This document shows positions 1-64,000 of a stretch of DNA of 64,000 bases, one piece after another. The stretch is from assembly GCA_032622095.1 (NCBI GenBank), contig CP136062.1:150220875-150284874 (forward strand), read 5' to 3'. Origin of the DNA: Siphonodentalium dalli (lineage: Eukaryota > Mollusca > Scaphopoda > Gadilida > Siphonodentaliidae). The translations under genes were made by a program, and so were the position numbers. Within the stretch, counting starts at the first letter, position 1. Each line of letters begins with the position of its first letter. The notes under the pieces are model-generated. The model was not told the DNA's origin, searched no databases, and worked only from the letters and a program-made list of their open reading frames with translations.

Positions 1-215
1 GCACGGGCTCGGCGACCCGATAAAATTCGTATTCGGGGCAAGATACATTCACATACCAAATTTCAAGTCGATAGCTCCACCCGTTTCCGAGATCTCTTCT
101 GCGCATGCGCTGCACGGGCGTCGCACGGGCTCGCCAATACGACAACGTCCACCGCCTGGTCAAACTATACACACGTACCAAGTTTCGTCCCGATCGGTCG
201 TGAATCGTAGATTTG
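1..215. repeat. Diverged tandem pair, probable transposable-element end
   Basis: Two related segments follow each other, about 1-80 and 124-215. Both open with GCACGGGCTCG and both carry a related 'tacCAAaTTTC/taCCAAGTTTCgtcccgatcgg' stretch. This is what the sequence shows. The layout, ending in a short simple repeat, resembles the terminal part of a dispersed invertebrate element, but no coding region or clean terminus is visible and the left side is cut by the window edge. Confidence 0.4.
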
Positions 216-223
216 TATTAATG

Positions 224-268
224 ACAAACATACAAACATACAGACAAACATACAAACAAACAGACAGA
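224..268. repeat. ACAAACAT/ACAGACA simple repeat
   Basis: A run of short ACAAACAT, ACATAC and ACAGACA words directly follows the diverged pair at 1-215. It could be the simple-repeat tail of that element. Confidence 0.7.
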
Positions 269-302
269 GGTCTATAAAATATATATGAGATTATATTATA
301 AT

Positions 303-370
303 TTATATTTATGGCTAATAATATGATCTTGGTGGCGTTACCATTTCTGACTATGGTTTTCTTGTTACTC
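303..370. repeat. Dispersed repeat family R1, copy 1
   Basis: Shares the core GCGTTACCATTTCTGA, preceded by 'taataatatgatcttg' and followed by 'ctatggttttcttgt', with copies near 2835, 4800 and 10100. Family identity is unknown. Confidence 0.7.
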
Positions 371-928
371 GTGCAGTTGTGCCAGTTTATGTGAAATTGG
401 AGTACAGAAGCGAATAGAGTGCCACGGACAGAAAATAATACAATCGCGGACATGAAGTGGCTGTCAAAAGGGGCGCAACTACAAGCCATGACACGACGAA
501 AGCAACAATCTTCTTCTTTAATTCATTATATGTATGTATTTGTTAATGTTATTATTTTTATTCAGTGGGGTTTGTTGAACTTTGTTCCGAAATAATTCCC
601 CAGACTTTTGACACATTTTGTCTCGCTATAACAGGTTTATTTGCATACTTCCGGAACATCCTAAGCGTTTGGTCCTTTTACATCCTTTCACACCGAAGTT
701 TAATCTATTGAATTTCTCATTTTGAGAAATATTGTTTGGCGAATAGAATATTATACGATATTTTGTTAATAAATTGTTATGCTTTACAACTGTAAAGTCC
801 ATATGCTATAACTGTATTTTTTTAATTCAGTATTACCGTGCAATTTGACTATTTATCTTTAAAATTCGGTATTTTACGCTATTATCTTTGCGCCACCCCT
901 CGCTCCAGGTCTCTTTGTGTTTCTGTGC
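371..928. other. AT-rich intergenic stretch, no gene seen
   Basis: Short open frames here lack recognisable motifs and codon structure. No RNA gene, long repeat or promoter could be identified by eye. Confidence 0.5.
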
Positions 929-1087
929 ACCCATCGATCCATCTATCCGTCCATCAACTCATCGATCCATCAACTTATTCATCCGTCAATCAGTCCATCC
1001 ACCCATTAACTCATATCTACCCGTCCGTCCGGTCCATCCATCTATATTCATTCCATTCACCCATCTATCCATTCATCCGCCCACCGG
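929..1087. repeat. Degenerate (ATCC)n microsatellite
   Basis: About 160 bp built from CATC, ATCC, GTCC and CATT words such as ccatcgatccatctatccgt. Apparent peptides rich in Ser, Ile, His and Pro from both open plus frames are by-products of the tetranucleotide repeat. Confidence 0.85.
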
Positions 1088-1151
1088 TCTGCCTTATTTC
1101 GCCCTCCAGGTGTATAATAATCTACAGTTTCTTGGTATCCTATGGGCGCTG

Positions 1152-1266
1152 GGGGTTTTATTTATAGAAATTGGGATTTTTGGGACGCAATAAAAGTTGT
1201 AATGCGACCCGAGGACGAGTCCGGTAAAAGGTGTAGTTGGGAATTTCAATTTCGTTTATTGTCGTT
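1152..1266. repeat. Dispersed repeat family R2, copy 1
   Basis: A 115-bp segment closely matches 9252-9366. The best-conserved part is CGAGTCCGGTAAAAGGTGTA followed by gttggga-ttttcaatttcgtttattgtcgtt; an upstream 'ttttatttatagaa' is also shared. No coding potential. Confidence 0.75.
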
Positions 1267-1439
1267 TTCATTATTATTTCATGCAGCGGGCGTTTCTGGA
1301 GAAATGATTGATTGACCCATGGCTTGTTATTTGCAAGCAAAGAAGTGCGAGGCGATTAATTCTAACGGGAATTCGCGCGTTAACCATTAGCGGACTGCGC
1401 GTTATGTGTTTCTATTGTTCTTTAACCTGCTTTGTTGCA

Positions 1440-1925
1440 TTGTTATTTGAACATCTTTCGTTTATTTTTCACGTGACATAAATCGGAATGCTATCTACTA
1501 TTATACTGCACGGGGATTTGACGATTGTATAAGAAGTTTAATTAGAACATGAATCGTACTAGCTAAATATAGCTAGGCGTTTGTTTATATCGGTGTTTAA
1601 CATGTTATTTAATATCGTTTAGTGAACTTTTTCATTCAGTTATACGCGACAAATATCGGAATGTTATATTCTAAATGAATTGGGATGGTAATTATTAACC
1701 AATTCCAACGTTATTCCTTCGTTCTGTTTGTAAATATTGACTTTTCATTTCTTTGTATGCGGAATATATCGGAGCTATGAATATAGATGTTATTAAGAAA
1801 AATTCCAACACTAATCCTTCACATTGGTTGTTTAACATACAATGTGGCCTAATTCTGAACATCATTTTTATTTATGTGCACCGATGATATATCAGAATTC
1901 TAATGCTATATGAATTGAAGAATGT
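1440..1925. repeat. Very decayed tandem repeat of about 110-170 bp
   Basis: Four related segments recur near 1470, 1645, 1757 and 1880. Each has a T-rich stretch, then 'GCGacaaatATCGGAATG'-like sequence, then 'ctatatgaattg'-like sequence. Similarity is low and the period irregular, so this is suggestive only. The rest of 1267-1955 is AT-rich with no gene seen. Confidence 0.35.
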
Positions 1926-1954
1926 TCAGAAATTACCTCCCCTTCCCGTGACCA

Positions 1955-2480
1955 TGTTTTAATTGATCCTTATCGAGGAGGGGGCATATTATAATTAGTC
2001 CTCATTGGACCATATTTTAATTGACCCTCATGGGACTATATTGTATTTCACCCCAGTGGGACCGTAGTTTAATCCCACTGATGACACCATATTTTTATTT
2101 TAATTAACCCTCATAATGGGACCATATATTTATTCTTTAATTAAGTCACGTTACCATATTTTAATTGACCTTAATGGGACCATATTTCAATTAATCCCGA
2201 TGGGTCCATATTTTTATTAACCCTCATGGGACGATATTTTAATTAACAATCAAGGTACAATTTTAATTAACCATCATGGGACCATATTTTTTATTAACCC
2301 TCATTGGACGATATATTAATTAACCCTCATGGGACCATATTTTATTTAACATTGATGTGACCATATTATAATTTACCCTCATCGGACCATATTTCAATTA
2401 ACCCTCTCTAAGTGTGGCCATATTTTCAATTACCCTCATGGAACCATACATGTATTTTAATTAATCCTTATGAAAGGTCA
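1955..2480. repeat. Degenerate AT-rich minisatellite, ~27-bp period
   Basis: About 18 imperfect copies of a unit near TGGGACCATATTTTAATTAA followed by CCCTCA. Unit length varies because of indels and T-run changes, and several units are point-mutated (GGTCC, GGACG, GTGACC). No open frame survives. Confidence 0.85.
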
Positions 2481-2784
2481 TATCAGGAGTGCATTGCCTG
2501 AGGCCATTCTTAGATCAGCATTACGCTCTCCTATGGTGTATATTGGGAAGTATATCTGACCCTGTCGCAGGAGGTGGTGGACTAAATGTGATTAAAACAG
2601 ACTCGGTATTTGCGTAATTGGATACTAAATGTGATTAGAAATGTACTCGTACTTGAACCATGTTACGAAGATCGCAATTTTTTGCCCGATTATTATTCTG
2701 CATGCTATATCATGCGCTATTCAGACCACTATTTCAAATGAAATTAGAAAAAAAAAATCACATATAATAAACTACATAGGCGTT
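2481..2784. other. Intergenic stretch, no gene seen
   Basis: Contains a short local duplication of 'actaaatgtgatta' (near 2581 and 2625). A possible 70-codon frame from 2641 has no motif, and its tail overlaps an R1 repeat copy, so it is not called. Confidence 0.4.
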
Positions 2785-2900
2785 ACCTATATACCGATTT
2801 TTCACAATCACCACATTAAGGTTGTTATATTGCATATATGGTTAATAATATGATATTGAGGGCGTTACCATTTCTGATTATGGTTTTCTTGTCTATTTAT
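2785..2900. repeat. Dispersed repeat family R1, copy 2 (longer form)
   Basis: Shares both the R1 core (ggcgttaccatttctgattatgg) and a left extension, cctatataccgatttttcacaatcaccacattaa, with copy 3 at about 4755-4865. The two longer copies show that the family exceeds 110 bp. Confidence 0.7.
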
Positions 2901-3240
2901 TGGTGTGCGTTTATCTGTCCTCTAGCTGTTGATTTGTACGGGTGTATACTGCCAGTGTGATCTGGCCGTGTCAATTGAGCTATGGGGATATATCGCAGAA
3001 CAACACATTACGGGTTTCACGATATGCGAGTTATTTTAGGAAATTGTATAGTAGAACGAAGAGTAATGTCCTATTCGTACACTATAACTTCTTCTTCTTG
3101 TTGTTCTTCGTCTGTAAGGTGTTTCGTGTATACACAGTATTGCACCGTGCATTAATCAAGGGTTTAATGGTTCTGAATCTATGAGCTACTGGTAAGGATT
3201 TGTTTAAGTTTTGAGGTTGGCTCACCATCATTAATGAGTG
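2901..3240. other. Intergenic stretch, no gene seen
   Basis: No convincing coding frame. The right part (about 3180-3240) adjoins the 3' end of the minus-strand retroelement relic and may include its 3' untranslated region. Confidence 0.4.
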
Positions 3241-3244
3241 AAAA

Positions 3245-4255
3245 ACTACCCACTCTGCCAAGCTGTTCCAATCTTTAACAGTTCTGGATATGAAGATGAA
3301 TTTGTAGGCGTCTGAGTCTGCCTGGGTCTGATGAAATGTTTCGAATGCATTTTACTTGTAAACCTTTCTGGTGGTTGAAGATTATTAATTGTAATATTTG
3401 CCGCACCAGTCAGACCCTTAATGAATACACATAGCCGCAATATTTTTCTCCTCTCCTACAGTGTCTGATGTTTTAGAGTTTCATTAATTTTAGTCATAGA
3501 ATTAGGTGAATAGTCATAATTTTGCACAATAAATCTGGACTGCAAAGAGCTTATTGGTTAACGTGATAGTATGATGATCCCATGCAAATAGAAGAGTAAT
3601 ACAGAAGAGGTCGGATGAGGCCAGTGTAGGCTTGAAGTCTCATATCTGTTGGGCACATCTTTAAATTTATATTAACAAGACCAAGAGTTCTGCCTTTTTG
3701 CATATATAGTCCACGTGCATATTCCACTTAAGGTCTTTTGTTATGTTGACGCCTAAATATTTTATAGAATCCACCAGGTTTAGGGACGATCTTTCAAGTG
3801 TATAGCTGCTTAGAATGGGTTCCTCTATGCGATACAATTGCATGGTGTTACATTTTTCCTGTTGGAACCGCATTTCCCATGTCCTTGCCCGAGCTCCGAG
3901 ATGGTCGATGTCACATTGGACCTCCACAATTTCACCTTTGGAGTTGATTTGACGGTCACAAACACACTCATCTGCGAAGAGTCTAATTTCTGATGAAATT
4001 CCTTGCACTATGTCATTAATATACACTGATAATAATAAGGGTCCTAGTACGTCTCCTGAGGGACTCCATATACCACACGGGAGCAGGAAGACGTATTGCC
4101 ATTCACAACGCATTGTTTTCACAGACAGGAATGAGTCGATCCATCGTAGAATGTCGGGTCGGATACCATATTTGGGTAGTTTTGCATTCAAAAGTTCATT
4201 GGGCACTGTGTCGAAAGCTTTTTCGAAGTCCAGAATGAAGGAGTCAACTTGTTTC
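3245..4255 (-). pseudogene. Non-LTR retrotransposon reverse-transcriptase relic (jockey/CR1/L2 type)
   Basis: Read on the minus strand, this is the palm-to-C-terminus part of a LINE reverse transcriptase. Visible landmarks in order are LDFEKAFDTVPNEL near 4248-4200, a degraded GIPQGSVLGPLLF box (GIWSPSGDVLGPLLL) followed by YINDI, the catalytic YADD box decayed to FADE, then KYLGVNITKDLKW. After a stop near 3667 the thumb and C-terminal region continues in shifting frames, including 'RPLLYYSS' and 'SRTVKDWNSL' near 3258-3300, a motif typical of the C-terminus of these elements. The fingers and endonuclease are missing, so the copy is 5' truncated. Frameshifts, stops and the changed catalytic box make it inactive. 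The exact clade cannot be fixed by eye. Confidence 0.85.
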
Positions 4256-4754
4256 CTTTTTTATTACATATATATCAACGTAATTTGCATGATCGCACGA
4301 GTTTCCAGGCGTGTGATAATTCTCAGAATCGCACTAGTGCAATCTGTCGACGGAACTATTTCATTCAGTGTTAAAACTCAATTAAATCCACATTTTCTGT
4401 ACTGGAGATGTACGACTGTGAGTCAGCTTACTATGATACGGAGATATGGATTTTGACCAATTATCGCACTCAAATGTCGTATAAGAGAACCGAGAAGCTA
4501 AGTTTAGTGTATTTGCCGCGAGCTCGCAGCGCATCAACATAATACAGTGTCAATAGGCAAGTGTCAGAAACGCACTAATAACTGGAACGTATGCGCCATT
4601 TGTGAACACAGATCATACGTGACGTTCGGTGTGTACATGTTTCATAATTACCATAACTTTAGTTTGGCACGTCCAATTAAAAAAATGTTTTCACATATTT
4701 TCTCACCAAGCACACACTATATACACACATACAAAGCAATTACATATATTCAGC
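4256..4754. other. Intergenic stretch, no gene seen
   Basis: AT-rich DNA between the reverse-transcriptase relic and an R1 repeat. No supported gene, RNA or repeat. Confidence 0.4.
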
Positions 4755-4868
4755 TATACCTATATACACATATTTTCACAATCACTACATTAAAGCTCAA
4801 ATAAATGTATATGCCTAATAATATGATCTTGTGGGCGTTACCATTTCTGACTATCGTTCTCTTGTTAT
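4755..4868. repeat. Dispersed repeat family R1, copy 3 (longer form)
   Basis: Matches 2785-2900 over its full length (cctatatacacatattttcacaatcactacattaaa, then gggcgttaccatttctgacta). Differences are scattered substitutions and small indels. Confidence 0.7.
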
Positions 4869-5149
4869 ATAGAGTTACGCTTCCTGAATTTGTGAAACTC
4901 GACAGCATTAAAAAACTTTGGCTGCTGATTTGTTCTGCATCTGTAGTTGTTCCGTCCTAATGACCAAAACTGGCTTTTACAGTACGGTAATTGATTATAT
5001 TTCAGGGAAAACTCCCTCTGGAACAGAAATGTGATAATTTTTGTTTGGATAGCCAGGAAAAGTCTGGTGGGGTCTGGACGTTATGGAAGGGGTCTGAGTA
5101 TTTTATGCTGCTGATTTCTTGTGCCGTAGCTAAGATAGCTTACACATTG

Positions 5150-5232
5150 TGGACTGCTCGACATCTGGGATCAAACGGTGACGGAATCTGACGATGTTTG
5201 CCGAATCTTAGCTTACACTGCAATCGGCCAAC
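5150..5232. repeat. Dispersed repeat family R3, copy 1
   Basis: Shares 'ggactgctcgacatctggg', 'GGTGACGGAATCTGACGA' and 'GTTTGCCGAAT' with 5360-5470. A 36-bp piece recurs near 10338. Confidence 0.65.
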
Positions 5233-5359
5233 CTCGGTGATTTCCGTACGCAAATAATATTATTTCTGCCAAAAACGATAATCCGAGAAGTTGTAACTGA
5301 ATGGGTTATAACATAGACTAAAAATAGAATAGATGTCGCACTGATGGTTATCAACCATT

Positions 5360-5470
5360 CTGGACTCCTCGACCTGTGACATCTGGGTCCAAGCCATGGC
5401 CAAGCTCGGTGACGGAATCTGACGAGGTTTGCCGAATGTGTTATCAACATGTAACGCGATTGGGTGCAGA
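5360..5470. repeat. Dispersed repeat family R3, copy 2
   Basis: Near-match of copy 1 about 210 bp away in the same orientation, with an internal gain of 'ccaagccatggccaagctc'. It also shares the 3' 'gcgattggg / gcaatcggcc' part, so the two copies probably arose by local duplication or independent insertion. Confidence 0.65.
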
Positions 5471-5957
5471 AATTGCCTGGCCCCCTAGTGTTAAGGTAAT
5501 TCATATAATTTTTACGTTATATTTACATAGGGTTCGTGTAAGGTTGTGAAGAAATACTCGTAATAAAGTACTTTATATTAACTTTTAATCATTATGCTTT
5601 CAATGTGACATTCAATTAATGCCACTAAATGCGATTTGGTCCGTGATAGAATAGAAAGTGCCCGTAATTCGACAGCCATTTAAAAGCTACAAGAGATGGT
5701 ACCAAAGAGAAAGGGAAAATGTGGACCAAAAATCAATTATGAATGCCCGCAAATGCTGATACCAGGAAACTGATACGACAAAAACACACATCATGGAGCC
5801 GCTACATGCATAACAGATATGTATCAACATATCAAAAATACTGCAAAATACGCAATAAAGTGCGACAAGATACCCGTACTGCCAGAAGAGAGTATGAAAG
5901 AAGATAGCAGCAGAAACTAAAACAAACCAAAAATCGATCTGGAAATATGTAAAATCT

Positions 5958-6373
5958 ATGAGCTCAACTAAAGAAAAGGTTCAAGAACTATACAAAATCC
6001 CAGGCAACAAGAAGTCAGAATTGGCAGCAACAGATTCAGAAAAAGCAGAAGTGCTTGCAACATTCTTTGCCAGTATCTACACAAATGAACCAGATGGGAA
6101 TATTCCAACAATTGACAAGAGACCTAATAAATACTTGGACATGGAACCAATCATATACACAGATGATGTAACAAAGAGACTAAAGATGCTAAAAATAGAT
6201 CACCCGGCCCAGATAACATACATCCGCGTATGCTGAAAGAGCTAGCAAAAGAATTGTCACCAGCAATCACACATATATTTAAAACTTCACTAAATCAAGG
6301 AAAACTCCCGACAGAATGGAAAGAAGCAAAAGTATCGGCAATATTCAAAAAAGGAGACAAACGTGAAGCAGGA
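5958..6373 (+). pseudogene. Outer element: RT N-terminal part, frameshifted
   Basis: Two overlapping frames form one protein region. The first ends around LKMLKID and the second resumes as PGPDNIHPRMLKELAKEL, the standard LINE RT sequence, so about one base was lost near 6200. It continues through LNQGKLPTEWKEAKVSAIFKK and stops being homologous after KREAG at 6373, where the nested element begins. Confidence 0.85.
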
Positions 6374-6378
6374 CAATC

Positions 6379-7551
6379 ATGGCGGAAACCCCAAAAGTAT
6401 TACAACAACAACTGGACCTCTTTGAAAAATATTGCAATAAATGGAAATTAACAGTGAATATCGAGAAAACGAAAATTGTCAACTTTTCGAAGACCAGTCT
6501 TCCAAAAAAGACAAAATTTCTGTTCAAAGGAAGAAGAATCGAAACAGTAAACATATTTAATTACCTAGGAATAATATTTTGCAAATCTGGATCATTCACG
6601 ACGGCAAAAAAGGCCCTGGCAGAAAAAGCTACCAAAGCCATGTACTCAGTTATTGGCAATTCGCGAAAGCACTGTCTCTCGATCAAAACCCAACTTGATT
6701 TGTTCGACTTGCACGTTATGCCAATTTTATTATATGGTTGCGAGATTTGGGGTTTCGGTAACAATGATATTCTTGAAAAAGTTCATCGAAAATTTATGAA
6801 GCATATTCTTCACCTGAGGCCATCTACTCCCAACTTTATGCTGTATGGGGAATGTGGGAGACTACCAATTGACGTGTATATAAACACGAGAATAATAAAA
6901 TATTGGTGCAAAATTATGAACAGTGAGGAGGTGAGATATCCCAGAATACTTCTGAAATTAGCACAGACTATGTTCGATATCAACGCTAATCATTTCCCTT
7001 TGTTACACCGAATCTATGATTTATTAGACCATTGTAACCAATTACATGCATGGCACATGGAACGCATACCGGATACTGCCCAATTCGTTTCGTATATAAA
7101 GTGTAGTTTAATTTCACAATTCACGGATAATTGGGAAACTGATATGAACAACTCCAGTCGTGGTAAGATATACCAAATTTTTAAACATGACTTATCTTTT
7201 GAAAGGTATCTAACGTTGAACGTAGTAAACCGGATTACATTATGTAAATTTAGAACCAGTAATCACCATTTACCTATTGAAACAGGACGCTGGCGAAAAC
7301 CTGAACAAACTAACCGACTATGTCCACTCTGTAACTCCAGAAAGATTGGAGATGAATTTCATTATCTTCTTGAATGCGAGAGACTATCACCCGAAAGACA
7401 GCGATTACTATCAAAATTTACTAACAAAAAACAAAATACTATCACAATGAGTGAAATACTTAACCAGAACAATTCAACAGACATACGGAAATTGTGCGAC
7501 TTTATTAAAATAATCAATCGTAAACTTATAAATTCAGATAAGCTTGGGTAG
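6379..7551 (+). pseudogene. Nested element: C-terminal RT fragment with zinc finger, 390 codons
   Basis: The frame opens in the RT thumb (TPKVLQQQLDLFEKYCNKWK, then VNIEKTKIVNF and YLGIIF). It includes the typical 'PILLYGCEIWGF' and 'YGECGRLPI' blocks and ends with a zinc-binding motif, Cys315-x2-Cys318-x9-His328-x4-Cys333. This C-terminal finger is known from many LINE ORF2 proteins. The ATG at 6379 is probably an internal Met of the original protein, not a true start. Fingers, palm and the catalytic aspartates are absent, so no polymerase activity is possible despite the uninterrupted frame. Confidence 0.85.
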
Positions 7552-7645
7552 ATACCGAAAAAGATAGTAAATGACACAGTATTCCTACGAACCTAACACG
7601 AAATAACATGTGCAAGCGACTAAACCAGAGTGGATACATACTCTT

Positions 7646-7674
7646 AATTATATTACCTCGCTGGTAATATAATT
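7646..7674. other. Perfect 12-bp hairpin in nested element 3' UTR
   Basis: AATTATATTACC and GGTAATATAATT flank a 5-base loop, about 95 bases after the stop codon. Hairpins in LINE 3' regions are known to be recognised by the element's own RT in some families (for example eel UnaL2); a role here is inference. Confidence 0.7.
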
Positions 7675-7904
7675 GAGGGTGTCTATGCACTTTGTGTGGA
7701 TCAGTCATATATGACACCATAGTATATAGCGTCAGCAGACAGCACCTATGGCAAACAGGTATATTATTTATATTGTAAATACTTTTCATATATTATAATG
7801 TATATCATTTGTATTTCTATTATGTAAGTCATGTACATAAAATGTATTATATGTTATCTTAATACCTATGTATTATGGGTCAAAAAGATTAAACGAATTG
7901 AATT

Positions 7905-8790
7905 GGAAACTACAGACCAGTGAGCCTGACATGTATTGTGTGCAAGATAATGGAACAGATCACGAGAAGCCATGTAACAACACATCTTGAGCAAAACAAA
8001 TTACTGAGCGACAACCAATATGGCTTCATTAGTGGGGGATCCACGACACTACAACTTCTACACTCCTTGGATGCATGGACGGAAGCTCTGGATGATAAAA
8101 CACCAACATGTATATATGTCATCTACTTTAACTTTAAGAACGCATTTGACACGATCCCACATAGGAGGCTAATAGAGAAACTGAACAAAATACGGCATTA
8201 AAGAGAAGACCATTACATGGATCCAGGGCTTTCTATCAGACAGATCACAAAAAGTGGCAGTTAACAATGTCCAATCATCAAGCAGAATGGTCACTAGTGG
8301 AATACCATAGGGATTTTTATTGGGGCCGCTGCTTTTTGTGATATACATCAACGACTTCCCAGATGAAACAAAATCAAACATGATGCTATACGCTGATGAC
8401 ACTAAACTGTACAGGAGCATCAGAAATGACTCCGATAGGCAAATCATACAGGATGACATAGATAAGATGGTCGAGTGGTCTGAAAAGTGGCTTTGCAGTT
8501 CCATCCTGATAAATGCAAAGCGAAGACAATTGGAGACACAAGAGGTACTCAATACACAATGATGAATCAAGGAAATAGACAAGCAATAACAGAAACCAAA
8601 CTAGAGAGAGAGAGAGAGAGACATTGGAGTGGAGATTGACAGCAAACTTAAATTCGAAGAACACATCAGCACTTTTTGAATTATTAGATCATACAAGAAC
8701 ATGAACGAGAAGATATTCAAAACAATCTACACCACTATGGTCAGAACCAAACTAGTATACGCCCAATTTGAATCTAGCAGTAGGACATTT
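7905..8790 (+). pseudogene. Outer element: RT palm and thumb, broken
   Basis: Continues the outer RT from NYRPVSLTCIVCKIME through NQYGFISGGSTTLQLL, NAFDTIPHRRLIEKLNKI, then after a frame slip near 8200 TITWIQGFLSDRSQKVAV. The GIPQG box reads GIP-stop-G, with TAG at 8308-8310 in place of Gln. LLGPLLFVIYINDFP and the catalytic YADD are still intact. Beyond 8560 only scattered fragments remain (DIGVEIDSKLKFEEHIS, TIYTTMVRTKLVYAQ). Confidence 0.85.
8603..8621. repeat. (GA)n microsatellite inside the RT relic
   Basis: About nine GA/AG dinucleotides in the former coding region, just before the DIGVEID codons. Probably a post-inactivation expansion. Confidence 0.85.
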
Positions 8791-9251
8791 AAACTGCCCA
8801 ATTGGTGAATTGCTTTGACTGTTCATATCTACATTATTACTGTATAGTATACACCTGATCACATCTGGCACTGGCAGTGACATGGAAATTCTTGACATCT
8901 GACAGTGACATGCAGCTGTCATTGAAATATTTCTTCCATAAAACACGTTTGGATCGGTACCCGGTATACGCGATATTCAAATTACCAATGCAACCAGGAA
9001 TGGTGTGATATATTAATTTCATTTTGAAAGTCGTTACTAACGACATTTCATTCAGGTGAAAATGACAAAAATAGAATACAGAATGTCGTGATGTTTACTA
9101 CAAAAAATGGTCTCAAACTACATAAAAACTCACCTTTCTGACTCCTCAACGGACACCCTTAGAAACGTTAGATTCTGATAATTCATTACCCGCGCGCCGC
9201 GTGTATACTGTCCTAGAGATTCTAGACAGCTGTGGACGCTGACATTAACAT
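8791..9251. other. Intergenic stretch, no gene seen
   Basis: Contains a local tangle of TGACA/TGTCA words around 8870-8930 (ctgacagtgacatgcagctgtcattg), which gives small inverted matches. No coding frame or RNA recognised. Confidence 0.4.
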
Positions 9252-9366
9252 GGGTGTTTTATTTATAGAATGGGAAATTTTGGGATGATTAAAAGTCGAA
9301 CTGCGAGTCGGATGCCGAGTCCGGTAAAAGGTGTAGTTGGGATTTTCAATTTCGTTTATTGTCGTT
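9252..9366. repeat. Dispersed repeat family R2, copy 2
   Basis: Matches 1152-1266 in the same orientation; the identical core is CCGAGTCCGGTAAAAGGTGTA followed by gttggga. Copies 8 kb apart with little in common outside indicate insertion of a short element rather than a segmental duplication. Confidence 0.75.
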
Positions 9367-9571
9367 AATTAACGTTATGTCAATAATGTTGATTTTTGGT
9401 TTGGGATAAGTTATGTCAATAACAAATAAAAGAAATGAAAACTATAATTTGTAAGTCTTATATTTCAACTTTTATAGATATTTTTCGTTCTGCGGCCCAC
9501 TGATGGTTGTGGTCGGAGACGGCCGAGTCGGCCGCCGGTTCGTTAATTAGGTGCTGGTTGTTATTGTTATT

Positions 9572-10058
9572 TTAAAGGTACTCAATCCGATAAAACTCCT
9601 CTCAATTACTATTTCAATGGCTTCGGGGGTCAAAAATATTTGATTCGAGTCGAGGAAGTCACCCATCAAAGCTCAGATTTGTTAGATATCGATTTTAGAA
9701 ATCTATTATTTTTCATTATCGGGAATTCTATCTGGCCCAGAAGACAGTCAAAATTTCGTTATTATTACCACTTGATTATAGAGTTATCCATCCTTGTCTG
9801 TTTGAATAGAGTTTTGGCGTAAAATCTCGAGCAGGTTACCAAATTGACGGCAGTTATTAGTACTCATCTCGAGAATATAACAAATTTCAAAAATCAATAT
9901 CTAATAACTCTGAGCTTTGTTTGATGGGTTCCTCGACTCGAATCAAATATTTTTTACCCCCAAAGCCAAAGAAATAGTAATATAGGACCCTCTGATCGGA
10001 TTGTTGTTGTTGGAATCTGTTGAGATGGGGACCCTCTTTGCGGATTGAGTACCTTTAA
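9572..10058. mobile_element. Foldback MITE-like element with TTAA target duplication
   Basis: The element proper is 9576-10054. It begins AGGTACTCAATCCG and ends with the exact reverse complement CGGATTGAGTACCT. TTAA flanks both sides (9572-9575 and 10055-10058). The inverted arms extend far inward: the left arm 'aaatatttgattcgagtcgagga' (near 9636-9657) pairs with 'tcctcgactcgaatcaaatattt' (near 9930-9952). The right arm carries about 60 extra bases. TTAA duplication is characteristic of piggyBac-type transposition, but the termini do not prove that family. No transposase is present. Confidence 0.8.
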
Positions 10059-10099
10059 CGGAATTGTGAGTTGGTCATTCGCGAAACCAATATGTTTTA

Positions 10100-10178
10100 T
10101 ATTCTATTACAATCATGGGTATATAACATATGATCTTGAGCGCGTTACCATGTCTGACAATGGGTTTCTTTTATCGGT
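10100..10178. repeat. Dispersed repeat family R1, copy 4 (diverged)
   Basis: Recognised from 'atatgatcttgagcgcgttaccatgtctgacaatgg', the R1 core with several substitutions. The left extension seen in copies 2 and 3 is not clear. Confidence 0.6.
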
Positions 10179-10337
10179 TGGTGTACAATTAATTCAGCTT
10201 CAATAGCCGCCAGATTTTCATCTTTTTATTGCGATTATAAAGCACTGTTTTGATTAGAAGAATCTGAATTTAACTACCTTTGCCGGAGTGCGTTACCGAT
10301 TGGCCGATCAAATGACGTTGAGTGACGTATCTATAGT

Positions 10338-10373
10338 CTGGACTCCTCGACCTGAGGAATCTGAGGTTTGCCA
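10338..10373. repeat. Dispersed repeat family R3, partial copy 3
   Basis: ctggactcctcgacctg, then aatctgaggtttgcc, matches copy 2 at 5360-5440 with its middle removed. Confidence 0.55.
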
Positions 10374-10713
10374 CCAAATATAAATTAGTAGAGTGATTTC
10401 CCCTGGGACCCCCAAGCTAGGATCAGCATAAAAAAAATCCTGGCAGCCGAATGGTCAATACTCCATGGATGAAAAGTGCACGAAAAAAAGCACAAACGTG
10501 TTTCCGGACGAGAAACATCAAATATATCCACATGATGAATGGTTAGGGCATTTGGCGAATAATTTATGGGAGGGGTTAGTTTTTTTTTTCGATGTCATTT
10601 TTTTACTCCATTTTAAGGGTAGTGTGACGTTTGTCAAAATTGCAGTGTGACGCAATACGATGACAATTAGTTTTGGGCACAATTTCGTCTATCTAAAGGG
10701 ACGTTCTTTAATT
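10374..10713. other. Spacer left of the kinase array, no gene seen
   Basis: AT-rich. A 61-codon frame on the plus strand from 10465 has no motif and is not supported. This is the unique flank against which the array edge can be placed. Confidence 0.4.
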
Positions 10714-10719
10714 TTTATT
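10714..10719 (-). terminator. AATAAA polyadenylation signal at the array edge
   Basis: On the minus strand AATAAA lies three bases beyond the TGA (10724-10722) that closes the chimeric frame. It is outside the repeated DNA and would suit a transcript leaving the array. Use as a poly(A) signal is inferred from the motif and position only. Confidence 0.4.
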
Positions 10720-10721
10720 AC

Positions 10722-11558
10722 TCATGCAGGGTCAAATCTTTCTTCGTTTACAATGTCTTGAAAAACTATTTCACTTTGGAGCAATGACAAGTTGAGAAAC
10801 TTGGATTGTTCACTTTTGATTACGAAACAACTTTTACTATGAAAATATTTGATGATCATTTCGACGGCTTTCTTTCCATTATTGTATACGCATTCTCTGA
10901 TCTTGCCGAACGACCCTTCGCCCAGCTTTCGACACAGAATGTATCCTTTTCCACTTTGGAGCAATGACAAGTTGAGAAACTTGGATTGTTCACTTTTGAT
11001 TACGAAACAACTTTTACTATAAAAACAATCTGATGAAAGCAAGTTTCCGTGCATTTCACGGAAACTTGGAATTTCCCCACCCACGCAATCGGTTAACGTC
11101 ACAGACATGTTATAAAGGTCACGACATTGCCAACCGGACATGGATGTATAAAAGCCTCCTTTATCAAAGATTTCTTCATTTACAATGTCCTGAAAAACTA
11201 TTCCACTTTGGAGCAATGACAAGTTGAGAAACTTGGATTGTTCACTTTTGATTACGAAACAACTTTTACTATAAAAAAAATCTGATGAATAAATGTTTCC
11301 GTGCATTTCACGGAAACATGGAATTTCCCCACCCCCGCAATCGGTGAACGTCACAGACATGTTATAAAGGTCACGACATTGCCAACCGGACTTGGATGTA
11401 TAAAAGCCTCCTTTATCAAAGATTTCTTCATTTACAATGTCCTGAAAAACTATTCCACTTTGGAGCAATGACAAGTTGAGAAACTTGGATTGTTCACTTT
11501 TGATTACGAAACAACTTTTACTATAAAAACAATCTGATGAAAGCAAGTTTCCGTGCAT
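10722..11558 (-). other. Chimeric open frame: 252-bp satellite with a kinase P-loop fragment
   Basis: A 278-codon minus-strand frame at the left edge. It reads about two and a half 84-residue satellite repeats, then KGYILCRKLGEGSFGKIREC and the following kinase residues through VEM, then satellite again (SKSCFVIKSEQSKFLNLSLL), ending NEERFDPA-stop. The kinase piece (10857-10950, 94 bp) keeps the glycine loop GEGSFG but lacks the ATP-binding Lys and all catalytic motifs, so it cannot be a kinase. The Gly before RKLG is changed to Cys. It is most likely a recombination by-product; translation is unproven. Confidence 0.6.
10857..10950 (-). pseudogene. 94-bp kinase exon fragment embedded in satellite
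   Basis: Matches the part of the kinase gene from 'catttcgacggctttctttc' to 'cagaatgtatcctttt' with a single substitution (gacacag for gacccag). Left and right junctions pass directly into satellite sequence. Confidence 0.9.
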
Positions 11559-11619
11559 TTCACGGAAACTTGGAATTTCCCCGCCCCCGCAAATTTCTTC
11601 ATTTGAAAAACTATTTCAC

Positions 11620-11707
11620 TTTGGAGCAATGACAAGTTGAGAAACTTGGATTGTTCACTTTTGATTACGAAATAACTTTTACTATACAAAAATCTGATTC
11701 CGTGCAG
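11620..11707. repeat. Truncated eighth 252-bp repeat 3' of each kinase (example from copy 1)
   Basis: A shortened repeat sits between the full repeats and the kinase 3' flank in every unit. It lacks ten bases (acaatgtcct) after cttcattt, has 'gaaataac' for 'gaaacaac', and stops at tctgattccgtgca. The lost ten bases shift the minus-strand frame, so the long satellite frames start only upstream of this point. Confidence 0.8.
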
Positions 11708-11731
11708 GACAAAACCATGAACTGCAAAAAA

Positions 11732-11752
11732 GGAAAAATTAACGGGGATTCC
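11732..11752 (-). promoter_or_regulatory. Candidate 3' splice site downstream of the kinase (example from copy 1)
   Basis: On the minus strand a pyrimidine-rich tract ttaatttttccttttttgcag ends in CAG with the intron end at 11732. It lies about 100 bases past the kinase stop and is present in every unit. No convincing donor was found between kinase and acceptor, so a 3' UTR intron is possible but not shown. Confidence 0.3.
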
Positions 11753-11754
11753 CC
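11744..11754. promoter_or_regulatory. Palindromic kappaB-like motif GGGGATTCCCC (example from copy 1)
   Basis: An 11-bp near-perfect palindrome fitting the Rel/NF-kappaB consensus GGGRNNYYCC, about 90 bases 3' of each kinase stop. The copy next to kinase 17 has the centre flipped (GGGGAATCCCC), which keeps the palindrome. Binding is untested. Confidence 0.3.
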
Positions 11755-11841
11755 TTCCATACAAACGACAGAACCAGTCCTTGTGAGTCTTGGAAATGTT
11801 TGTATATAAAATTTGGTTGAGAATTTTTTTAAAGAAAAAAA

Positions 11842-12651
11842 TTATTGTAACCACTTATGTTCGCGGATTTCAGAGAGGGTTATGCGTTTATTCACATCTG
11901 GTTCCAGAAGTCTCAATACTAAATCGACACAGTCATTCCCAACTTCGAGCGATTTTGGCAGCAGTGTTTCTCCGGGGGTTTGATTCTTCACAATTTTCTG
12001 GATATATGAGTTGCTGAATGGCATTCTTCCAAACACCAATGAGTACATAATTATGCCCAAGCTCCATATATCTGCCATAAATGGATCGTAGTTTTCGCCC
12101 CGTATTATTTCAGGAGAAATATATGAAGAGCTCCCACAGAAAGTATTGCTCAATTCCTTCATGTTGGACATGCGCCTCGCAAAGCCAAAGTCGGTTATCT
12201 TTGCTTTGCCATTTAAGTCGAGCAGGATATTTTCCAATTTGAGATCTCGGTGCGCTATCTTCTGCTCATGCAGATTAACAACACCGTGAATAATTTGTTT
12301 GAATAATTGCTTTGCTTCGCCTTCGTTCATGGGGCCATTGTCAGTAATTTTGTCCAAGAGGTCACCTCCCCGAACCAGTTCCATGAAGATGTAAATATTT
12401 TCCTTCAGTTCGATAACATTATGCAGCTTGACAACGCTATCTGAACTAATGCTCGAGAGAACGTTTATTTCTCTCGGTAAGAACTTTTCTAGGAACTCGG
12501 GTGAAGCATTCGTCTTATTGATTATTTTCACCGCCATTTCGACGGCTTTCTTTCCATTATTGTATACGCATTCTCTGATCTTGCCGAACGACCCTTCGCC
12601 CAGCTTTCGACCCAGAATGTATCCTTTTTTCGCAAGAAATGAATTTTCCAT
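11842..12651 (-). CDS. TSSK-like serine/threonine protein kinase, copy 1 (reference copy)
   Basis: A 269-residue protein consisting almost entirely of one protein kinase domain, predicted to transfer phosphate from ATP to Ser/Thr in the cytoplasm. Motifs in order: glycine loop GEGSFG (18-23), ATP-binding Lys42 in AVKII, helix-C Glu61 in FLPREI, catalytic loop HRDLKLEN (134-141), DFG (154-156), activation-loop Thr170 in TFCGSSSY, SPE (179-181), Asp194 in DIWSLG, Arg256 near the C-terminus. GY-LG-KLGEGSFGKIRE, FLPRE, DFGFAR and TFCGS with HKWL at the end fit the testis-specific serine kinase (TSSK) family of the CaMK group. There is no intron, signal peptide or membrane segment. The chosen ATG has a good context (AAAATGG) and lies 38 bases from a TATA box. 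Family call is firm at kinase level; TSSK is by motif pattern, and testis expression is inferred. Confidence 0.9.
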   Translation of the reverse strand: MENSFLAKKGYILGRKLGEGSFGKIRECVYNNGKKAVEMAVKIINKTNASPEFLEKFLPREINVLSSISSDSVVKLHNVIELKENIYIFMELVRGGDLLDKITDNGPMNEGEAKQLFKQIIHGVVNLHEQKIAHRDLKLENILLDLNGKAKITDFGFARRMSNMKELSNTFCGSSSYISPEIIRGENYDPFMADIWSLGIIMYSLVFGRMPFSNSYIQKIVKNQTPGETLLPKSLEVGNDCVDLVLRLLEPDVNKRITLSEIREHKWLQ

Positions 12652-12688
12652 TTTTATTATAGAAAGTTTGAACTTTGTCCATTTCCTT

Positions 12689-12696
12689 TATTTATA
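12689..12696 (-). promoter_or_regulatory. TATA box TATAAATA upstream of the kinase ATG (example from copy 1)
   Basis: TATAAATA reads toward the kinase with its near end 38 bases upstream of the ATG, which would give a 5' UTR of only about ten bases. The same sequence is at the same distance in essentially every unit. Upstream, an inverted repeat CGTGACC/GGTCACG (12728-12734 and 12746-12752) marks the junction with the satellite. Confidence 0.45.
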
Positions 12697-13416
12697 GATT
12701 TTTTTCCAAACGACCCGAGCATCGGAGCGTGACCCTTGTCATAAAGGTCACGACATTGTCAACCGGACTTGGATGTATAAAAGCCTCCTTTATCAGAGAT
12801 TTCTTCATTTACAATGTCCTGAAAAACTATTTCACTTTGGAGCAATGACAAGTTGAGAAACTTGGATTGTTCACTTTTGATTACGAAACAACTTTTACTA
12901 TTAAAAAAATTTGATGAATAAATGTTTCCGTGCATTTCACGGAAACATGGAATTTCCCCACCCCCGCAATCGGTGAACGTCACATACATGTTATAAAGGT
13001 CACGACATTGCCAACCGGACTTGGATGTATAAAAGCCTCCTTTATCAAAGATTTCTTCATTTACAATGTCCTGAAAAACTATTCCACTTTGGAGCAATGA
13101 CAAGTTGAGAAACTTGGATTGTTCACTTTTGATTACGAAACAACTTTTACTATAAAAAAAATCTGATGAATAAATGTTTCCGTGCATTTCACGGACACTT
13201 GGAATTTACCCACCCCCGCAATCGATGAACGTCACAGACAAGTTATAACGGTCACGACATTGCCAACCGGACTTGGATGTATAAAAGCCTCCTTTATCAA
13301 AGATTTCTTCATTTACAATGTCCTGAAAAACTATTCCACTTTGGAGCAATGACAAGTTGAGAAACTTGGATTGTTCACTTTTGATTACGAAACAACTTTT
13401 ACTATAAAAACAATCT

Positions 13417-13668
13417 GATGAAAGCAAGTTTCCGTGCATTTCACGGAAACTTGGAATTTCCCCACCCCCGCAATCGGTTAACGTCACAGACATGTTATAA
13501 AGGTCACGACATTGCCAACCGGACATGGATGTATAAAAGCCTCCTTTATCAAAGATTTCTTCATTTACAATGTCCTGAAAAACTATTCCACTTTGGAGCA
13601 ATGACAAGTTGAGAAACTTGGATTGTTCACTTTTGATTACGAAACAACTTTTACTATAAAAAAAATCT
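13417..13668. repeat. 252-bp satellite repeat, A form (example)
   Basis: Defined here from gatgaaagcaag to the next gatgaa. On the plus strand it contains the hairpin at 13425-13453, AAAGGTCA, and a TATAAAAG box at 13532-13539. Minus-strand translation gives one 84-residue period. Confidence 0.9.
13425..13453. other. Perfect 12-bp hairpin in the A-form repeat (example)
   Basis: CAAGTTTCCGTG and CACGGAAACTTG flank the loop cattt. The B form at 13678-13704 has ATGTTTCCGTG and CACGGAAACAT, with the A-T pair near the stem base replaced by T-A, so pairing is kept. One stop-bearing repeat (near 13187) has lost pairing at two positions. Confidence 0.85.
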
Positions 13669-13920
13669 GATGAATAAATGTTTCCGTGCATTTCACGGAA
13701 ACATGGAATTTCCCCACCCCCGCAATCGGTGAACGTCACAGACATGTTATAAAGGTCACGACATTGCCAACCGGACTTGGATGTATAAAAGCCTCCTTTA
13801 TCAAAGATTTCTTCATTTACAATGTCCTGAAAAACTATTCCACTTTGGAGCAATGACAAGTTGAGAAACTTGGATTGTTCACTTTTGATTACGAAACAAC
13901 TTTTACTATAAAAACAATCT
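13669..13920. repeat. 252-bp satellite repeat, B form (example)
   Basis: Same length as the A form. Eight base differences mark it, clustered in the hairpin flanks (aaatg for gcaag, acatgg for acttgg), the run before gatgaa, ggtgaac for ggttaac, and gacttgg for gacatgg. Confidence 0.9.
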
Positions 13921-14730
13921 GATGAAAGCAAGTTTCCGTGCATTTCACGGAAACTTGGAATTTCCCCACCCACGCAATCGGTTAACGTCACAGACATGTT
14001 ATAAAGGTCACGACATTGCCAACCGGACATGGATGTATAAAAGCCTCCTTTATCAAAGATTTCTTCATTTACAATGTCCTGAAAAACTATTCCACTTTGG
14101 AGCAATGACAAGTTGAGAAACTTGGATTGTTCACTTTTGATTACGAAACAACTTTTACTATAAAAAAAATCTGATGAATAAATGTTTCCGTGCATTTCAC
14201 GGAAACATGGAATTTCCCCACCCCCGCAATCGGTGAACGTCACAGACATGTTATAAAGGTCACGACATTGCCAACCGGACTTGGATGTATAAAAGCCTCC
14301 TTTATCAAAGATTTCTTCATTTACAATGTCCTGAAAAACTATTCCACTTTGGAGCAATGACAAGTTGAGAAACTTGGATTGTTCACTTTTGATTACGAAA
14401 CAACTTTTACTATAAAAACAATCTGATGAAAGCAAGTTTCCGTGCATTTCACGGAAACTTGGAATTTCCCCGCCCCCGCAAATTTCTTCATTTGAAAAAC
14501 TATTTCACTTTGGAGCAATGACAAGTTGAGAAACTTGGATTGTTCACTTTTGATTACGAAATAACTTTTACTATACAAAAATCTGATTCCGTGCAGGACA
14601 AAACCATGAACTGCAAAAAAGGAAAAATTAACGGGGATTCCCCTTCCATACAAACGACAGAACCAGTCCTTGTGAGTCTTGGAAATGTTTGTATATAAAA
14701 TTTGGTTGAGAATTTTTTTAAAGAAAAAAA

Positions 14731-15540
14731 TTATTGTAACCACTTATGTTCGCGGATTTCAGAGAGGGTTATGCGTTTATTCACATCTGGTTCCAGAAGT
14801 CTCAATACTAAATCGACACAGTCATTCCCAACTTCGAGCGATTTTGGCAGCAGTGTTTCTCCGGGGGTTTGATTCTTCACAATTTTCTGGATATATGAGT
14901 TGCTGAATGGCATTCTTCCAAACACCAATGAGTACATAATTATGCCCAAGCTCCATATATCTGCCATAAATGGATCGTAGTTTTCGCCCCGTATTATTTC
15001 AGGAGAAATATATGAAGAGCTCCCACAGAAAGTATTGCTCAATTCCTTCATGTTGGACATGCGCCTCGCAAAGCCAAAGTCGGTTATCTTTGCTTTGCCA
15101 TTTAAGTCGAGCAGGATATTTTCCAATTTGAGATCTCGGTGCGCTATCTTCTGCTCATGCAGATTAACAACACCGTGAATAATTTGTTTGAATAATTGCT
15201 TTGCTTCGCCTTCGTTCATGGGGCCATTGTCAGTAATTTTGTCCAAGAGGTCACCTCCCCGAACCAGTTCCATGAAGATGTAAATATTTTCCTTCAGTTC
15301 GATAACATTATGCAGCTTGACAACGCTATCTGAACTAATGCTCGAGAGAACGTTTATTTCTCTCGGTAAGAACTTTTCTAGGAACTCGGGTGAAGCATTC
15401 GTCTTATTGATTATTTTCACCGCCATTTCGACGGCTTTCTTTCCATTATTGTATACGCATTCTCTGATCTTGCCGAACGACCCTTCGCCCAGCTTTCGAC
15501 CCAGAATGTATCCTTTTTTCGCAAGAAATGAATTTTCCAT
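14731..15540 (-). CDS. TSSK-like kinase, copy 2
   Basis: Protein identical to copy 1 (all catalytic motifs kept), and the flanks look the same by eye. Exactly 2,889 bp from its neighbours on both sides. Confidence 0.88.
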   Translation of the reverse strand: MENSFLAKKGYILGRKLGEGSFGKIRECVYNNGKKAVEMAVKIINKTNASPEFLEKFLPREINVLSSISSDSVVKLHNVIELKENIYIFMELVRGGDLLDKITDNGPMNEGEAKQLFKQIIHGVVNLHEQKIAHRDLKLENILLDLNGKAKITDFGFARRMSNMKELSNTFCGSSSYISPEIIRGENYDPFMADIWSLGIIMYSLVFGRMPFSNSYIQKIVKNQTPGETLLPKSLEVGNDCVDLVLRLLEPDVNKRITLSEIREHKWLQ

Positions 15541-15628
15541 TTTTATTATAGAAAGTTTGAACTTTGTCCATTTCCTTTATTTATAGATTTTTTTCCAAAC
15601 GACCCGAGCATCGGAGCGTGACCCTTGT

Positions 15629-17485
15629 CATAAAGGTCACGACATTGTCAACCGGACTTGGATGTATAAAAGCCTCCTTTATCAGAGATTTCTTCATTTA
15701 CAATGTCCTGAAAAACTATTTCACTTTGGAGCAATGACAAGTTGAGAAACTTGGATTGTTCACTTTTGATTACGAAACAACTTTTACTATTAAAAAAATT
15801 TGATGAATAAATGTTTCCGTGCATTTCACGGAAACATGGAATTTCCCCACCCCCGCAATCGGTGAACGTCACATACATGTTATAAAGGTCACGACATTGC
15901 CAACCGGACTTGGATGTATAAAAGCCTCCTTTATCAAAGATTTCTTCATTTACAATGTCCTGAAAAACTATTCCACTTTGGAGCAATGACAAGTTGAGAA
16001 ACTTGGATTGTTCACTTTTGATTACGAAACAACTTTTACTATAAAAAAAATCTGATGAATAAATGTTTCCGTGCATTTCACGGACACTTGGAATTTACCC
16101 ACCCCCGCAATCGATGAACGTCACAGACAAGTTATAACGGTCACGACATTGCCAACCGGACTTGGATGTATAAAAGCCTCCTTTATCAAAGATTTCTTCA
16201 TTTACAATGTCCTGAAAAACTATTCCACTTTGGAGCAATGACAAGTTGAGAAACTTGGATTGTTCACTTTTGATTACGAAACAACTTTTACTATAAAAAC
16301 AATCTGATGAAAGCAAGTTTCCGTGCATTTCACGGAAACTTGGAATTTCCCCACCCCCGCAATCGGTTAACGTCACAGACATGTTATAAAGGTCACGACA
16401 TTGCCAACCGGACATGGATGTATAAAAGCCTCCTTTATCAAAGATTTCTTCATTTACAATGTCCTGAAAAACTATTCCACTTTGGAGCAATGACAAGTTG
16501 AGAAACTTGGATTGTTCACTTTTGATTACGAAACAACTTTTACTATAAAAAAAATCTGATGAATAAATGTTTCCGTGCATTTCACGGAAACATGGAATTT
16601 CCCCACCCCCGCAATCGGTGAACGTCACAGACATGTTATAAAGGTCACGACATTGCCAACCGGACTTGGATGTATAAAAGCCTCCTTTATCAAAGATTTC
16701 TTCATTTACAATGTCCTGAAAAACTATTCCACTTTGGAGCAATGACAAGTTGAGAAACTTGGATTGTTCACTTTTGATTACGAAACAACTTTTACTATAA
16801 AAACAATCTGATGAAAGCAAGTTTCCGTGCATTTCACGGAAACTTGGAATTTCCCCACCCACGCAATCGGTTAACGTCACAGACATGTTATAAAGGTCAC
16901 GACATTGCCAACCGGACATGGATGTATAAAAGCCTCCTTTATCAAAGATTTCTTCATTTACAATGTCCTGAAAAACTATTCCACTTTGGAGCAATGACAA
17001 GTTGAGAAACTTGGATTGTTCACTTTTGATTACGAAACAACTTTTACTATAAAAAAAATCTGATGAATAAATGTTTCCGTGCATTTCACGGAAACATGGA
17101 ATTTCCCCACCCCCGCAATCGGTGAACGTCACAGACATGTTATAAAGGTCACGACATTGCCAACCGGACTTGGATGTATAAAAGCCTCCTTTATCAAAGA
17201 TTTCTTCATTTACAATGTCCTGAAAAACTATTCCACTTTGGAGCAATGACAAGTTGAGAAACTTGGATTGTTCACTTTTGATTACGAAACAACTTTTACT
17301 ATAAAAACAATCTGATGAAAGCAAGTTTCCGTGCATTTCACGGAAACTTGGAATTTCCCCGCCCCCGCAAATTTCTTCATTTGAAAAACTATTTCACTTT
17401 GGAGCAATGACAAGTTGAGAAACTTGGATTGTTCACTTTTGATTACGAAATAACTTTTACTATACAAAAATCTGATTCCGTGCAG
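15629..17485. repeat. 252-bp satellite block 2 (seven full repeats)
   Basis: No difference from block 1 was noticed. Confidence 0.9.
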
Positions 17486-17619
17486 GACAAAACCATGAAC
17501 TGCAAAAAAGGAAAAATTAACGGGGATTCCCCTTCCATACAAACGACAGAACCAGTCCTTGTGAGTCTTGGAAATGTTTGTATATAAAATTTGGTTGAGA
17601 ATTTTTTTAAAGAAAAAAA

Positions 17620-18429
17620 TTATTGTAACCACTTATGTTCGCGGATTTCAGAGAGGGTTATGCGTTTATTCACATCTGGTTCCAGAAGTCTCAATACTAA
17701 ATCGACACAGTCATTCCCAACTTCGAGCGATTTTGGCAGCAGTGTTTCTCCGGGGGTTTGATTCTTCACAATTTTCTGGATATATGAGTTGCTGAATGGC
17801 ATTCTTCCAAACACCAATGAGTACATAATTATGCCCAAGCTCCATATATCTGCCATAAATGGATCGTAGTTTTCGCCCCGTATTATTTCAGGAGAAATAT
17901 ATGAAGAGCTCCCACAGAAAGTATTGCTCAATTCCTTCATGTTGGACATGCGCCTCGCAAAGCCAAAGTCGGTTATCTTTGCTTTGCCATTTAAGTCGAG
18001 CAGGATATTTTCCAATTTGAGATCTCGGTGCGCTATCTTCTGCTCATGCAGATTAACAACACCGTGAATAATTTGTTTGAATAATTGCTTTGCTTCGCCT
18101 TCGTTCATGGGGCCATTGTCAGTAATTTTGTCCAAGAGGTCACCTCCCCGAACCAGTTCCATGAAGATGTAAATATTTTCCTTCAGTTCGATAACATTAT
18201 GCAGCTTGACAACGCTATCTGAACTAATGCTCGAGAGAACGTTTATTTCTCTCGGTAAGAACTTTTCTAGGAACTCGGGTGAAGCATTCGTCTTATTGAT
18301 TATTTTCACCGCCATTTCGACGGCTTTCTTTCCATTATTGTATACGCATTCTCTGATCTTGCCGAACGACCCTTCGCCCAGCTTTCGACCCAGAATGTAT
18401 CCTTTTTTCGCAAGAAATGAATTTTCCAT
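17620..18429 (-). CDS. TSSK-like kinase, copy 3
   Basis: Protein identical to copy 1; no difference seen in promoter region or 3' flank. Confidence 0.88.
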   Translation of the reverse strand: MENSFLAKKGYILGRKLGEGSFGKIRECVYNNGKKAVEMAVKIINKTNASPEFLEKFLPREINVLSSISSDSVVKLHNVIELKENIYIFMELVRGGDLLDKITDNGPMNEGEAKQLFKQIIHGVVNLHEQKIAHRDLKLENILLDLNGKAKITDFGFARRMSNMKELSNTFCGSSSYISPEIIRGENYDPFMADIWSLGIIMYSLVFGRMPFSNSYIQKIVKNQTPGETLLPKSLEVGNDCVDLVLRLLEPDVNKRITLSEIREHKWLQ

Positions 18430-18517
18430 TTTTATTATAGAAAGTTTGAACTTTGTCCATTTCCTTTATTTATAGATTTTTTTCCAAACGACCCGAGCAT
18501 CGGAGCGTGACCCTTGT

Positions 18518-20374
18518 CATAAAGGTCACGACATTGTCAACCGGACTTGGATGTATAAAAGCCTCCTTTATCAGAGATTTCTTCATTTACAATGTCCTGA
18601 AAAACTATTTCACTTTGGAGCAATGACAAGTTGAGAAACTTGGATTGTTCACTTTTGATTACGAAACAACTTTTACTATTAAAAAAATTTGATGAATAAA
18701 TGTTTCCGTGCATTTCACGGAAACATGGAATTTCCCCACCCCCGCAATCGGTGAACGTCACATACATGTTATAAAGGTCACGACATTGCCAACCGGACTT
18801 GGATGTATAAAAGCCTCCTTTATCAAAGATTTCTTCATTTACAATGTCCTGAAAAACTATTCCACTTTGGAGCAATGACAAGTTGAGAAACTTGGATTGT
18901 TCACTTTTGATTACGAAACAACTTTTACTATAAAAAAAATCTGATGAATAAATGTTTCCGTGCATTTCACGGACACTTGGAATTTACCCACCCCCGCAAT
19001 CGATGAACGTCACAGACAAGTTATAACGGTCACGACATTGCCAACCGGACTTGGATGTATAAAAGCCTCCTTTATCAAAGATTTCTTCATTTACAATGTC
19101 CTGAAAAACTATTCCACTTTGGAGCAATGACAAGTTGAGAAACTTGGATTGTTCACTTTTGATTACGAAACAACTTTTACTATAAAAACAATCTGATGAA
19201 AGCAAGTTTCCGTGCATTTCACGGAAACTTGGAATTTCCCCACCCCCGCAATCGGTTAACGTCACAGACATGTTATAAAGGTCACGACATTGCCAACCGG
19301 ACATGGATGTATAAAAGCCTCCTTTATCAAAGATTTCTTCATTTACAATGTCCTGAAAAACTATTCCACTTTGGAGCAATGACAAGTTGAGAAACTTGGA
19401 TTGTTCACTTTTGATTACGAAACAACTTTTACTATAAAAAAAATCTGATGAATAAATGTTTCCGTGCATTTCACGGAAACATGGAATTTCCCCACCCCCG
19501 CAATCGGTGAACGTCACAGACATGTTATAAAGGTCACGACATTGCCAACCGGACTTGGATGTATAAAAGCCTCCTTTATCAAAGATTTCTTCATTTACAA
19601 TGTCCTGAAAAACTATTCCACTTTGGAGCAATGACAAGTTGAGAAACTTGGATTGTTCACTTTTGATTACGAAACAACTTTTACTATAAAAACAATCTGA
19701 TGAAAGCAAGTTTCCGTGCATTTCACGGAAACTTGGAATTTCCCCACCCACGCAATCGGTTAACGTCACAGACATGTTATAAAGGTCACGACATTGCCAA
19801 CCGGACATGGATGTATAAAAGCCTCCTTTATCAAAGATTTCTTCATTTACAATGTCCTGAAAAACTATTCCACTTTGGAGCAATGACAAGTTGAGAAACT
19901 TGGATTGTTCACTTTTGATTACGAAACAACTTTTACTATAAAAAAAATCTGATGAATAAATGTTTCCGTGCATTTCACGGAAACATGGAATTTCCCCACC
20001 CCCGCAATCGGTGAACGTCACAGACATGTTATAAAGGTCACGACATTGCCAACCGGACTTGGATGTATAAAAGCCTCCTTTATCAAAGATTTCTTCATTT
20101 ACAATGTCCTGAAAAACTATTCCACTTTGGAGCAATGACAAGTTGAGAAACTTGGATTGTTCACTTTTGATTACGAAACAACTTTTACTATAAAAACAAT
20201 CTGATGAAAGCAAGTTTCCGTGCATTTCACGGAAACTTGGAATTTCCCCGCCCCCGCAAATTTCTTCATTTGAAAAACTATTTCACTTTGGAGCAATGAC
20301 AAGTTGAGAAACTTGGATTGTTCACTTTTGATTACGAAATAACTTTTACTATACAAAAATCTGATTCCGTGCAG
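18518..20374. repeat. 252-bp satellite block 3 (seven full repeats)
   Basis: Matches block 1 in length and in order of A, B and stop-bearing repeats. Confidence 0.9.
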
Positions 20375-20508
20375 GACAAAACCATGAACTGCAAAAAAGG
20401 AAAAATTAACGGGGATTCCCCTTCCATACAAACGACAGAACCAGTCCTTGTGAGTCTTGGAAATGTTTGTATATAAAATTTGGTTGAGAATTTTTTTAAA
20501 GAAAAAAA

Positions 20509-21318
20509 TTATTGTAACCACTTATGTTCGCGGATTTCAGAGAGGGTTATGCGTTTATTCACATCTGGTTCCAGAAGTCTCAATACTAAATCGACACAGT
20601 CATTCCCAACTTCGAGCGATTTTGGCAGCAGTGTTTCTCCGGGGGTTTGATTCTTCACAATTTTCTGGATATATGAGTTGCTGAATGGCATTCTTCCAAA
20701 CACCAATGAGTACATAATTATGCCCAAGCTCCATATATCTGCCATAAATGGATCGTAGTTTTCGCCCCGTATTATTTCAGGAGAAATATATGAAGAGCTC
20801 CCACAGAAAGTATTGCTCAATTCCTTCATGTTGGACATGCGCCTCGCAAAGCCAAAGTCGGTTATCTTTGCTTTGCCATTTAAGTCGAGCAGGATATTTT
20901 CCAATTTGAGATCTCGGTGCGCTATCTTCTGCTCATGCAGATTAACAACACCGTGAATAATTTGTTTGAATAATTGCTTTGCTTCGCCTTCGTTCATGGG
21001 GCCATTGTCAGTAATTTTGTCCAAGAGGTCACCTCCCCGAACCAGTTCCATGAAGATGTAAATATTTTCCTTCAGTTCGATAACATTATGCAGCTTGACA
21101 ACGCTATCTGAACTAATGCTCGAGAGAACGTTTATTTCTCTCGGTAAGAACTTTTCTAGGAACTCGGGTGAAGCATTCGTCTTATTGATTATTTTCACCG
21201 CCATTTCGACGGCTTTCTTTCCATTATTGTATACGCATTCTCTGATCTTGCCGAACGACCCTTCGCCCAGCTTTCGACCCAGAATGTATCCTTTTTTCGC
21301 AAGAAATGAATTTTCCAT
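20509..21318 (-). CDS. TSSK-like kinase, copy 4
   Basis: Protein identical to copy 1. Last intact copy before the indel-rich stretch. Confidence 0.88.
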   Translation of the reverse strand: MENSFLAKKGYILGRKLGEGSFGKIRECVYNNGKKAVEMAVKIINKTNASPEFLEKFLPREINVLSSISSDSVVKLHNVIELKENIYIFMELVRGGDLLDKITDNGPMNEGEAKQLFKQIIHGVVNLHEQKIAHRDLKLENILLDLNGKAKITDFGFARRMSNMKELSNTFCGSSSYISPEIIRGENYDPFMADIWSLGIIMYSLVFGRMPFSNSYIQKIVKNQTPGETLLPKSLEVGNDCVDLVLRLLEPDVNKRITLSEIREHKWLQ

Positions 21319-21406
21319 TTTTATTATAGAAAGTTTGAACTTTGTCCATTTCCTTTATTTATAGATTTTTTTCCAAACGACCCGAGCATCGGAGCGTGAC
21401 CCTTGT

Positions 21407-23263
21407 CATAAAGGTCACGACATTGTCAACCGGACTTGGATGTATAAAAGCCTCCTTTATCAGAGATTTCTTCATTTACAATGTCCTGAAAAACTATTTC
21501 ACTTTGGAGCAATGACAAGTTGAGAAACTTGGATTGTTCACTTTTGATTACGAAACAACTTTTACTATTAAAAAAATTTGATGAATAAATGTTTCCGTGC
21601 ATTTCACGGAAACATGGAATTTCCCCACCCCCGCAATCGGTGAACGTCACATACATGTTATAAAGGTCACGACATTGCCAACCGGACTTGGATGTATAAA
21701 AGCCTCCTTTATCAAAGATTTCTTCATTTACAATGTCCTGAAAAACTATTCCACTTTGGAGCAATGACAAGTTGAGAAACTTGGATTGTTCACTTTTGAT
21801 TACGAAACAACTTTTACTATAAAAAAAATCTGATGAATAAATGTTTCCGTGCATTTCACGGACACTTGGAATTTACCCACCCCCGCAATCGATGAACGTC
21901 ACAGACAAGTTATAACGGTCACGACATTGCCAACCGGACTTGGATGTATAAAAGCCTCCTTTATCAAAGATTTCTTCATTTACAATGTCCTGAAAAACTA
22001 TTCCACTTTGGAGCAATGACAAGTTGAGAAACTTGGATTGTTCACTTTTGATTACGAAACAACTTTTACTATAAAAACAATCTGATGAAAGCAAGTTTCC
22101 GTGCATTTCACGGAAACTTGGAATTTCCCCACCCCCGCAATCGGTTAACGTCACAGACATGTTATAAAGGTCACGACATTGCCAACCGGACATGGATGTA
22201 TAAAAGCCTCCTTTATCAAAGATTTCTTCATTTACAATGTCCTGAAAAACTATTCCACTTTGGAGCAATGACAAGTTGAGAAACTTGGATTGTTCACTTT
22301 TGATTACGAAACAACTTTTACTATAAAAAAAATCTGATGAATAAATGTTTCCGTGCATTTCACGGAAACATGGAATTTCCCCACCCCCGCAATCGGTGAA
22401 CGTCACAGACATGTTATAAAGGTCACGACATTGCCAACCGGACTTGGATGTATAAAAGCCTCCTTTATCAAAGATTTCTTCATTTACAATGTCCTGAAAA
22501 ACTATTCCACTTTGGAGCAATGACAAGTTGAGAAACTTGGATTGTTCACTTTTGATTACGAAACAACTTTTACTATAAAAACAATCTGATGAAAGCAAGT
22601 TTCCGTGCATTTCACGGAAACTTGGAATTTCCCCACCCACGCAATCGGTTAACGTCACAGACATGTTATAAAGGTCACGACATTGCCAACCGGACATGGA
22701 TGTATAAAAGCCTCCTTTATCAAAGATTTCTTCATTTACAATGTCCTGAAAAACTATTCCACTTTGGAGCAATGACAAGTTGAGAAACTTGGATTGTTCA
22801 CTTTTGATTACGAAACAACTTTTACTATAAAAAAAATCTGATGAATAAATGTTTCCGTGCATTTCACGGAAACATGGAATTTCCCCACCCCCGCAATCGG
22901 TGAACGTCACAGACATGTTATAAAGGTCACGACATTGCCAACCGGACTTGGATGTATAAAAGCCTCCTTTATCAAAGATTTCTTCATTTACAATGTCCTG
23001 AAAAACTATTCCACTTTGGAGCAATGACAAGTTGAGAAACTTGGATTGTTCACTTTTGATTACGAAACAACTTTTACTATAAAAACAATCTGATGAAAGC
23101 AAGTTTCCGTGCATTTCACGGAAACTTGGAATTTCCCCGCCCCCGCAAATTTCTTCATTTGAAAAACTATTTCACTTTGGAGCAATGACAAGTTGAGAAA
23201 CTTGGATTGTTCACTTTTGATTACGAAATAACTTTTACTATACAAAAATCTGATTCCGTGCAG
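21407..23263. repeat. 252-bp satellite block 4 (seven full repeats)
   Basis: Same layout as block 1, with no indels. The disturbed stretch starts only inside kinase copy 5, at about 23598. Confidence 0.9.
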
Positions 23264-23397
23264 GACAAAACCATGAACTGCAAAAAAGGAAAAATTAACG
23301 GGGATTCCCCTTCCATACAAACGACAGAACCAGTCCTTGTGAGTCTTGGAAATGTTTGTATATAAAATTTGGTTGAGAATTTTTTTAAAGAAAAAAA

Positions 23398-24200
23398 TTA
23401 TTGTAACCACTTATGTTCGCGGATTTCAGAGAGGGTTATGCGTTTATTCACATCTGGTTCCAGAAGTCTCAATACTAAATCGACACAGTCATTCCCAACT
23501 TCGAGCGATTTTGGCAGCAGTGTTTCTCCGGGGGTTTGATTCTTCACAATTTTCTGGATATATGAGTTGCTGAATGGCATTCTTCCAAACACCAATGATG
23601 CCCAAGCTCCATATATCTGCCATAAATGGATCGTAGTTTTCGCCCCGTATTATTTCAGGAGAAATATATGAAGAGCTCCCACAGAAAGTATTGCTCAATT
23701 CCTTCATGTTGGACATGCGCCTCGCAAAGCCAAAGTCGGTTTATCTTTGCTTTGCCATTTAAGTCGAGCAGGATATTTCCAATTTGAGATCTCGGTGCGC
23801 TATCTTCTGCTCATGCAGATTAACAACACCGTGGAATAATTTGTTTGAATAATTGCTTTGCTTCGCCTTCGTTCAATGGGGCCATTGTCAGTAATTTTGT
23901 CCAAGAGGTCACCTCCCCGAACCAGTTCCATGAAGATGTAAATATTTTCCTTCAGTCGATAACATTATGCAGCTGACAACGCTATCTGAACTAATGCTCG
24001 AGAGAACGTTTTATTTCTCTCGGTAAGAACTTTTCTAGGAACTCGGGGTGAAGCATTCGTCTTATTGATTATTTTCACCGCCCATTTCGACGGCTTTCTT
24101 TCCATTATTGTATACGCATTCTCTGATCTTGCCGAACGACCCTTCGCCCAGGCTTTCGACCCAGAATGTATCCTTTTTTCGCAAGAAATGAATTTTCCAT
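23398..24200 (-). pseudogene. TSSK-like kinase, copy 5, frame broken by many indels
   Basis: The C-terminal 65 codons are normal. Then an 11-bp deletion at about 23598 and a series of one-base gains and losses (for example ggtttatc, atatttcc, gtggaata, ttcaatggg, cagtcgat, cgcccattt, ccaggctt) break the frame repeatedly back to the ATG at 24200. Almost no substitutions accompany them. A true decayed gene would accumulate both, so this looks like a poorly corrected long-read segment rather than a pseudogene; the underlying gene may be intact. Confidence 0.75.
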
Positions 24201-24295
24201 TTTTATTATAGAAAGTTTGAACTTTGTCCATTTCCTTTATTTATAGATTTTTTTTCCAAACGACCCGAGCATCGGAGCGTGACCCTTGTCCATAA

Positions 24296-26154
24296 AGGTC
24301 ACGACATTGTCAACCGGACTTGGATGTATAAAGAGCCTCCTTTATCAGAGATTTCTTCATTTACAATGTCCTGAAAAACTATTTCACTTTGGAGCAATGA
24401 CAAGTTGAGAAACTTGGATTGTTCACTTTTGATTACGAAACAACTTTTACTATTAAAAAAAATTTGATGAATAAAATGTTTCCGTGCATTTCACGGAAAC
24501 ATGGAATTTTCCCCACCCCCGCAATCGGTGAACGTCACATACATGTTATAAAGGTCACGACATTGCCAACCGGACTTGGATGTATAAAAGCCTCCTTTAT
24601 CAAAGATTTCTTCATTTACAATGTCCTGAAAAACTATTCCACTTTGGAGCAATGACAAGTTGAGAAACTTGGATTGTTCACTTTTGATTACGAAACAACT
24701 TTTACTATAAAAAAAATCTGATGAATAAATGTTTCCGTGCATTTCACGGACACTTGGAATTTACCCACCCCCGCAATCGATGAACGTCCACAGACAAGTT
24801 ATAACGGTCACGACATTGCCAACCGGACTTGGATGTATAAAAGCCTCCTTTATCAAAGATTTCTTCATTTACAATGTCCTGAAAAACTATTCCACTTTGG
24901 AGCAATGACAAGTTGAGAAACTTGGATTGTTCACTTTTGATTACGAAACAACTTTTACTATAAAAACAATCTGATGAAAGCAAGTTTCCGTGCATTTCAC
25001 GGAAACTTGGAATTTCCCCACCCCCGCAATCGGTTAACGTCACAGACATGTTATAAAGGTCACGACATTGCCAACCGGACATGGATGTATAAAAGCCTCC
25101 TTTATCAAAGATTTCTTCATTTACAATGTCCTGAAAAACTATTCCACTTTGGAGCAATGACAAGTTGAGAAACTTGGATTGTTCACTTTTGATTACGAAA
25201 CAACTTTTACTATAAAAAAAATCTGATGAATTAAATGTTTCCGTGCATTTCACGGAAACATGGAATTTCCCCACCCCCGCAATCGGTGAACGTCACAGAC
25301 ATGTTATAAAAGGTCACGACATTGCCACCGGACTTGGATGTATAAAAGCCTCCTTTATCAAAGATTTCTTCATTTACAATGTCCTGAAAAACTATTCCAC
25401 TTTGGAGCAATGACAAGTTGAGAAACTTGGATTGTTCACTTTTGATTACGAAACAACTTTTACTATAAAAACAATCTGATGAAAGCAAGTTTCCGTGCAT
25501 TTCACGGAAACTTGGAATTTTCCCCACCCACGCAATCGGTTAACGTCACAGACATGTTATAAAGGTCACGACATTGCCAACCGGACATGGATGTATAAAA
25601 GCCTCCTTTATCAAAGATTTCTTCATTTACAATGTCCTGAAAAACTATTCCACTTTGGAGCAATGACAAGTTGAGAAACTTGGATTGTTCACTTTTGATT
25701 ACGAAACAACTTTTACTATAAAAAAAATCTGATGAATAAATGTTTCCGTGCATTTCACGGAAACATGGAATTTCCCCACCCCCGCAATCGGTGAACGTCA
25801 CAGACATGTTATAAAGGTCACGACATTGCCAACCGGACTTGGATGTATAAAAGCCTCCTTTATCAAAGATTTCTTCATTTACAATGTCCTGAAAAACTAT
25901 TCCACTTTGGAGCAATGACAAGTTGAGAAACTTGGATTGTTCACTTTTGATTACGAAACAACTTTTACTATAAAAACAATCTGATGAAAGCAAGTTTCCG
26001 TGCATTTCACGGAAACTTGGAATTTCCCCGCCCCCGCAAATTTCTTCATTTGAAAAACTATTTCACTTTGGAGCAATGACAAGTTGAGAAACTTGGATTG
26101 TTCACTTTTGATTACGAAATAACTTTTACTATACAAAAATCTGATTCCGTGCAG
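24296..26154. repeat. 252-bp satellite block 5 (seven repeats, indel-rich on the left)
   Basis: Has the normal repeat order. One-base indels continue through about 25521 (gaattaaatg, ttataaaagg, attgccaccgg, gaattttccc) and then cease. They cut the usual 413-codon frame into pieces. Net length change across unit 5 is only +2 bp. Confidence 0.88.
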
Positions 26155-26288
26155 GACAAAACCATGAACTGCAAAAAAGGAAAAATTAACGGGGATTCCC
26201 CTTCCATACAAACGACAGAACCAGTCCTTGTGAGTCTTGGAAATGTTTGTATATAAAATTTGGTTGAGAATTTTTTTAAAGAAAAAAA

Positions 26289-27098
26289 TTATTGTAACCA
26301 CTTATGTTCGCGGATTTCAGAGAGGGTTATGCGTTTATTCACATCTGGTTCCAGAAGTCTCAATACTAAATCGACACAGTCATTCCCAACTTCGAGCGAT
26401 TTTGGCAGCAGTGTTTCTCCGGGGGTTTGATTCTTCACAATTTTCTGGATATATGAGTTGCTGAATGGCATTCTTCCAAACACCAATGAGTACATAATTA
26501 TGCCCAAGCTCCATATATCTGCCATAAATGGATCGTAGTTTTCGCCCCGTATTATTTCAGGAGAAATATATGAAGAGCTCCCACAGAAAGTATTGCTCAA
26601 TTCCTTCATGTTGGACATGCGCCTCGCAAAGCCAAAGTCGGTTATCTTTGCTTTGCCATTTAAGTCGAGCAGGATATTTTCCAATTTGAGATCTCGGTGC
26701 GCTATCTTCTGCTCATGCAGATTAACAACACCGTGAATAATTTGTTTGAATAATTGCTTTGCTTCGCCTTCGTTCATGGGGCCATTGTCAGTAATTTTGT
26801 CCAAGAGGTCACCTCCCCGAACCAGTTCCATGAAGATGTAAATATTTTCCTTCAGTTCGATAACATTATGCAGCTTGACAACGCTATCTGAACTAATGCT
26901 CGAGAGAACGTTTATTTCTCTCGGTAAGAACTTTTCTAGGAACTCGGGTGAAGCATTCGTCTTATTGATTATTTTCACCGCCATTTCGACGGCTTTCTTT
27001 CCATTATTGTATACGCATTCTCTGATCTTGCCGAACGACCCTTCGCCCAGCTTTCGACCCAGAATGTATCCTTTTTTCGCAAGAAATGAATTTTCCAT
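26289..27098 (-). CDS. TSSK-like kinase, copy 6
   Basis: Protein identical to copy 1. Lies 2,891 bp from copy 5 and only 2,385 bp from copy 7, because its satellite block is short. Confidence 0.88.
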   Translation of the reverse strand: MENSFLAKKGYILGRKLGEGSFGKIRECVYNNGKKAVEMAVKIINKTNASPEFLEKFLPREINVLSSISSDSVVKLHNVIELKENIYIFMELVRGGDLLDKITDNGPMNEGEAKQLFKQIIHGVVNLHEQKIAHRDLKLENILLDLNGKAKITDFGFARRMSNMKELSNTFCGSSSYISPEIIRGENYDPFMADIWSLGIIMYSLVFGRMPFSNSYIQKIVKNQTPGETLLPKSLEVGNDCVDLVLRLLEPDVNKRITLSEIREHKWLQ

Positions 27099-27186
27099 TT
27101 TTATTATAGAAAGTTTGAACTTTGTCCATTTCCTTTATTTATAGATTTTTTTCCAAACGACCCGAGCATCGGAGCGTGACCCTTGT

Positions 27187-28539
27187 CATAAAGGTCACGA
27201 CATTGTCAACCGGACTTGGATGTATAAAAGCCTCCTTTATCAGAGATTTCTTCATTTACAATGTCCTGAAAAACTATTTCACTTTGGAGCAATGACAAGT
27301 TGAGAAACTTGGATTGTTCACTTTTGATTACGAAACAACTTTTACTATTAAAAAAATTTGATGAATAAATGTTTCCGTGCATTTCACGGAAACATGGAAT
27401 TTCCCCACCCCCGCAATCGGTGAACGTCACATACATGTTATAAAGGTCACGACATTGCCAACCGGACTTGGATGTATAAAAGCCTCCTTTATCAAAGATT
27501 TCTTCATTTACAATGTCCTGAAAAACTATTCCACTTTGGAGCAATGACAAGTTGAGAAACTTGGATTGTTCACTTTTGATTACGAAACAACTTTTACTAT
27601 AAAAAAAATCTGATGAATAAATGTTTCCGTGCATTTCACGGACACTTGGAATTTACCCACCCCCGCAATCGATGAACGTCACAGACAAGTTATAACGGTC
27701 ACGACATTGCCAACCGGACTTGGATGTATAAAAGCCTCCTTTATCAAAGATTTCTTCATTTACAATGTCCTGAAAAACTATTCCACTTTGGAGCAATGAC
27801 AAGTTGAGAAACTTGGATTGTTCACTTTTGATTACGAAACAACTTTTACTATAAAAACAATCTGATGAAAGCAAGTTTCCGTGCATTTCACGGAAACTTG
27901 GAATTTCCCCACCCCCGCAATCGGTTAACGTCACAGACATGTTATAAAGGTCACGACATTGCCAACCGGACATGGATGTATAAAAGCCTCCTTTATCAAA
28001 GATTTCTTCATTTACAATGTCCTGAAAAACTATTCCACTTTGGAGCAATGACAAGTTGAGAAACTTGGATTGTTCACTTTTGATTACGAAACAACTTTTA
28101 CTATAAAAAAAATCTGATGAATAAATGTTTCCGTGCATTTCACGGAAACATGGAATTTCCCCACCCCCGCAATCGGTGAACGTCACAGACATGTTATAAA
28201 GGTCACGACATTGCCAACCGGACTTGGATGTATAAAAGCCTCCTTTATCAAAGATTTCTTCATTTACAATGTCCTGAAAAACTATTCCACTTTGGAGCAA
28301 TGACAAGTTGAGAAACTTGGATTGTTCACTTTTGATTACGAAACAACTTTTACTATAAAAACAATCTGATGAAAGCAAGTTTCCGTGCATTTCACGGAAA
28401 CTTGGAATTTCCCCGCCCCCGCAAATTTCTTCATTTGAAAAACTATTTCACTTTGGAGCAATGACAAGTTGAGAAACTTGGATTGTTCACTTTTGATTAC
28501 GAAATAACTTTTACTATACAAAAATCTGATTCCGTGCAG
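27187..28539. repeat. 252-bp satellite block 6 (five full repeats; 504 bp shorter)
   Basis: Lacks exactly one A/B dimer. The remaining frame is 245 codons (27653-28390) plus the kinase-proximal 142-codon frame. No scar is visible, as expected for in-register homologous loss. Confidence 0.9.
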
Positions 28540-28673
28540 GACAAAACCATGAACTGCAAAAAAGGAAAAATTAACGGGGATTCCCCTTCCATACAAACGA
28601 CAGAACCAGTCCTTGTGAGTCTTGGAAATGTTTGTATATAAAATTTGGTTGAGAATTTTTTTAAAGAAAAAAA

Positions 28674-29483
28674 TTATTGTAACCACTTATGTTCGCGGAT
28701 TTCAGAGAGGGTTATGCGTTTATTCACATCTGGTTCCAGAAGTCTCAATACTAAATCGACACAGTCATTCCCAACTTCGAGCGATTTTGGCAGCAGTGTT
28801 TCTCCGGGGGTTTGATTCTTCACAATTTTCTGGATATATGAGTTGCTGAATGGCATTCTTCCAAACACCAATGAGTACATAATTATGCCCAAGCTCCATA
28901 TATCTGCCATAAATGGATCGTAGTTTTCGCCCCGTATTATTTCAGGAGAAATATATGAAGAGCTCCCACAGAAAGTATTGCTCAATTCCTTCATGTTGGA
29001 CATGCGCCTCGCAAAGCCAAAGTCGGTTATCTTTGCTTTGCCATTTAAGTCGAGCAGGATATTTTCCAATTTGAGATCTCGGTGCGCTATCTTCTGCTCA
29101 TGCAGATTAACAACACCGTGAATAATTTGTTTGAATAATTGCTTTGCTTCGCCTTCGTTCATGGGGCCATTGTCAGTAATTTTGTCCAAGAGGTCACCTC
29201 CCCGAACCAGTTCCATGAAGATGTAAATATTTTCCTTCAGTTCGATAACATTATGCAGCTTGACAACGCTATCTGAACTAATGCTCGAGAGAACGTTTAT
29301 TTCTCTCGGTAAGAACTTTTCTAGGAACTCGGGTGAAGCATTCGTCTTATTGATTATTTTCACCGCCATTTCGACGGCTTTCTTTCCATTATTGTATACG
29401 CATTCTCTGATCTTGCCGAACGACCCTTCGCCCAGCTTTCGACCCAGAATGTATCCTTTTTTCGCAAGAAATGAATTTTCCAT
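28674..29483 (-). CDS. TSSK-like kinase, copy 7
   Basis: Protein identical to copy 1, with the usual flanks on both sides. Confidence 0.88.
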   Translation of the reverse strand: MENSFLAKKGYILGRKLGEGSFGKIRECVYNNGKKAVEMAVKIINKTNASPEFLEKFLPREINVLSSISSDSVVKLHNVIELKENIYIFMELVRGGDLLDKITDNGPMNEGEAKQLFKQIIHGVVNLHEQKIAHRDLKLENILLDLNGKAKITDFGFARRMSNMKELSNTFCGSSSYISPEIIRGENYDPFMADIWSLGIIMYSLVFGRMPFSNSYIQKIVKNQTPGETLLPKSLEVGNDCVDLVLRLLEPDVNKRITLSEIREHKWLQ

Positions 29484-29571
29484 TTTTATTATAGAAAGTT
29501 TGAACTTTGTCCATTTCCTTTATTTATAGATTTTTTTCCAAACGACCCGAGCATCGGAGCGTGACCCTTGT

Positions 29572-31428
29572 CATAAAGGTCACGACATTGTCAACCGGAC
29601 TTGGATGTATAAAAGCCTCCTTTATCAGAGATTTCTTCATTTACAATGTCCTGAAAAACTATTTCACTTTGGAGCAATGACAAGTTGAGAAACTTGGATT
29701 GTTCACTTTTGATTACGAAACAACTTTTACTATTAAAAAAATTTGATGAATAAATGTTTCCGTGCATTTCACGGAAACATGGAATTTCCCCACCCCCGCA
29801 ATCGGTGAACGTCACATACATGTTATAAAGGTCACGACATTGCCAACCGGACTTGGATGTATAAAAGCCTCCTTTATCAAAGATTTCTTCATTTACAATG
29901 TCCTGAAAAACTATTCCACTTTGGAGCAATGACAAGTTGAGAAACTTGGATTGTTCACTTTTGATTACGAAACAACTTTTACTATAAAAAAAATCTGATG
30001 AATAAATGTTTCCGTGCATTTCACGGACACTTGGAATTTACCCACCCCCGCAATCGATGAACGTCACAGACAAGTTATAACGGTCACGACATTGCCAACC
30101 GGACTTGGATGTATAAAAGCCTCCTTTATCAAAGATTTCTTCATTTACAATGTCCTGAAAAACTATTCCACTTTGGAGCAATGACAAGTTGAGAAACTTG
30201 GATTGTTCACTTTTGATTACGAAACAACTTTTACTATAAAAACAATCTGATGAAAGCAAGTTTCCGTGCATTTCACGGAAACTTGGAATTTCCCCACCCC
30301 CGCAATCGGTTAACGTCACAGACATGTTATAAAGGTCACGACATTGCCAACCGGACATGGATGTATAAAAGCCTCCTTTATCAAAGATTTCTTCATTTAC
30401 AATGTCCTGAAAAACTATTCCACTTTGGAGCAATGACAAGTTGAGAAACTTGGATTGTTCACTTTTGATTACGAAACAACTTTTACTATAAAAAAAATCT
30501 GATGAATAAATGTTTCCGTGCATTTCACGGAAACATGGAATTTCCCCACCCCCGCAATCGGTGAACGTCACAGACATGTTATAAAGGTCACGACATTGCC
30601 AACCGGACTTGGATGTATAAAAGCCTCCTTTATCAAAGATTTCTTCATTTACAATGTCCTGAAAAACTATTCCACTTTGGAGCAATGACAAGTTGAGAAA
30701 CTTGGATTGTTCACTTTTGATTACGAAACAACTTTTACTATAAAAACAATCTGATGAAAGCAAGTTTCCGTGCATTTCACGGAAACTTGGAATTTCCCCA
30801 CCCACGCAATCGGTTAACGTCACAGACATGTTATAAAGGTCACGACATTGCCAACCGGACATGGATGTATAAAAGCCTCCTTTATCAAAGATTTCTTCAT
30901 TTACAATGTCCTGAAAAACTATTCCACTTTGGAGCAATGACAAGTTGAGAAACTTGGATTGTTCACTTTTGATTACGAAACAACTTTTACTATAAAAAAA
31001 ATCTGATGAATAAATGTTTCCGTGCATTTCACGGAAACATGGAATTTCCCCACCCCCGCAATCGGTGAACGTCACAGACATGTTATAAAGGTCACGACAT
31101 TGCCAACCGGACTTGGATGTATAAAAGCCTCCTTTATCAAAGATTTCTTCATTTACAATGTCCTGAAAAACTATTCCACTTTGGAGCAATGACAAGTTGA
31201 GAAACTTGGATTGTTCACTTTTGATTACGAAACAACTTTTACTATAAAAACAATCTGATGAAAGCAAGTTTCCGTGCATTTCACGGAAACTTGGAATTTC
31301 CCCGCCCCCGCAAATTTCTTCATTTGAAAAACTATTTCACTTTGGAGCAATGACAAGTTGAGAAACTTGGATTGTTCACTTTTGATTACGAAATAACTTT
31401 TACTATACAAAAATCTGATTCCGTGCAG
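29572..31428. repeat. 252-bp satellite block 7 (seven full repeats)
   Basis: Standard length and order; no private variant noticed. Confidence 0.9.
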
Positions 31429-31562
31429 GACAAAACCATGAACTGCAAAAAAGGAAAAATTAACGGGGATTCCCCTTCCATACAAACGACAGAACCAGTC
31501 CTTGTGAGTCTTGGAAATGTTTGTATATAAAATTTGGTTGAGAATTTTTTTAAAGAAAAAAA

Positions 31563-32372
31563 TTATTGTAACCACTTATGTTCGCGGATTTCAGAGAGGG
31601 TTATGCGTTTATTCACATCTGGTTCCAGAAGTCTCAATACTAAATCGACACAGTCATTCCCAACTTCGAGCGATTTTGGCAGCAGTGTTTCTCCGGGGGT
31701 TTGATTCTTCACAATTTTCTGGATATATGAGTTGCTGAATGGCATTCTTCCAAACACCAATGAGTACATAATTATGCCCAAGCTCCATATATCTGCCATA
31801 AATGGATCGTAGTTTTCGCCCCGTATTATTTCAGGAGAAATATATGAAGAGCTCCCACAGAAAGTATTGCTCAATTCCTTCATGTTGGACATGCGCCTCG
31901 CAAAGCCAAAGTCGGTTATCTTTGCTTTGCCATTTAAGTCGAGCAGGATATTTTCCAATTTGAGATCTCGGTGCGCTATCTTCTGCTCATGCAGATTAAC
32001 AACACCGTGAATAATTTGTTTGAATAATTGCTTTGCTTCGCCTTCGTTCATGGGGCCATTGTCAGTAATTTTGTCCAAGAGGTCACCTCCCCGAACCAGT
32101 TCCATGAAGATGTAAATATTTTCCTTCAGTTCGATAACATTATGCAGCTTGACAACGCTATCTGAACTAATGCTCGAGAGAACGTTTATTTCTCTCGGTA
32201 AGAACTTTTCTAGGAACTCGGGTGAAGCATTCGTCTTATTGATTATTTTCACCGCCATTTCGACGGCTTTCTTTCCATTATTGTATACGCATTCTCTGAT
32301 CTTGCCGAACGACCCTTCGCCCAGCTTTCGACCCAGAATGTATCCTTTTTTCGCAAGAAATGAATTTTCCAT
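31563..32372 (-). CDS. TSSK-like kinase, copy 8
   Basis: Protein identical to copy 1. Standard 2,889-bp spacing on both sides. Confidence 0.88.
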   Translation of the reverse strand: MENSFLAKKGYILGRKLGEGSFGKIRECVYNNGKKAVEMAVKIINKTNASPEFLEKFLPREINVLSSISSDSVVKLHNVIELKENIYIFMELVRGGDLLDKITDNGPMNEGEAKQLFKQIIHGVVNLHEQKIAHRDLKLENILLDLNGKAKITDFGFARRMSNMKELSNTFCGSSSYISPEIIRGENYDPFMADIWSLGIIMYSLVFGRMPFSNSYIQKIVKNQTPGETLLPKSLEVGNDCVDLVLRLLEPDVNKRITLSEIREHKWLQ

Positions 32373-32460
32373 TTTTATTATAGAAAGTTTGAACTTTGTC
32401 CATTTCCTTTATTTATAGATTTTTTTCCAAACGACCCGAGCATCGGAGCGTGACCCTTGT

Positions 32461-34317
32461 CATAAAGGTCACGACATTGTCAACCGGACTTGGATGTATA
32501 AAAGCCTCCTTTATCAGAGATTTCTTCATTTACAATGTCCTGAAAAACTATTTCACTTTGGAGCAATGACAAGTTGAGAAACTTGGATTGTTCACTTTTG
32601 ATTACGAAACAACTTTTACTATTAAAAAAATTTGATGAATAAATGTTTCCGTGCATTTCACGGAAACATGGAATTTCCCCACCCCCGCAATCGGTGAACG
32701 TCACATACATGTTATAAAGGTCACGACATTGCCAACCGGACTTGGATGTATAAAAGCCTCCTTTATCAAAGATTTCTTCATTTACAATGTCCTGAAAAAC
32801 TATTCCACTTTGGAGCAATGACAAGTTGAGAAACTTGGATTGTTCACTTTTGATTACGAAACAACTTTTACTATAAAAAAAATCTGATGAATAAATGTTT
32901 CCGTGCATTTCACGGACACTTGGAATTTACCCACCCCCGCAATCGATGAACGTCACAGACAAGTTATAACGGTCACGACATTGCCAACCGGACTTGGATG
33001 TATAAAAGCCTCCTTTATCAAAGATTTCTTCATTTACAATGTCCTGAAAAACTATTCCACTTTGGAGCAATGACAAGTTGAGAAACTTGGATTGTTCACT
33101 TTTGATTACGAAACAACTTTTACTATAAAAACAATCTGATGAAAGCAAGTTTCCGTGCATTTCACGGAAACTTGGAATTTCCCCACCCCCGCAATCGGTT
33201 AACGTCACAGACATGTTATAAAGGTCACGACATTGCCAACCGGACATGGATGTATAAAAGCCTCCTTTATCAAAGATTTCTTCATTTACAATGTCCTGAA
33301 AAACTATTCCACTTTGGAGCAATGACAAGTTGAGAAACTTGGATTGTTCACTTTTGATTACGAAACAACTTTTACTATAAAAAAAATCTGATGAATAAAT
33401 GTTTCCGTGCATTTCACGGAAACATGGAATTTCCCCACCCCCGCAATCGGTGAACGTCACAGACATGTTATAAAGGTCACGACATTGCCAACCGGACTTG
33501 GATGTATAAAAGCCTCCTTTATCAAAGATTTCTTCATTTACAATGTCCTGAAAAACTATTCCACTTTGGAGCAATGACAAGTTGAGAAACTTGGATTGTT
33601 CACTTTTGATTACGAAACAACTTTTACTATAAAAACAATCTGATGAAAGCAAGTTTCCGTGCATTTCACGGAAACTTGGAATTTCCCCACCCACGCAATC
33701 GGTTAACGTCACAGACATGTTATAAAGGTCACGACATTGCCAACCGGACATGGATGTATAAAAGCCTCCTTTATCAAAGATTTCTTCATTTACAATGTCC
33801 TGAAAAACTATTCCACTTTGGAGCAATGACAAGTTGAGAAACTTGGATTGTTCACTTTTGATTACGAAACAACTTTTACTATAAAAAAAATCTGATGAAT
33901 AAATGTTTCCGTGCATTTCACGGAAACATGGAATTTCCCCACCCCCGCAATCGGTGAACGTCACAGACATGTTATAAAGGTCACGACATTGCCAACCGGA
34001 CTTGGATGTATAAAAGCCTCCTTTATCAAAGATTTCTTCATTTACAATGTCCTGAAAAACTATTCCACTTTGGAGCAATGACAAGTTGAGAAACTTGGAT
34101 TGTTCACTTTTGATTACGAAACAACTTTTACTATAAAAACAATCTGATGAAAGCAAGTTTCCGTGCATTTCACGGAAACTTGGAATTTCCCCGCCCCCGC
34201 AAATTTCTTCATTTGAAAAACTATTTCACTTTGGAGCAATGACAAGTTGAGAAACTTGGATTGTTCACTTTTGATTACGAAATAACTTTTACTATACAAA
34301 AATCTGATTCCGTGCAG
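32461..34317. repeat. 252-bp satellite block 8 (seven full repeats)
   Basis: Standard length and order. Confidence 0.9.
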
Positions 34318-34451
34318 GACAAAACCATGAACTGCAAAAAAGGAAAAATTAACGGGGATTCCCCTTCCATACAAACGACAGAACCAGTCCTTGTGAGTCT
34401 TGGAAATGTTTGTATATAAAATTTGGTTGAGAATTTTTTTAAAGAAAAAAA

Positions 34452-35261
34452 TTATTGTAACCACTTATGTTCGCGGATTTCAGAGAGGGTTATGCGTTTA
34501 TTCACATCTGGTTCCAGAAGTCTCAATACTAAATCGACACAGTCATTCCCAACTTCGAGCGATTTTGGCAGCAGTGTTTCTCCGGGGGTTTGATTCTTCA
34601 CAATTTTCTGGATATATGAGTTGCTGAATGGCATTCTTCCAAACACCAATGAGTACATAATTATGCCCAAGCTCCATATATCTGCCATAAATGGATCGTA
34701 GTTTTCGCCCCGTATTATTTCAGGAGAAATATATGAAGAGCTCCCACAGAAAGTATTGCTCAATTCCTTCATGTTGGACATGCGCCTCGCAAAGCCAAAG
34801 TCGGTTATCTTTGCTTTGCCATTTAAGTCGAGCAGGATATTTTCCAATTTGAGATCTCGGTGCGCTATCTTCTGCTCATGCAGATTAACAACACCGTGAA
34901 TAATTTGTTTGAATAATTGCTTTGCTTCGCCTTCGTTCATGGGGCCATTGTCAGTAATTTTGTCCAAGAGGTCACCTCCCCGAACCAGTTCCATGAAGAT
35001 GTAAATATTTTCCTTCAGTTCGATAACATTATGCAGCTTGACAACGCTATCTGAACTAATGCTCGAGAGAACGTTTATTTCTCTCGGTAAGAACTTTTCT
35101 AGGAACTCGGGTGAAGCATTCGTCTTATTGATTATTTTCACCGCCATTTCGACGGCTTTCTTTCCATTATTGTATACGCATTCTCTGATCTTGCCGAACG
35201 ACCCTTCGCCCAGCTTTCGACCCAGAATGTATCCTTTTTTCGCAAGAAATGAATTTTCCAT
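34452..35261 (-). CDS. TSSK-like kinase, copy 9
   Basis: Protein identical to copy 1; the last of the run of copies free of private changes. Confidence 0.88.
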   Translation of the reverse strand: MENSFLAKKGYILGRKLGEGSFGKIRECVYNNGKKAVEMAVKIINKTNASPEFLEKFLPREINVLSSISSDSVVKLHNVIELKENIYIFMELVRGGDLLDKITDNGPMNEGEAKQLFKQIIHGVVNLHEQKIAHRDLKLENILLDLNGKAKITDFGFARRMSNMKELSNTFCGSSSYISPEIIRGENYDPFMADIWSLGIIMYSLVFGRMPFSNSYIQKIVKNQTPGETLLPKSLEVGNDCVDLVLRLLEPDVNKRITLSEIREHKWLQ

Positions 35262-35349
35262 TTTTATTATAGAAAGTTTGAACTTTGTCCATTTCCTTTA
35301 TTTATAGATTTTTTTCCAAACGACCCGAGCATCGGAGCGTGACCCTTGT

Positions 35350-37206
35350 CATAAAGGTCACGACATTGTCAACCGGACTTGGATGTATAAAAGCCTCCTT
35401 TATCAGAGATTTCTTCATTTACAATGTCCTGAAAAACTATTTCACTTTGGAGCAATGACAAGTTGAGAAACTTGGATTGTTCACTTTTGATTACGAAACA
35501 ACTTTTACTATTAAAAAAATTTGATGAATAAATGTTTCCGTGCATTTCACGGAAACATGGAATTTCCCCACCCCCGCAATCGGTGAACGTCACATACATG
35601 TTATAAAGGTCACGACATTGCCAACCGGACTTGGATGTATAAAAGCCTCCTTTATCAAAGATTTCTTCATTTACAATGTCCTGAAAAACTATTCCACTTT
35701 GGAGCAATGACAAGTTGAGAAACTTGGATTGTTCACTTTTGATTACGAAACAACTTTTACTATAAAAAAAATCTGATGAATAAATGTTTCCGTGCATTTC
35801 ACGGACACTTGGAATTTACCCACCCCCGCAATCGATGAACGTCACAGACAAGTTATAACGGTCACGACATTGCCAACCGGACTTGGATGTATAAAAGCCT
35901 CCTTTATCAAAGATTTCTTCATTTACAATGTCCTGAAAAACTATTCCACTTTGGAGCAATGACAAGTTGAGAAACTTGGATTGTTCACTTTTGATTACGA
36001 AACAACTTTTACTATAAAAACAATCTGATGAAAGCAAGTTTCCGTGCATTTCACGGAAACTTGGAATTTCCCCACCCCCGCAATCGGTTAACGTCACAGA
36101 CATGTTATAAAGGTCACGACATTGCCAACCGGACATGGATGTATAAAAGCCTCCTTTATCAAAGATTTCTTCATTTACAATGTCCTGAAAAACTATTCCA
36201 CTTTGGAGCAATGACAAGTTGAGAAACTTGGATTGTTCACTTTTGATTACGAAACAACTTTTACTATAAAAAAAATCTGATGAATAAATGTTTCCGTGCA
36301 TTTCACGGAAACATGGAATTTCCCCACCCCCGCAATCGGTGAACGTCACAGACATGTTATAAAGGTCACGACATTGCCAACCGGACTTGGATGTATAAAA
36401 GCCTCCTTTATCAAAGATTTCTTCATTTACAATGTCCTGAAAAACTATTCCACTTTGGAGCAATGACAAGTTGAGAAACTTGGATTGTTCACTTTTGATT
36501 ACGAAACAACTTTTACTATAAAAACAATCTGATGAAAGCAAGTTTCCGTGCATTTCACGGAAACTTGGAATTTCCCCACCCACGCAATCGGTTAACGTCA
36601 CAGACATGTTATAAAGGTCACGACATTGCCAACCGGACATGGATGTATAAAAGCCTCCTTTATCAAAGATTTCTTCATTTACAATGTCCTGAAAAACTAT
36701 TCCACTTTGGAGCAATGACAAGTTGAGAAACTTGGATTGTTCACTTTTGATTACGAAACAACTTTTACTATAAAAAAAATCTGATGAATAAATGTTTCCG
36801 TGCATTTCACGGAAACATGGAATTTCCCCACCCCCGCAATCGGTGAACGTCACAGACATGTTATAAAGGTCACGACATTGCCAACCGGACTTGGATGTAT
36901 AAAAGCCTCCTTTATCAAAGATTTCTTCATTTACAATGTCCTGAAAAACTATTCCACTTTGGAGCAATGACAAGTTGAGAAACTTGGATTGTTCACTTTT
37001 GATTACGAAACAACTTTTACTATAAAAACAATCTGATGAAAGCAAGTTTCCGTGCATTTCACGGAAACTTGGAATTTCCCCGCCCCCGCAAATTTCTTCA
37101 TTTGAAAAACTATTTCACTTTGGAGCAATGACAAGTTGAGAAACTTGGATTGTTCACTTTTGATTACGAAATAACTTTTACTATACAAAAATCTGATTCC
37201 GTGCAG
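35350..37206. repeat. 252-bp satellite block 9 (seven full repeats)
   Basis: Standard. All repeats here read WQCRD in minus-strand translation, as in blocks 1-8. Confidence 0.9.
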
Positions 37207-37340
37207 GACAAAACCATGAACTGCAAAAAAGGAAAAATTAACGGGGATTCCCCTTCCATACAAACGACAGAACCAGTCCTTGTGAGTCTTGGAAATGTTT
37301 GTATATAAAATTTGGTTGAGAATTTTTTTAAAGAAAAAAA

Positions 37341-38150
37341 TTATTGTAACCACTTATGTTCGCGGATTTCAGAGAGGGTTATGCGTTTATTCACATCTGG
37401 TTCCAGAAGTCTCAATACTAAATCGACACAGTCATTCCCAACTTCGAGCGATTTTGGCAGCAGTGTTTCTCCGGGGGTTTGATTCTTCACAATTTTCTGG
37501 ATATATGAGTTGCTGAATGGCATTCTTCCAAACACCAATGAGTACATAATTATGCCCAAGCTCCATATATCTGCCATAAATGGATCGTAGTTTTCGCCCC
37601 GTATTATTTCAGGAGAAATATATGAAGAGCTCCCACAGAAAGTATTGCTCAATTCCTTCATGTTGGACATGCGCCTCGCAAAGCCAAAGTCGGTTATCTT
37701 TGCTTTGCCATTTAAGTCGAGCAGGATATTTTCCAATTTGAGATCTCGGTGCGCTATCTTCTGCTCATGCAGATTAACAACACCGTGAATAATTTGTTTG
37801 AATAATTGCTTTGCTTCGCCTTCGTTCATGGGGCCATTGTCAGTAATTTTGTCCAAGAGGTCACCTCCCCGAACCAGTTCCATGAAGATGTAAATATTTT
37901 CCTTCAGTTCGATAACATTATGCAGCTTGACAACGCTATCTGAACTAATGCTCGAGAGAACGTTTATTTCTCTCGGTAAGAACTTTTGTAGGAACTCGGG
38001 TGAAGCATTCGTCTTATTGATTATTTTCACCGCCATTTCGACGGCTTTCTTTCCATTATTGTATACGCATTCTCTGATCTTGCCGAACGACCCTTCGCCC
38101 AGCTTTCGACCCAGAATGTATCCTTTTTTCGCAAGAAATGAATTTTCCAT
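37341..38150 (-). CDS. TSSK-like kinase, copy 10 (Glu55 to Gln)
   Basis: One coding change: FLQKF for FLEKF (cttttgtagg near 37984), in the segment just before helix C. Not a catalytic residue, so activity should be unaffected. Confidence 0.88.
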   Translation of the reverse strand: MENSFLAKKGYILGRKLGEGSFGKIRECVYNNGKKAVEMAVKIINKTNASPEFLQKFLPREINVLSSISSDSVVKLHNVIELKENIYIFMELVRGGDLLDKITDNGPMNEGEAKQLFKQIIHGVVNLHEQKIAHRDLKLENILLDLNGKAKITDFGFARRMSNMKELSNTFCGSSSYISPEIIRGENYDPFMADIWSLGIIMYSLVFGRMPFSNSYIQKIVKNQTPGETLLPKSLEVGNDCVDLVLRLLEPDVNKRITLSEIREHKWLQ

Positions 38151-38238
38151 TTTTATTATAGAAAGTTTGAACTTTGTCCATTTCCTTTATTTATAGATTT
38201 TTTTCCAAACGACCCGAGCATCGGAGCGTGACCCTTGT

Positions 38239-40095
38239 CATAAAGGTCACGACATTGTCAACCGGACTTGGATGTATAAAAGCCTCCTTTATCAGAGATT
38301 TCTTCATTTACAATGTCCTGAAAAACTATTTCACTTTGGAGCAATGACAAGTTGAGAAACTTGGATTGTTCACTTTTGATTACGAAACAACTTTTACTAT
38401 TAAAAAAATTTGATGAATAAATGTTTCCGTGCATTTCACGGAAACATGGAATTTCCCCACCCCCGCAATCGGTGAACGTCACATACATGTTATAAAGGTC
38501 ACGACATTGCCAACCGGACTTGGATGTATAAAAGCCTCCTTTATCAAAGATTTCTTCATTTACAATGTCCTGAAAAACTATTCCACTTTGGAGCAATGAC
38601 AAGTTGAGAAACTTGGATTGTTCACTTTTGATTACGAAACAACTTTTACTATAAAAAAAATCTGATGAATAAATGTTTCCGTGCATTTCACGGACACTTG
38701 GAATTTACCCACCCCCGCAATCGATGAACGTCACAGACAAGTTATAACGGTCACGACATTGCCAACCGGACTTGGATGTATAAAAGCCTCCTTTATCAAA
38801 GATTTCTTCATTTACAATGTCCTGAAAAACTATTCCACTTTGGAGCAATGACAAGTTGAGAAACTTGGATTGTTCACTTTTGATTACGAAACAACTTTTA
38901 CTATAAAAACAATCTGATGAAAGCAAGTTTCCGTGCATTTCACGGAAACTTGGAATTTCCCCACCCCCGCAATCGGTTAACGTCACAGACATGTTATAAA
39001 GGTCACGACATTGCCAACCGGACATGGATGTATAAAAGCCTCCTTTATCAAAGATTTCTTCATTTACAATGTCCTGAAAAACTATTCCACTTTGGAGCAA
39101 TGACAAGTTGAGAAACTTGGATTGTTCACTTTTGATTACGAAATAACTTTTACTATAAAAAAAATCTGATGAATAAATGTTTCCGTGCATTTCACGGAAA
39201 CATGGAATTTCCCCACCCCCGCAATCGGTGAACGTCACAGACATGTTATAAAGGTCACGACATTGCCAACCGGACTTGGATGTATAAAAGCCTCCTTTAT
39301 CAAAGATTTCTTCATTTACAATGTCCTGAAAAACTATTCCACTTTGGAGCAATGACAAGTTGAGAAACTTGGATTGTTCACTTTTGATTACGAAACAACT
39401 TTTACTATAAAAACAATCTGATGAAAGCAAGTTTCCGTGCATTTCACGGAAACTTGGAATTTCCCCACCCACGCAATCGGTTAACGTCACAGACATGTTA
39501 TAAAGGTCACGACATTGCCAACCGGACATGGATGTATAAAAGCCTCCTTTATCAAAGATTTCTTCATTTACAATGTCCTGAAAAACTATTCCACTTTGGA
39601 GCAATGACAAGTTGAGAAACTTGGATTGTTCACTTTTGATTACGAAACAACTTTTACTATAAAAAAAATCTGATGAATAAATGTTTCCGTGCATTTCACG
39701 GAAACATGGAATTTCCCCACCCCCGCAATCGGTGAACGTCACAGACATGTTATAAAGGTCACAACATTGCCAACCGGACTTGGATGTATAAAAGCCTCCT
39801 TTATCAAAGATTTCTTCATTTACAATGTCCTGAAAAACTATTCCACTTTGGAGCAATGACAAGTTGAGAAACTTGGATTGTTCACTTTTGATTACGAAAC
39901 AACTTTTACTATAAAAACAATCTGATGAAAGCAAGTTTCCGTGCATTTCACGGAAACTTGGAATTTCCCCGCCCCCGCAAATTTCTTCATTTGAAAAACT
40001 ATTTCACTTTGGAGCAATGACAAGTTGAGAAACTTGGATTGTTCACTTTTGATTACGAAATAACTTTTACTATACAAAAATCTGATTCCGTGCAG
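38239..40095. repeat. 252-bp satellite block 10 (seven full repeats, first variants)
   Basis: Carries ggtcacAACattg near 39761 (Arg to Cys in translation, WQCCD) in the repeat farthest from kinase 10, and gaaaTaac near 39142 in an inner repeat. The WQCCD marker recurs in blocks 11, 13, 14, 16 and 18. Confidence 0.9.
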
Positions 40096-40229
40096 GACAA
40101 AACCATGAACTGCAAAAAAGGAAAAATTAACGGGGATTCCCCTTCCATACAAACGACAGAACCAGTCCTTGTGAGTCTTGGAAATGTTTGTATATAAAAT
40201 TTGGTTGAGAATTTGTTTAAAGAAAAAAA

Positions 40230-41039
40230 TTATTGTAACCACTTATGTTCGCGGATTTCAGAGAGGGTTATGCGTTTATTCACATCTGGTTCCAGAAGTC
40301 TCAATACTAAATCGACACAGTCATTCCCAACTTCGAGCGATTTTGGCAGCAGTGTTTCTCCGGGGGTTTGATTCTTCACAATTTTCTGGATATATGAGTT
40401 GCTGAATGGCATTCTTCCAAACACCAATGAGTACATAATTATGCCCAAGCTCCATATATCTGCCATAAATGGATCGTAGTTTTCGCCCCGTATTATTTCA
40501 GGAGAAATATATGAAGAGCTCCCACAGAAAGTATTGCTCAATTCCTTCATGTTGGACATGCGCCTCGCAAAGCCAAAGTCGGTTATCTTTGCTTTGCCAT
40601 TTAAGTCGAGCAGGATATTTTCCAATTTGAGATCTCGGTGCGCTATCTTCTGCTCATGCAGATTAACAACACCGTGAATAATTTGTTTGAATAATTGCTT
40701 TGCTTCGCCTTCGTTCATGGGGCCATTGTCAGTAATTTTGTCCCATAGGTCACCTCCCCGAACCAGTTCCATGAAGATGTAAATATTTTCCTTCAGTTCG
40801 ATAACATTATGCAGCTTGACAACGCTATCTGAACTAATGCTCGAGAGAACGTTTATTTCTCTCGGTAAGAACTTTTCTAGGAACTCGGGTGAAGCATTCG
40901 TCTTATTGATTATTTTCACCGCCATTTCGACGGCTTTCTTTCCATTATTGTATACGCATTCTCTGATCTTGCCGAACGACCCTTCGCCCAGCTTTCGACC
41001 CAGAATGTATCCTTTTTTCGCAAGAAATGAATTTTCCAT
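40230..41039 (-). CDS. TSSK-like kinase, copy 11 (Leu99 to Trp)
   Basis: GGDLWDK replaces GGDLLDK through two nearby base changes (gtcccatagg for gtccaagagg near 40741), one silent. Residue 99 follows the hinge near the ATP pocket, so a mild effect is conceivable. The 3' flank also has one T-to-G change (aatttgttt). Confidence 0.88.
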   Translation of the reverse strand: MENSFLAKKGYILGRKLGEGSFGKIRECVYNNGKKAVEMAVKIINKTNASPEFLEKFLPREINVLSSISSDSVVKLHNVIELKENIYIFMELVRGGDLWDKITDNGPMNEGEAKQLFKQIIHGVVNLHEQKIAHRDLKLENILLDLNGKAKITDFGFARRMSNMKELSNTFCGSSSYISPEIIRGENYDPFMADIWSLGIIMYSLVFGRMPFSNSYIQKIVKNQTPGETLLPKSLEVGNDCVDLVLRLLEPDVNKRITLSEIREHKWLQ

Positions 41040-41127
41040 TTTTATTATAGAAAGTTTGAACTTTGTCCATTTCCTTTATTTATAGATTTTTTTCCAAACG
41101 ACCCGAGCATCGGAGCGTGACCCTTGT

Positions 41128-41976
41128 CATAAAGGTCACGACATTGTCAACCGGACTTGGATGTATAAAAGCCTCCTTTATCAGAGATTTCTTCATTTAC
41201 AATGTCCTGAAAAACTATTTCACTTTGGAGCAATGACAAGTTGAGAAACTTGGATTGTTCACTTTTGATTACGAAACAACTTTTACTATTAAAAAAATTT
41301 GATGAATAAATGTTTCCGTGCATTTCACGGAAACATGGAATTTCCCCACCCCCGCAATCGGTGAACGTCACATACATGTTATAAAGGTCACGACATTGCC
41401 AACCGGACTTGGATGTATAAAAGCCTCCTTTATCAAAGATTTCTTCATTTACAATGTCCTGAAAAACTATTCCACTTTGGAGCAATGACAAGTTGAGAAA
41501 CTTGGATTGTTCACTTTTGATTACGAAACAACTTTTACTATAAAAAAAATCTGATGAATAAATGTTTCCGTGCATTTCACGGAAACATGGAATTTCCCCA
41601 CCCCCGCAATCGGTGAACGTCACAGACATGTTATAAAGGTCACAACATTGCCAACCGGACTTGGATGTATAAAAGCCTCCTTTATCAAAGATTTCTTCAT
41701 TTACAATGTCCTGAAAAACTATTCCACTTTGGAGCAATGACAAGTTGAGAAACTTGGATTGTTCACTTTTGATTACGAAACAACTTTTACTATAAAAAGA
41801 ATCTGATGAAAGCAAGTTTCCGTGCATTTCACGGAAACTTGGAATTTCCCCGCCCCCGCAAATTTCTTCATTTGAAAAACTATTTCACTTTGGAGCAATG
41901 ACAAGTTGAGAAACTTGGATTGTTCACTTTTGATTACGAAATAACTTTTACTATACAAAAATCTGATTCCGTGCAG
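41128..41976. repeat. 252-bp satellite block 11 (three full repeats; 1,008 bp shorter)
   Basis: Four repeats are missing. The kinase-proximal and distal repeats are joined in frame, giving a 226-codon frame (41147-41827) that bypasses the usual gggTAA stop. A private C-to-G (aaaaagaatctg near 41798) marks this copy. Confidence 0.9.
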
Positions 41977-42110
41977 GACAAAACCATGAACTGCAAAAAA
42001 GGAAAAATTAACGGGGATTCCCCTTCCATACAAACGACAGAACCAGTCCTTGTGAGTCTTGGAAATGTTTGTATATAAAATTTGGTTGAGAATTTTTTTA
42101 AAGAAAAAAA

Positions 42111-42920
42111 TTATTGTAACCACTTATGTTCGCGGATTTCAGAGAGGGTTATGCGTTTATTCACATCTGGTTCCAGAAGTCTCAATACTAAATCGACACA
42201 GTCATTCCCAACTTCGAGCGATTTTGGCAGCAGTGTTTCTCCGGGGGTTTGATTCTTCACAATTTTCTGGATATATGAGTTGCTGAATGGCATTCTTCCA
42301 AACACCAATGAGTACATAATTATGCCCAAGCTCCATATATCTGCCATAAATGGATCGTAGTTTTCGCCCCGTATTATTTCAGGAGAAATATATGAAGAGC
42401 TCCCACAGAAAGTATTGCTCAATTCCTTCATGTTGGACATGCGCCTCGCAAAGCCAAAGTCGGTTATCTTTGCTTTGCCATTTAAGTCGAGCAGGATATT
42501 TTCCAATTTGAGATCTCGGTGCGCTATCTTCTGCTCATGCAGATTAACAACACCGTGAATAATTTGTTTGAATAATTGCTTTGCTTCGCCTTCGTTCATG
42601 GGGCCATTGTCAGTAATTTTGTCCAAGAGGTCACCTCCCCGAACCAGTTCCATGAAGATGTAAATATTTTCCTTCAGTTCGATAACATTATGCAGCTTGA
42701 CAACGCTATCTGAACTAATGCTCGAGAGAACGTTTATTTCTCTCGGTAAGAACTTTTCTAGGAACTCGGGTGAAGCATTCGTCTTATTGATTATTTTCAC
42801 CGCCATTTCGACGGCTTTCTTTCCATTATTGTATACGCATTCTCTGATCTTGCCGAACGACCCTTCGCCCAGCTTTCGACCCAGAATGTATCCTTTTTTC
42901 GCAAGAAATGAATTTTCCAT
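42111..42920 (-). CDS. TSSK-like kinase, copy 12
   Basis: Protein identical to copy 1. Only 1,881 bp from copy 11. With copy 11 it forms a pair repeated 4,770 bp later as copies 13 and 14. Confidence 0.88.
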   Translation of the reverse strand: MENSFLAKKGYILGRKLGEGSFGKIRECVYNNGKKAVEMAVKIINKTNASPEFLEKFLPREINVLSSISSDSVVKLHNVIELKENIYIFMELVRGGDLLDKITDNGPMNEGEAKQLFKQIIHGVVNLHEQKIAHRDLKLENILLDLNGKAKITDFGFARRMSNMKELSNTFCGSSSYISPEIIRGENYDPFMADIWSLGIIMYSLVFGRMPFSNSYIQKIVKNQTPGETLLPKSLEVGNDCVDLVLRLLEPDVNKRITLSEIREHKWLQ

Positions 42921-43008
42921 TTTTATTATAGAAAGTTTGAACTTTGTCCATTTCCTTTATTTATAGATTTTTTTCCAAACGACCCGAGCATCGGAGCGTG
43001 ACCCTTGT

Positions 43009-44865
43009 CATAAAGGTCACGACATTGTCAACCGGACTTGGATGTATAAAAGCCTCCTTTATCAGAGATTTCTTCATTTACAATGTCCTGAAAAACTATT
43101 TCACTTTGGAGCAATGACAAGTTGAGAAACTTGGATTGTTCACTTTTGATTACGAAACAACTTTTACTATTAAAAAAATTTGATGAATAAATGTTTCCGT
43201 GCATTTCACGGAAACATGGAATTTCCCCACCCCCGCAATCGGTGAACGTCACATACATGTTATAAAGGTCACGACATTGCCAACCGGACTTGGATGTATA
43301 AAAGCCTCCTTTATCAAAGATTTCTTCATTTACAATGTCCTGAAAAACTATTCCACTTTGGAGCAATGACAAGTTGAGAAACTTGGATTGTTCACTTTTG
43401 ATTACGAAACAACTTTTACTATAAAAAAAATCTGATGAATAAATGTTTCCGTGCATTTCACGGACACTTGGAATTTACCCACCCCCGCAATCGATGAACG
43501 TCACAGACAAGTTATAACGGTCACGACATTGCCAACCGGACTTGGATGTATAAAAGCCTCCTTTATCAAAGATTTCTTCATTTACAATGTCCTGAAAAAC
43601 TATTCCACTTTGGAGCAATGACAAGTTGAGAAACTTGGATTGTTCACTTTTGATTACGAAACAACTTTTACTATAAAAACAATCTGATGATAGCAAGTTT
43701 CCGTGCATTTCACGGAAACTTGGAATTTCCCCACCCCCGCAATCGGTTAACGTCACAGACATGTTATAAAGGTCACGACATTGCCAACCGTACATGGATG
43801 TATAAAAGCCTCCTTTATCAAAGATTTCTTCATTTACAATGTCCTGAAAAACTATTCCACTTTGGAGCAATGACAAGTTGAGAAACTTGGATTGTTCACT
43901 TTTGATTACGAAACAACTTTTACTATAAAAAAAATCTGATGAATAAATGTTTCCGTGCATTTCACGGAAACATGGAATTTCCCCACCCCCGCAATCGGTG
44001 AACGTCACAGACATGTTATAAAGGTCACGACATTGCCAACCGGACTTGGATGTATAAAAGCCTCCTTTATCAAAGATTTCTTCATTTACAATGTCCTGAA
44101 AAACTATTCCACTTTGGAGCAATGACAAGTTGAGAAACTTGGATTGTTCACTTTTGATTACGAAACAACTTTTACTATAAAAACAATCTGATGAAAGCAA
44201 GTTTCCGTGCATTTCACGGAAACTTGGAATTTCCCCACCCACGCAATCGGTTAACGTCACAGACATGTTATAAAGGTCACGACATTGCCAACCGGACATG
44301 GATGTATAAAAGCCTCCTTTATCAAAGATTTCTTCATTTACAATGTCCTGAAAAACTATTCCACTTTGGAGCAATGACAAGTTGAGAAACTTGGATTGTT
44401 CACTTTTGATTACGAAACAACTTTTACTATAAAAAAAATCTGATGAATAAATGTTTCCGTGCATTTCACGGAAACATGGAATTTCCCCACCCCCGCAATC
44501 GGTGAACGTCACAGACATGTTATAAAGGTCACGACATTGCCAACCGGACTTGGATGTATAAAAGCCTCCTTTATCAAAGATTTCTTCATTTACAATGTCC
44601 TGAAAAACTATTCCACTTTGGAGCAATGACAAGTTGAGAAACTTGGATTGTTCACTTTTGATTACGAAACAACTTTTACTATAAAAACAATCTGATGAAA
44701 GCAAGTTTCCGTGCATTTCACGGAAACTTGGAATTTCCCCGCCCCCGCAAATTTCTTCATTTGAAAAACTATTTCACTTTGGAGCAATGACAAGTTGAGA
44801 AACTTGGATTGTTCACTTTTGATTACGAAATAACTTTTACTATACAAAAATCTGATTCCGTGCAG
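43009..44865. repeat. 252-bp satellite block 12 (seven full repeats)
   Basis: Normal length. Private changes: gatgaTagc near 43690 and ccgTaca near 43789. Reads WQCRD at the marker position. Confidence 0.9.
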
Positions 44866-44999
44866 GACAAAACCATGAACTGCAAAAAAGGAAAAATTAA
44901 CGGGGATTCCCCTTCCATACAAACGACAGAACCAGTCCTTGTGAGTCTTGGAAATGTTTGTATATAAAATTTGGTTGAGAATTTTTTTAAAGAAAAAAA

Positions 45000-45809
45000 T
45001 TATTGTAACCACTTATGTTCGCGGATTTCAGAGAGGGTTATGCGTTTATTCACATCTGGTTCCAGAAGTCTCAATACTAAATCGACACAGTCATTCCCAA
45101 CTTCGAGCGATTTTGGCAGCAGTGTTTCTCCGGGGGTTTGATTCTTCACAATTTTCTGGATATATGAGTTGCTGAATGGCATTCTTCCAAACACCAATGA
45201 GTACATAATTATGCCCAAGCTCCATATATCTGCCATAAATGGATCGTAGTTTTCGCCCCGTATTATTTCAGGAGAAATATATGAAGAGCTCCCACAGAAA
45301 GTATTGCTCAATTCCTTCATGTTGGACATGCGCCTCGCAAAGCCAAAGTCGGTTATCTTTGCTTTGCCATTTAAGTCGAGCAGGATATTTTCCAATTTGA
45401 GATCTCGGTGCGCTATCTTCTGCTCATGCAGATTAACAACACCGTGAATAATTTGTTTGAATAATTGCTTTGCTTCGCCTTCGTTCATGGGGCCATTGTC
45501 AGTAATTTTGTCCAAGAGGTCACCTCCCCGAACCAGTTCCATGAAGATGTAAATATTTTCCTTCAGTTCGATAACATTATGCAGCTTGACAACGCTATCT
45601 GAACTAATGCTCGAGAGAACGTTTATTTCTCTCGGTAAGAACTTTTCTAGGAACTCGGGTGAAGCATTCGTCTTATTGATTATTTTCACCGCCATTTCGA
45701 CGGCTTTCTTTCCATTATTGTATACGCATTCTCTGATCTTGCCGAACGACCCTTCGCCCAGCTTTCGACCCAGAATGTATCCTTTTTTCGCAAGAAATGA
45801 ATTTTCCAT
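45000..45809 (-). CDS. TSSK-like kinase, copy 13
   Basis: Protein identical to copy 1; it lacks the Trp99 change of copy 11, its counterpart one 4,770-bp block away. Confidence 0.88.
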   Translation of the reverse strand: MENSFLAKKGYILGRKLGEGSFGKIRECVYNNGKKAVEMAVKIINKTNASPEFLEKFLPREINVLSSISSDSVVKLHNVIELKENIYIFMELVRGGDLLDKITDNGPMNEGEAKQLFKQIIHGVVNLHEQKIAHRDLKLENILLDLNGKAKITDFGFARRMSNMKELSNTFCGSSSYISPEIIRGENYDPFMADIWSLGIIMYSLVFGRMPFSNSYIQKIVKNQTPGETLLPKSLEVGNDCVDLVLRLLEPDVNKRITLSEIREHKWLQ

Positions 45810-45897
45810 TTTTATTATAGAAAGTTTGAACTTTGTCCATTTCCTTTATTTATAGATTTTTTTCCAAACGACCCGAGCATCGGAGCGTGACCCTTGT

Positions 45898-46746
45898 CAT
45901 AAAGGTCACGACATTGTCAACCGGACTTGGATGTATAAAAGCCTCCTTTATCAGAGATTTCTTCATTTACAATGTCCTGAAAAACTATTTCACTTTGGAG
46001 CAATGACAAGTTGAGAAACTTGGATTGTTCACTTTTGATTACGAAACAACTTTTACTATTAAAAAAATTTGATGAATAAATGTTTCCGTGCATTTCACGG
46101 AAACATGGAATTTCCCCACCCCCGCAATCGGTGAACGTCACATACATGTTATAAAGGTCACGACATTGCCAACCGGACTTGGATGTATAAAAGCCTCCTT
46201 TATCAAAGATTTCTTCATTTACAATGTCCTGAATAACTATTCCACTTTGGAGCAATGACAAGTTGAGAAACTTGGATTGTTCACTTTTGATTACGAAACA
46301 ACTTTTACTATAAAAAAAATCTGATGAATAAATGTTTCCGTGCATTTCACGGAAACATGGAATTTCCCCACCCCCGCAATCGGTGAACGTCACAGACATG
46401 TTATAAAGGTCACAACATTGCCAACCGGACTTGGATGTATAAAAGCCTCCTTTATCAAAGATTTCTTCATTTACAATGTCCTGAAAAACTATTCCACTTT
46501 GGAGCAATGACAAGTTGAGAAACTTGGATTGTTCACTTTTGATTACGAAACAACTTTTACTATAAAAACAATCTGATGAAAGCAAGTTTCCGTGCATTTC
46601 ACGGAAACTTGGAATTTCCCCGCCCCCGCAAATTTCTTCATTTGAAAAACTATTTCACTTTGGAGCAATGACAAGTTGAGAAACTTGGATTGTTCACTTT
46701 TGATTACGAAATAACTTTTACTATACAAAAATCTGATTCCGTGCAG
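45898..46746. repeat. 252-bp satellite block 13 (three full repeats; 1,008 bp shorter)
   Basis: Same shortened structure as block 11, including the WQCCD marker in the same place, so the two probably descend from one deletion event. Private change: gaaTaac near 46232. Confidence 0.9.
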
Positions 46747-46880
46747 GACAAAACCATGAACTGCAAAAAAGGAAAAATTAACGGGGATTCCCCTTCCATA
46801 CAAACGACAGAACCAGTCCTTGTGAGTCTTGGAAATGTTTGTATATAAAATTTGGTTGAGAATTTTTTTAAAGAAAAAAA

Positions 46881-47690
46881 TTATTGTAACCACTTATGTT
46901 CGCGGATTTCAGAGAGGGTTATGCGTTTATTCACATCTGGTTCCAGAAGTCTCAATACTAAATCGACACAGTCATTCCCAACTTCGAGCGATTTTGGCAG
47001 CAGTGTTTCTCCGGGGGTTTGATTCTTCACAATTTTCTGGATATATGAGTTGCTGAATGGCATTCTTCCAAACACCAATGAGTACATAATTATGCCCAAG
47101 CTCCATATATCTGCCATAAATGGATCGTAGTTTTCGCCCCGTATTATTTCAGGAGAAATATATGAAGAGCTCCCACAGAAAGTATTGCTCAATTCCTTCA
47201 TGTTGGACATGCGCCTCGCAAAGCCAAAGTCGGTTATCTTTGCTTTGCCATTTAAGTCGAGCAGGATATTTTCCAATTTGAGATCTCGGTGCGCTATCTT
47301 CTGCTCATGCAGATTAACAACACCGTGAATAATTTGTTTGAATAATTGCTTTGCTTCGCCTTCGTTCATGGGGCCATTGTCAGTAATTTTGTCCAAGAGG
47401 TCACCTCCCCGAACCAGTTCCATGAAGATGTAAATATTTTCCTTCAGTTCGATAACATTATGCAGCTTGACAACGCTATCTGAACTAATGCTCGAGAGAA
47501 CGTTTATTTCTCTCGGTAAGAACTTTTCTAGGAACTCGGGTGAAGCATTCGTCTTATTGATTATTTTCACCGCCATTTCGACGGCTTTCTTTCCATTATT
47601 GTATACGCATTCTCTGATCTTGCCGAACGACCCTTCGCCCAGCTTTCGACCCAGAATGTATCCTTTTTTCGCAAGAAATGAATTTTCCAT
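46881..47690 (-). CDS. TSSK-like kinase, copy 14
   Basis: Protein identical to copy 1. Counterpart of copy 12 in the 4,770-bp block duplication. Confidence 0.88.
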   Translation of the reverse strand: MENSFLAKKGYILGRKLGEGSFGKIRECVYNNGKKAVEMAVKIINKTNASPEFLEKFLPREINVLSSISSDSVVKLHNVIELKENIYIFMELVRGGDLLDKITDNGPMNEGEAKQLFKQIIHGVVNLHEQKIAHRDLKLENILLDLNGKAKITDFGFARRMSNMKELSNTFCGSSSYISPEIIRGENYDPFMADIWSLGIIMYSLVFGRMPFSNSYIQKIVKNQTPGETLLPKSLEVGNDCVDLVLRLLEPDVNKRITLSEIREHKWLQ

Positions 47691-47778
47691 TTTTATTATA
47701 GAAAGTTTGAACTTTGTCCATTTCCTTTATTTATAGATTTTTTTCCAAACGACCCGAGCATCGGAGCGTGACCCTTGT

Positions 47779-49383
47779 CATAAAGGTCACGACATTGTCA
47801 ACCGGACTTGGATGTATAAAAGCCTCCTTTATCAGAGATTTCTTCATTTACAATGTCCTGAAAAACTATTTCACTTTGGAGCAATGACAAGTTGAGAAAC
47901 TTGGATTGTTCACTTTTGATTACGAAACAACTTTTACTATTAAAAAAATTTGATGAATAAATGTTTCCGTGCATTTCACGGAAACATGGAATTTCCCCAC
48001 CCCCGCAATCGGTGAACGTCACATACATGTTATAAAGGTCACGACATTGCCAACCGGACTTGGATGTATAAAAGCCTCCTTTATCAAAGATTTCTTCATT
48101 TACAATGTCCTGAAAAACTATTCCACTTTGGAGCAATGACAAGTTGAGAAACTTGGATTGTTCACTTTTGATTACGAAACAACTTTTACTATAAAAAAAA
48201 TCTGATGAATAAATGTTTCCGTGCATTTCACGGACACTTGGAATTTACCCACCCCCGCAATCGATGAACGTCACAGACAAGTTATAACGGTCACGACATT
48301 GCCAACCGGACTTGGATGTATAAAAGCCTCCTTTATCAAAGATTTCTTCATTTACAATGTCCTGAAAAACTATTCCACTTTGGAGCAATGACAAGTTGAG
48401 AAACTTGGATTGTTCACTTTTGATTACGAAACAACTTTTACTATAAAAACAATCTGATGAAAGCAAGTTTCCGTGCATTTCACGGAAACTTGGAATTTCC
48501 CCACCCCCGCAATCGGTTAACGTCACAGACATGTTATAAAGGTCACGACATTGCCAACCGGACATGGATGTATAAAAGCCTCCTTTATCAAAGATTTCTT
48601 CATTTACAATGTCCTGAAAAACTATTCCACTTTGGAGCAATGACAAGTTGAGAAACTTGGATTGTTCACTTTTGATTACGAAACAACTTTTACTATAAAA
48701 AAAATCTGATGAATAAATGTTTCCGTGCATTTCACGGAAACATGGAATTTCCCCACCCCCGCAATCGGTGAACGTCACAGACATGTTATAAAGGTCACGA
48801 CATTGCCAACCGGACTTGGATGTATAAAAGCCTCCTTTATCAAAGATTTCTTCATTTACAATGTCCTGAAAAACTATTCCACTTTGGAGCAATGACAAGT
48901 TGAGAAACTTGGATTGTTCACTTTTGATTACGAAACAACTTTTACTATAAAAAAAATCTGATGAATAAATGTTTCCGTGCATTTCACGGAAACATGGAAT
49001 TTCCCCACCCCCGCAATCGGTGAACGTCACAGACATGTTATAAAGGTCACAACATTGCCAACCGGACTTGGATGTATAAAAGCCTCCTTTATCAAAGATT
49101 TCTTCATTTACAATGTCCTGAAAAACTATTCCACTTTGGAGCAATGACAAGTTGAGAAACTTGGATTGTTCACTTTTGATTACGAAACAACTTTTACTAT
49201 AAAAACAATCTGATGAAAGCAAGTTTCCGTGCATTTCACGGAAACTTGGAATTTCCCCGCCCCCGCATATTTCTTCATTTGAAAAACTATTTCACTTTGG
49301 AGCAATGACAAGTTGAGAAACTTGGATTGTTCACTTTTGATTACGAAATAACTTTTACTATACAAAAATCTGATTCCGTGCAG
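47779..49383. repeat. 252-bp satellite block 14 (six full repeats; 252 bp shorter)
   Basis: Lacks a single repeat, so the A/B alternation is broken: B-like repeats follow each other near 48705-48985. The frame is 329 codons (48245-49234). Carries the WQCCD marker and a private gcaTattt near 49267. Confidence 0.9.
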
Positions 49384-49517
49384 GACAAAACCATGAACTG
49401 CAAAAAAGGAAAAATTAACGGGGATTCCCCTTCCATACAAACGACAGAACCAGTCCTTGTGAGTCTTGGAAATGTTTGTATATAAAATTTGGTTGAGAAT
49501 TTTTTTAAAGAAAAAAA

Positions 49518-50328
49518 TTATTGTAACCACTTATGTTCGCGGATTTCAGAGAGGGTTATGCGTTTATTCACATCTGGTTCCAGAAGTCTCAATACTAAAT
49601 CGACACAGTCATTCCCAACTTCGAGCGATTTTGGCAGCAGTGTTTCTCCGGGGGTTTGATTCTTCACAATTTTCTGGATATATGAGTTGCTGAATGGCAT
49701 TCTTCCAAACACCAATGAGTACATAATTATGCCCAAGCTCCATATATCTGCCATAAATGGATCGTAGTTTTCGCCCCGTATTATTTCAGGAGAAATATAT
49801 GAAGAGCTCCCACACAAAGTATTGCTCAATTCCTTCATGTTGGACATGCGCCTCGCAAAGCCAAAGTCGGTTATCTTTGCTTTGCCATTTAAGTCGAGCA
49901 GGATATTTTCCAATTTGAGATCTCGGTGCGCTATCTTCTGCTCATGCAGATTAACAACACCGTGAATAATTTGTTTGAATAATTGCTTTGCTTCGCCTTC
50001 GTTCATGGGTGCCATTGTCAGTAATTTTGTTCAAGAGGTCACCTCCCCGAACCAGTTCCATGAAGATGTAAATATTTTCCTTCAGTTCGATAACATTATG
50101 CAGCTTGACAACGCTATCTGAACTAATGCTCGAGAGAACGTTTATTTCTCTCGGTAAGAACTTTTCTAGGAACTCGGGTGAAGCATTCGTCTTATTGATT
50201 ATTTTCACCGCCATTTCGACGGCTTTCTTTCCATTATTGTATACGCATTCTCTGATCTTGCCGAACGACCCTTCGCCCAGCTTTCGACCCAGAATGTATC
50301 CTTTTTTCGCAAGAAATGAATTTTCCAT
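49518..50328 (-). pseudogene. TSSK-like kinase, copy 15, one-base frameshift
   Basis: An extra base in catgggTgccatt (near 50010) shifts the frame after Asn105-Gly106, just before the catalytic loop. The first part would give 125 residues with the ATP-binding lobe only; the second (49518-50015) keeps HRDLKLEN, DFG and the rest. It also has Asp100 to Asn and Phe171 to Leu next to the activation-loop Thr. Unlike copy 5, it shows substitutions as well as an indel, so real decay is plausible, though a sequencing error at the insert is not excluded. Confidence 0.75.
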
Positions 50329-50415
50329 TTTTATTATAGAAAGTTTGAACTTTGTCCATTTCCTTTATTTATAGATTTTTTTCCAAACGACCCGTGCATC
50401 GGAGCGTGACCCTTG

Positions 50416-52272
50416 TCATAAAGGTCACGACATTGTCAACCGGACTTGGATGTATAAAAGCCTCCTTTATCAGAGATTTCTTCATTTACAATGTCCTGAA
50501 AAACTATTTCACTTTGAGCAATGACAAGTTGAGAAACTTGGATTGTTCACTTTTGATTACGAAACAACTTTTACTATTAAAAAAATTTGATGAATAAATG
50601 TTTCCGTGCATTTCACGGAAACATGGAATTTCCCCACCCCCGCAATCGGTGAACGTCACATACATGTTATAAAGGTCACGACATTGCCAACCGGACTTGG
50701 ATGTATAAAAGCCTCCTTTATCAAAGATTTCTTCATTTACAATGTCCTGAAAAACTATTCCACTTTGGAGCAATGACAAGTTGAGAAACTTGGATTGTTC
50801 ACTTTTGATTACGAAACAACTTTTACTATAAAAAAAATCTGATGAATAAATGTTTCCGTGCATTTCACGGACACTTGGAATTTACCCACCCCCGCAATCG
50901 ATGAACGTCACAGACAAGTTATAACGGTCACGACATTGCCAACCGGACTTGGATGTATAAAAGCCTCCTTTATCAAAGATTTCTTCATTTACAATGTCCT
51001 GAAAAACTATTCCACTTTGGAGAAATGACAAGTTGAGAAACTTGGATTGTTCACTTTTGATTACGAAACAACTTTTACTATAAAAACAATCTGATGAAAG
51101 CAAGTTTCCGTGCATTTCACGGAAACTTGGAATTTCCCCACCCCCGCAATCGGTTAACGTCACAGACATGTTATAAAGGTCACGACATTGCCAACCGGAC
51201 ATGGATGTATAAAAGCCTCCTTTATCAAAGATTTCTTCATTTACAATGTCCTGAAAAACTATTCCACTTTGGAGCAATGACAAGTTGAGAAACTTGGATT
51301 GTTCACTTTTGATTACGAAACAACTTTTACTATAAAAAAAATCTGATGAATAAATGTTTCCGTGCATTTCACGGAAACATGGAATTTCCCCACCCCCGCA
51401 ATCGGTGAACGTCACAGACATGTTATAAAGGTCACGACATTGCCAACCGGACTTGGATGTATAAAAGCCTCCTTTATCAAAGATTTCTTCATTTACAATG
51501 TCCTGAAAAACTATTCCACTTTGGAGCAATGACAAGTTGAGAAACTTGGATTGTTCACTTTTGATTACGAAACAACTTTTACTATAAAAACAATCTGATG
51601 AAAGCAAGTTTCCGTGCATTTCACGGAAACTTGGAATTTCCACACCCACGCAATCGGTTAACGTCACAGACATGTTATAAAGGTCACGACATTGCCAACC
51701 GGACATGGATGTATAAAAGCCTCCTTTATCAAAGATTTCTTCATTTACAATGTCCTGAAAAACTATTCCACTTTGGAGCAATGACAAGTTGAGAAACTTG
51801 GATTGTTCACTTTTGATTACGAAACAACTTTTACTATAAAAAAAATCTGATGAATAAATGTTTCCGTGCATTTCACGGAAACATGGAATTTCCCCACCCC
51901 CGCAATCGGTGAACGTCACAGACATGTTATAAAGGTCACGACATTGCCAACCGGACTTGGATGTATAAAAGCCTCCTTTATCAAAGATTTCTTCATTTAC
52001 AATGTCCTGAAAAACTATTCCACTTTGGAGCAATGACAAGTTGAGAAACTTGGATTGTTCACTTTTGATTACGAAACAACTTTTACTATAAAAACAATCT
52101 GATGAAAGCAAGTTTCCGTGCATTTCACGGAAACTTGGAATTTCCCCGCCCCCGCAAATTTCTTCATTTGAAAAACTATTTCACTTTGGAGCAATGACAA
52201 GTTGAGAAACTTGGATTGTTCACTTTTGATTACGAAATAACTTTTACTATACAAAAATCTGATTCCGTGCAG
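50416..52272. repeat. 252-bp satellite block 15 (seven full repeats, extra variants)
   Basis: A one-base deletion (ctttgagca near 50515) shifts the kinase-proximal frame. Private substitutions: ggagAaatg near 51022 and ttccAcaccc near 51642. The cccgTgcatcg change just upstream of kinase 15 (near 50393) is shared only with copy 16. Confidence 0.9.
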
Positions 52273-52406
52273 GACAAAACCATGAACTGCAAAAAAGGAA
52301 AAATTAACGGGGATTCCCCTTCCATACAAACGACAGAACCAGTCCTTGTGAGTCTTGGAAATGTTTGTATATAAAATTTGGTTGAGAATTTTTTTAAAGA
52401 AAAAAA

Positions 52407-53216
52407 TTATTGTAACCACTTATGTTCGCGGATTTCAGAGAGGGTTATGCGTTTATTCACATCTGGTTCCAGAAGTCTCAATACTAAATCGACACAGTCA
52501 TTCCCAACTTCGAGCGATTTTGGCAGCAGTGTTTCTCCGGGGGTTTGATTCTTCACAATTTTCTGGATATATGAGTTGCTGAATGGCATTCTTCCAAACA
52601 CCAATGAGTACATAATTATGCCCAAGCTCCATATATCTGCCATAAATGGATCGTAGTTTTCGCCCCGTATTATTTCAGGAGAAATATATGAAGAGCTCCC
52701 ACAGAAAGTATTGCTCAATTCCTTCATGTTGGACATGCGCCTCGCAAAGCCAAAGTCTGTTATCTTTGCTTTGCCATTTAAGTCGAGCAGGATATTTTCC
52801 AATTTGAGATCTCGGTGCGCTATCTTCTGCTCATGCAGATTAACAACACCGTGAATAATTTGTTTGAATAATTGCTTTGCTTCGCCTTCGTTCATGGGGC
52901 CATTGTCAGTAATTTTGTCCAAGAGGTCACCTCCCCGAACCAGTTCCATGAAGATGTAAATATTTTCCTTCAGTTCGATAACATTATGCAGCTTGACAAC
53001 GCTATCTGAACTAATGCTCGAGAGAACGTTTATTTCTCTCGGTAAGAACTTTTCTAGGAACTCGGGTGAAGCATTCGTCTTATTGATTATTTTCACCGCC
53101 ATTTCGACGGCTTTCTTTCCATTATTGTATACGCATTCTCTGATCTTGCCGAACGACCCTTCGCCCAGCTTTCGACCCAGAATGTATCCTTTTTTCGCAA
53201 GAAATGAATTTTCCAT
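52407..53216 (-). CDS. TSSK-like kinase, copy 16
   Basis: Protein identical to copy 1, with one silent change (aagtcTgtt near 52757, Thr codon). Shares the upstream cccgTgcat variant with broken copy 15. Confidence 0.88.
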   Translation of the reverse strand: MENSFLAKKGYILGRKLGEGSFGKIRECVYNNGKKAVEMAVKIINKTNASPEFLEKFLPREINVLSSISSDSVVKLHNVIELKENIYIFMELVRGGDLLDKITDNGPMNEGEAKQLFKQIIHGVVNLHEQKIAHRDLKLENILLDLNGKAKITDFGFARRMSNMKELSNTFCGSSSYISPEIIRGENYDPFMADIWSLGIIMYSLVFGRMPFSNSYIQKIVKNQTPGETLLPKSLEVGNDCVDLVLRLLEPDVNKRITLSEIREHKWLQ

Positions 53217-53304
53217 TTTTATTATAGAAAGTTTGAACTTTGTCCATTTCCTTTATTTATAGATTTTTTTCCAAACGACCCGTGCATCGGAGCGTGACCC
53301 TTGT

Positions 53305-55161
53305 CATAAAGGTCACGACATTGTCAACCGGACTTGGATGTATAAAAGCCTCCTTTATCAGAGATTTCTTCATTTACAATGTCCTGAAAAACTATTTCAC
53401 TTTGGAGCAATGACAAGTTGAGAAACTTGGATTGTTCACTTTTGATTACGAAACAACTTTTACTATTAAAAAAATTTGATGAATAAATGTTTCCGTGCAT
53501 TTCACGGAAACATGGAATTTCCCCACCCCCGCAATCGGTGAACGTCACATACATGTTATAAAGGTCACGACATTGCCAACCGGACTTGGATGTATAAAAG
53601 CCTCCTTTATCAAAGATTTCTTCATTTACAATGTCCTGAAAAACTATTCCACTTTGGAGCAATGACAAGTTGAGAAACTTGGATTGTTCACTTTTGATTA
53701 CGAAACAACTTTTACTATAAAAAAAATCTGATGAATAAATGTTTCCGTGCATTTCACGGACACTTGGAATTTACCCACCCCCGCAATCGATGAACGTCAC
53801 AGACAAGTTATAACGGTCACGACATTGCCAACCGGACTTGGATGTATAAAAGCCTCCTTTATCAAAGATTTCTTCATTTACAATGTCCTGAAAAACTATT
53901 CCACTTTGGAGCAATGACAAGTTGAGAAACTTGGATTGTTCACTTTTGATTACGAAACAACTTTTACTATAAAAACAATCTGATGAAAGCAAGTTTCCGT
54001 GCATTTCACGGAAACTTGGAATTTCCCCACCCCCGCAATCGGTTAACGTCACAGACATGTTATAAAGGTCACGACATTGCCAACCGGACATGGATGTATA
54101 AAAGCCTCCTTTATCAAAGATTTCTTCATTTACAATGTCCTGAAAAACTATTCCACTTTGGAGCAATGACAAGTTGAGAAACTTGGATTGTTCACTTTTG
54201 ATTACGAAACAACTTTTACTATAAAAAAAATCTGATGAATAAATGTTTCCGTGCATTTCACGGAAACATGGAATTTCCCCACCCCCGCAATCGGTGAACG
54301 TCACAGACATGTTATAAAGGTCACGACATTGCCAACCGGACTTGGATGTATAAAAGCCTCCTTTATCAAAGATTTCTTCATTTACAATGTCCTGAAAAAC
54401 TATTCCACTTTGGAGCAATGACAAGTTGAGAAACTTGGATTGTTCACTTTTGATTACGAAACAACTTTTACTATAAAAACAATCTGATGAAAGCAAGTTT
54501 CCGTGCATTTCACGGAAACTTGGAATTTCCCCACCCACGCAATCGGTTAACGTCACAGACATGTTATAAAGGTCACGACATTGCCAACCGGACATGGATG
54601 TATAAAAGCCTCCTTTATCAAAGATTTCTTCATTTACAATGTCCTGAAAAACTATTCCACTTTGGAGCAATGACAAGTTGAGAAACTTGGATTGTTCACT
54701 TTTGATTACGAAACAACTTTTACTATAAAAAAAATCTGATGAATAAATGTTTCCGTGCATTTCACGGAAACATGGAATTTCCCCACCCCCGCAATCGGTG
54801 AACGTCACAGACATGTTATAAAGGTCACAACATTGCCAACCGGACTTGGATGTATAAAAGCCTCCTTTATCAAAGATTTCTTCATTTACAATGTCCTGAA
54901 AAACTATTCCACTTTGGAGCAATGACAAGTTGAGAAACTTGGATTGTTCACTTTTGATTACGAAACAACTTTTACTATAAAAACAATCTGATGAAAGCAA
55001 GTTTCCGTGCATTTCACGGAAACTTGGAATTTCCCCGCCCCCGCAAATTTCTTCATTTGAAAAACTATTTCACTTTGGAGCAATGACAAGTTGAGAAACT
55101 TGGATTGTTCACTTTTGATTACGAAATAACTTTTACTATACAAAAATCTGATTCCGTGCAG
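53305..55161. repeat. 252-bp satellite block 16 (seven full repeats, WQCCD)
   Basis: Standard length with the cacAACattg marker near 54828. Followed by the only non-array insertion in the region. Confidence 0.9.
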
Positions 55162-55255
55162 GACAAAACCATGAACTGCAAAAAAGGAAAAATTAACGGG
55201 GAATCCCCTTCCATACAAACGACAGAACCAGTCCTTGTGAGTCTTGGAAATGTTT

Positions 55256-55586
55256 TTATCACATAATTTGGCCATAAAAGCAGTTTCATAATTATCGGTA
55301 ATAGACACGTTTAATATCAGCGCGTGCGATGACGTCACGGCGTTCTTCAAATAACTTGCGATCGCTGTAGTTCATGATTGTTGTTTTCGATGAATATTTC
55401 GCGTTGCTTCGGGTTTATTTGATCATGTGATAAAAGGTATCTCACACTCGTCCTATTTTATACGTAATTTATCAACCTCGTCCTCTAAATTCTATTTGAG
55501 CCTCGGTAAACCTCGGCTCAAATCGAATTTAGTGAACTCGGTTGATAAATTCCGTATAAAATAGAAACTCATGTGAGATCCTCTAT
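55256..55586. mobile_element. 331-bp foldback insertion in the 3' flank of kinase 17
   Basis: The exact extra length of this unit (3,220 against 2,889 bp) is accounted for by 55256-55586, placed between 'ggaaatgttt' and 'gtatataaaat'. Its right half is an imperfect foldback: 55439-55500 pairs with 55517-55579, with shared blocks CTATTTTATACG-AATTTATCAACC and CTAAATTC-ATTTGAG. A CRE-like TGACGTCA lies at 55330-55337. No protein is encoded and no clear target duplication flanks it, so the mobility class is uncertain. Confidence 0.75.
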
Positions 55587-55626
55587 GTATATAAAATTTG
55601 GTTGAGAATTTTTTTAAAGAAAAAAA

Positions 55627-56436
55627 TTATTGTAACCACTTATGTTCGCGGATTTCAGAGAGGGTTATGCGTTTATTCACATCTGGTTCCAGAAGTCTCA
55701 ATACTAAATCGACACAGTCATTCCCAACTTCGAGCGATTTTGGCAGCAGTGTTTCTCCGGGGGTTTGATTCTTCACAATTTTCTGGATATATGAGTTGCT
55801 GAATGGCATTCTTCCAAACACCAATGAGTACATAATTATGCCCAAGCTCCATATATCTGCCATAAATGGATCGTAGTTTTCGCCCCGTATTATTTCAGGA
55901 GAAATATATGAAGAGCTCCCACAGAAAGTATTGCTCAATTCCTTCATGTTGGACATGCGCCTCGCAAAGCCAAAGTCGGTTATCTTTGCTTTGCCATTTA
56001 AGTCGAGCAGGATATTTTCCAATTTGAGATCTCGGTGCGCTATCTTCTGCTCATGCAGATTAACAACACCGTGAATAATTTGTTTGAATAATTGCTTTGC
56101 TTCGCCTTCGTTCATGGGGCCATTGTCAGTAATTTTGTCCAAGAGGTCACCTCCCCGAACCAGTTCCATGAAGATGTAAATATTTTCCTTCAGTTCGATA
56201 ACATTATGCAGCTTGACAACGCTATCTGAACTAATGCTCGAGAGAACGTTTATTTCTCTCGGTAAGAACTTTTCTAGGAACTCGGGTGAAGCATTCGTCT
56301 TATTGATTATTTTCACCGCCATTTCGACGGCTTTCTTTCCATTATTGTATACGCATTCTCTGATCTTGCCGAACGACCCTTCGCCCAGCTTTCGACCCAG
56401 AATGTATCCTTTTTTCGCAAGAAATGAATTTTCCAT
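55627..56436 (-). CDS. TSSK-like kinase, copy 17
   Basis: Protein identical to copy 1. Its 3' flank is split by the foldback insertion starting 41 bases from the stop codon, which separates the gene from the candidate splice site and kappaB-like motif. Confidence 0.88.
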   Translation of the reverse strand: MENSFLAKKGYILGRKLGEGSFGKIRECVYNNGKKAVEMAVKIINKTNASPEFLEKFLPREINVLSSISSDSVVKLHNVIELKENIYIFMELVRGGDLLDKITDNGPMNEGEAKQLFKQIIHGVVNLHEQKIAHRDLKLENILLDLNGKAKITDFGFARRMSNMKELSNTFCGSSSYISPEIIRGENYDPFMADIWSLGIIMYSLVFGRMPFSNSYIQKIVKNQTPGETLLPKSLEVGNDCVDLVLRLLEPDVNKRITLSEIREHKWLQ

Positions 56437-56524
56437 TTTTATTATAGAAAGTTTGAACTTTGTCCATTTCCTTTATTTATAGATTTTTTTCCAAACGACC
56501 CGAGCATCGGAGCGTGACCCTTGT

Positions 56525-58381
56525 CATAAAGGTCACGACATTGTCAACCGGACTTGGATGTATAAAAGCCTCCTTTATCAGAGATTTCTTCATTTACAAT
56601 GTCCTGAAAAACTATTTCACTTTGGAGCAATGACAAGTTGAGAAACTTGGATTGTTCACTTTTGATTACGAAACAACTTTTACTATTAAAAAAATTTGAT
56701 GAATAAATGTTTCCGTGCATTTCACGGAAACATGGAATTTCCCCACCCCCGCAATCGGTGAACGTCACATACATGTTATAAAGGTCACGACATTGCCAAC
56801 CGGACTTGGATGTATAAAAGCCTCCTTTATCAAAGATTTCTTCATTTACAATGTCCTGAAAAACTATTCCACTTTGGAGCAATGACAAGTTGAGAAACTT
56901 GGATTGTTCACTTTTGATTACGAAACAACTTTTACTATAAAAAAAATCTGATGAATAAATGTTTCCGTGCATTTCACGGACACTTGGAATTTACCCACCC
57001 CCGCAATCGATGAACGTCACAGACAAGTTATAACGGTCACGACATTGCCAACCGGACTTGGATGTATAAAAGCCTCCTTTATCAAAGATTTCTTCATTTA
57101 CAATGTCCTGAAAAACTATTCCACTTTGGAGCAATGACAAGTTGAGAAACTTGGATTGTTCACTTTTGATTACGAAACAACTTTTACTATAAAAACAATC
57201 TGATGAAAGCAAGTTTCCGTGCATTTCACGGAAACTTGGAATTTCCCCACCCCCGCAATCGGTTAACGTCACAGACATGTTATAAAGGTCACGACATTGC
57301 CAACCGGACATGGATGTATAAAAGCCTCCTTTATCAAAGATTTCTTCATTTACAATGTCCTGAAAAACTATTCCACTTTGGAGCAATGACAAGTTGAGAA
57401 ACTTGGATTGTTCACTTTTGATTACGAAACAACTTTTACTATAAAAAAAATCTGATGAATAAATGTTTCCGTGCATTTCACGGAAACATGGAATTTCCCC
57501 ACCCCCGCAATCGGTGAACGTCACAGACATGTTATAAAGGTCACGACATTGCCAACCGGACTTGGATGTATAAAAGCCTCCTTTATCAAAGATTTCTTCA
57601 TTTACAATGTCCTGAAAAACTATTCCACTTTGGAGCAATGACAAGTTGAGAAACTTGGATTGTTCACTTTTGATTACGAAACAACTTTTACTATAAAAAC
57701 AATCTGATGAAAGCAAGTTTCCGTGCATTTCACGGAAACTTGGAATTTCCCCACCCACGCAATCGGTTAACGTCACAGACATGTTATAAAGGTCACGACA
57801 TTGCCAACCGGACATGGATGTATAAAAGCCTCCTTTATCAAAGATTTCTTCATTTACAATGTCCTGAAAAACTATTCCACTTTGGAGCAATGACAAGTTG
57901 AGAAACTTGGATTGTTCACTTTTGATTACGAAACAACTTTTACTATAAAAAAAATCTGATGAATAAATGTTTCCGTGCATTTCACGGAAACATGGAATTT
58001 CCCCACCCCCGCAATCGGTGAACGTCACAGACATGTTATAAAGGTCACGACATTGCCAACCGGACTTGGATGTATAAAAGCCTCCTTTATCAAAGATTTC
58101 TTCATTTACAATGTCCTGAAAAACTATTCCACTTTGGAGCAATGACAAGTTGAGAAACTTGGATTGTTCACTTTTGATTACGAAACAACTTTTACTATAA
58201 AAACAATCTGATGAAAGCAAGTTTCCGTGCATTTCACGGAAACTTGGAATTTCCCCGCCCCCGCAAATTTCTTCATTTGAAAAACTATTTCACTTTGGAG
58301 CAATGACAAGTTGAGAAACTTGGATTGTTCACTTTTGATTACGAAATAACTTTTACTATACAAAAATCTGATTCCGTGCAG
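56525..58381. repeat. 252-bp satellite block 17 (seven full repeats, WQCRD)
   Basis: Standard length and order; no private change noticed. Confidence 0.9.
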
Positions 58382-58515
58382 GACAAAACCATGAACTGCA
58401 AAAAAGGAAAAATTAACGGGGATTCCCCTTCCATACAAACGACAGAACCAGTCCTTGTGAGTCTTGGAAATGTTTGTATATAAAATTTGGTTGAGAATTT
58501 TTTTAAAGAAAAAAA

Positions 58516-59325
58516 TTATTGTAACCACTTATGTTCGCGGATTTCAGAGAGGGTTATGCGTTTATTCACATCTGGTTCCAGAAGTCTCAATACTAAATCG
58601 ACACAGTCATTCCCAACTTCGAGCGATTTTGGCAGCAGTGTTTCTCCGGGGGTTTGATTCTTCACAATTTTCTGGATATATGAGTTGCTGAATGGCATTC
58701 TTCCAAACACCAATGAGTACATAATTATGCCCAAGCTCCATATATCTGCCATAAATGGATCGTAGTTTTCGCCCCGTATTATTTCAGGAGAAATATATGA
58801 AGAGCTCCCACAGAAAGTATTGCTCAATTCCTTCATGTTGGACATGCGCCTCGCAAAGCCAAAGTCGGTTATCTTTGCTTTGCCATTTAAGTCGAGCAGG
58901 ATATTTTCCAATTTGAGATCTCGGTGCGCTATCTTCTGCTCATGCAGATTAACAACACCGTGAATAATTTGTTTGAATAATTGCTTTGCTTCGCCTTCGT
59001 TCATGGGGCCATTGTCAGTAATTTTGTCCAAGAGGTCACCTCCCCGAACCAGTTCCATGAAGATGTAAATATTTTCCTTCAGTTCGATAACATTATGCAG
59101 CTTGACAACGCTATCTGAACTAATGCTCGAGAGAACGTTTATTTCTCTCGGTAAGAACTTTTCTAGGAACTCGGGTGAAGCATTCGTCTTATTGATTATT
59201 TTCACCGCCATTTCGACGGCTTTCTTTCCATTATTGTATACGCATTCTCTGATCTTGCCGAACGACCCTTCGCCCAGCTTTCGACCCAGAATGTATCCTT
59301 TTTTCGCAAGAAATGAATTTTCCAT
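58516..59325 (-). CDS. TSSK-like kinase, copy 18
   Basis: Protein identical to copy 1. One change just upstream of the ATG (tagaTag near 59338). Confidence 0.88.
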   Translation of the reverse strand: MENSFLAKKGYILGRKLGEGSFGKIRECVYNNGKKAVEMAVKIINKTNASPEFLEKFLPREINVLSSISSDSVVKLHNVIELKENIYIFMELVRGGDLLDKITDNGPMNEGEAKQLFKQIIHGVVNLHEQKIAHRDLKLENILLDLNGKAKITDFGFARRMSNMKELSNTFCGSSSYISPEIIRGENYDPFMADIWSLGIIMYSLVFGRMPFSNSYIQKIVKNQTPGETLLPKSLEVGNDCVDLVLRLLEPDVNKRITLSEIREHKWLQ

Positions 59326-59413
59326 TTTTATTATAGATAGTTTGAACTTTGTCCATTTCCTTTATTTATAGATTTTTTTCCAAACGACCCGAGCATCGGA
59401 GCGTGACCCTTGT

Positions 59414-61270
59414 CATAAAGGTCACGACATTGTCAACCGGACTTGGATGTATAAAAGCCTCCTTTATCAGAGATTTCTTCATTTACAATGTCCTGAAAAA
59501 CTATTTCACTTTGGAGCAATGACAAGTTGAGAAACTTGGATTGTTCACTTTTGATTACGAAACAACTTTTACTATTAAAAAAATTTGATGAATAAATGTT
59601 TCCGTGCATTTCACGGAAACATGGAATTTCCCCACCCCCGCAATCGGTGAACGTCACATACATGTTATAAAGGTCACGACATTGCCAACCGGACTTGGAT
59701 GTATAAAAGCCTCCTTTATAAAAGATTTCTTCATTTACAATGTCCTGAAAAACTATTCCACTTTGGAGCAATGACAAGTTGAGAAACTTGGATTGTTCAC
59801 TTTTGATTACGAAACAACTTTTACTATAAAAAAAATCTGATGAATAAATGTTTCCGTGCATTTCACGGACACTTGGAATTTACCCACCCCCGCAATCGAT
59901 GAACGTCACAGACAAGTTATAACGGTCACGACATTGCCAACCGGACTTGGATGTATAAAAGCCTCCTTTATCAAAGATTTCTTCATTTACAATGTCCTGA
60001 AAAACTATTCCACTTTGGAGCAATGACAAGTTGAGAAACTTGGATTGTTCACTTTTGATTACGAAACAACTTTTACTATAAAAACAATCTGATGAAAGCA
60101 AGTTTCCGTGCATTTCACGGAAACTTGGAATTTCCCCACCCCCGCAATCGGTTAACGTCACAGACATGTTATAAAGGTCACGACATTGCCAACCGGACAT
60201 GGATGTATAAAAGCCTCCTTTATCAAAGATTTCTTCATTTACAATGTCCTGAAAAACTATTCCACTTTGGAGCAATGACAAGTTGAGAAACTTGGATTGT
60301 TCACTTTTGATTACGAAACAACTTTTACTATAAAAAAAATCTGATGAATAAATGTTTCCGTGCATTTCACGGAAACATGGAATTTCCCCACCCCCGCAAT
60401 CGGTGAACGTCACAGACATGTTATAAAGGTCACGACATTGCCAACCGGACTTGGATGTATAAAAGCCTCCTTTATCAAAGATTTCTTCATTTACAATGTC
60501 CTGAAAAACTATTCCACTTTGGAGCAATGACAAGTTGAGAAACTTGGATTGTTCACTTTTGATTACGAAACAACTTTTACTATAAAAACAATCTGATGAA
60601 AGCAAGTTTCCGTGCATTTCACGGAAACTTGGAATTTCCCCACCCACGCAATCGGTTAACGTCACAGACATGTTATAAAGGTCACGACATTGCCAACCGG
60701 ACATGGATGTATAAAAGCCTCCTTTATCAAAGATTTCTTCATTTACAATGTCCTGAAAAACTATTCCACTTTGGAGCAATGACAAGTTGAGAAACTTGGA
60801 TTGTTCACTTTTGATTACGAAACAACTTTTACTATAAAAAAAATCTGATGAATAAATGTTTCCGTGCATTTCACGGAAACATGGAATTTCCCCACCCCCG
60901 CAATCGGTGAACGTCACAGACATGTTATAAAGGTCACAACATTGCCAACCGGACTTGGATGTATAAAAGCCTCCTTTATCAAAGATTTCTTCATTTACAA
61001 TGTCCTGAAAAACTATTCCACTTTGGAGCAATGACAAGTTGAGAAACTTGGATTGTTCACTTTTGATTACGAAACAACTTTTACTATAAAAACAATCTGA
61101 TGAAAGCAAGTTTCCGTGCATTTCACGGAAACTTGGAATTTCCCCGCCCCCGCAAATTTCTTCATTTGAAAAACTATTTCACTTTGGAGCAATGACAAGT
61201 TGAGAAACTTGGATTGTTCACTTTTGATTACGAAATAACTTTTACTATACAAAAATCTGATTCCGTGCAG
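59414..61270. repeat. 252-bp satellite block 18 (seven full repeats, WQCCD)
   Basis: Standard length. Private change tttatAaaag near 59720 (Asp to Tyr in translation); WQCCD marker near 60939. Confidence 0.9.
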
Positions 61271-61404
61271 GACAAAACCATGAACTGCAAAAAAGGAAAA
61301 ATTAACGGGGATTCCCCTTCCATACAAACGACAGAACCAGTCCTTGTGAGTCTTGGAAATGTTTGTATATAAAATTTGGTTGAGAATTTTTTTAAAGAAA
61401 AAAA

Positions 61405-62214
61405 TTATTGTAACCACTTATGTTCGCGGATTTCAGAGAGGGTTATGCGTTTATTCACATCTGGTTCCAGAAGTCTCAATACTAAATCGACACAGTCATT
61501 CCCAACTTCGAGCGATTTTGGCAGCAGTGTTTCTCCGGGGGTTTGATTCTTCACAATTTTCTGGATATATGAGTTGCTGAATGGCATTCTTCCAAACACC
61601 AATGAGTACATAATTATGCCCAAGCTCCATATATCTGCCATAAATGGATCGTAGTTTTCGCCCCGTATTATTTCAGGAGAAATATATGAAGAGCTCCCAC
61701 AGAAAGTATTGCTCAATTCCTTCATGTTGGACATGCGCCTCGCAAAGCCAAAGTCGGTTATCTTTGCTTTGCCATTTAAGTCGAGCAGGATATTTTCCAA
61801 TTTGAGATCTCGGTGCGCTATCTTCTGCTCATGCAGATTAACAACACCGTGAATAATTTGTTTGAATAATTGCTTTGCTTCGCCTTCGTTCATGGGGCCA
61901 TTGTCAGTAATTTTGTCCAAGAGGTCACCTCCCCGAACCAGTTCCATGAAGATGTAAATATTTTCCTTCAGTTCGATAACATTATGCAGCTTGACAACGC
62001 TATCTGAACTAATGCTCGAGAGAACGTTTATTTCTCTCGGTAAGAACTTTTCTAGGAACTCGGGTGAAGCATTCGTCTTATTGATTATTTTCACCGCCAT
62101 TTCGACGGCTTTCTTTCCATTATTGTATACGCATTCTCTGATCTTGCCGAACGACCCTTCGCCCAGCTTTCGACCCAGAATGTATCCTTTTTTCGCAAGA
62201 AATGAATTTTCCAT
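61405..62214 (-). CDS. TSSK-like kinase, copy 19
   Basis: Protein identical to copy 1. Last kinase in the window; the array continues beyond it. Confidence 0.88.
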   Translation of the reverse strand: MENSFLAKKGYILGRKLGEGSFGKIRECVYNNGKKAVEMAVKIINKTNASPEFLEKFLPREINVLSSISSDSVVKLHNVIELKENIYIFMELVRGGDLLDKITDNGPMNEGEAKQLFKQIIHGVVNLHEQKIAHRDLKLENILLDLNGKAKITDFGFARRMSNMKELSNTFCGSSSYISPEIIRGENYDPFMADIWSLGIIMYSLVFGRMPFSNSYIQKIVKNQTPGETLLPKSLEVGNDCVDLVLRLLEPDVNKRITLSEIREHKWLQ

Positions 62215-62302
62215 TTTTATTATAGAAAGTTTGAACTTTGTCCATTTCCTTTATTTATAGATTTTTTTCCAAACGACCCGAGCATCGGAGCGTGACCCTT
62301 GT

Positions 62303-64000
62303 CATAAAGGTCACGACATTGTCAACCGGACTTGGATGTATAAAAGCCTCCTTTATCAGAGATTTCTTCATTTACAATGTCCTGAAAAACTATTTCACTT
62401 TGGAGCAATGACAAGTTGAGAAACTTGGATTGTTCACTTTTGATTACGAAACAACTTTTACTATTAAAAAAATTTGATGAATAAATGTTTCCGTGCATTT
62501 CACGGAAACATGGAATTTCCCCACCCCCGCAATCGGTGAACGTCACATACATGTTATAAAGGTCACGACATTGCCAACCGGACTTGGATGTATAAAAGCC
62601 TCCTTTATCAAAGATTTCTTCATTTACAATGTCCTGAAAAACTATTCCACTTTGGAGCAATGACAAGTTGAGAAACTTGGATTGTTCACTTTTGATTACG
62701 AAACAACTTTTACTATAAAAAAAATCTGATGAATAAATGTTTCCGTGCATTTCACGGACACTTGGAATTTACCCACCCCCGCAATCGATGAACGTCACAG
62801 ACAAGTTATAACGGTCACGACATTGCCAACCGGACTTGGATGTATAAAAGCCTCCTTTATCAAAGATTTCTTCATTTACAATGTCCTGAAAAACTATTCC
62901 ACTTTGGAGCAATGACAAGTTGAGAAACTTGGATTGTTCACTTTTGATTACGAAACAACTTTTACTATAAAAACAATCTGATGAAAGCAAGTTTCCGTGC
63001 ATTTCACGGAAACTTGGAATTTCCCCACCCCCGCAATCGGTTAACGTCACAGACATGTTATAAAGGTCACGACATTGCCAACCGGACATGGATGTATAAA
63101 AGCCTCCTTTATCAAAGATTTCTTCATTTACAATGTCCTGTAAAACTATTCCACTTTGGAGCAATGACAAGTTGAGAAACTTGGATTGTTCACTTTTGAT
63201 TACGAAACAACTTTTACTATAAAAAAAATCTGATGAATAAATGTTTCCGTGCATTTCACGGAAACATGGAATTTCCCCACCCCCGCAATCGGTGAACGTC
63301 ACAGACATGTTATAAAGGTCACGACATTGCCAACCGGACTTGGATGTATAAAAGCCTCCTTTATCAAAGATTTCTTCATTTACAATGTCCTGAAAAACTA
63401 TTCCACTTTGGAGCAATGACAAGTTGAGAAACTTGGATTGTTCACTTTTGATTACGAAACAACTTTTACTATAAAAACAATCTGATGAAAGCAAGTTTCC
63501 GTGCATTTCACGGAAACTTGGAATTTCCCCACCCACGCAATCGGTTAACGTCACAGACATGTTATAAAGGTCACGACATTGCCAACCGGACATGGATGTA
63601 TAAAAGCCTCCTTTATCAAAGATTTCTTCATTTACAATGTCCTGAAAAACTATTCCACTTTGGAGCAATGACAAGTTGAGAAACTTGGATTGTTCACTTT
63701 TGATTACGAAACAACTTTTACTATAAAAAAAATCTGATGAATAAATGTTTCCGTGCATTTCACGGAAACATGGAATTTCCCCACCCCCGCAATCGGTGAA
63801 CGTCACAGACATGTTATAAAGGTCACGACATTGCCAACCGGACTTGGATGTATAAAAGCCTCCTTTATCAAAGATTTCTTCATTTACAATGTCCTGAAAA
63901 ACTATTCCACTTTGGAGCAATGACAAGTTGAGAAACTTGGATTGTTCACTTTTGATTACGAAACAACTTTTACTATAAAAACAATCTGATGAAAGCAAGT
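62303..64000. repeat. 252-bp satellite block 19 (cut by window end)
   Basis: Six full repeats and part of a seventh are visible. Private change ctgTaaaac near 63141. The array has no right boundary in this window. Confidence 0.9.

Follow-up and report, generated by a model that had tools for sequence, protein, structure and literature searches.

The kinase-carrying tandem array described here is best explained overall, in our judgement and with somewhat more confidence than doubt, as a young protein-coding macrosatellite in which the dose of a TSSK-like kinase would be set by the size of the array. Its architecture, in which kinase cassettes alternate with blocks of 252-bp repeats, is very likely a real feature of the genome, and a chance origin of the 19-copy pattern is not an issue. 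The window (the whole stretch of DNA analysed) has 64,000 bases and zero N; the array and its kinase copies are as follows.

10732–64000, minus strand: kinase-carrying tandem array, open at the right edge of the window
11842–12651, minus strand: kinase copy, intact (ORF list, blastn)
14731–15540, minus strand: kinase copy, intact (ORF list, blastn)
17620–18429, minus strand: kinase copy, intact, query copy (ORF list, blastn, Pfam)
20509–21318, minus strand: kinase copy, intact (ORF list, blastn)
23398–24200, minus strand: kinase copy, frame broken by indels only, mostly inside an error patch
26289–27098, minus strand: kinase copy, intact (ORF list, blastn)
28674–29483, minus strand: kinase copy, intact; repeat block on its low-coordinate side short by 504 bp
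31563–32372, minus strand: kinase copy, intact (ORF list, blastn)
34452–35261, minus strand: kinase copy, intact, in the consensus unit
37341–38150, minus strand: kinase copy, intact, E55Q
40230–41039, minus strand: kinase copy, intact, L99W
42111–42920, minus strand: kinase copy, intact; repeat block on its low-coordinate side short by 1,008 bp
45000–45809, minus strand: kinase copy, intact (ORF list, blastn)
46881–47690, minus strand: kinase copy, intact; repeat block on its low-coordinate side short by 1,008 bp
49518–50328, minus strand: kinase copy, broken by one inserted base, with two substitutions; repeat block on its low-coordinate side short by 252 bp
52407–53216, minus strand: kinase copy, intact, one silent change
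55627–56436, minus strand: kinase copy, intact (ORF list, blastn)
58516–59325, minus strand: kinase copy, intact (ORF list, blastn)
61405–62214, minus strand: kinase copy, intact (ORF list, blastn)

Copies were counted by a blastn search of one kinase ORF (copy 17620–18429) against the window, which gave full-length matches at 19 positions; these lie head to tail on the minus strand without exception, from 11842 to 62214. 14 of them (query included) are identical over 810 bp and five differ; the frame is broken at two (23398–24200 and 49518–50328), and the ORF list has intact frames of 269 a.a. at the other 17. The initial annotation had given the same 19 head-to-tail positions and 17 intact copies, and both counts are reproduced exactly. 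Its further statement that the proteins differ by at most one residue holds against the common protein, which is encoded by 15 of the 17 intact frames, but fails between the remaining two: each carries a single replacement (E55Q in one, L99W in the other), so that they are two residues apart. It had left aside the nested 252-bp architecture, the probable assembly-error patch and the point that copies of such youth would keep their frames with no selection. As the array is open at the right edge of the window, 19 is a minimum for one assembly, and nothing certain about the real copy number follows from it.

Start codons are spaced by 2,889 bp in 10 of the 18 intervals; the remaining intervals are 3,220, 2,898, 2,888, 2,882, 2,638, 2,385 and (twice) 1,881 bp. 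A unit has two parts: a 1,038-bp (∼1.04-kb) kinase cassette with no repeat match, in which the kinase gene is intron-free (a single 269-codon frame per cassette), and, after the cassette, a block of 252-bp repeats made up of one degenerate copy (140 bp), six full repeats and one truncated repeat (199 bp). One block serves as an example.

32458–34168, minus strand: repeat block of six full 252-bp repeats and the truncated 199-bp one

The six full repeats inside one unit differ from each other by 2.86% on average, whereas repeats at the same position are only 0.076% apart across the ten full-length units. The 252-bp repeats are therefore older, and amplification or homogenisation acted later, on the unit as a whole.

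The 252-bp part by itself looks non-coding. One frame is open in five of the seven repeats of the consensus unit, and 13 ORFs of 413 a.a. in the ORF list derive from the repeats, but we rejected a second gene here: the 21 variable sites comprise 19 non-synonymous changes, two stops and no silent change, 175 out of 3,000 dinucleotide shuffles are also open in at least one of six frames, and the Pfam matches of the 413-a.a. ORF include no stretch that passes alone. The absence of silent changes in the repeats would have a chance of ∼0.01 under independence of the sites, an assumption that clustered changes violate; we leave this absence unexplained.

The ten full-length units show a mean pairwise difference of 0.075%, with 15 of 45 pairs identical over 2,889 bp (six of the ten units are identical across this length), which supports the earlier proposal of very recent amplification or active homogenisation. 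Compared with the consensus unit, one unit is short by exactly 252 bp, one by exactly 504 bp and two by exactly 1,008 bp, and such losses in exact multiples of 252 bp fit the mark left by unequal exchange between the small repeats. A substitution (1277 C>T) is common to six units, not all of them adjacent, and both 1,881-bp units are followed by a unit of 2,889 bp; these two patterns fit unequal exchange together with duplication of blocks of units. We infer that the 252-bp repeats drive the exchange: they would supply the homology for misaligned pairing, and misaligned exchange would both alter the copy number and keep the units alike. One further length variant is an insertion.

55256–55586, no strand assigned: 331-bp insertion directly downstream of one kinase copy, absent from the other units

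The quality of the assembly bears on how the likeness of the units is to be read, and one region stands out.

23599–25521, no strand assigned: 1.9-kb patch of 22 indels (21 of a single base, plus a deletion of 11 bp) and zero substitutions, probably uncorrected long-read consensus

This patch is probably an assembly error. The broken copy at 23398–24200 (11 gap openings and zero mismatches by blastn) lies mostly inside it and is probably no real pseudogene. The broken copy at 49518–50328 may be real; apart from its inserted base, complete units outside the patch have just one listed one-base indel, a deletion among the repeats of the unit that starts at 53216. Substitutions are also unevenly spread: nine consecutive units on the left (start codons 15540–38150) have one substitution in 25.5 kb and nine on the right (41039–62214) have 19 distinct substitutions in 23.7 kb, a contrast with P = 1.2e-5 for a split point picked after seeing the data (the incomplete edge unit at 12651 is left out of this count). 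The left half is either younger or resolved from fewer independent reads, and consensus polishing in the repeat may make the units look more alike than they really are. Both the patch, with indels typical of raw long-read consensus, and the left–right contrast are consistent with an assembly artefact, in which a 252-bp minisatellite next to a gene of one or a few copies would have been wrongly resolved, the gene inflated into a long array and its copies made identical by polishing. We consider such an artefact improbable: the right half contains the 331-bp insertion, three of the four units with shortened repeat blocks and units with substitutions seen in no other, none of which would be made by looping one read, and assemblers collapse identical repeats more often than they inflate them.

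The encoded protein matches the Pfam family Pkinase over residues 12–268 of 269 (E = 4e-68), and in an alignment to TSSK6 all the positions that we take to be the glycine loop, the VAIK-type lysine, HRD, DFG and SPE are there; it has a CAMK-like protein kinase domain with its catalytic residues. Its top solved relatives are TSSK6 chains (194 bits), followed by SIK3 (183 bits) and MARK4 (180 bits), and TSSK6 is the sole TSSK among the 60 matches listed. The lead is narrow: identities are 100/261 to TSSK6, 94/252 to SIK3 and 95/252 to MARK4; of the 77 positions at which TSSK6 departs from a residue common to SIK3 and MARK4, the kinase is like TSSK6 at 18, like SIK3/MARK4 at 20 and like neither at 39; and a 55-a.a. 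piece of the N-lobe around FLPRE scores about equally with MARK4 (30.0 bits) and TSSK6 (29.6 bits). The FLPRE letters themselves, presumably typical of TSSKs, are common to this kinase and TSSK6 only, among the aligned chains. The label 'TSSK-like' of the initial annotation stands as far as the best solved match and the shared FLPRE go, and is weakened by the small distance to MARK and SIK. On sequence grounds the kinase is likely a TSSK, and TSSK-like appears to be the best single label. The name TSSK6 should be avoided, as a scallop study reports TSSK6 absent from invertebrates (PMC8042308).

18 families of NCBIfam (a library made for prokaryotes) match the kinase, all below their curated cut-offs. 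Neither three candidate stretches from viral contigs nor 34 from prokaryote genome contigs proved related to the kinase, and a 28-base repeat word had no match in the viral contigs; these are not collections of animal genomes, and the result has no bearing on orthologues in animals. A single-sequence structure prediction of the kinase had a mean pLDDT of 35 and was set aside.

One candidate expression signal lies in front of the kinase start.

35301–35306, minus strand: TATAAA of the consensus unit (unit position 41), ∼45 bp 5' of the kinase start; putative promoter element

This site is free of listed variants in the other complete units, which suggests one promoter per unit; the consensus unit has neither AATAAA nor ATTAAA from the kinase stop to the next cassette. 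A cassette that brings both its TATA-like site and a complete kinase frame would be expressible, and we put the odds that the kinase is actually expressed at about even. If it is, array size would determine how much TSSK-type kinase is made, most likely in the later stages of sperm development; we advance such a sperm-dosage role of the array only tentatively, by analogy with known TSSK genes.

The substitutions in the copies show no visible selection on the kinase within this array, by density or by share of replacements. There are six substitutions in 15,390 bp of kinase sequence (0.39 per kb) and 14 distinct substitutions in 34,652 bp of array DNA outside the kinase (0.40 per kb), so the coding and non-coding densities are equal (Fisher P = 1). 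The six coding changes are four replacements and two silent changes, where random changes are expected to be 74% replacement, 21% silent and 5% stop. With six changes and a stop share of 4.8%, only ∼0.3 stops are expected over all 19 copies; copies this young stay intact without selection, and the intact frames reflect youth and are no proof that the copies are used.

These numbers agree with a passive satellite, in which the array would grow and shrink neutrally through its 252-bp repeats and carry kinase copies as mostly silent cargo, too young to have decayed: the densities are equal, four of the six coding changes are non-synonymous and intact frames need no selection. The broken mobile-element pieces in the flank point the same way. 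However, missing constraint in an array this young is uninformative and not negative, and the TATA-like site of the consensus unit together with the complete catalytic domain suggests that amplification probably started from a functional source gene. We regard the passive satellite as a serious but rather unlikely account and retain the dose-setting macrosatellite as the preferred one; if the array is only passive, it would still be a clear example of a coding macrosatellite.

The array ends on its left side in two remnants.

10732–10855, minus strand: array edge, diverged remnant of a 252-bp repeat, 92.8% identical to the reference repeat
10857–10950, minus strand: array edge, kinase fragment of 94 bp (98.9% identity) joined to repeat DNA

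The sequence below 10732 has no repeat match. Reverse-transcriptase pieces (RVT_1) are found in this left flank above the curated cut-off (3667–4260 and 7902–8201) and, more weakly, below it (6367–7548 and 8311–8562). Together with the TSSK-like kinase, these mobile-element remains suggest animal DNA, and our impression is that the animal may be a mollusc. The window contains no tRNA, and no Rfam family reaches threshold anywhere in its 64 kb; with permissive settings, a 3-kb part of one unit yielded a single weak RNA-family match (E = 0.96), below its gathering score.

The initial annotation had likened the array to Drosophila Stellate and had suggested that it may lie on a sex or B chromosome, which would be a conjecture. 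Stellate is a relative of the regulatory subunit of casein kinase 2 (CK2) and not a kinase, and the window gives no indication of sex linkage, of a partner array or of suppression, so the comparison is weak. What is described for Stellate is a multicopy, testis-expressed gene with a multicopy Y-linked suppressor, Su(Ste) (PMC12941216). The mouse Smok genes are, by analogy, a nearer sperm-kinase precedent for the idea of conflict: SmokTcr, the responder of the mouse t-haplotype, is a member of the multi-gene sperm motility kinase family (PMC9863905). The likeness lies in multi-gene kinases of late sperm development; the difference is that drive was shown for Smok, whereas for the array here Smok is only a precedent (PMC9863905).

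A selfish, drive-linked ampliconic kinase, amplified in conflict over sperm transmission as in mouse Smok/Tcr or Drosophila Stellate, would be in line with two such precedents, namely the membership of SmokTcr in a multi-gene kinase family (PMC9863905) and the listing of ampliconic germline-expressed genes among the signatures of drive (PMC12941216). Against it, the repeat and ORF lists of the 64-kb window have no partner or suppressor array, and we give this explanation the slimmest chance of those considered. Hardly more probable is that conflict or dosage selection acts on the copy number of an ampliconic locus for a sperm kinase (e.g. sex-linked, or driving through sperm competition), with the 252-bp repeats as a built-in means of rapid copy-number change. 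If true, it would be the macrosatellite counterpart of the mouse Smok responder.

TSSK genes provide the background for the favoured explanation, the dose-setting macrosatellite. The family consists of TSSK1–6, with Tssk7 proposed in protostomes, and the kinase here resembles it in the CAMK-like domain, in having TSSK6 as best solved match, in length (269 a.a. versus 273 a.a. for TSSK6) and in the shared FLPRE. Some mollusc Tssk genes are also intron-free, but the scallop examples, Tssk3 (355 a.a.) and Tssk7 (497 a.a.), are longer than the kinase here (PMC8042308). Scallop has five Tssk genes (PMC8042308) and the number of TSSK genes in oyster is similar to its four MARK genes (PMC4883820); TSSK genes are few per genome in these species, against at least 19 kinase copies here. 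Expression of all five scallop genes is highest in mature testis, with labelling of spermatids and spermatozoa (PMC8042308); in a moth, a TSSK-like gene is specific to testis and male fertility depends on it (PMC12551868); and male mice are infertile upon loss of Tssk6 or of Tssk1 and Tssk2 together (PMC7401350, PMC8042308). A macrosatellite that multiplies a gene of this type, few per genome in the species examined and needed for fertility in male mice and moths (PMC7401350, PMC8042308, PMC12551868), would offer a natural test for selection or conflict over sperm-kinase dose. No tandem TSSK gene array is reported in the titles and abstract openings read from open-licence papers.

Among known systems the array compares best with human macrosatellites. 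RS447 has 4.7-kb units that each encode the deubiquitinating enzyme USP17 (20–103 units in one study); the CT47 unit is 4.8 kb and normally germline-restricted, and the D4Z4 unit is 3.3 kb and carries DUX4 (PMC3599962). As in these three, kilobase units are arrayed in many copies with one gene product each (PMC3599962). The units here are in one orientation and 17 out of 19 have an open gene; a complete kinase frame in the unit sets the array apart from non-coding satellites, which have no coding content. It differs from the human macrosatellites in that the gene is a CAMK-like kinase and the unit has its own internal 252-bp tandem repeats, and in that variation, compared for macrosatellites as copy number between individuals, is here seen as unit-length variants within one array. 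This nested structure is a readable record of how a coding array grew: small repeats, then whole units, then length steps of 252 bp. The closest known kind is the protein-coding macrosatellite, such as human RS447/USP17, CT47 and D4Z4.

One frame of the 252-bp repeat is open (18984-20225 and equivalents), in five out of the seven repeat copies within the consensus unit (the array unit with kinase copy 34452..35261, minus strand), and none of the changes at the 21 variable sites among the seven is silent. Across the repeat-repeat junctions runs a palindrome of 11-12 bp whose loop is 5 bases long (e.g. 19203-19231). Among 124 matched junctions, the arms are complementary in two sequence versions (55 and 52 junctions, respectively) and the palindrome is broken in 17; it may help breakage or exchange.

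Other features lie within one unit or in the flank, the sequence left of the array:

55256-55586, 331-bp insertion within one unit
3667-8562, both strands, several reverse-transcriptase pieces adjoining the array
1985-2448, 26-bp minisatellite, flank
1150-1266 and 9251-9366, short dispersed repeat pair, flank
300-367, 2827-2894 and 4800-4867, short dispersed repeat at three sites, flank

Copies of the flank dispersed repeats (both the pair and the trio) are 79-95% alike. Two out of four reverse-transcriptase pieces exceed the Pfam cut-off. The 331-bp insertion looks like a small mobile element; its first half is, as judged by eye, partly self-complementary.
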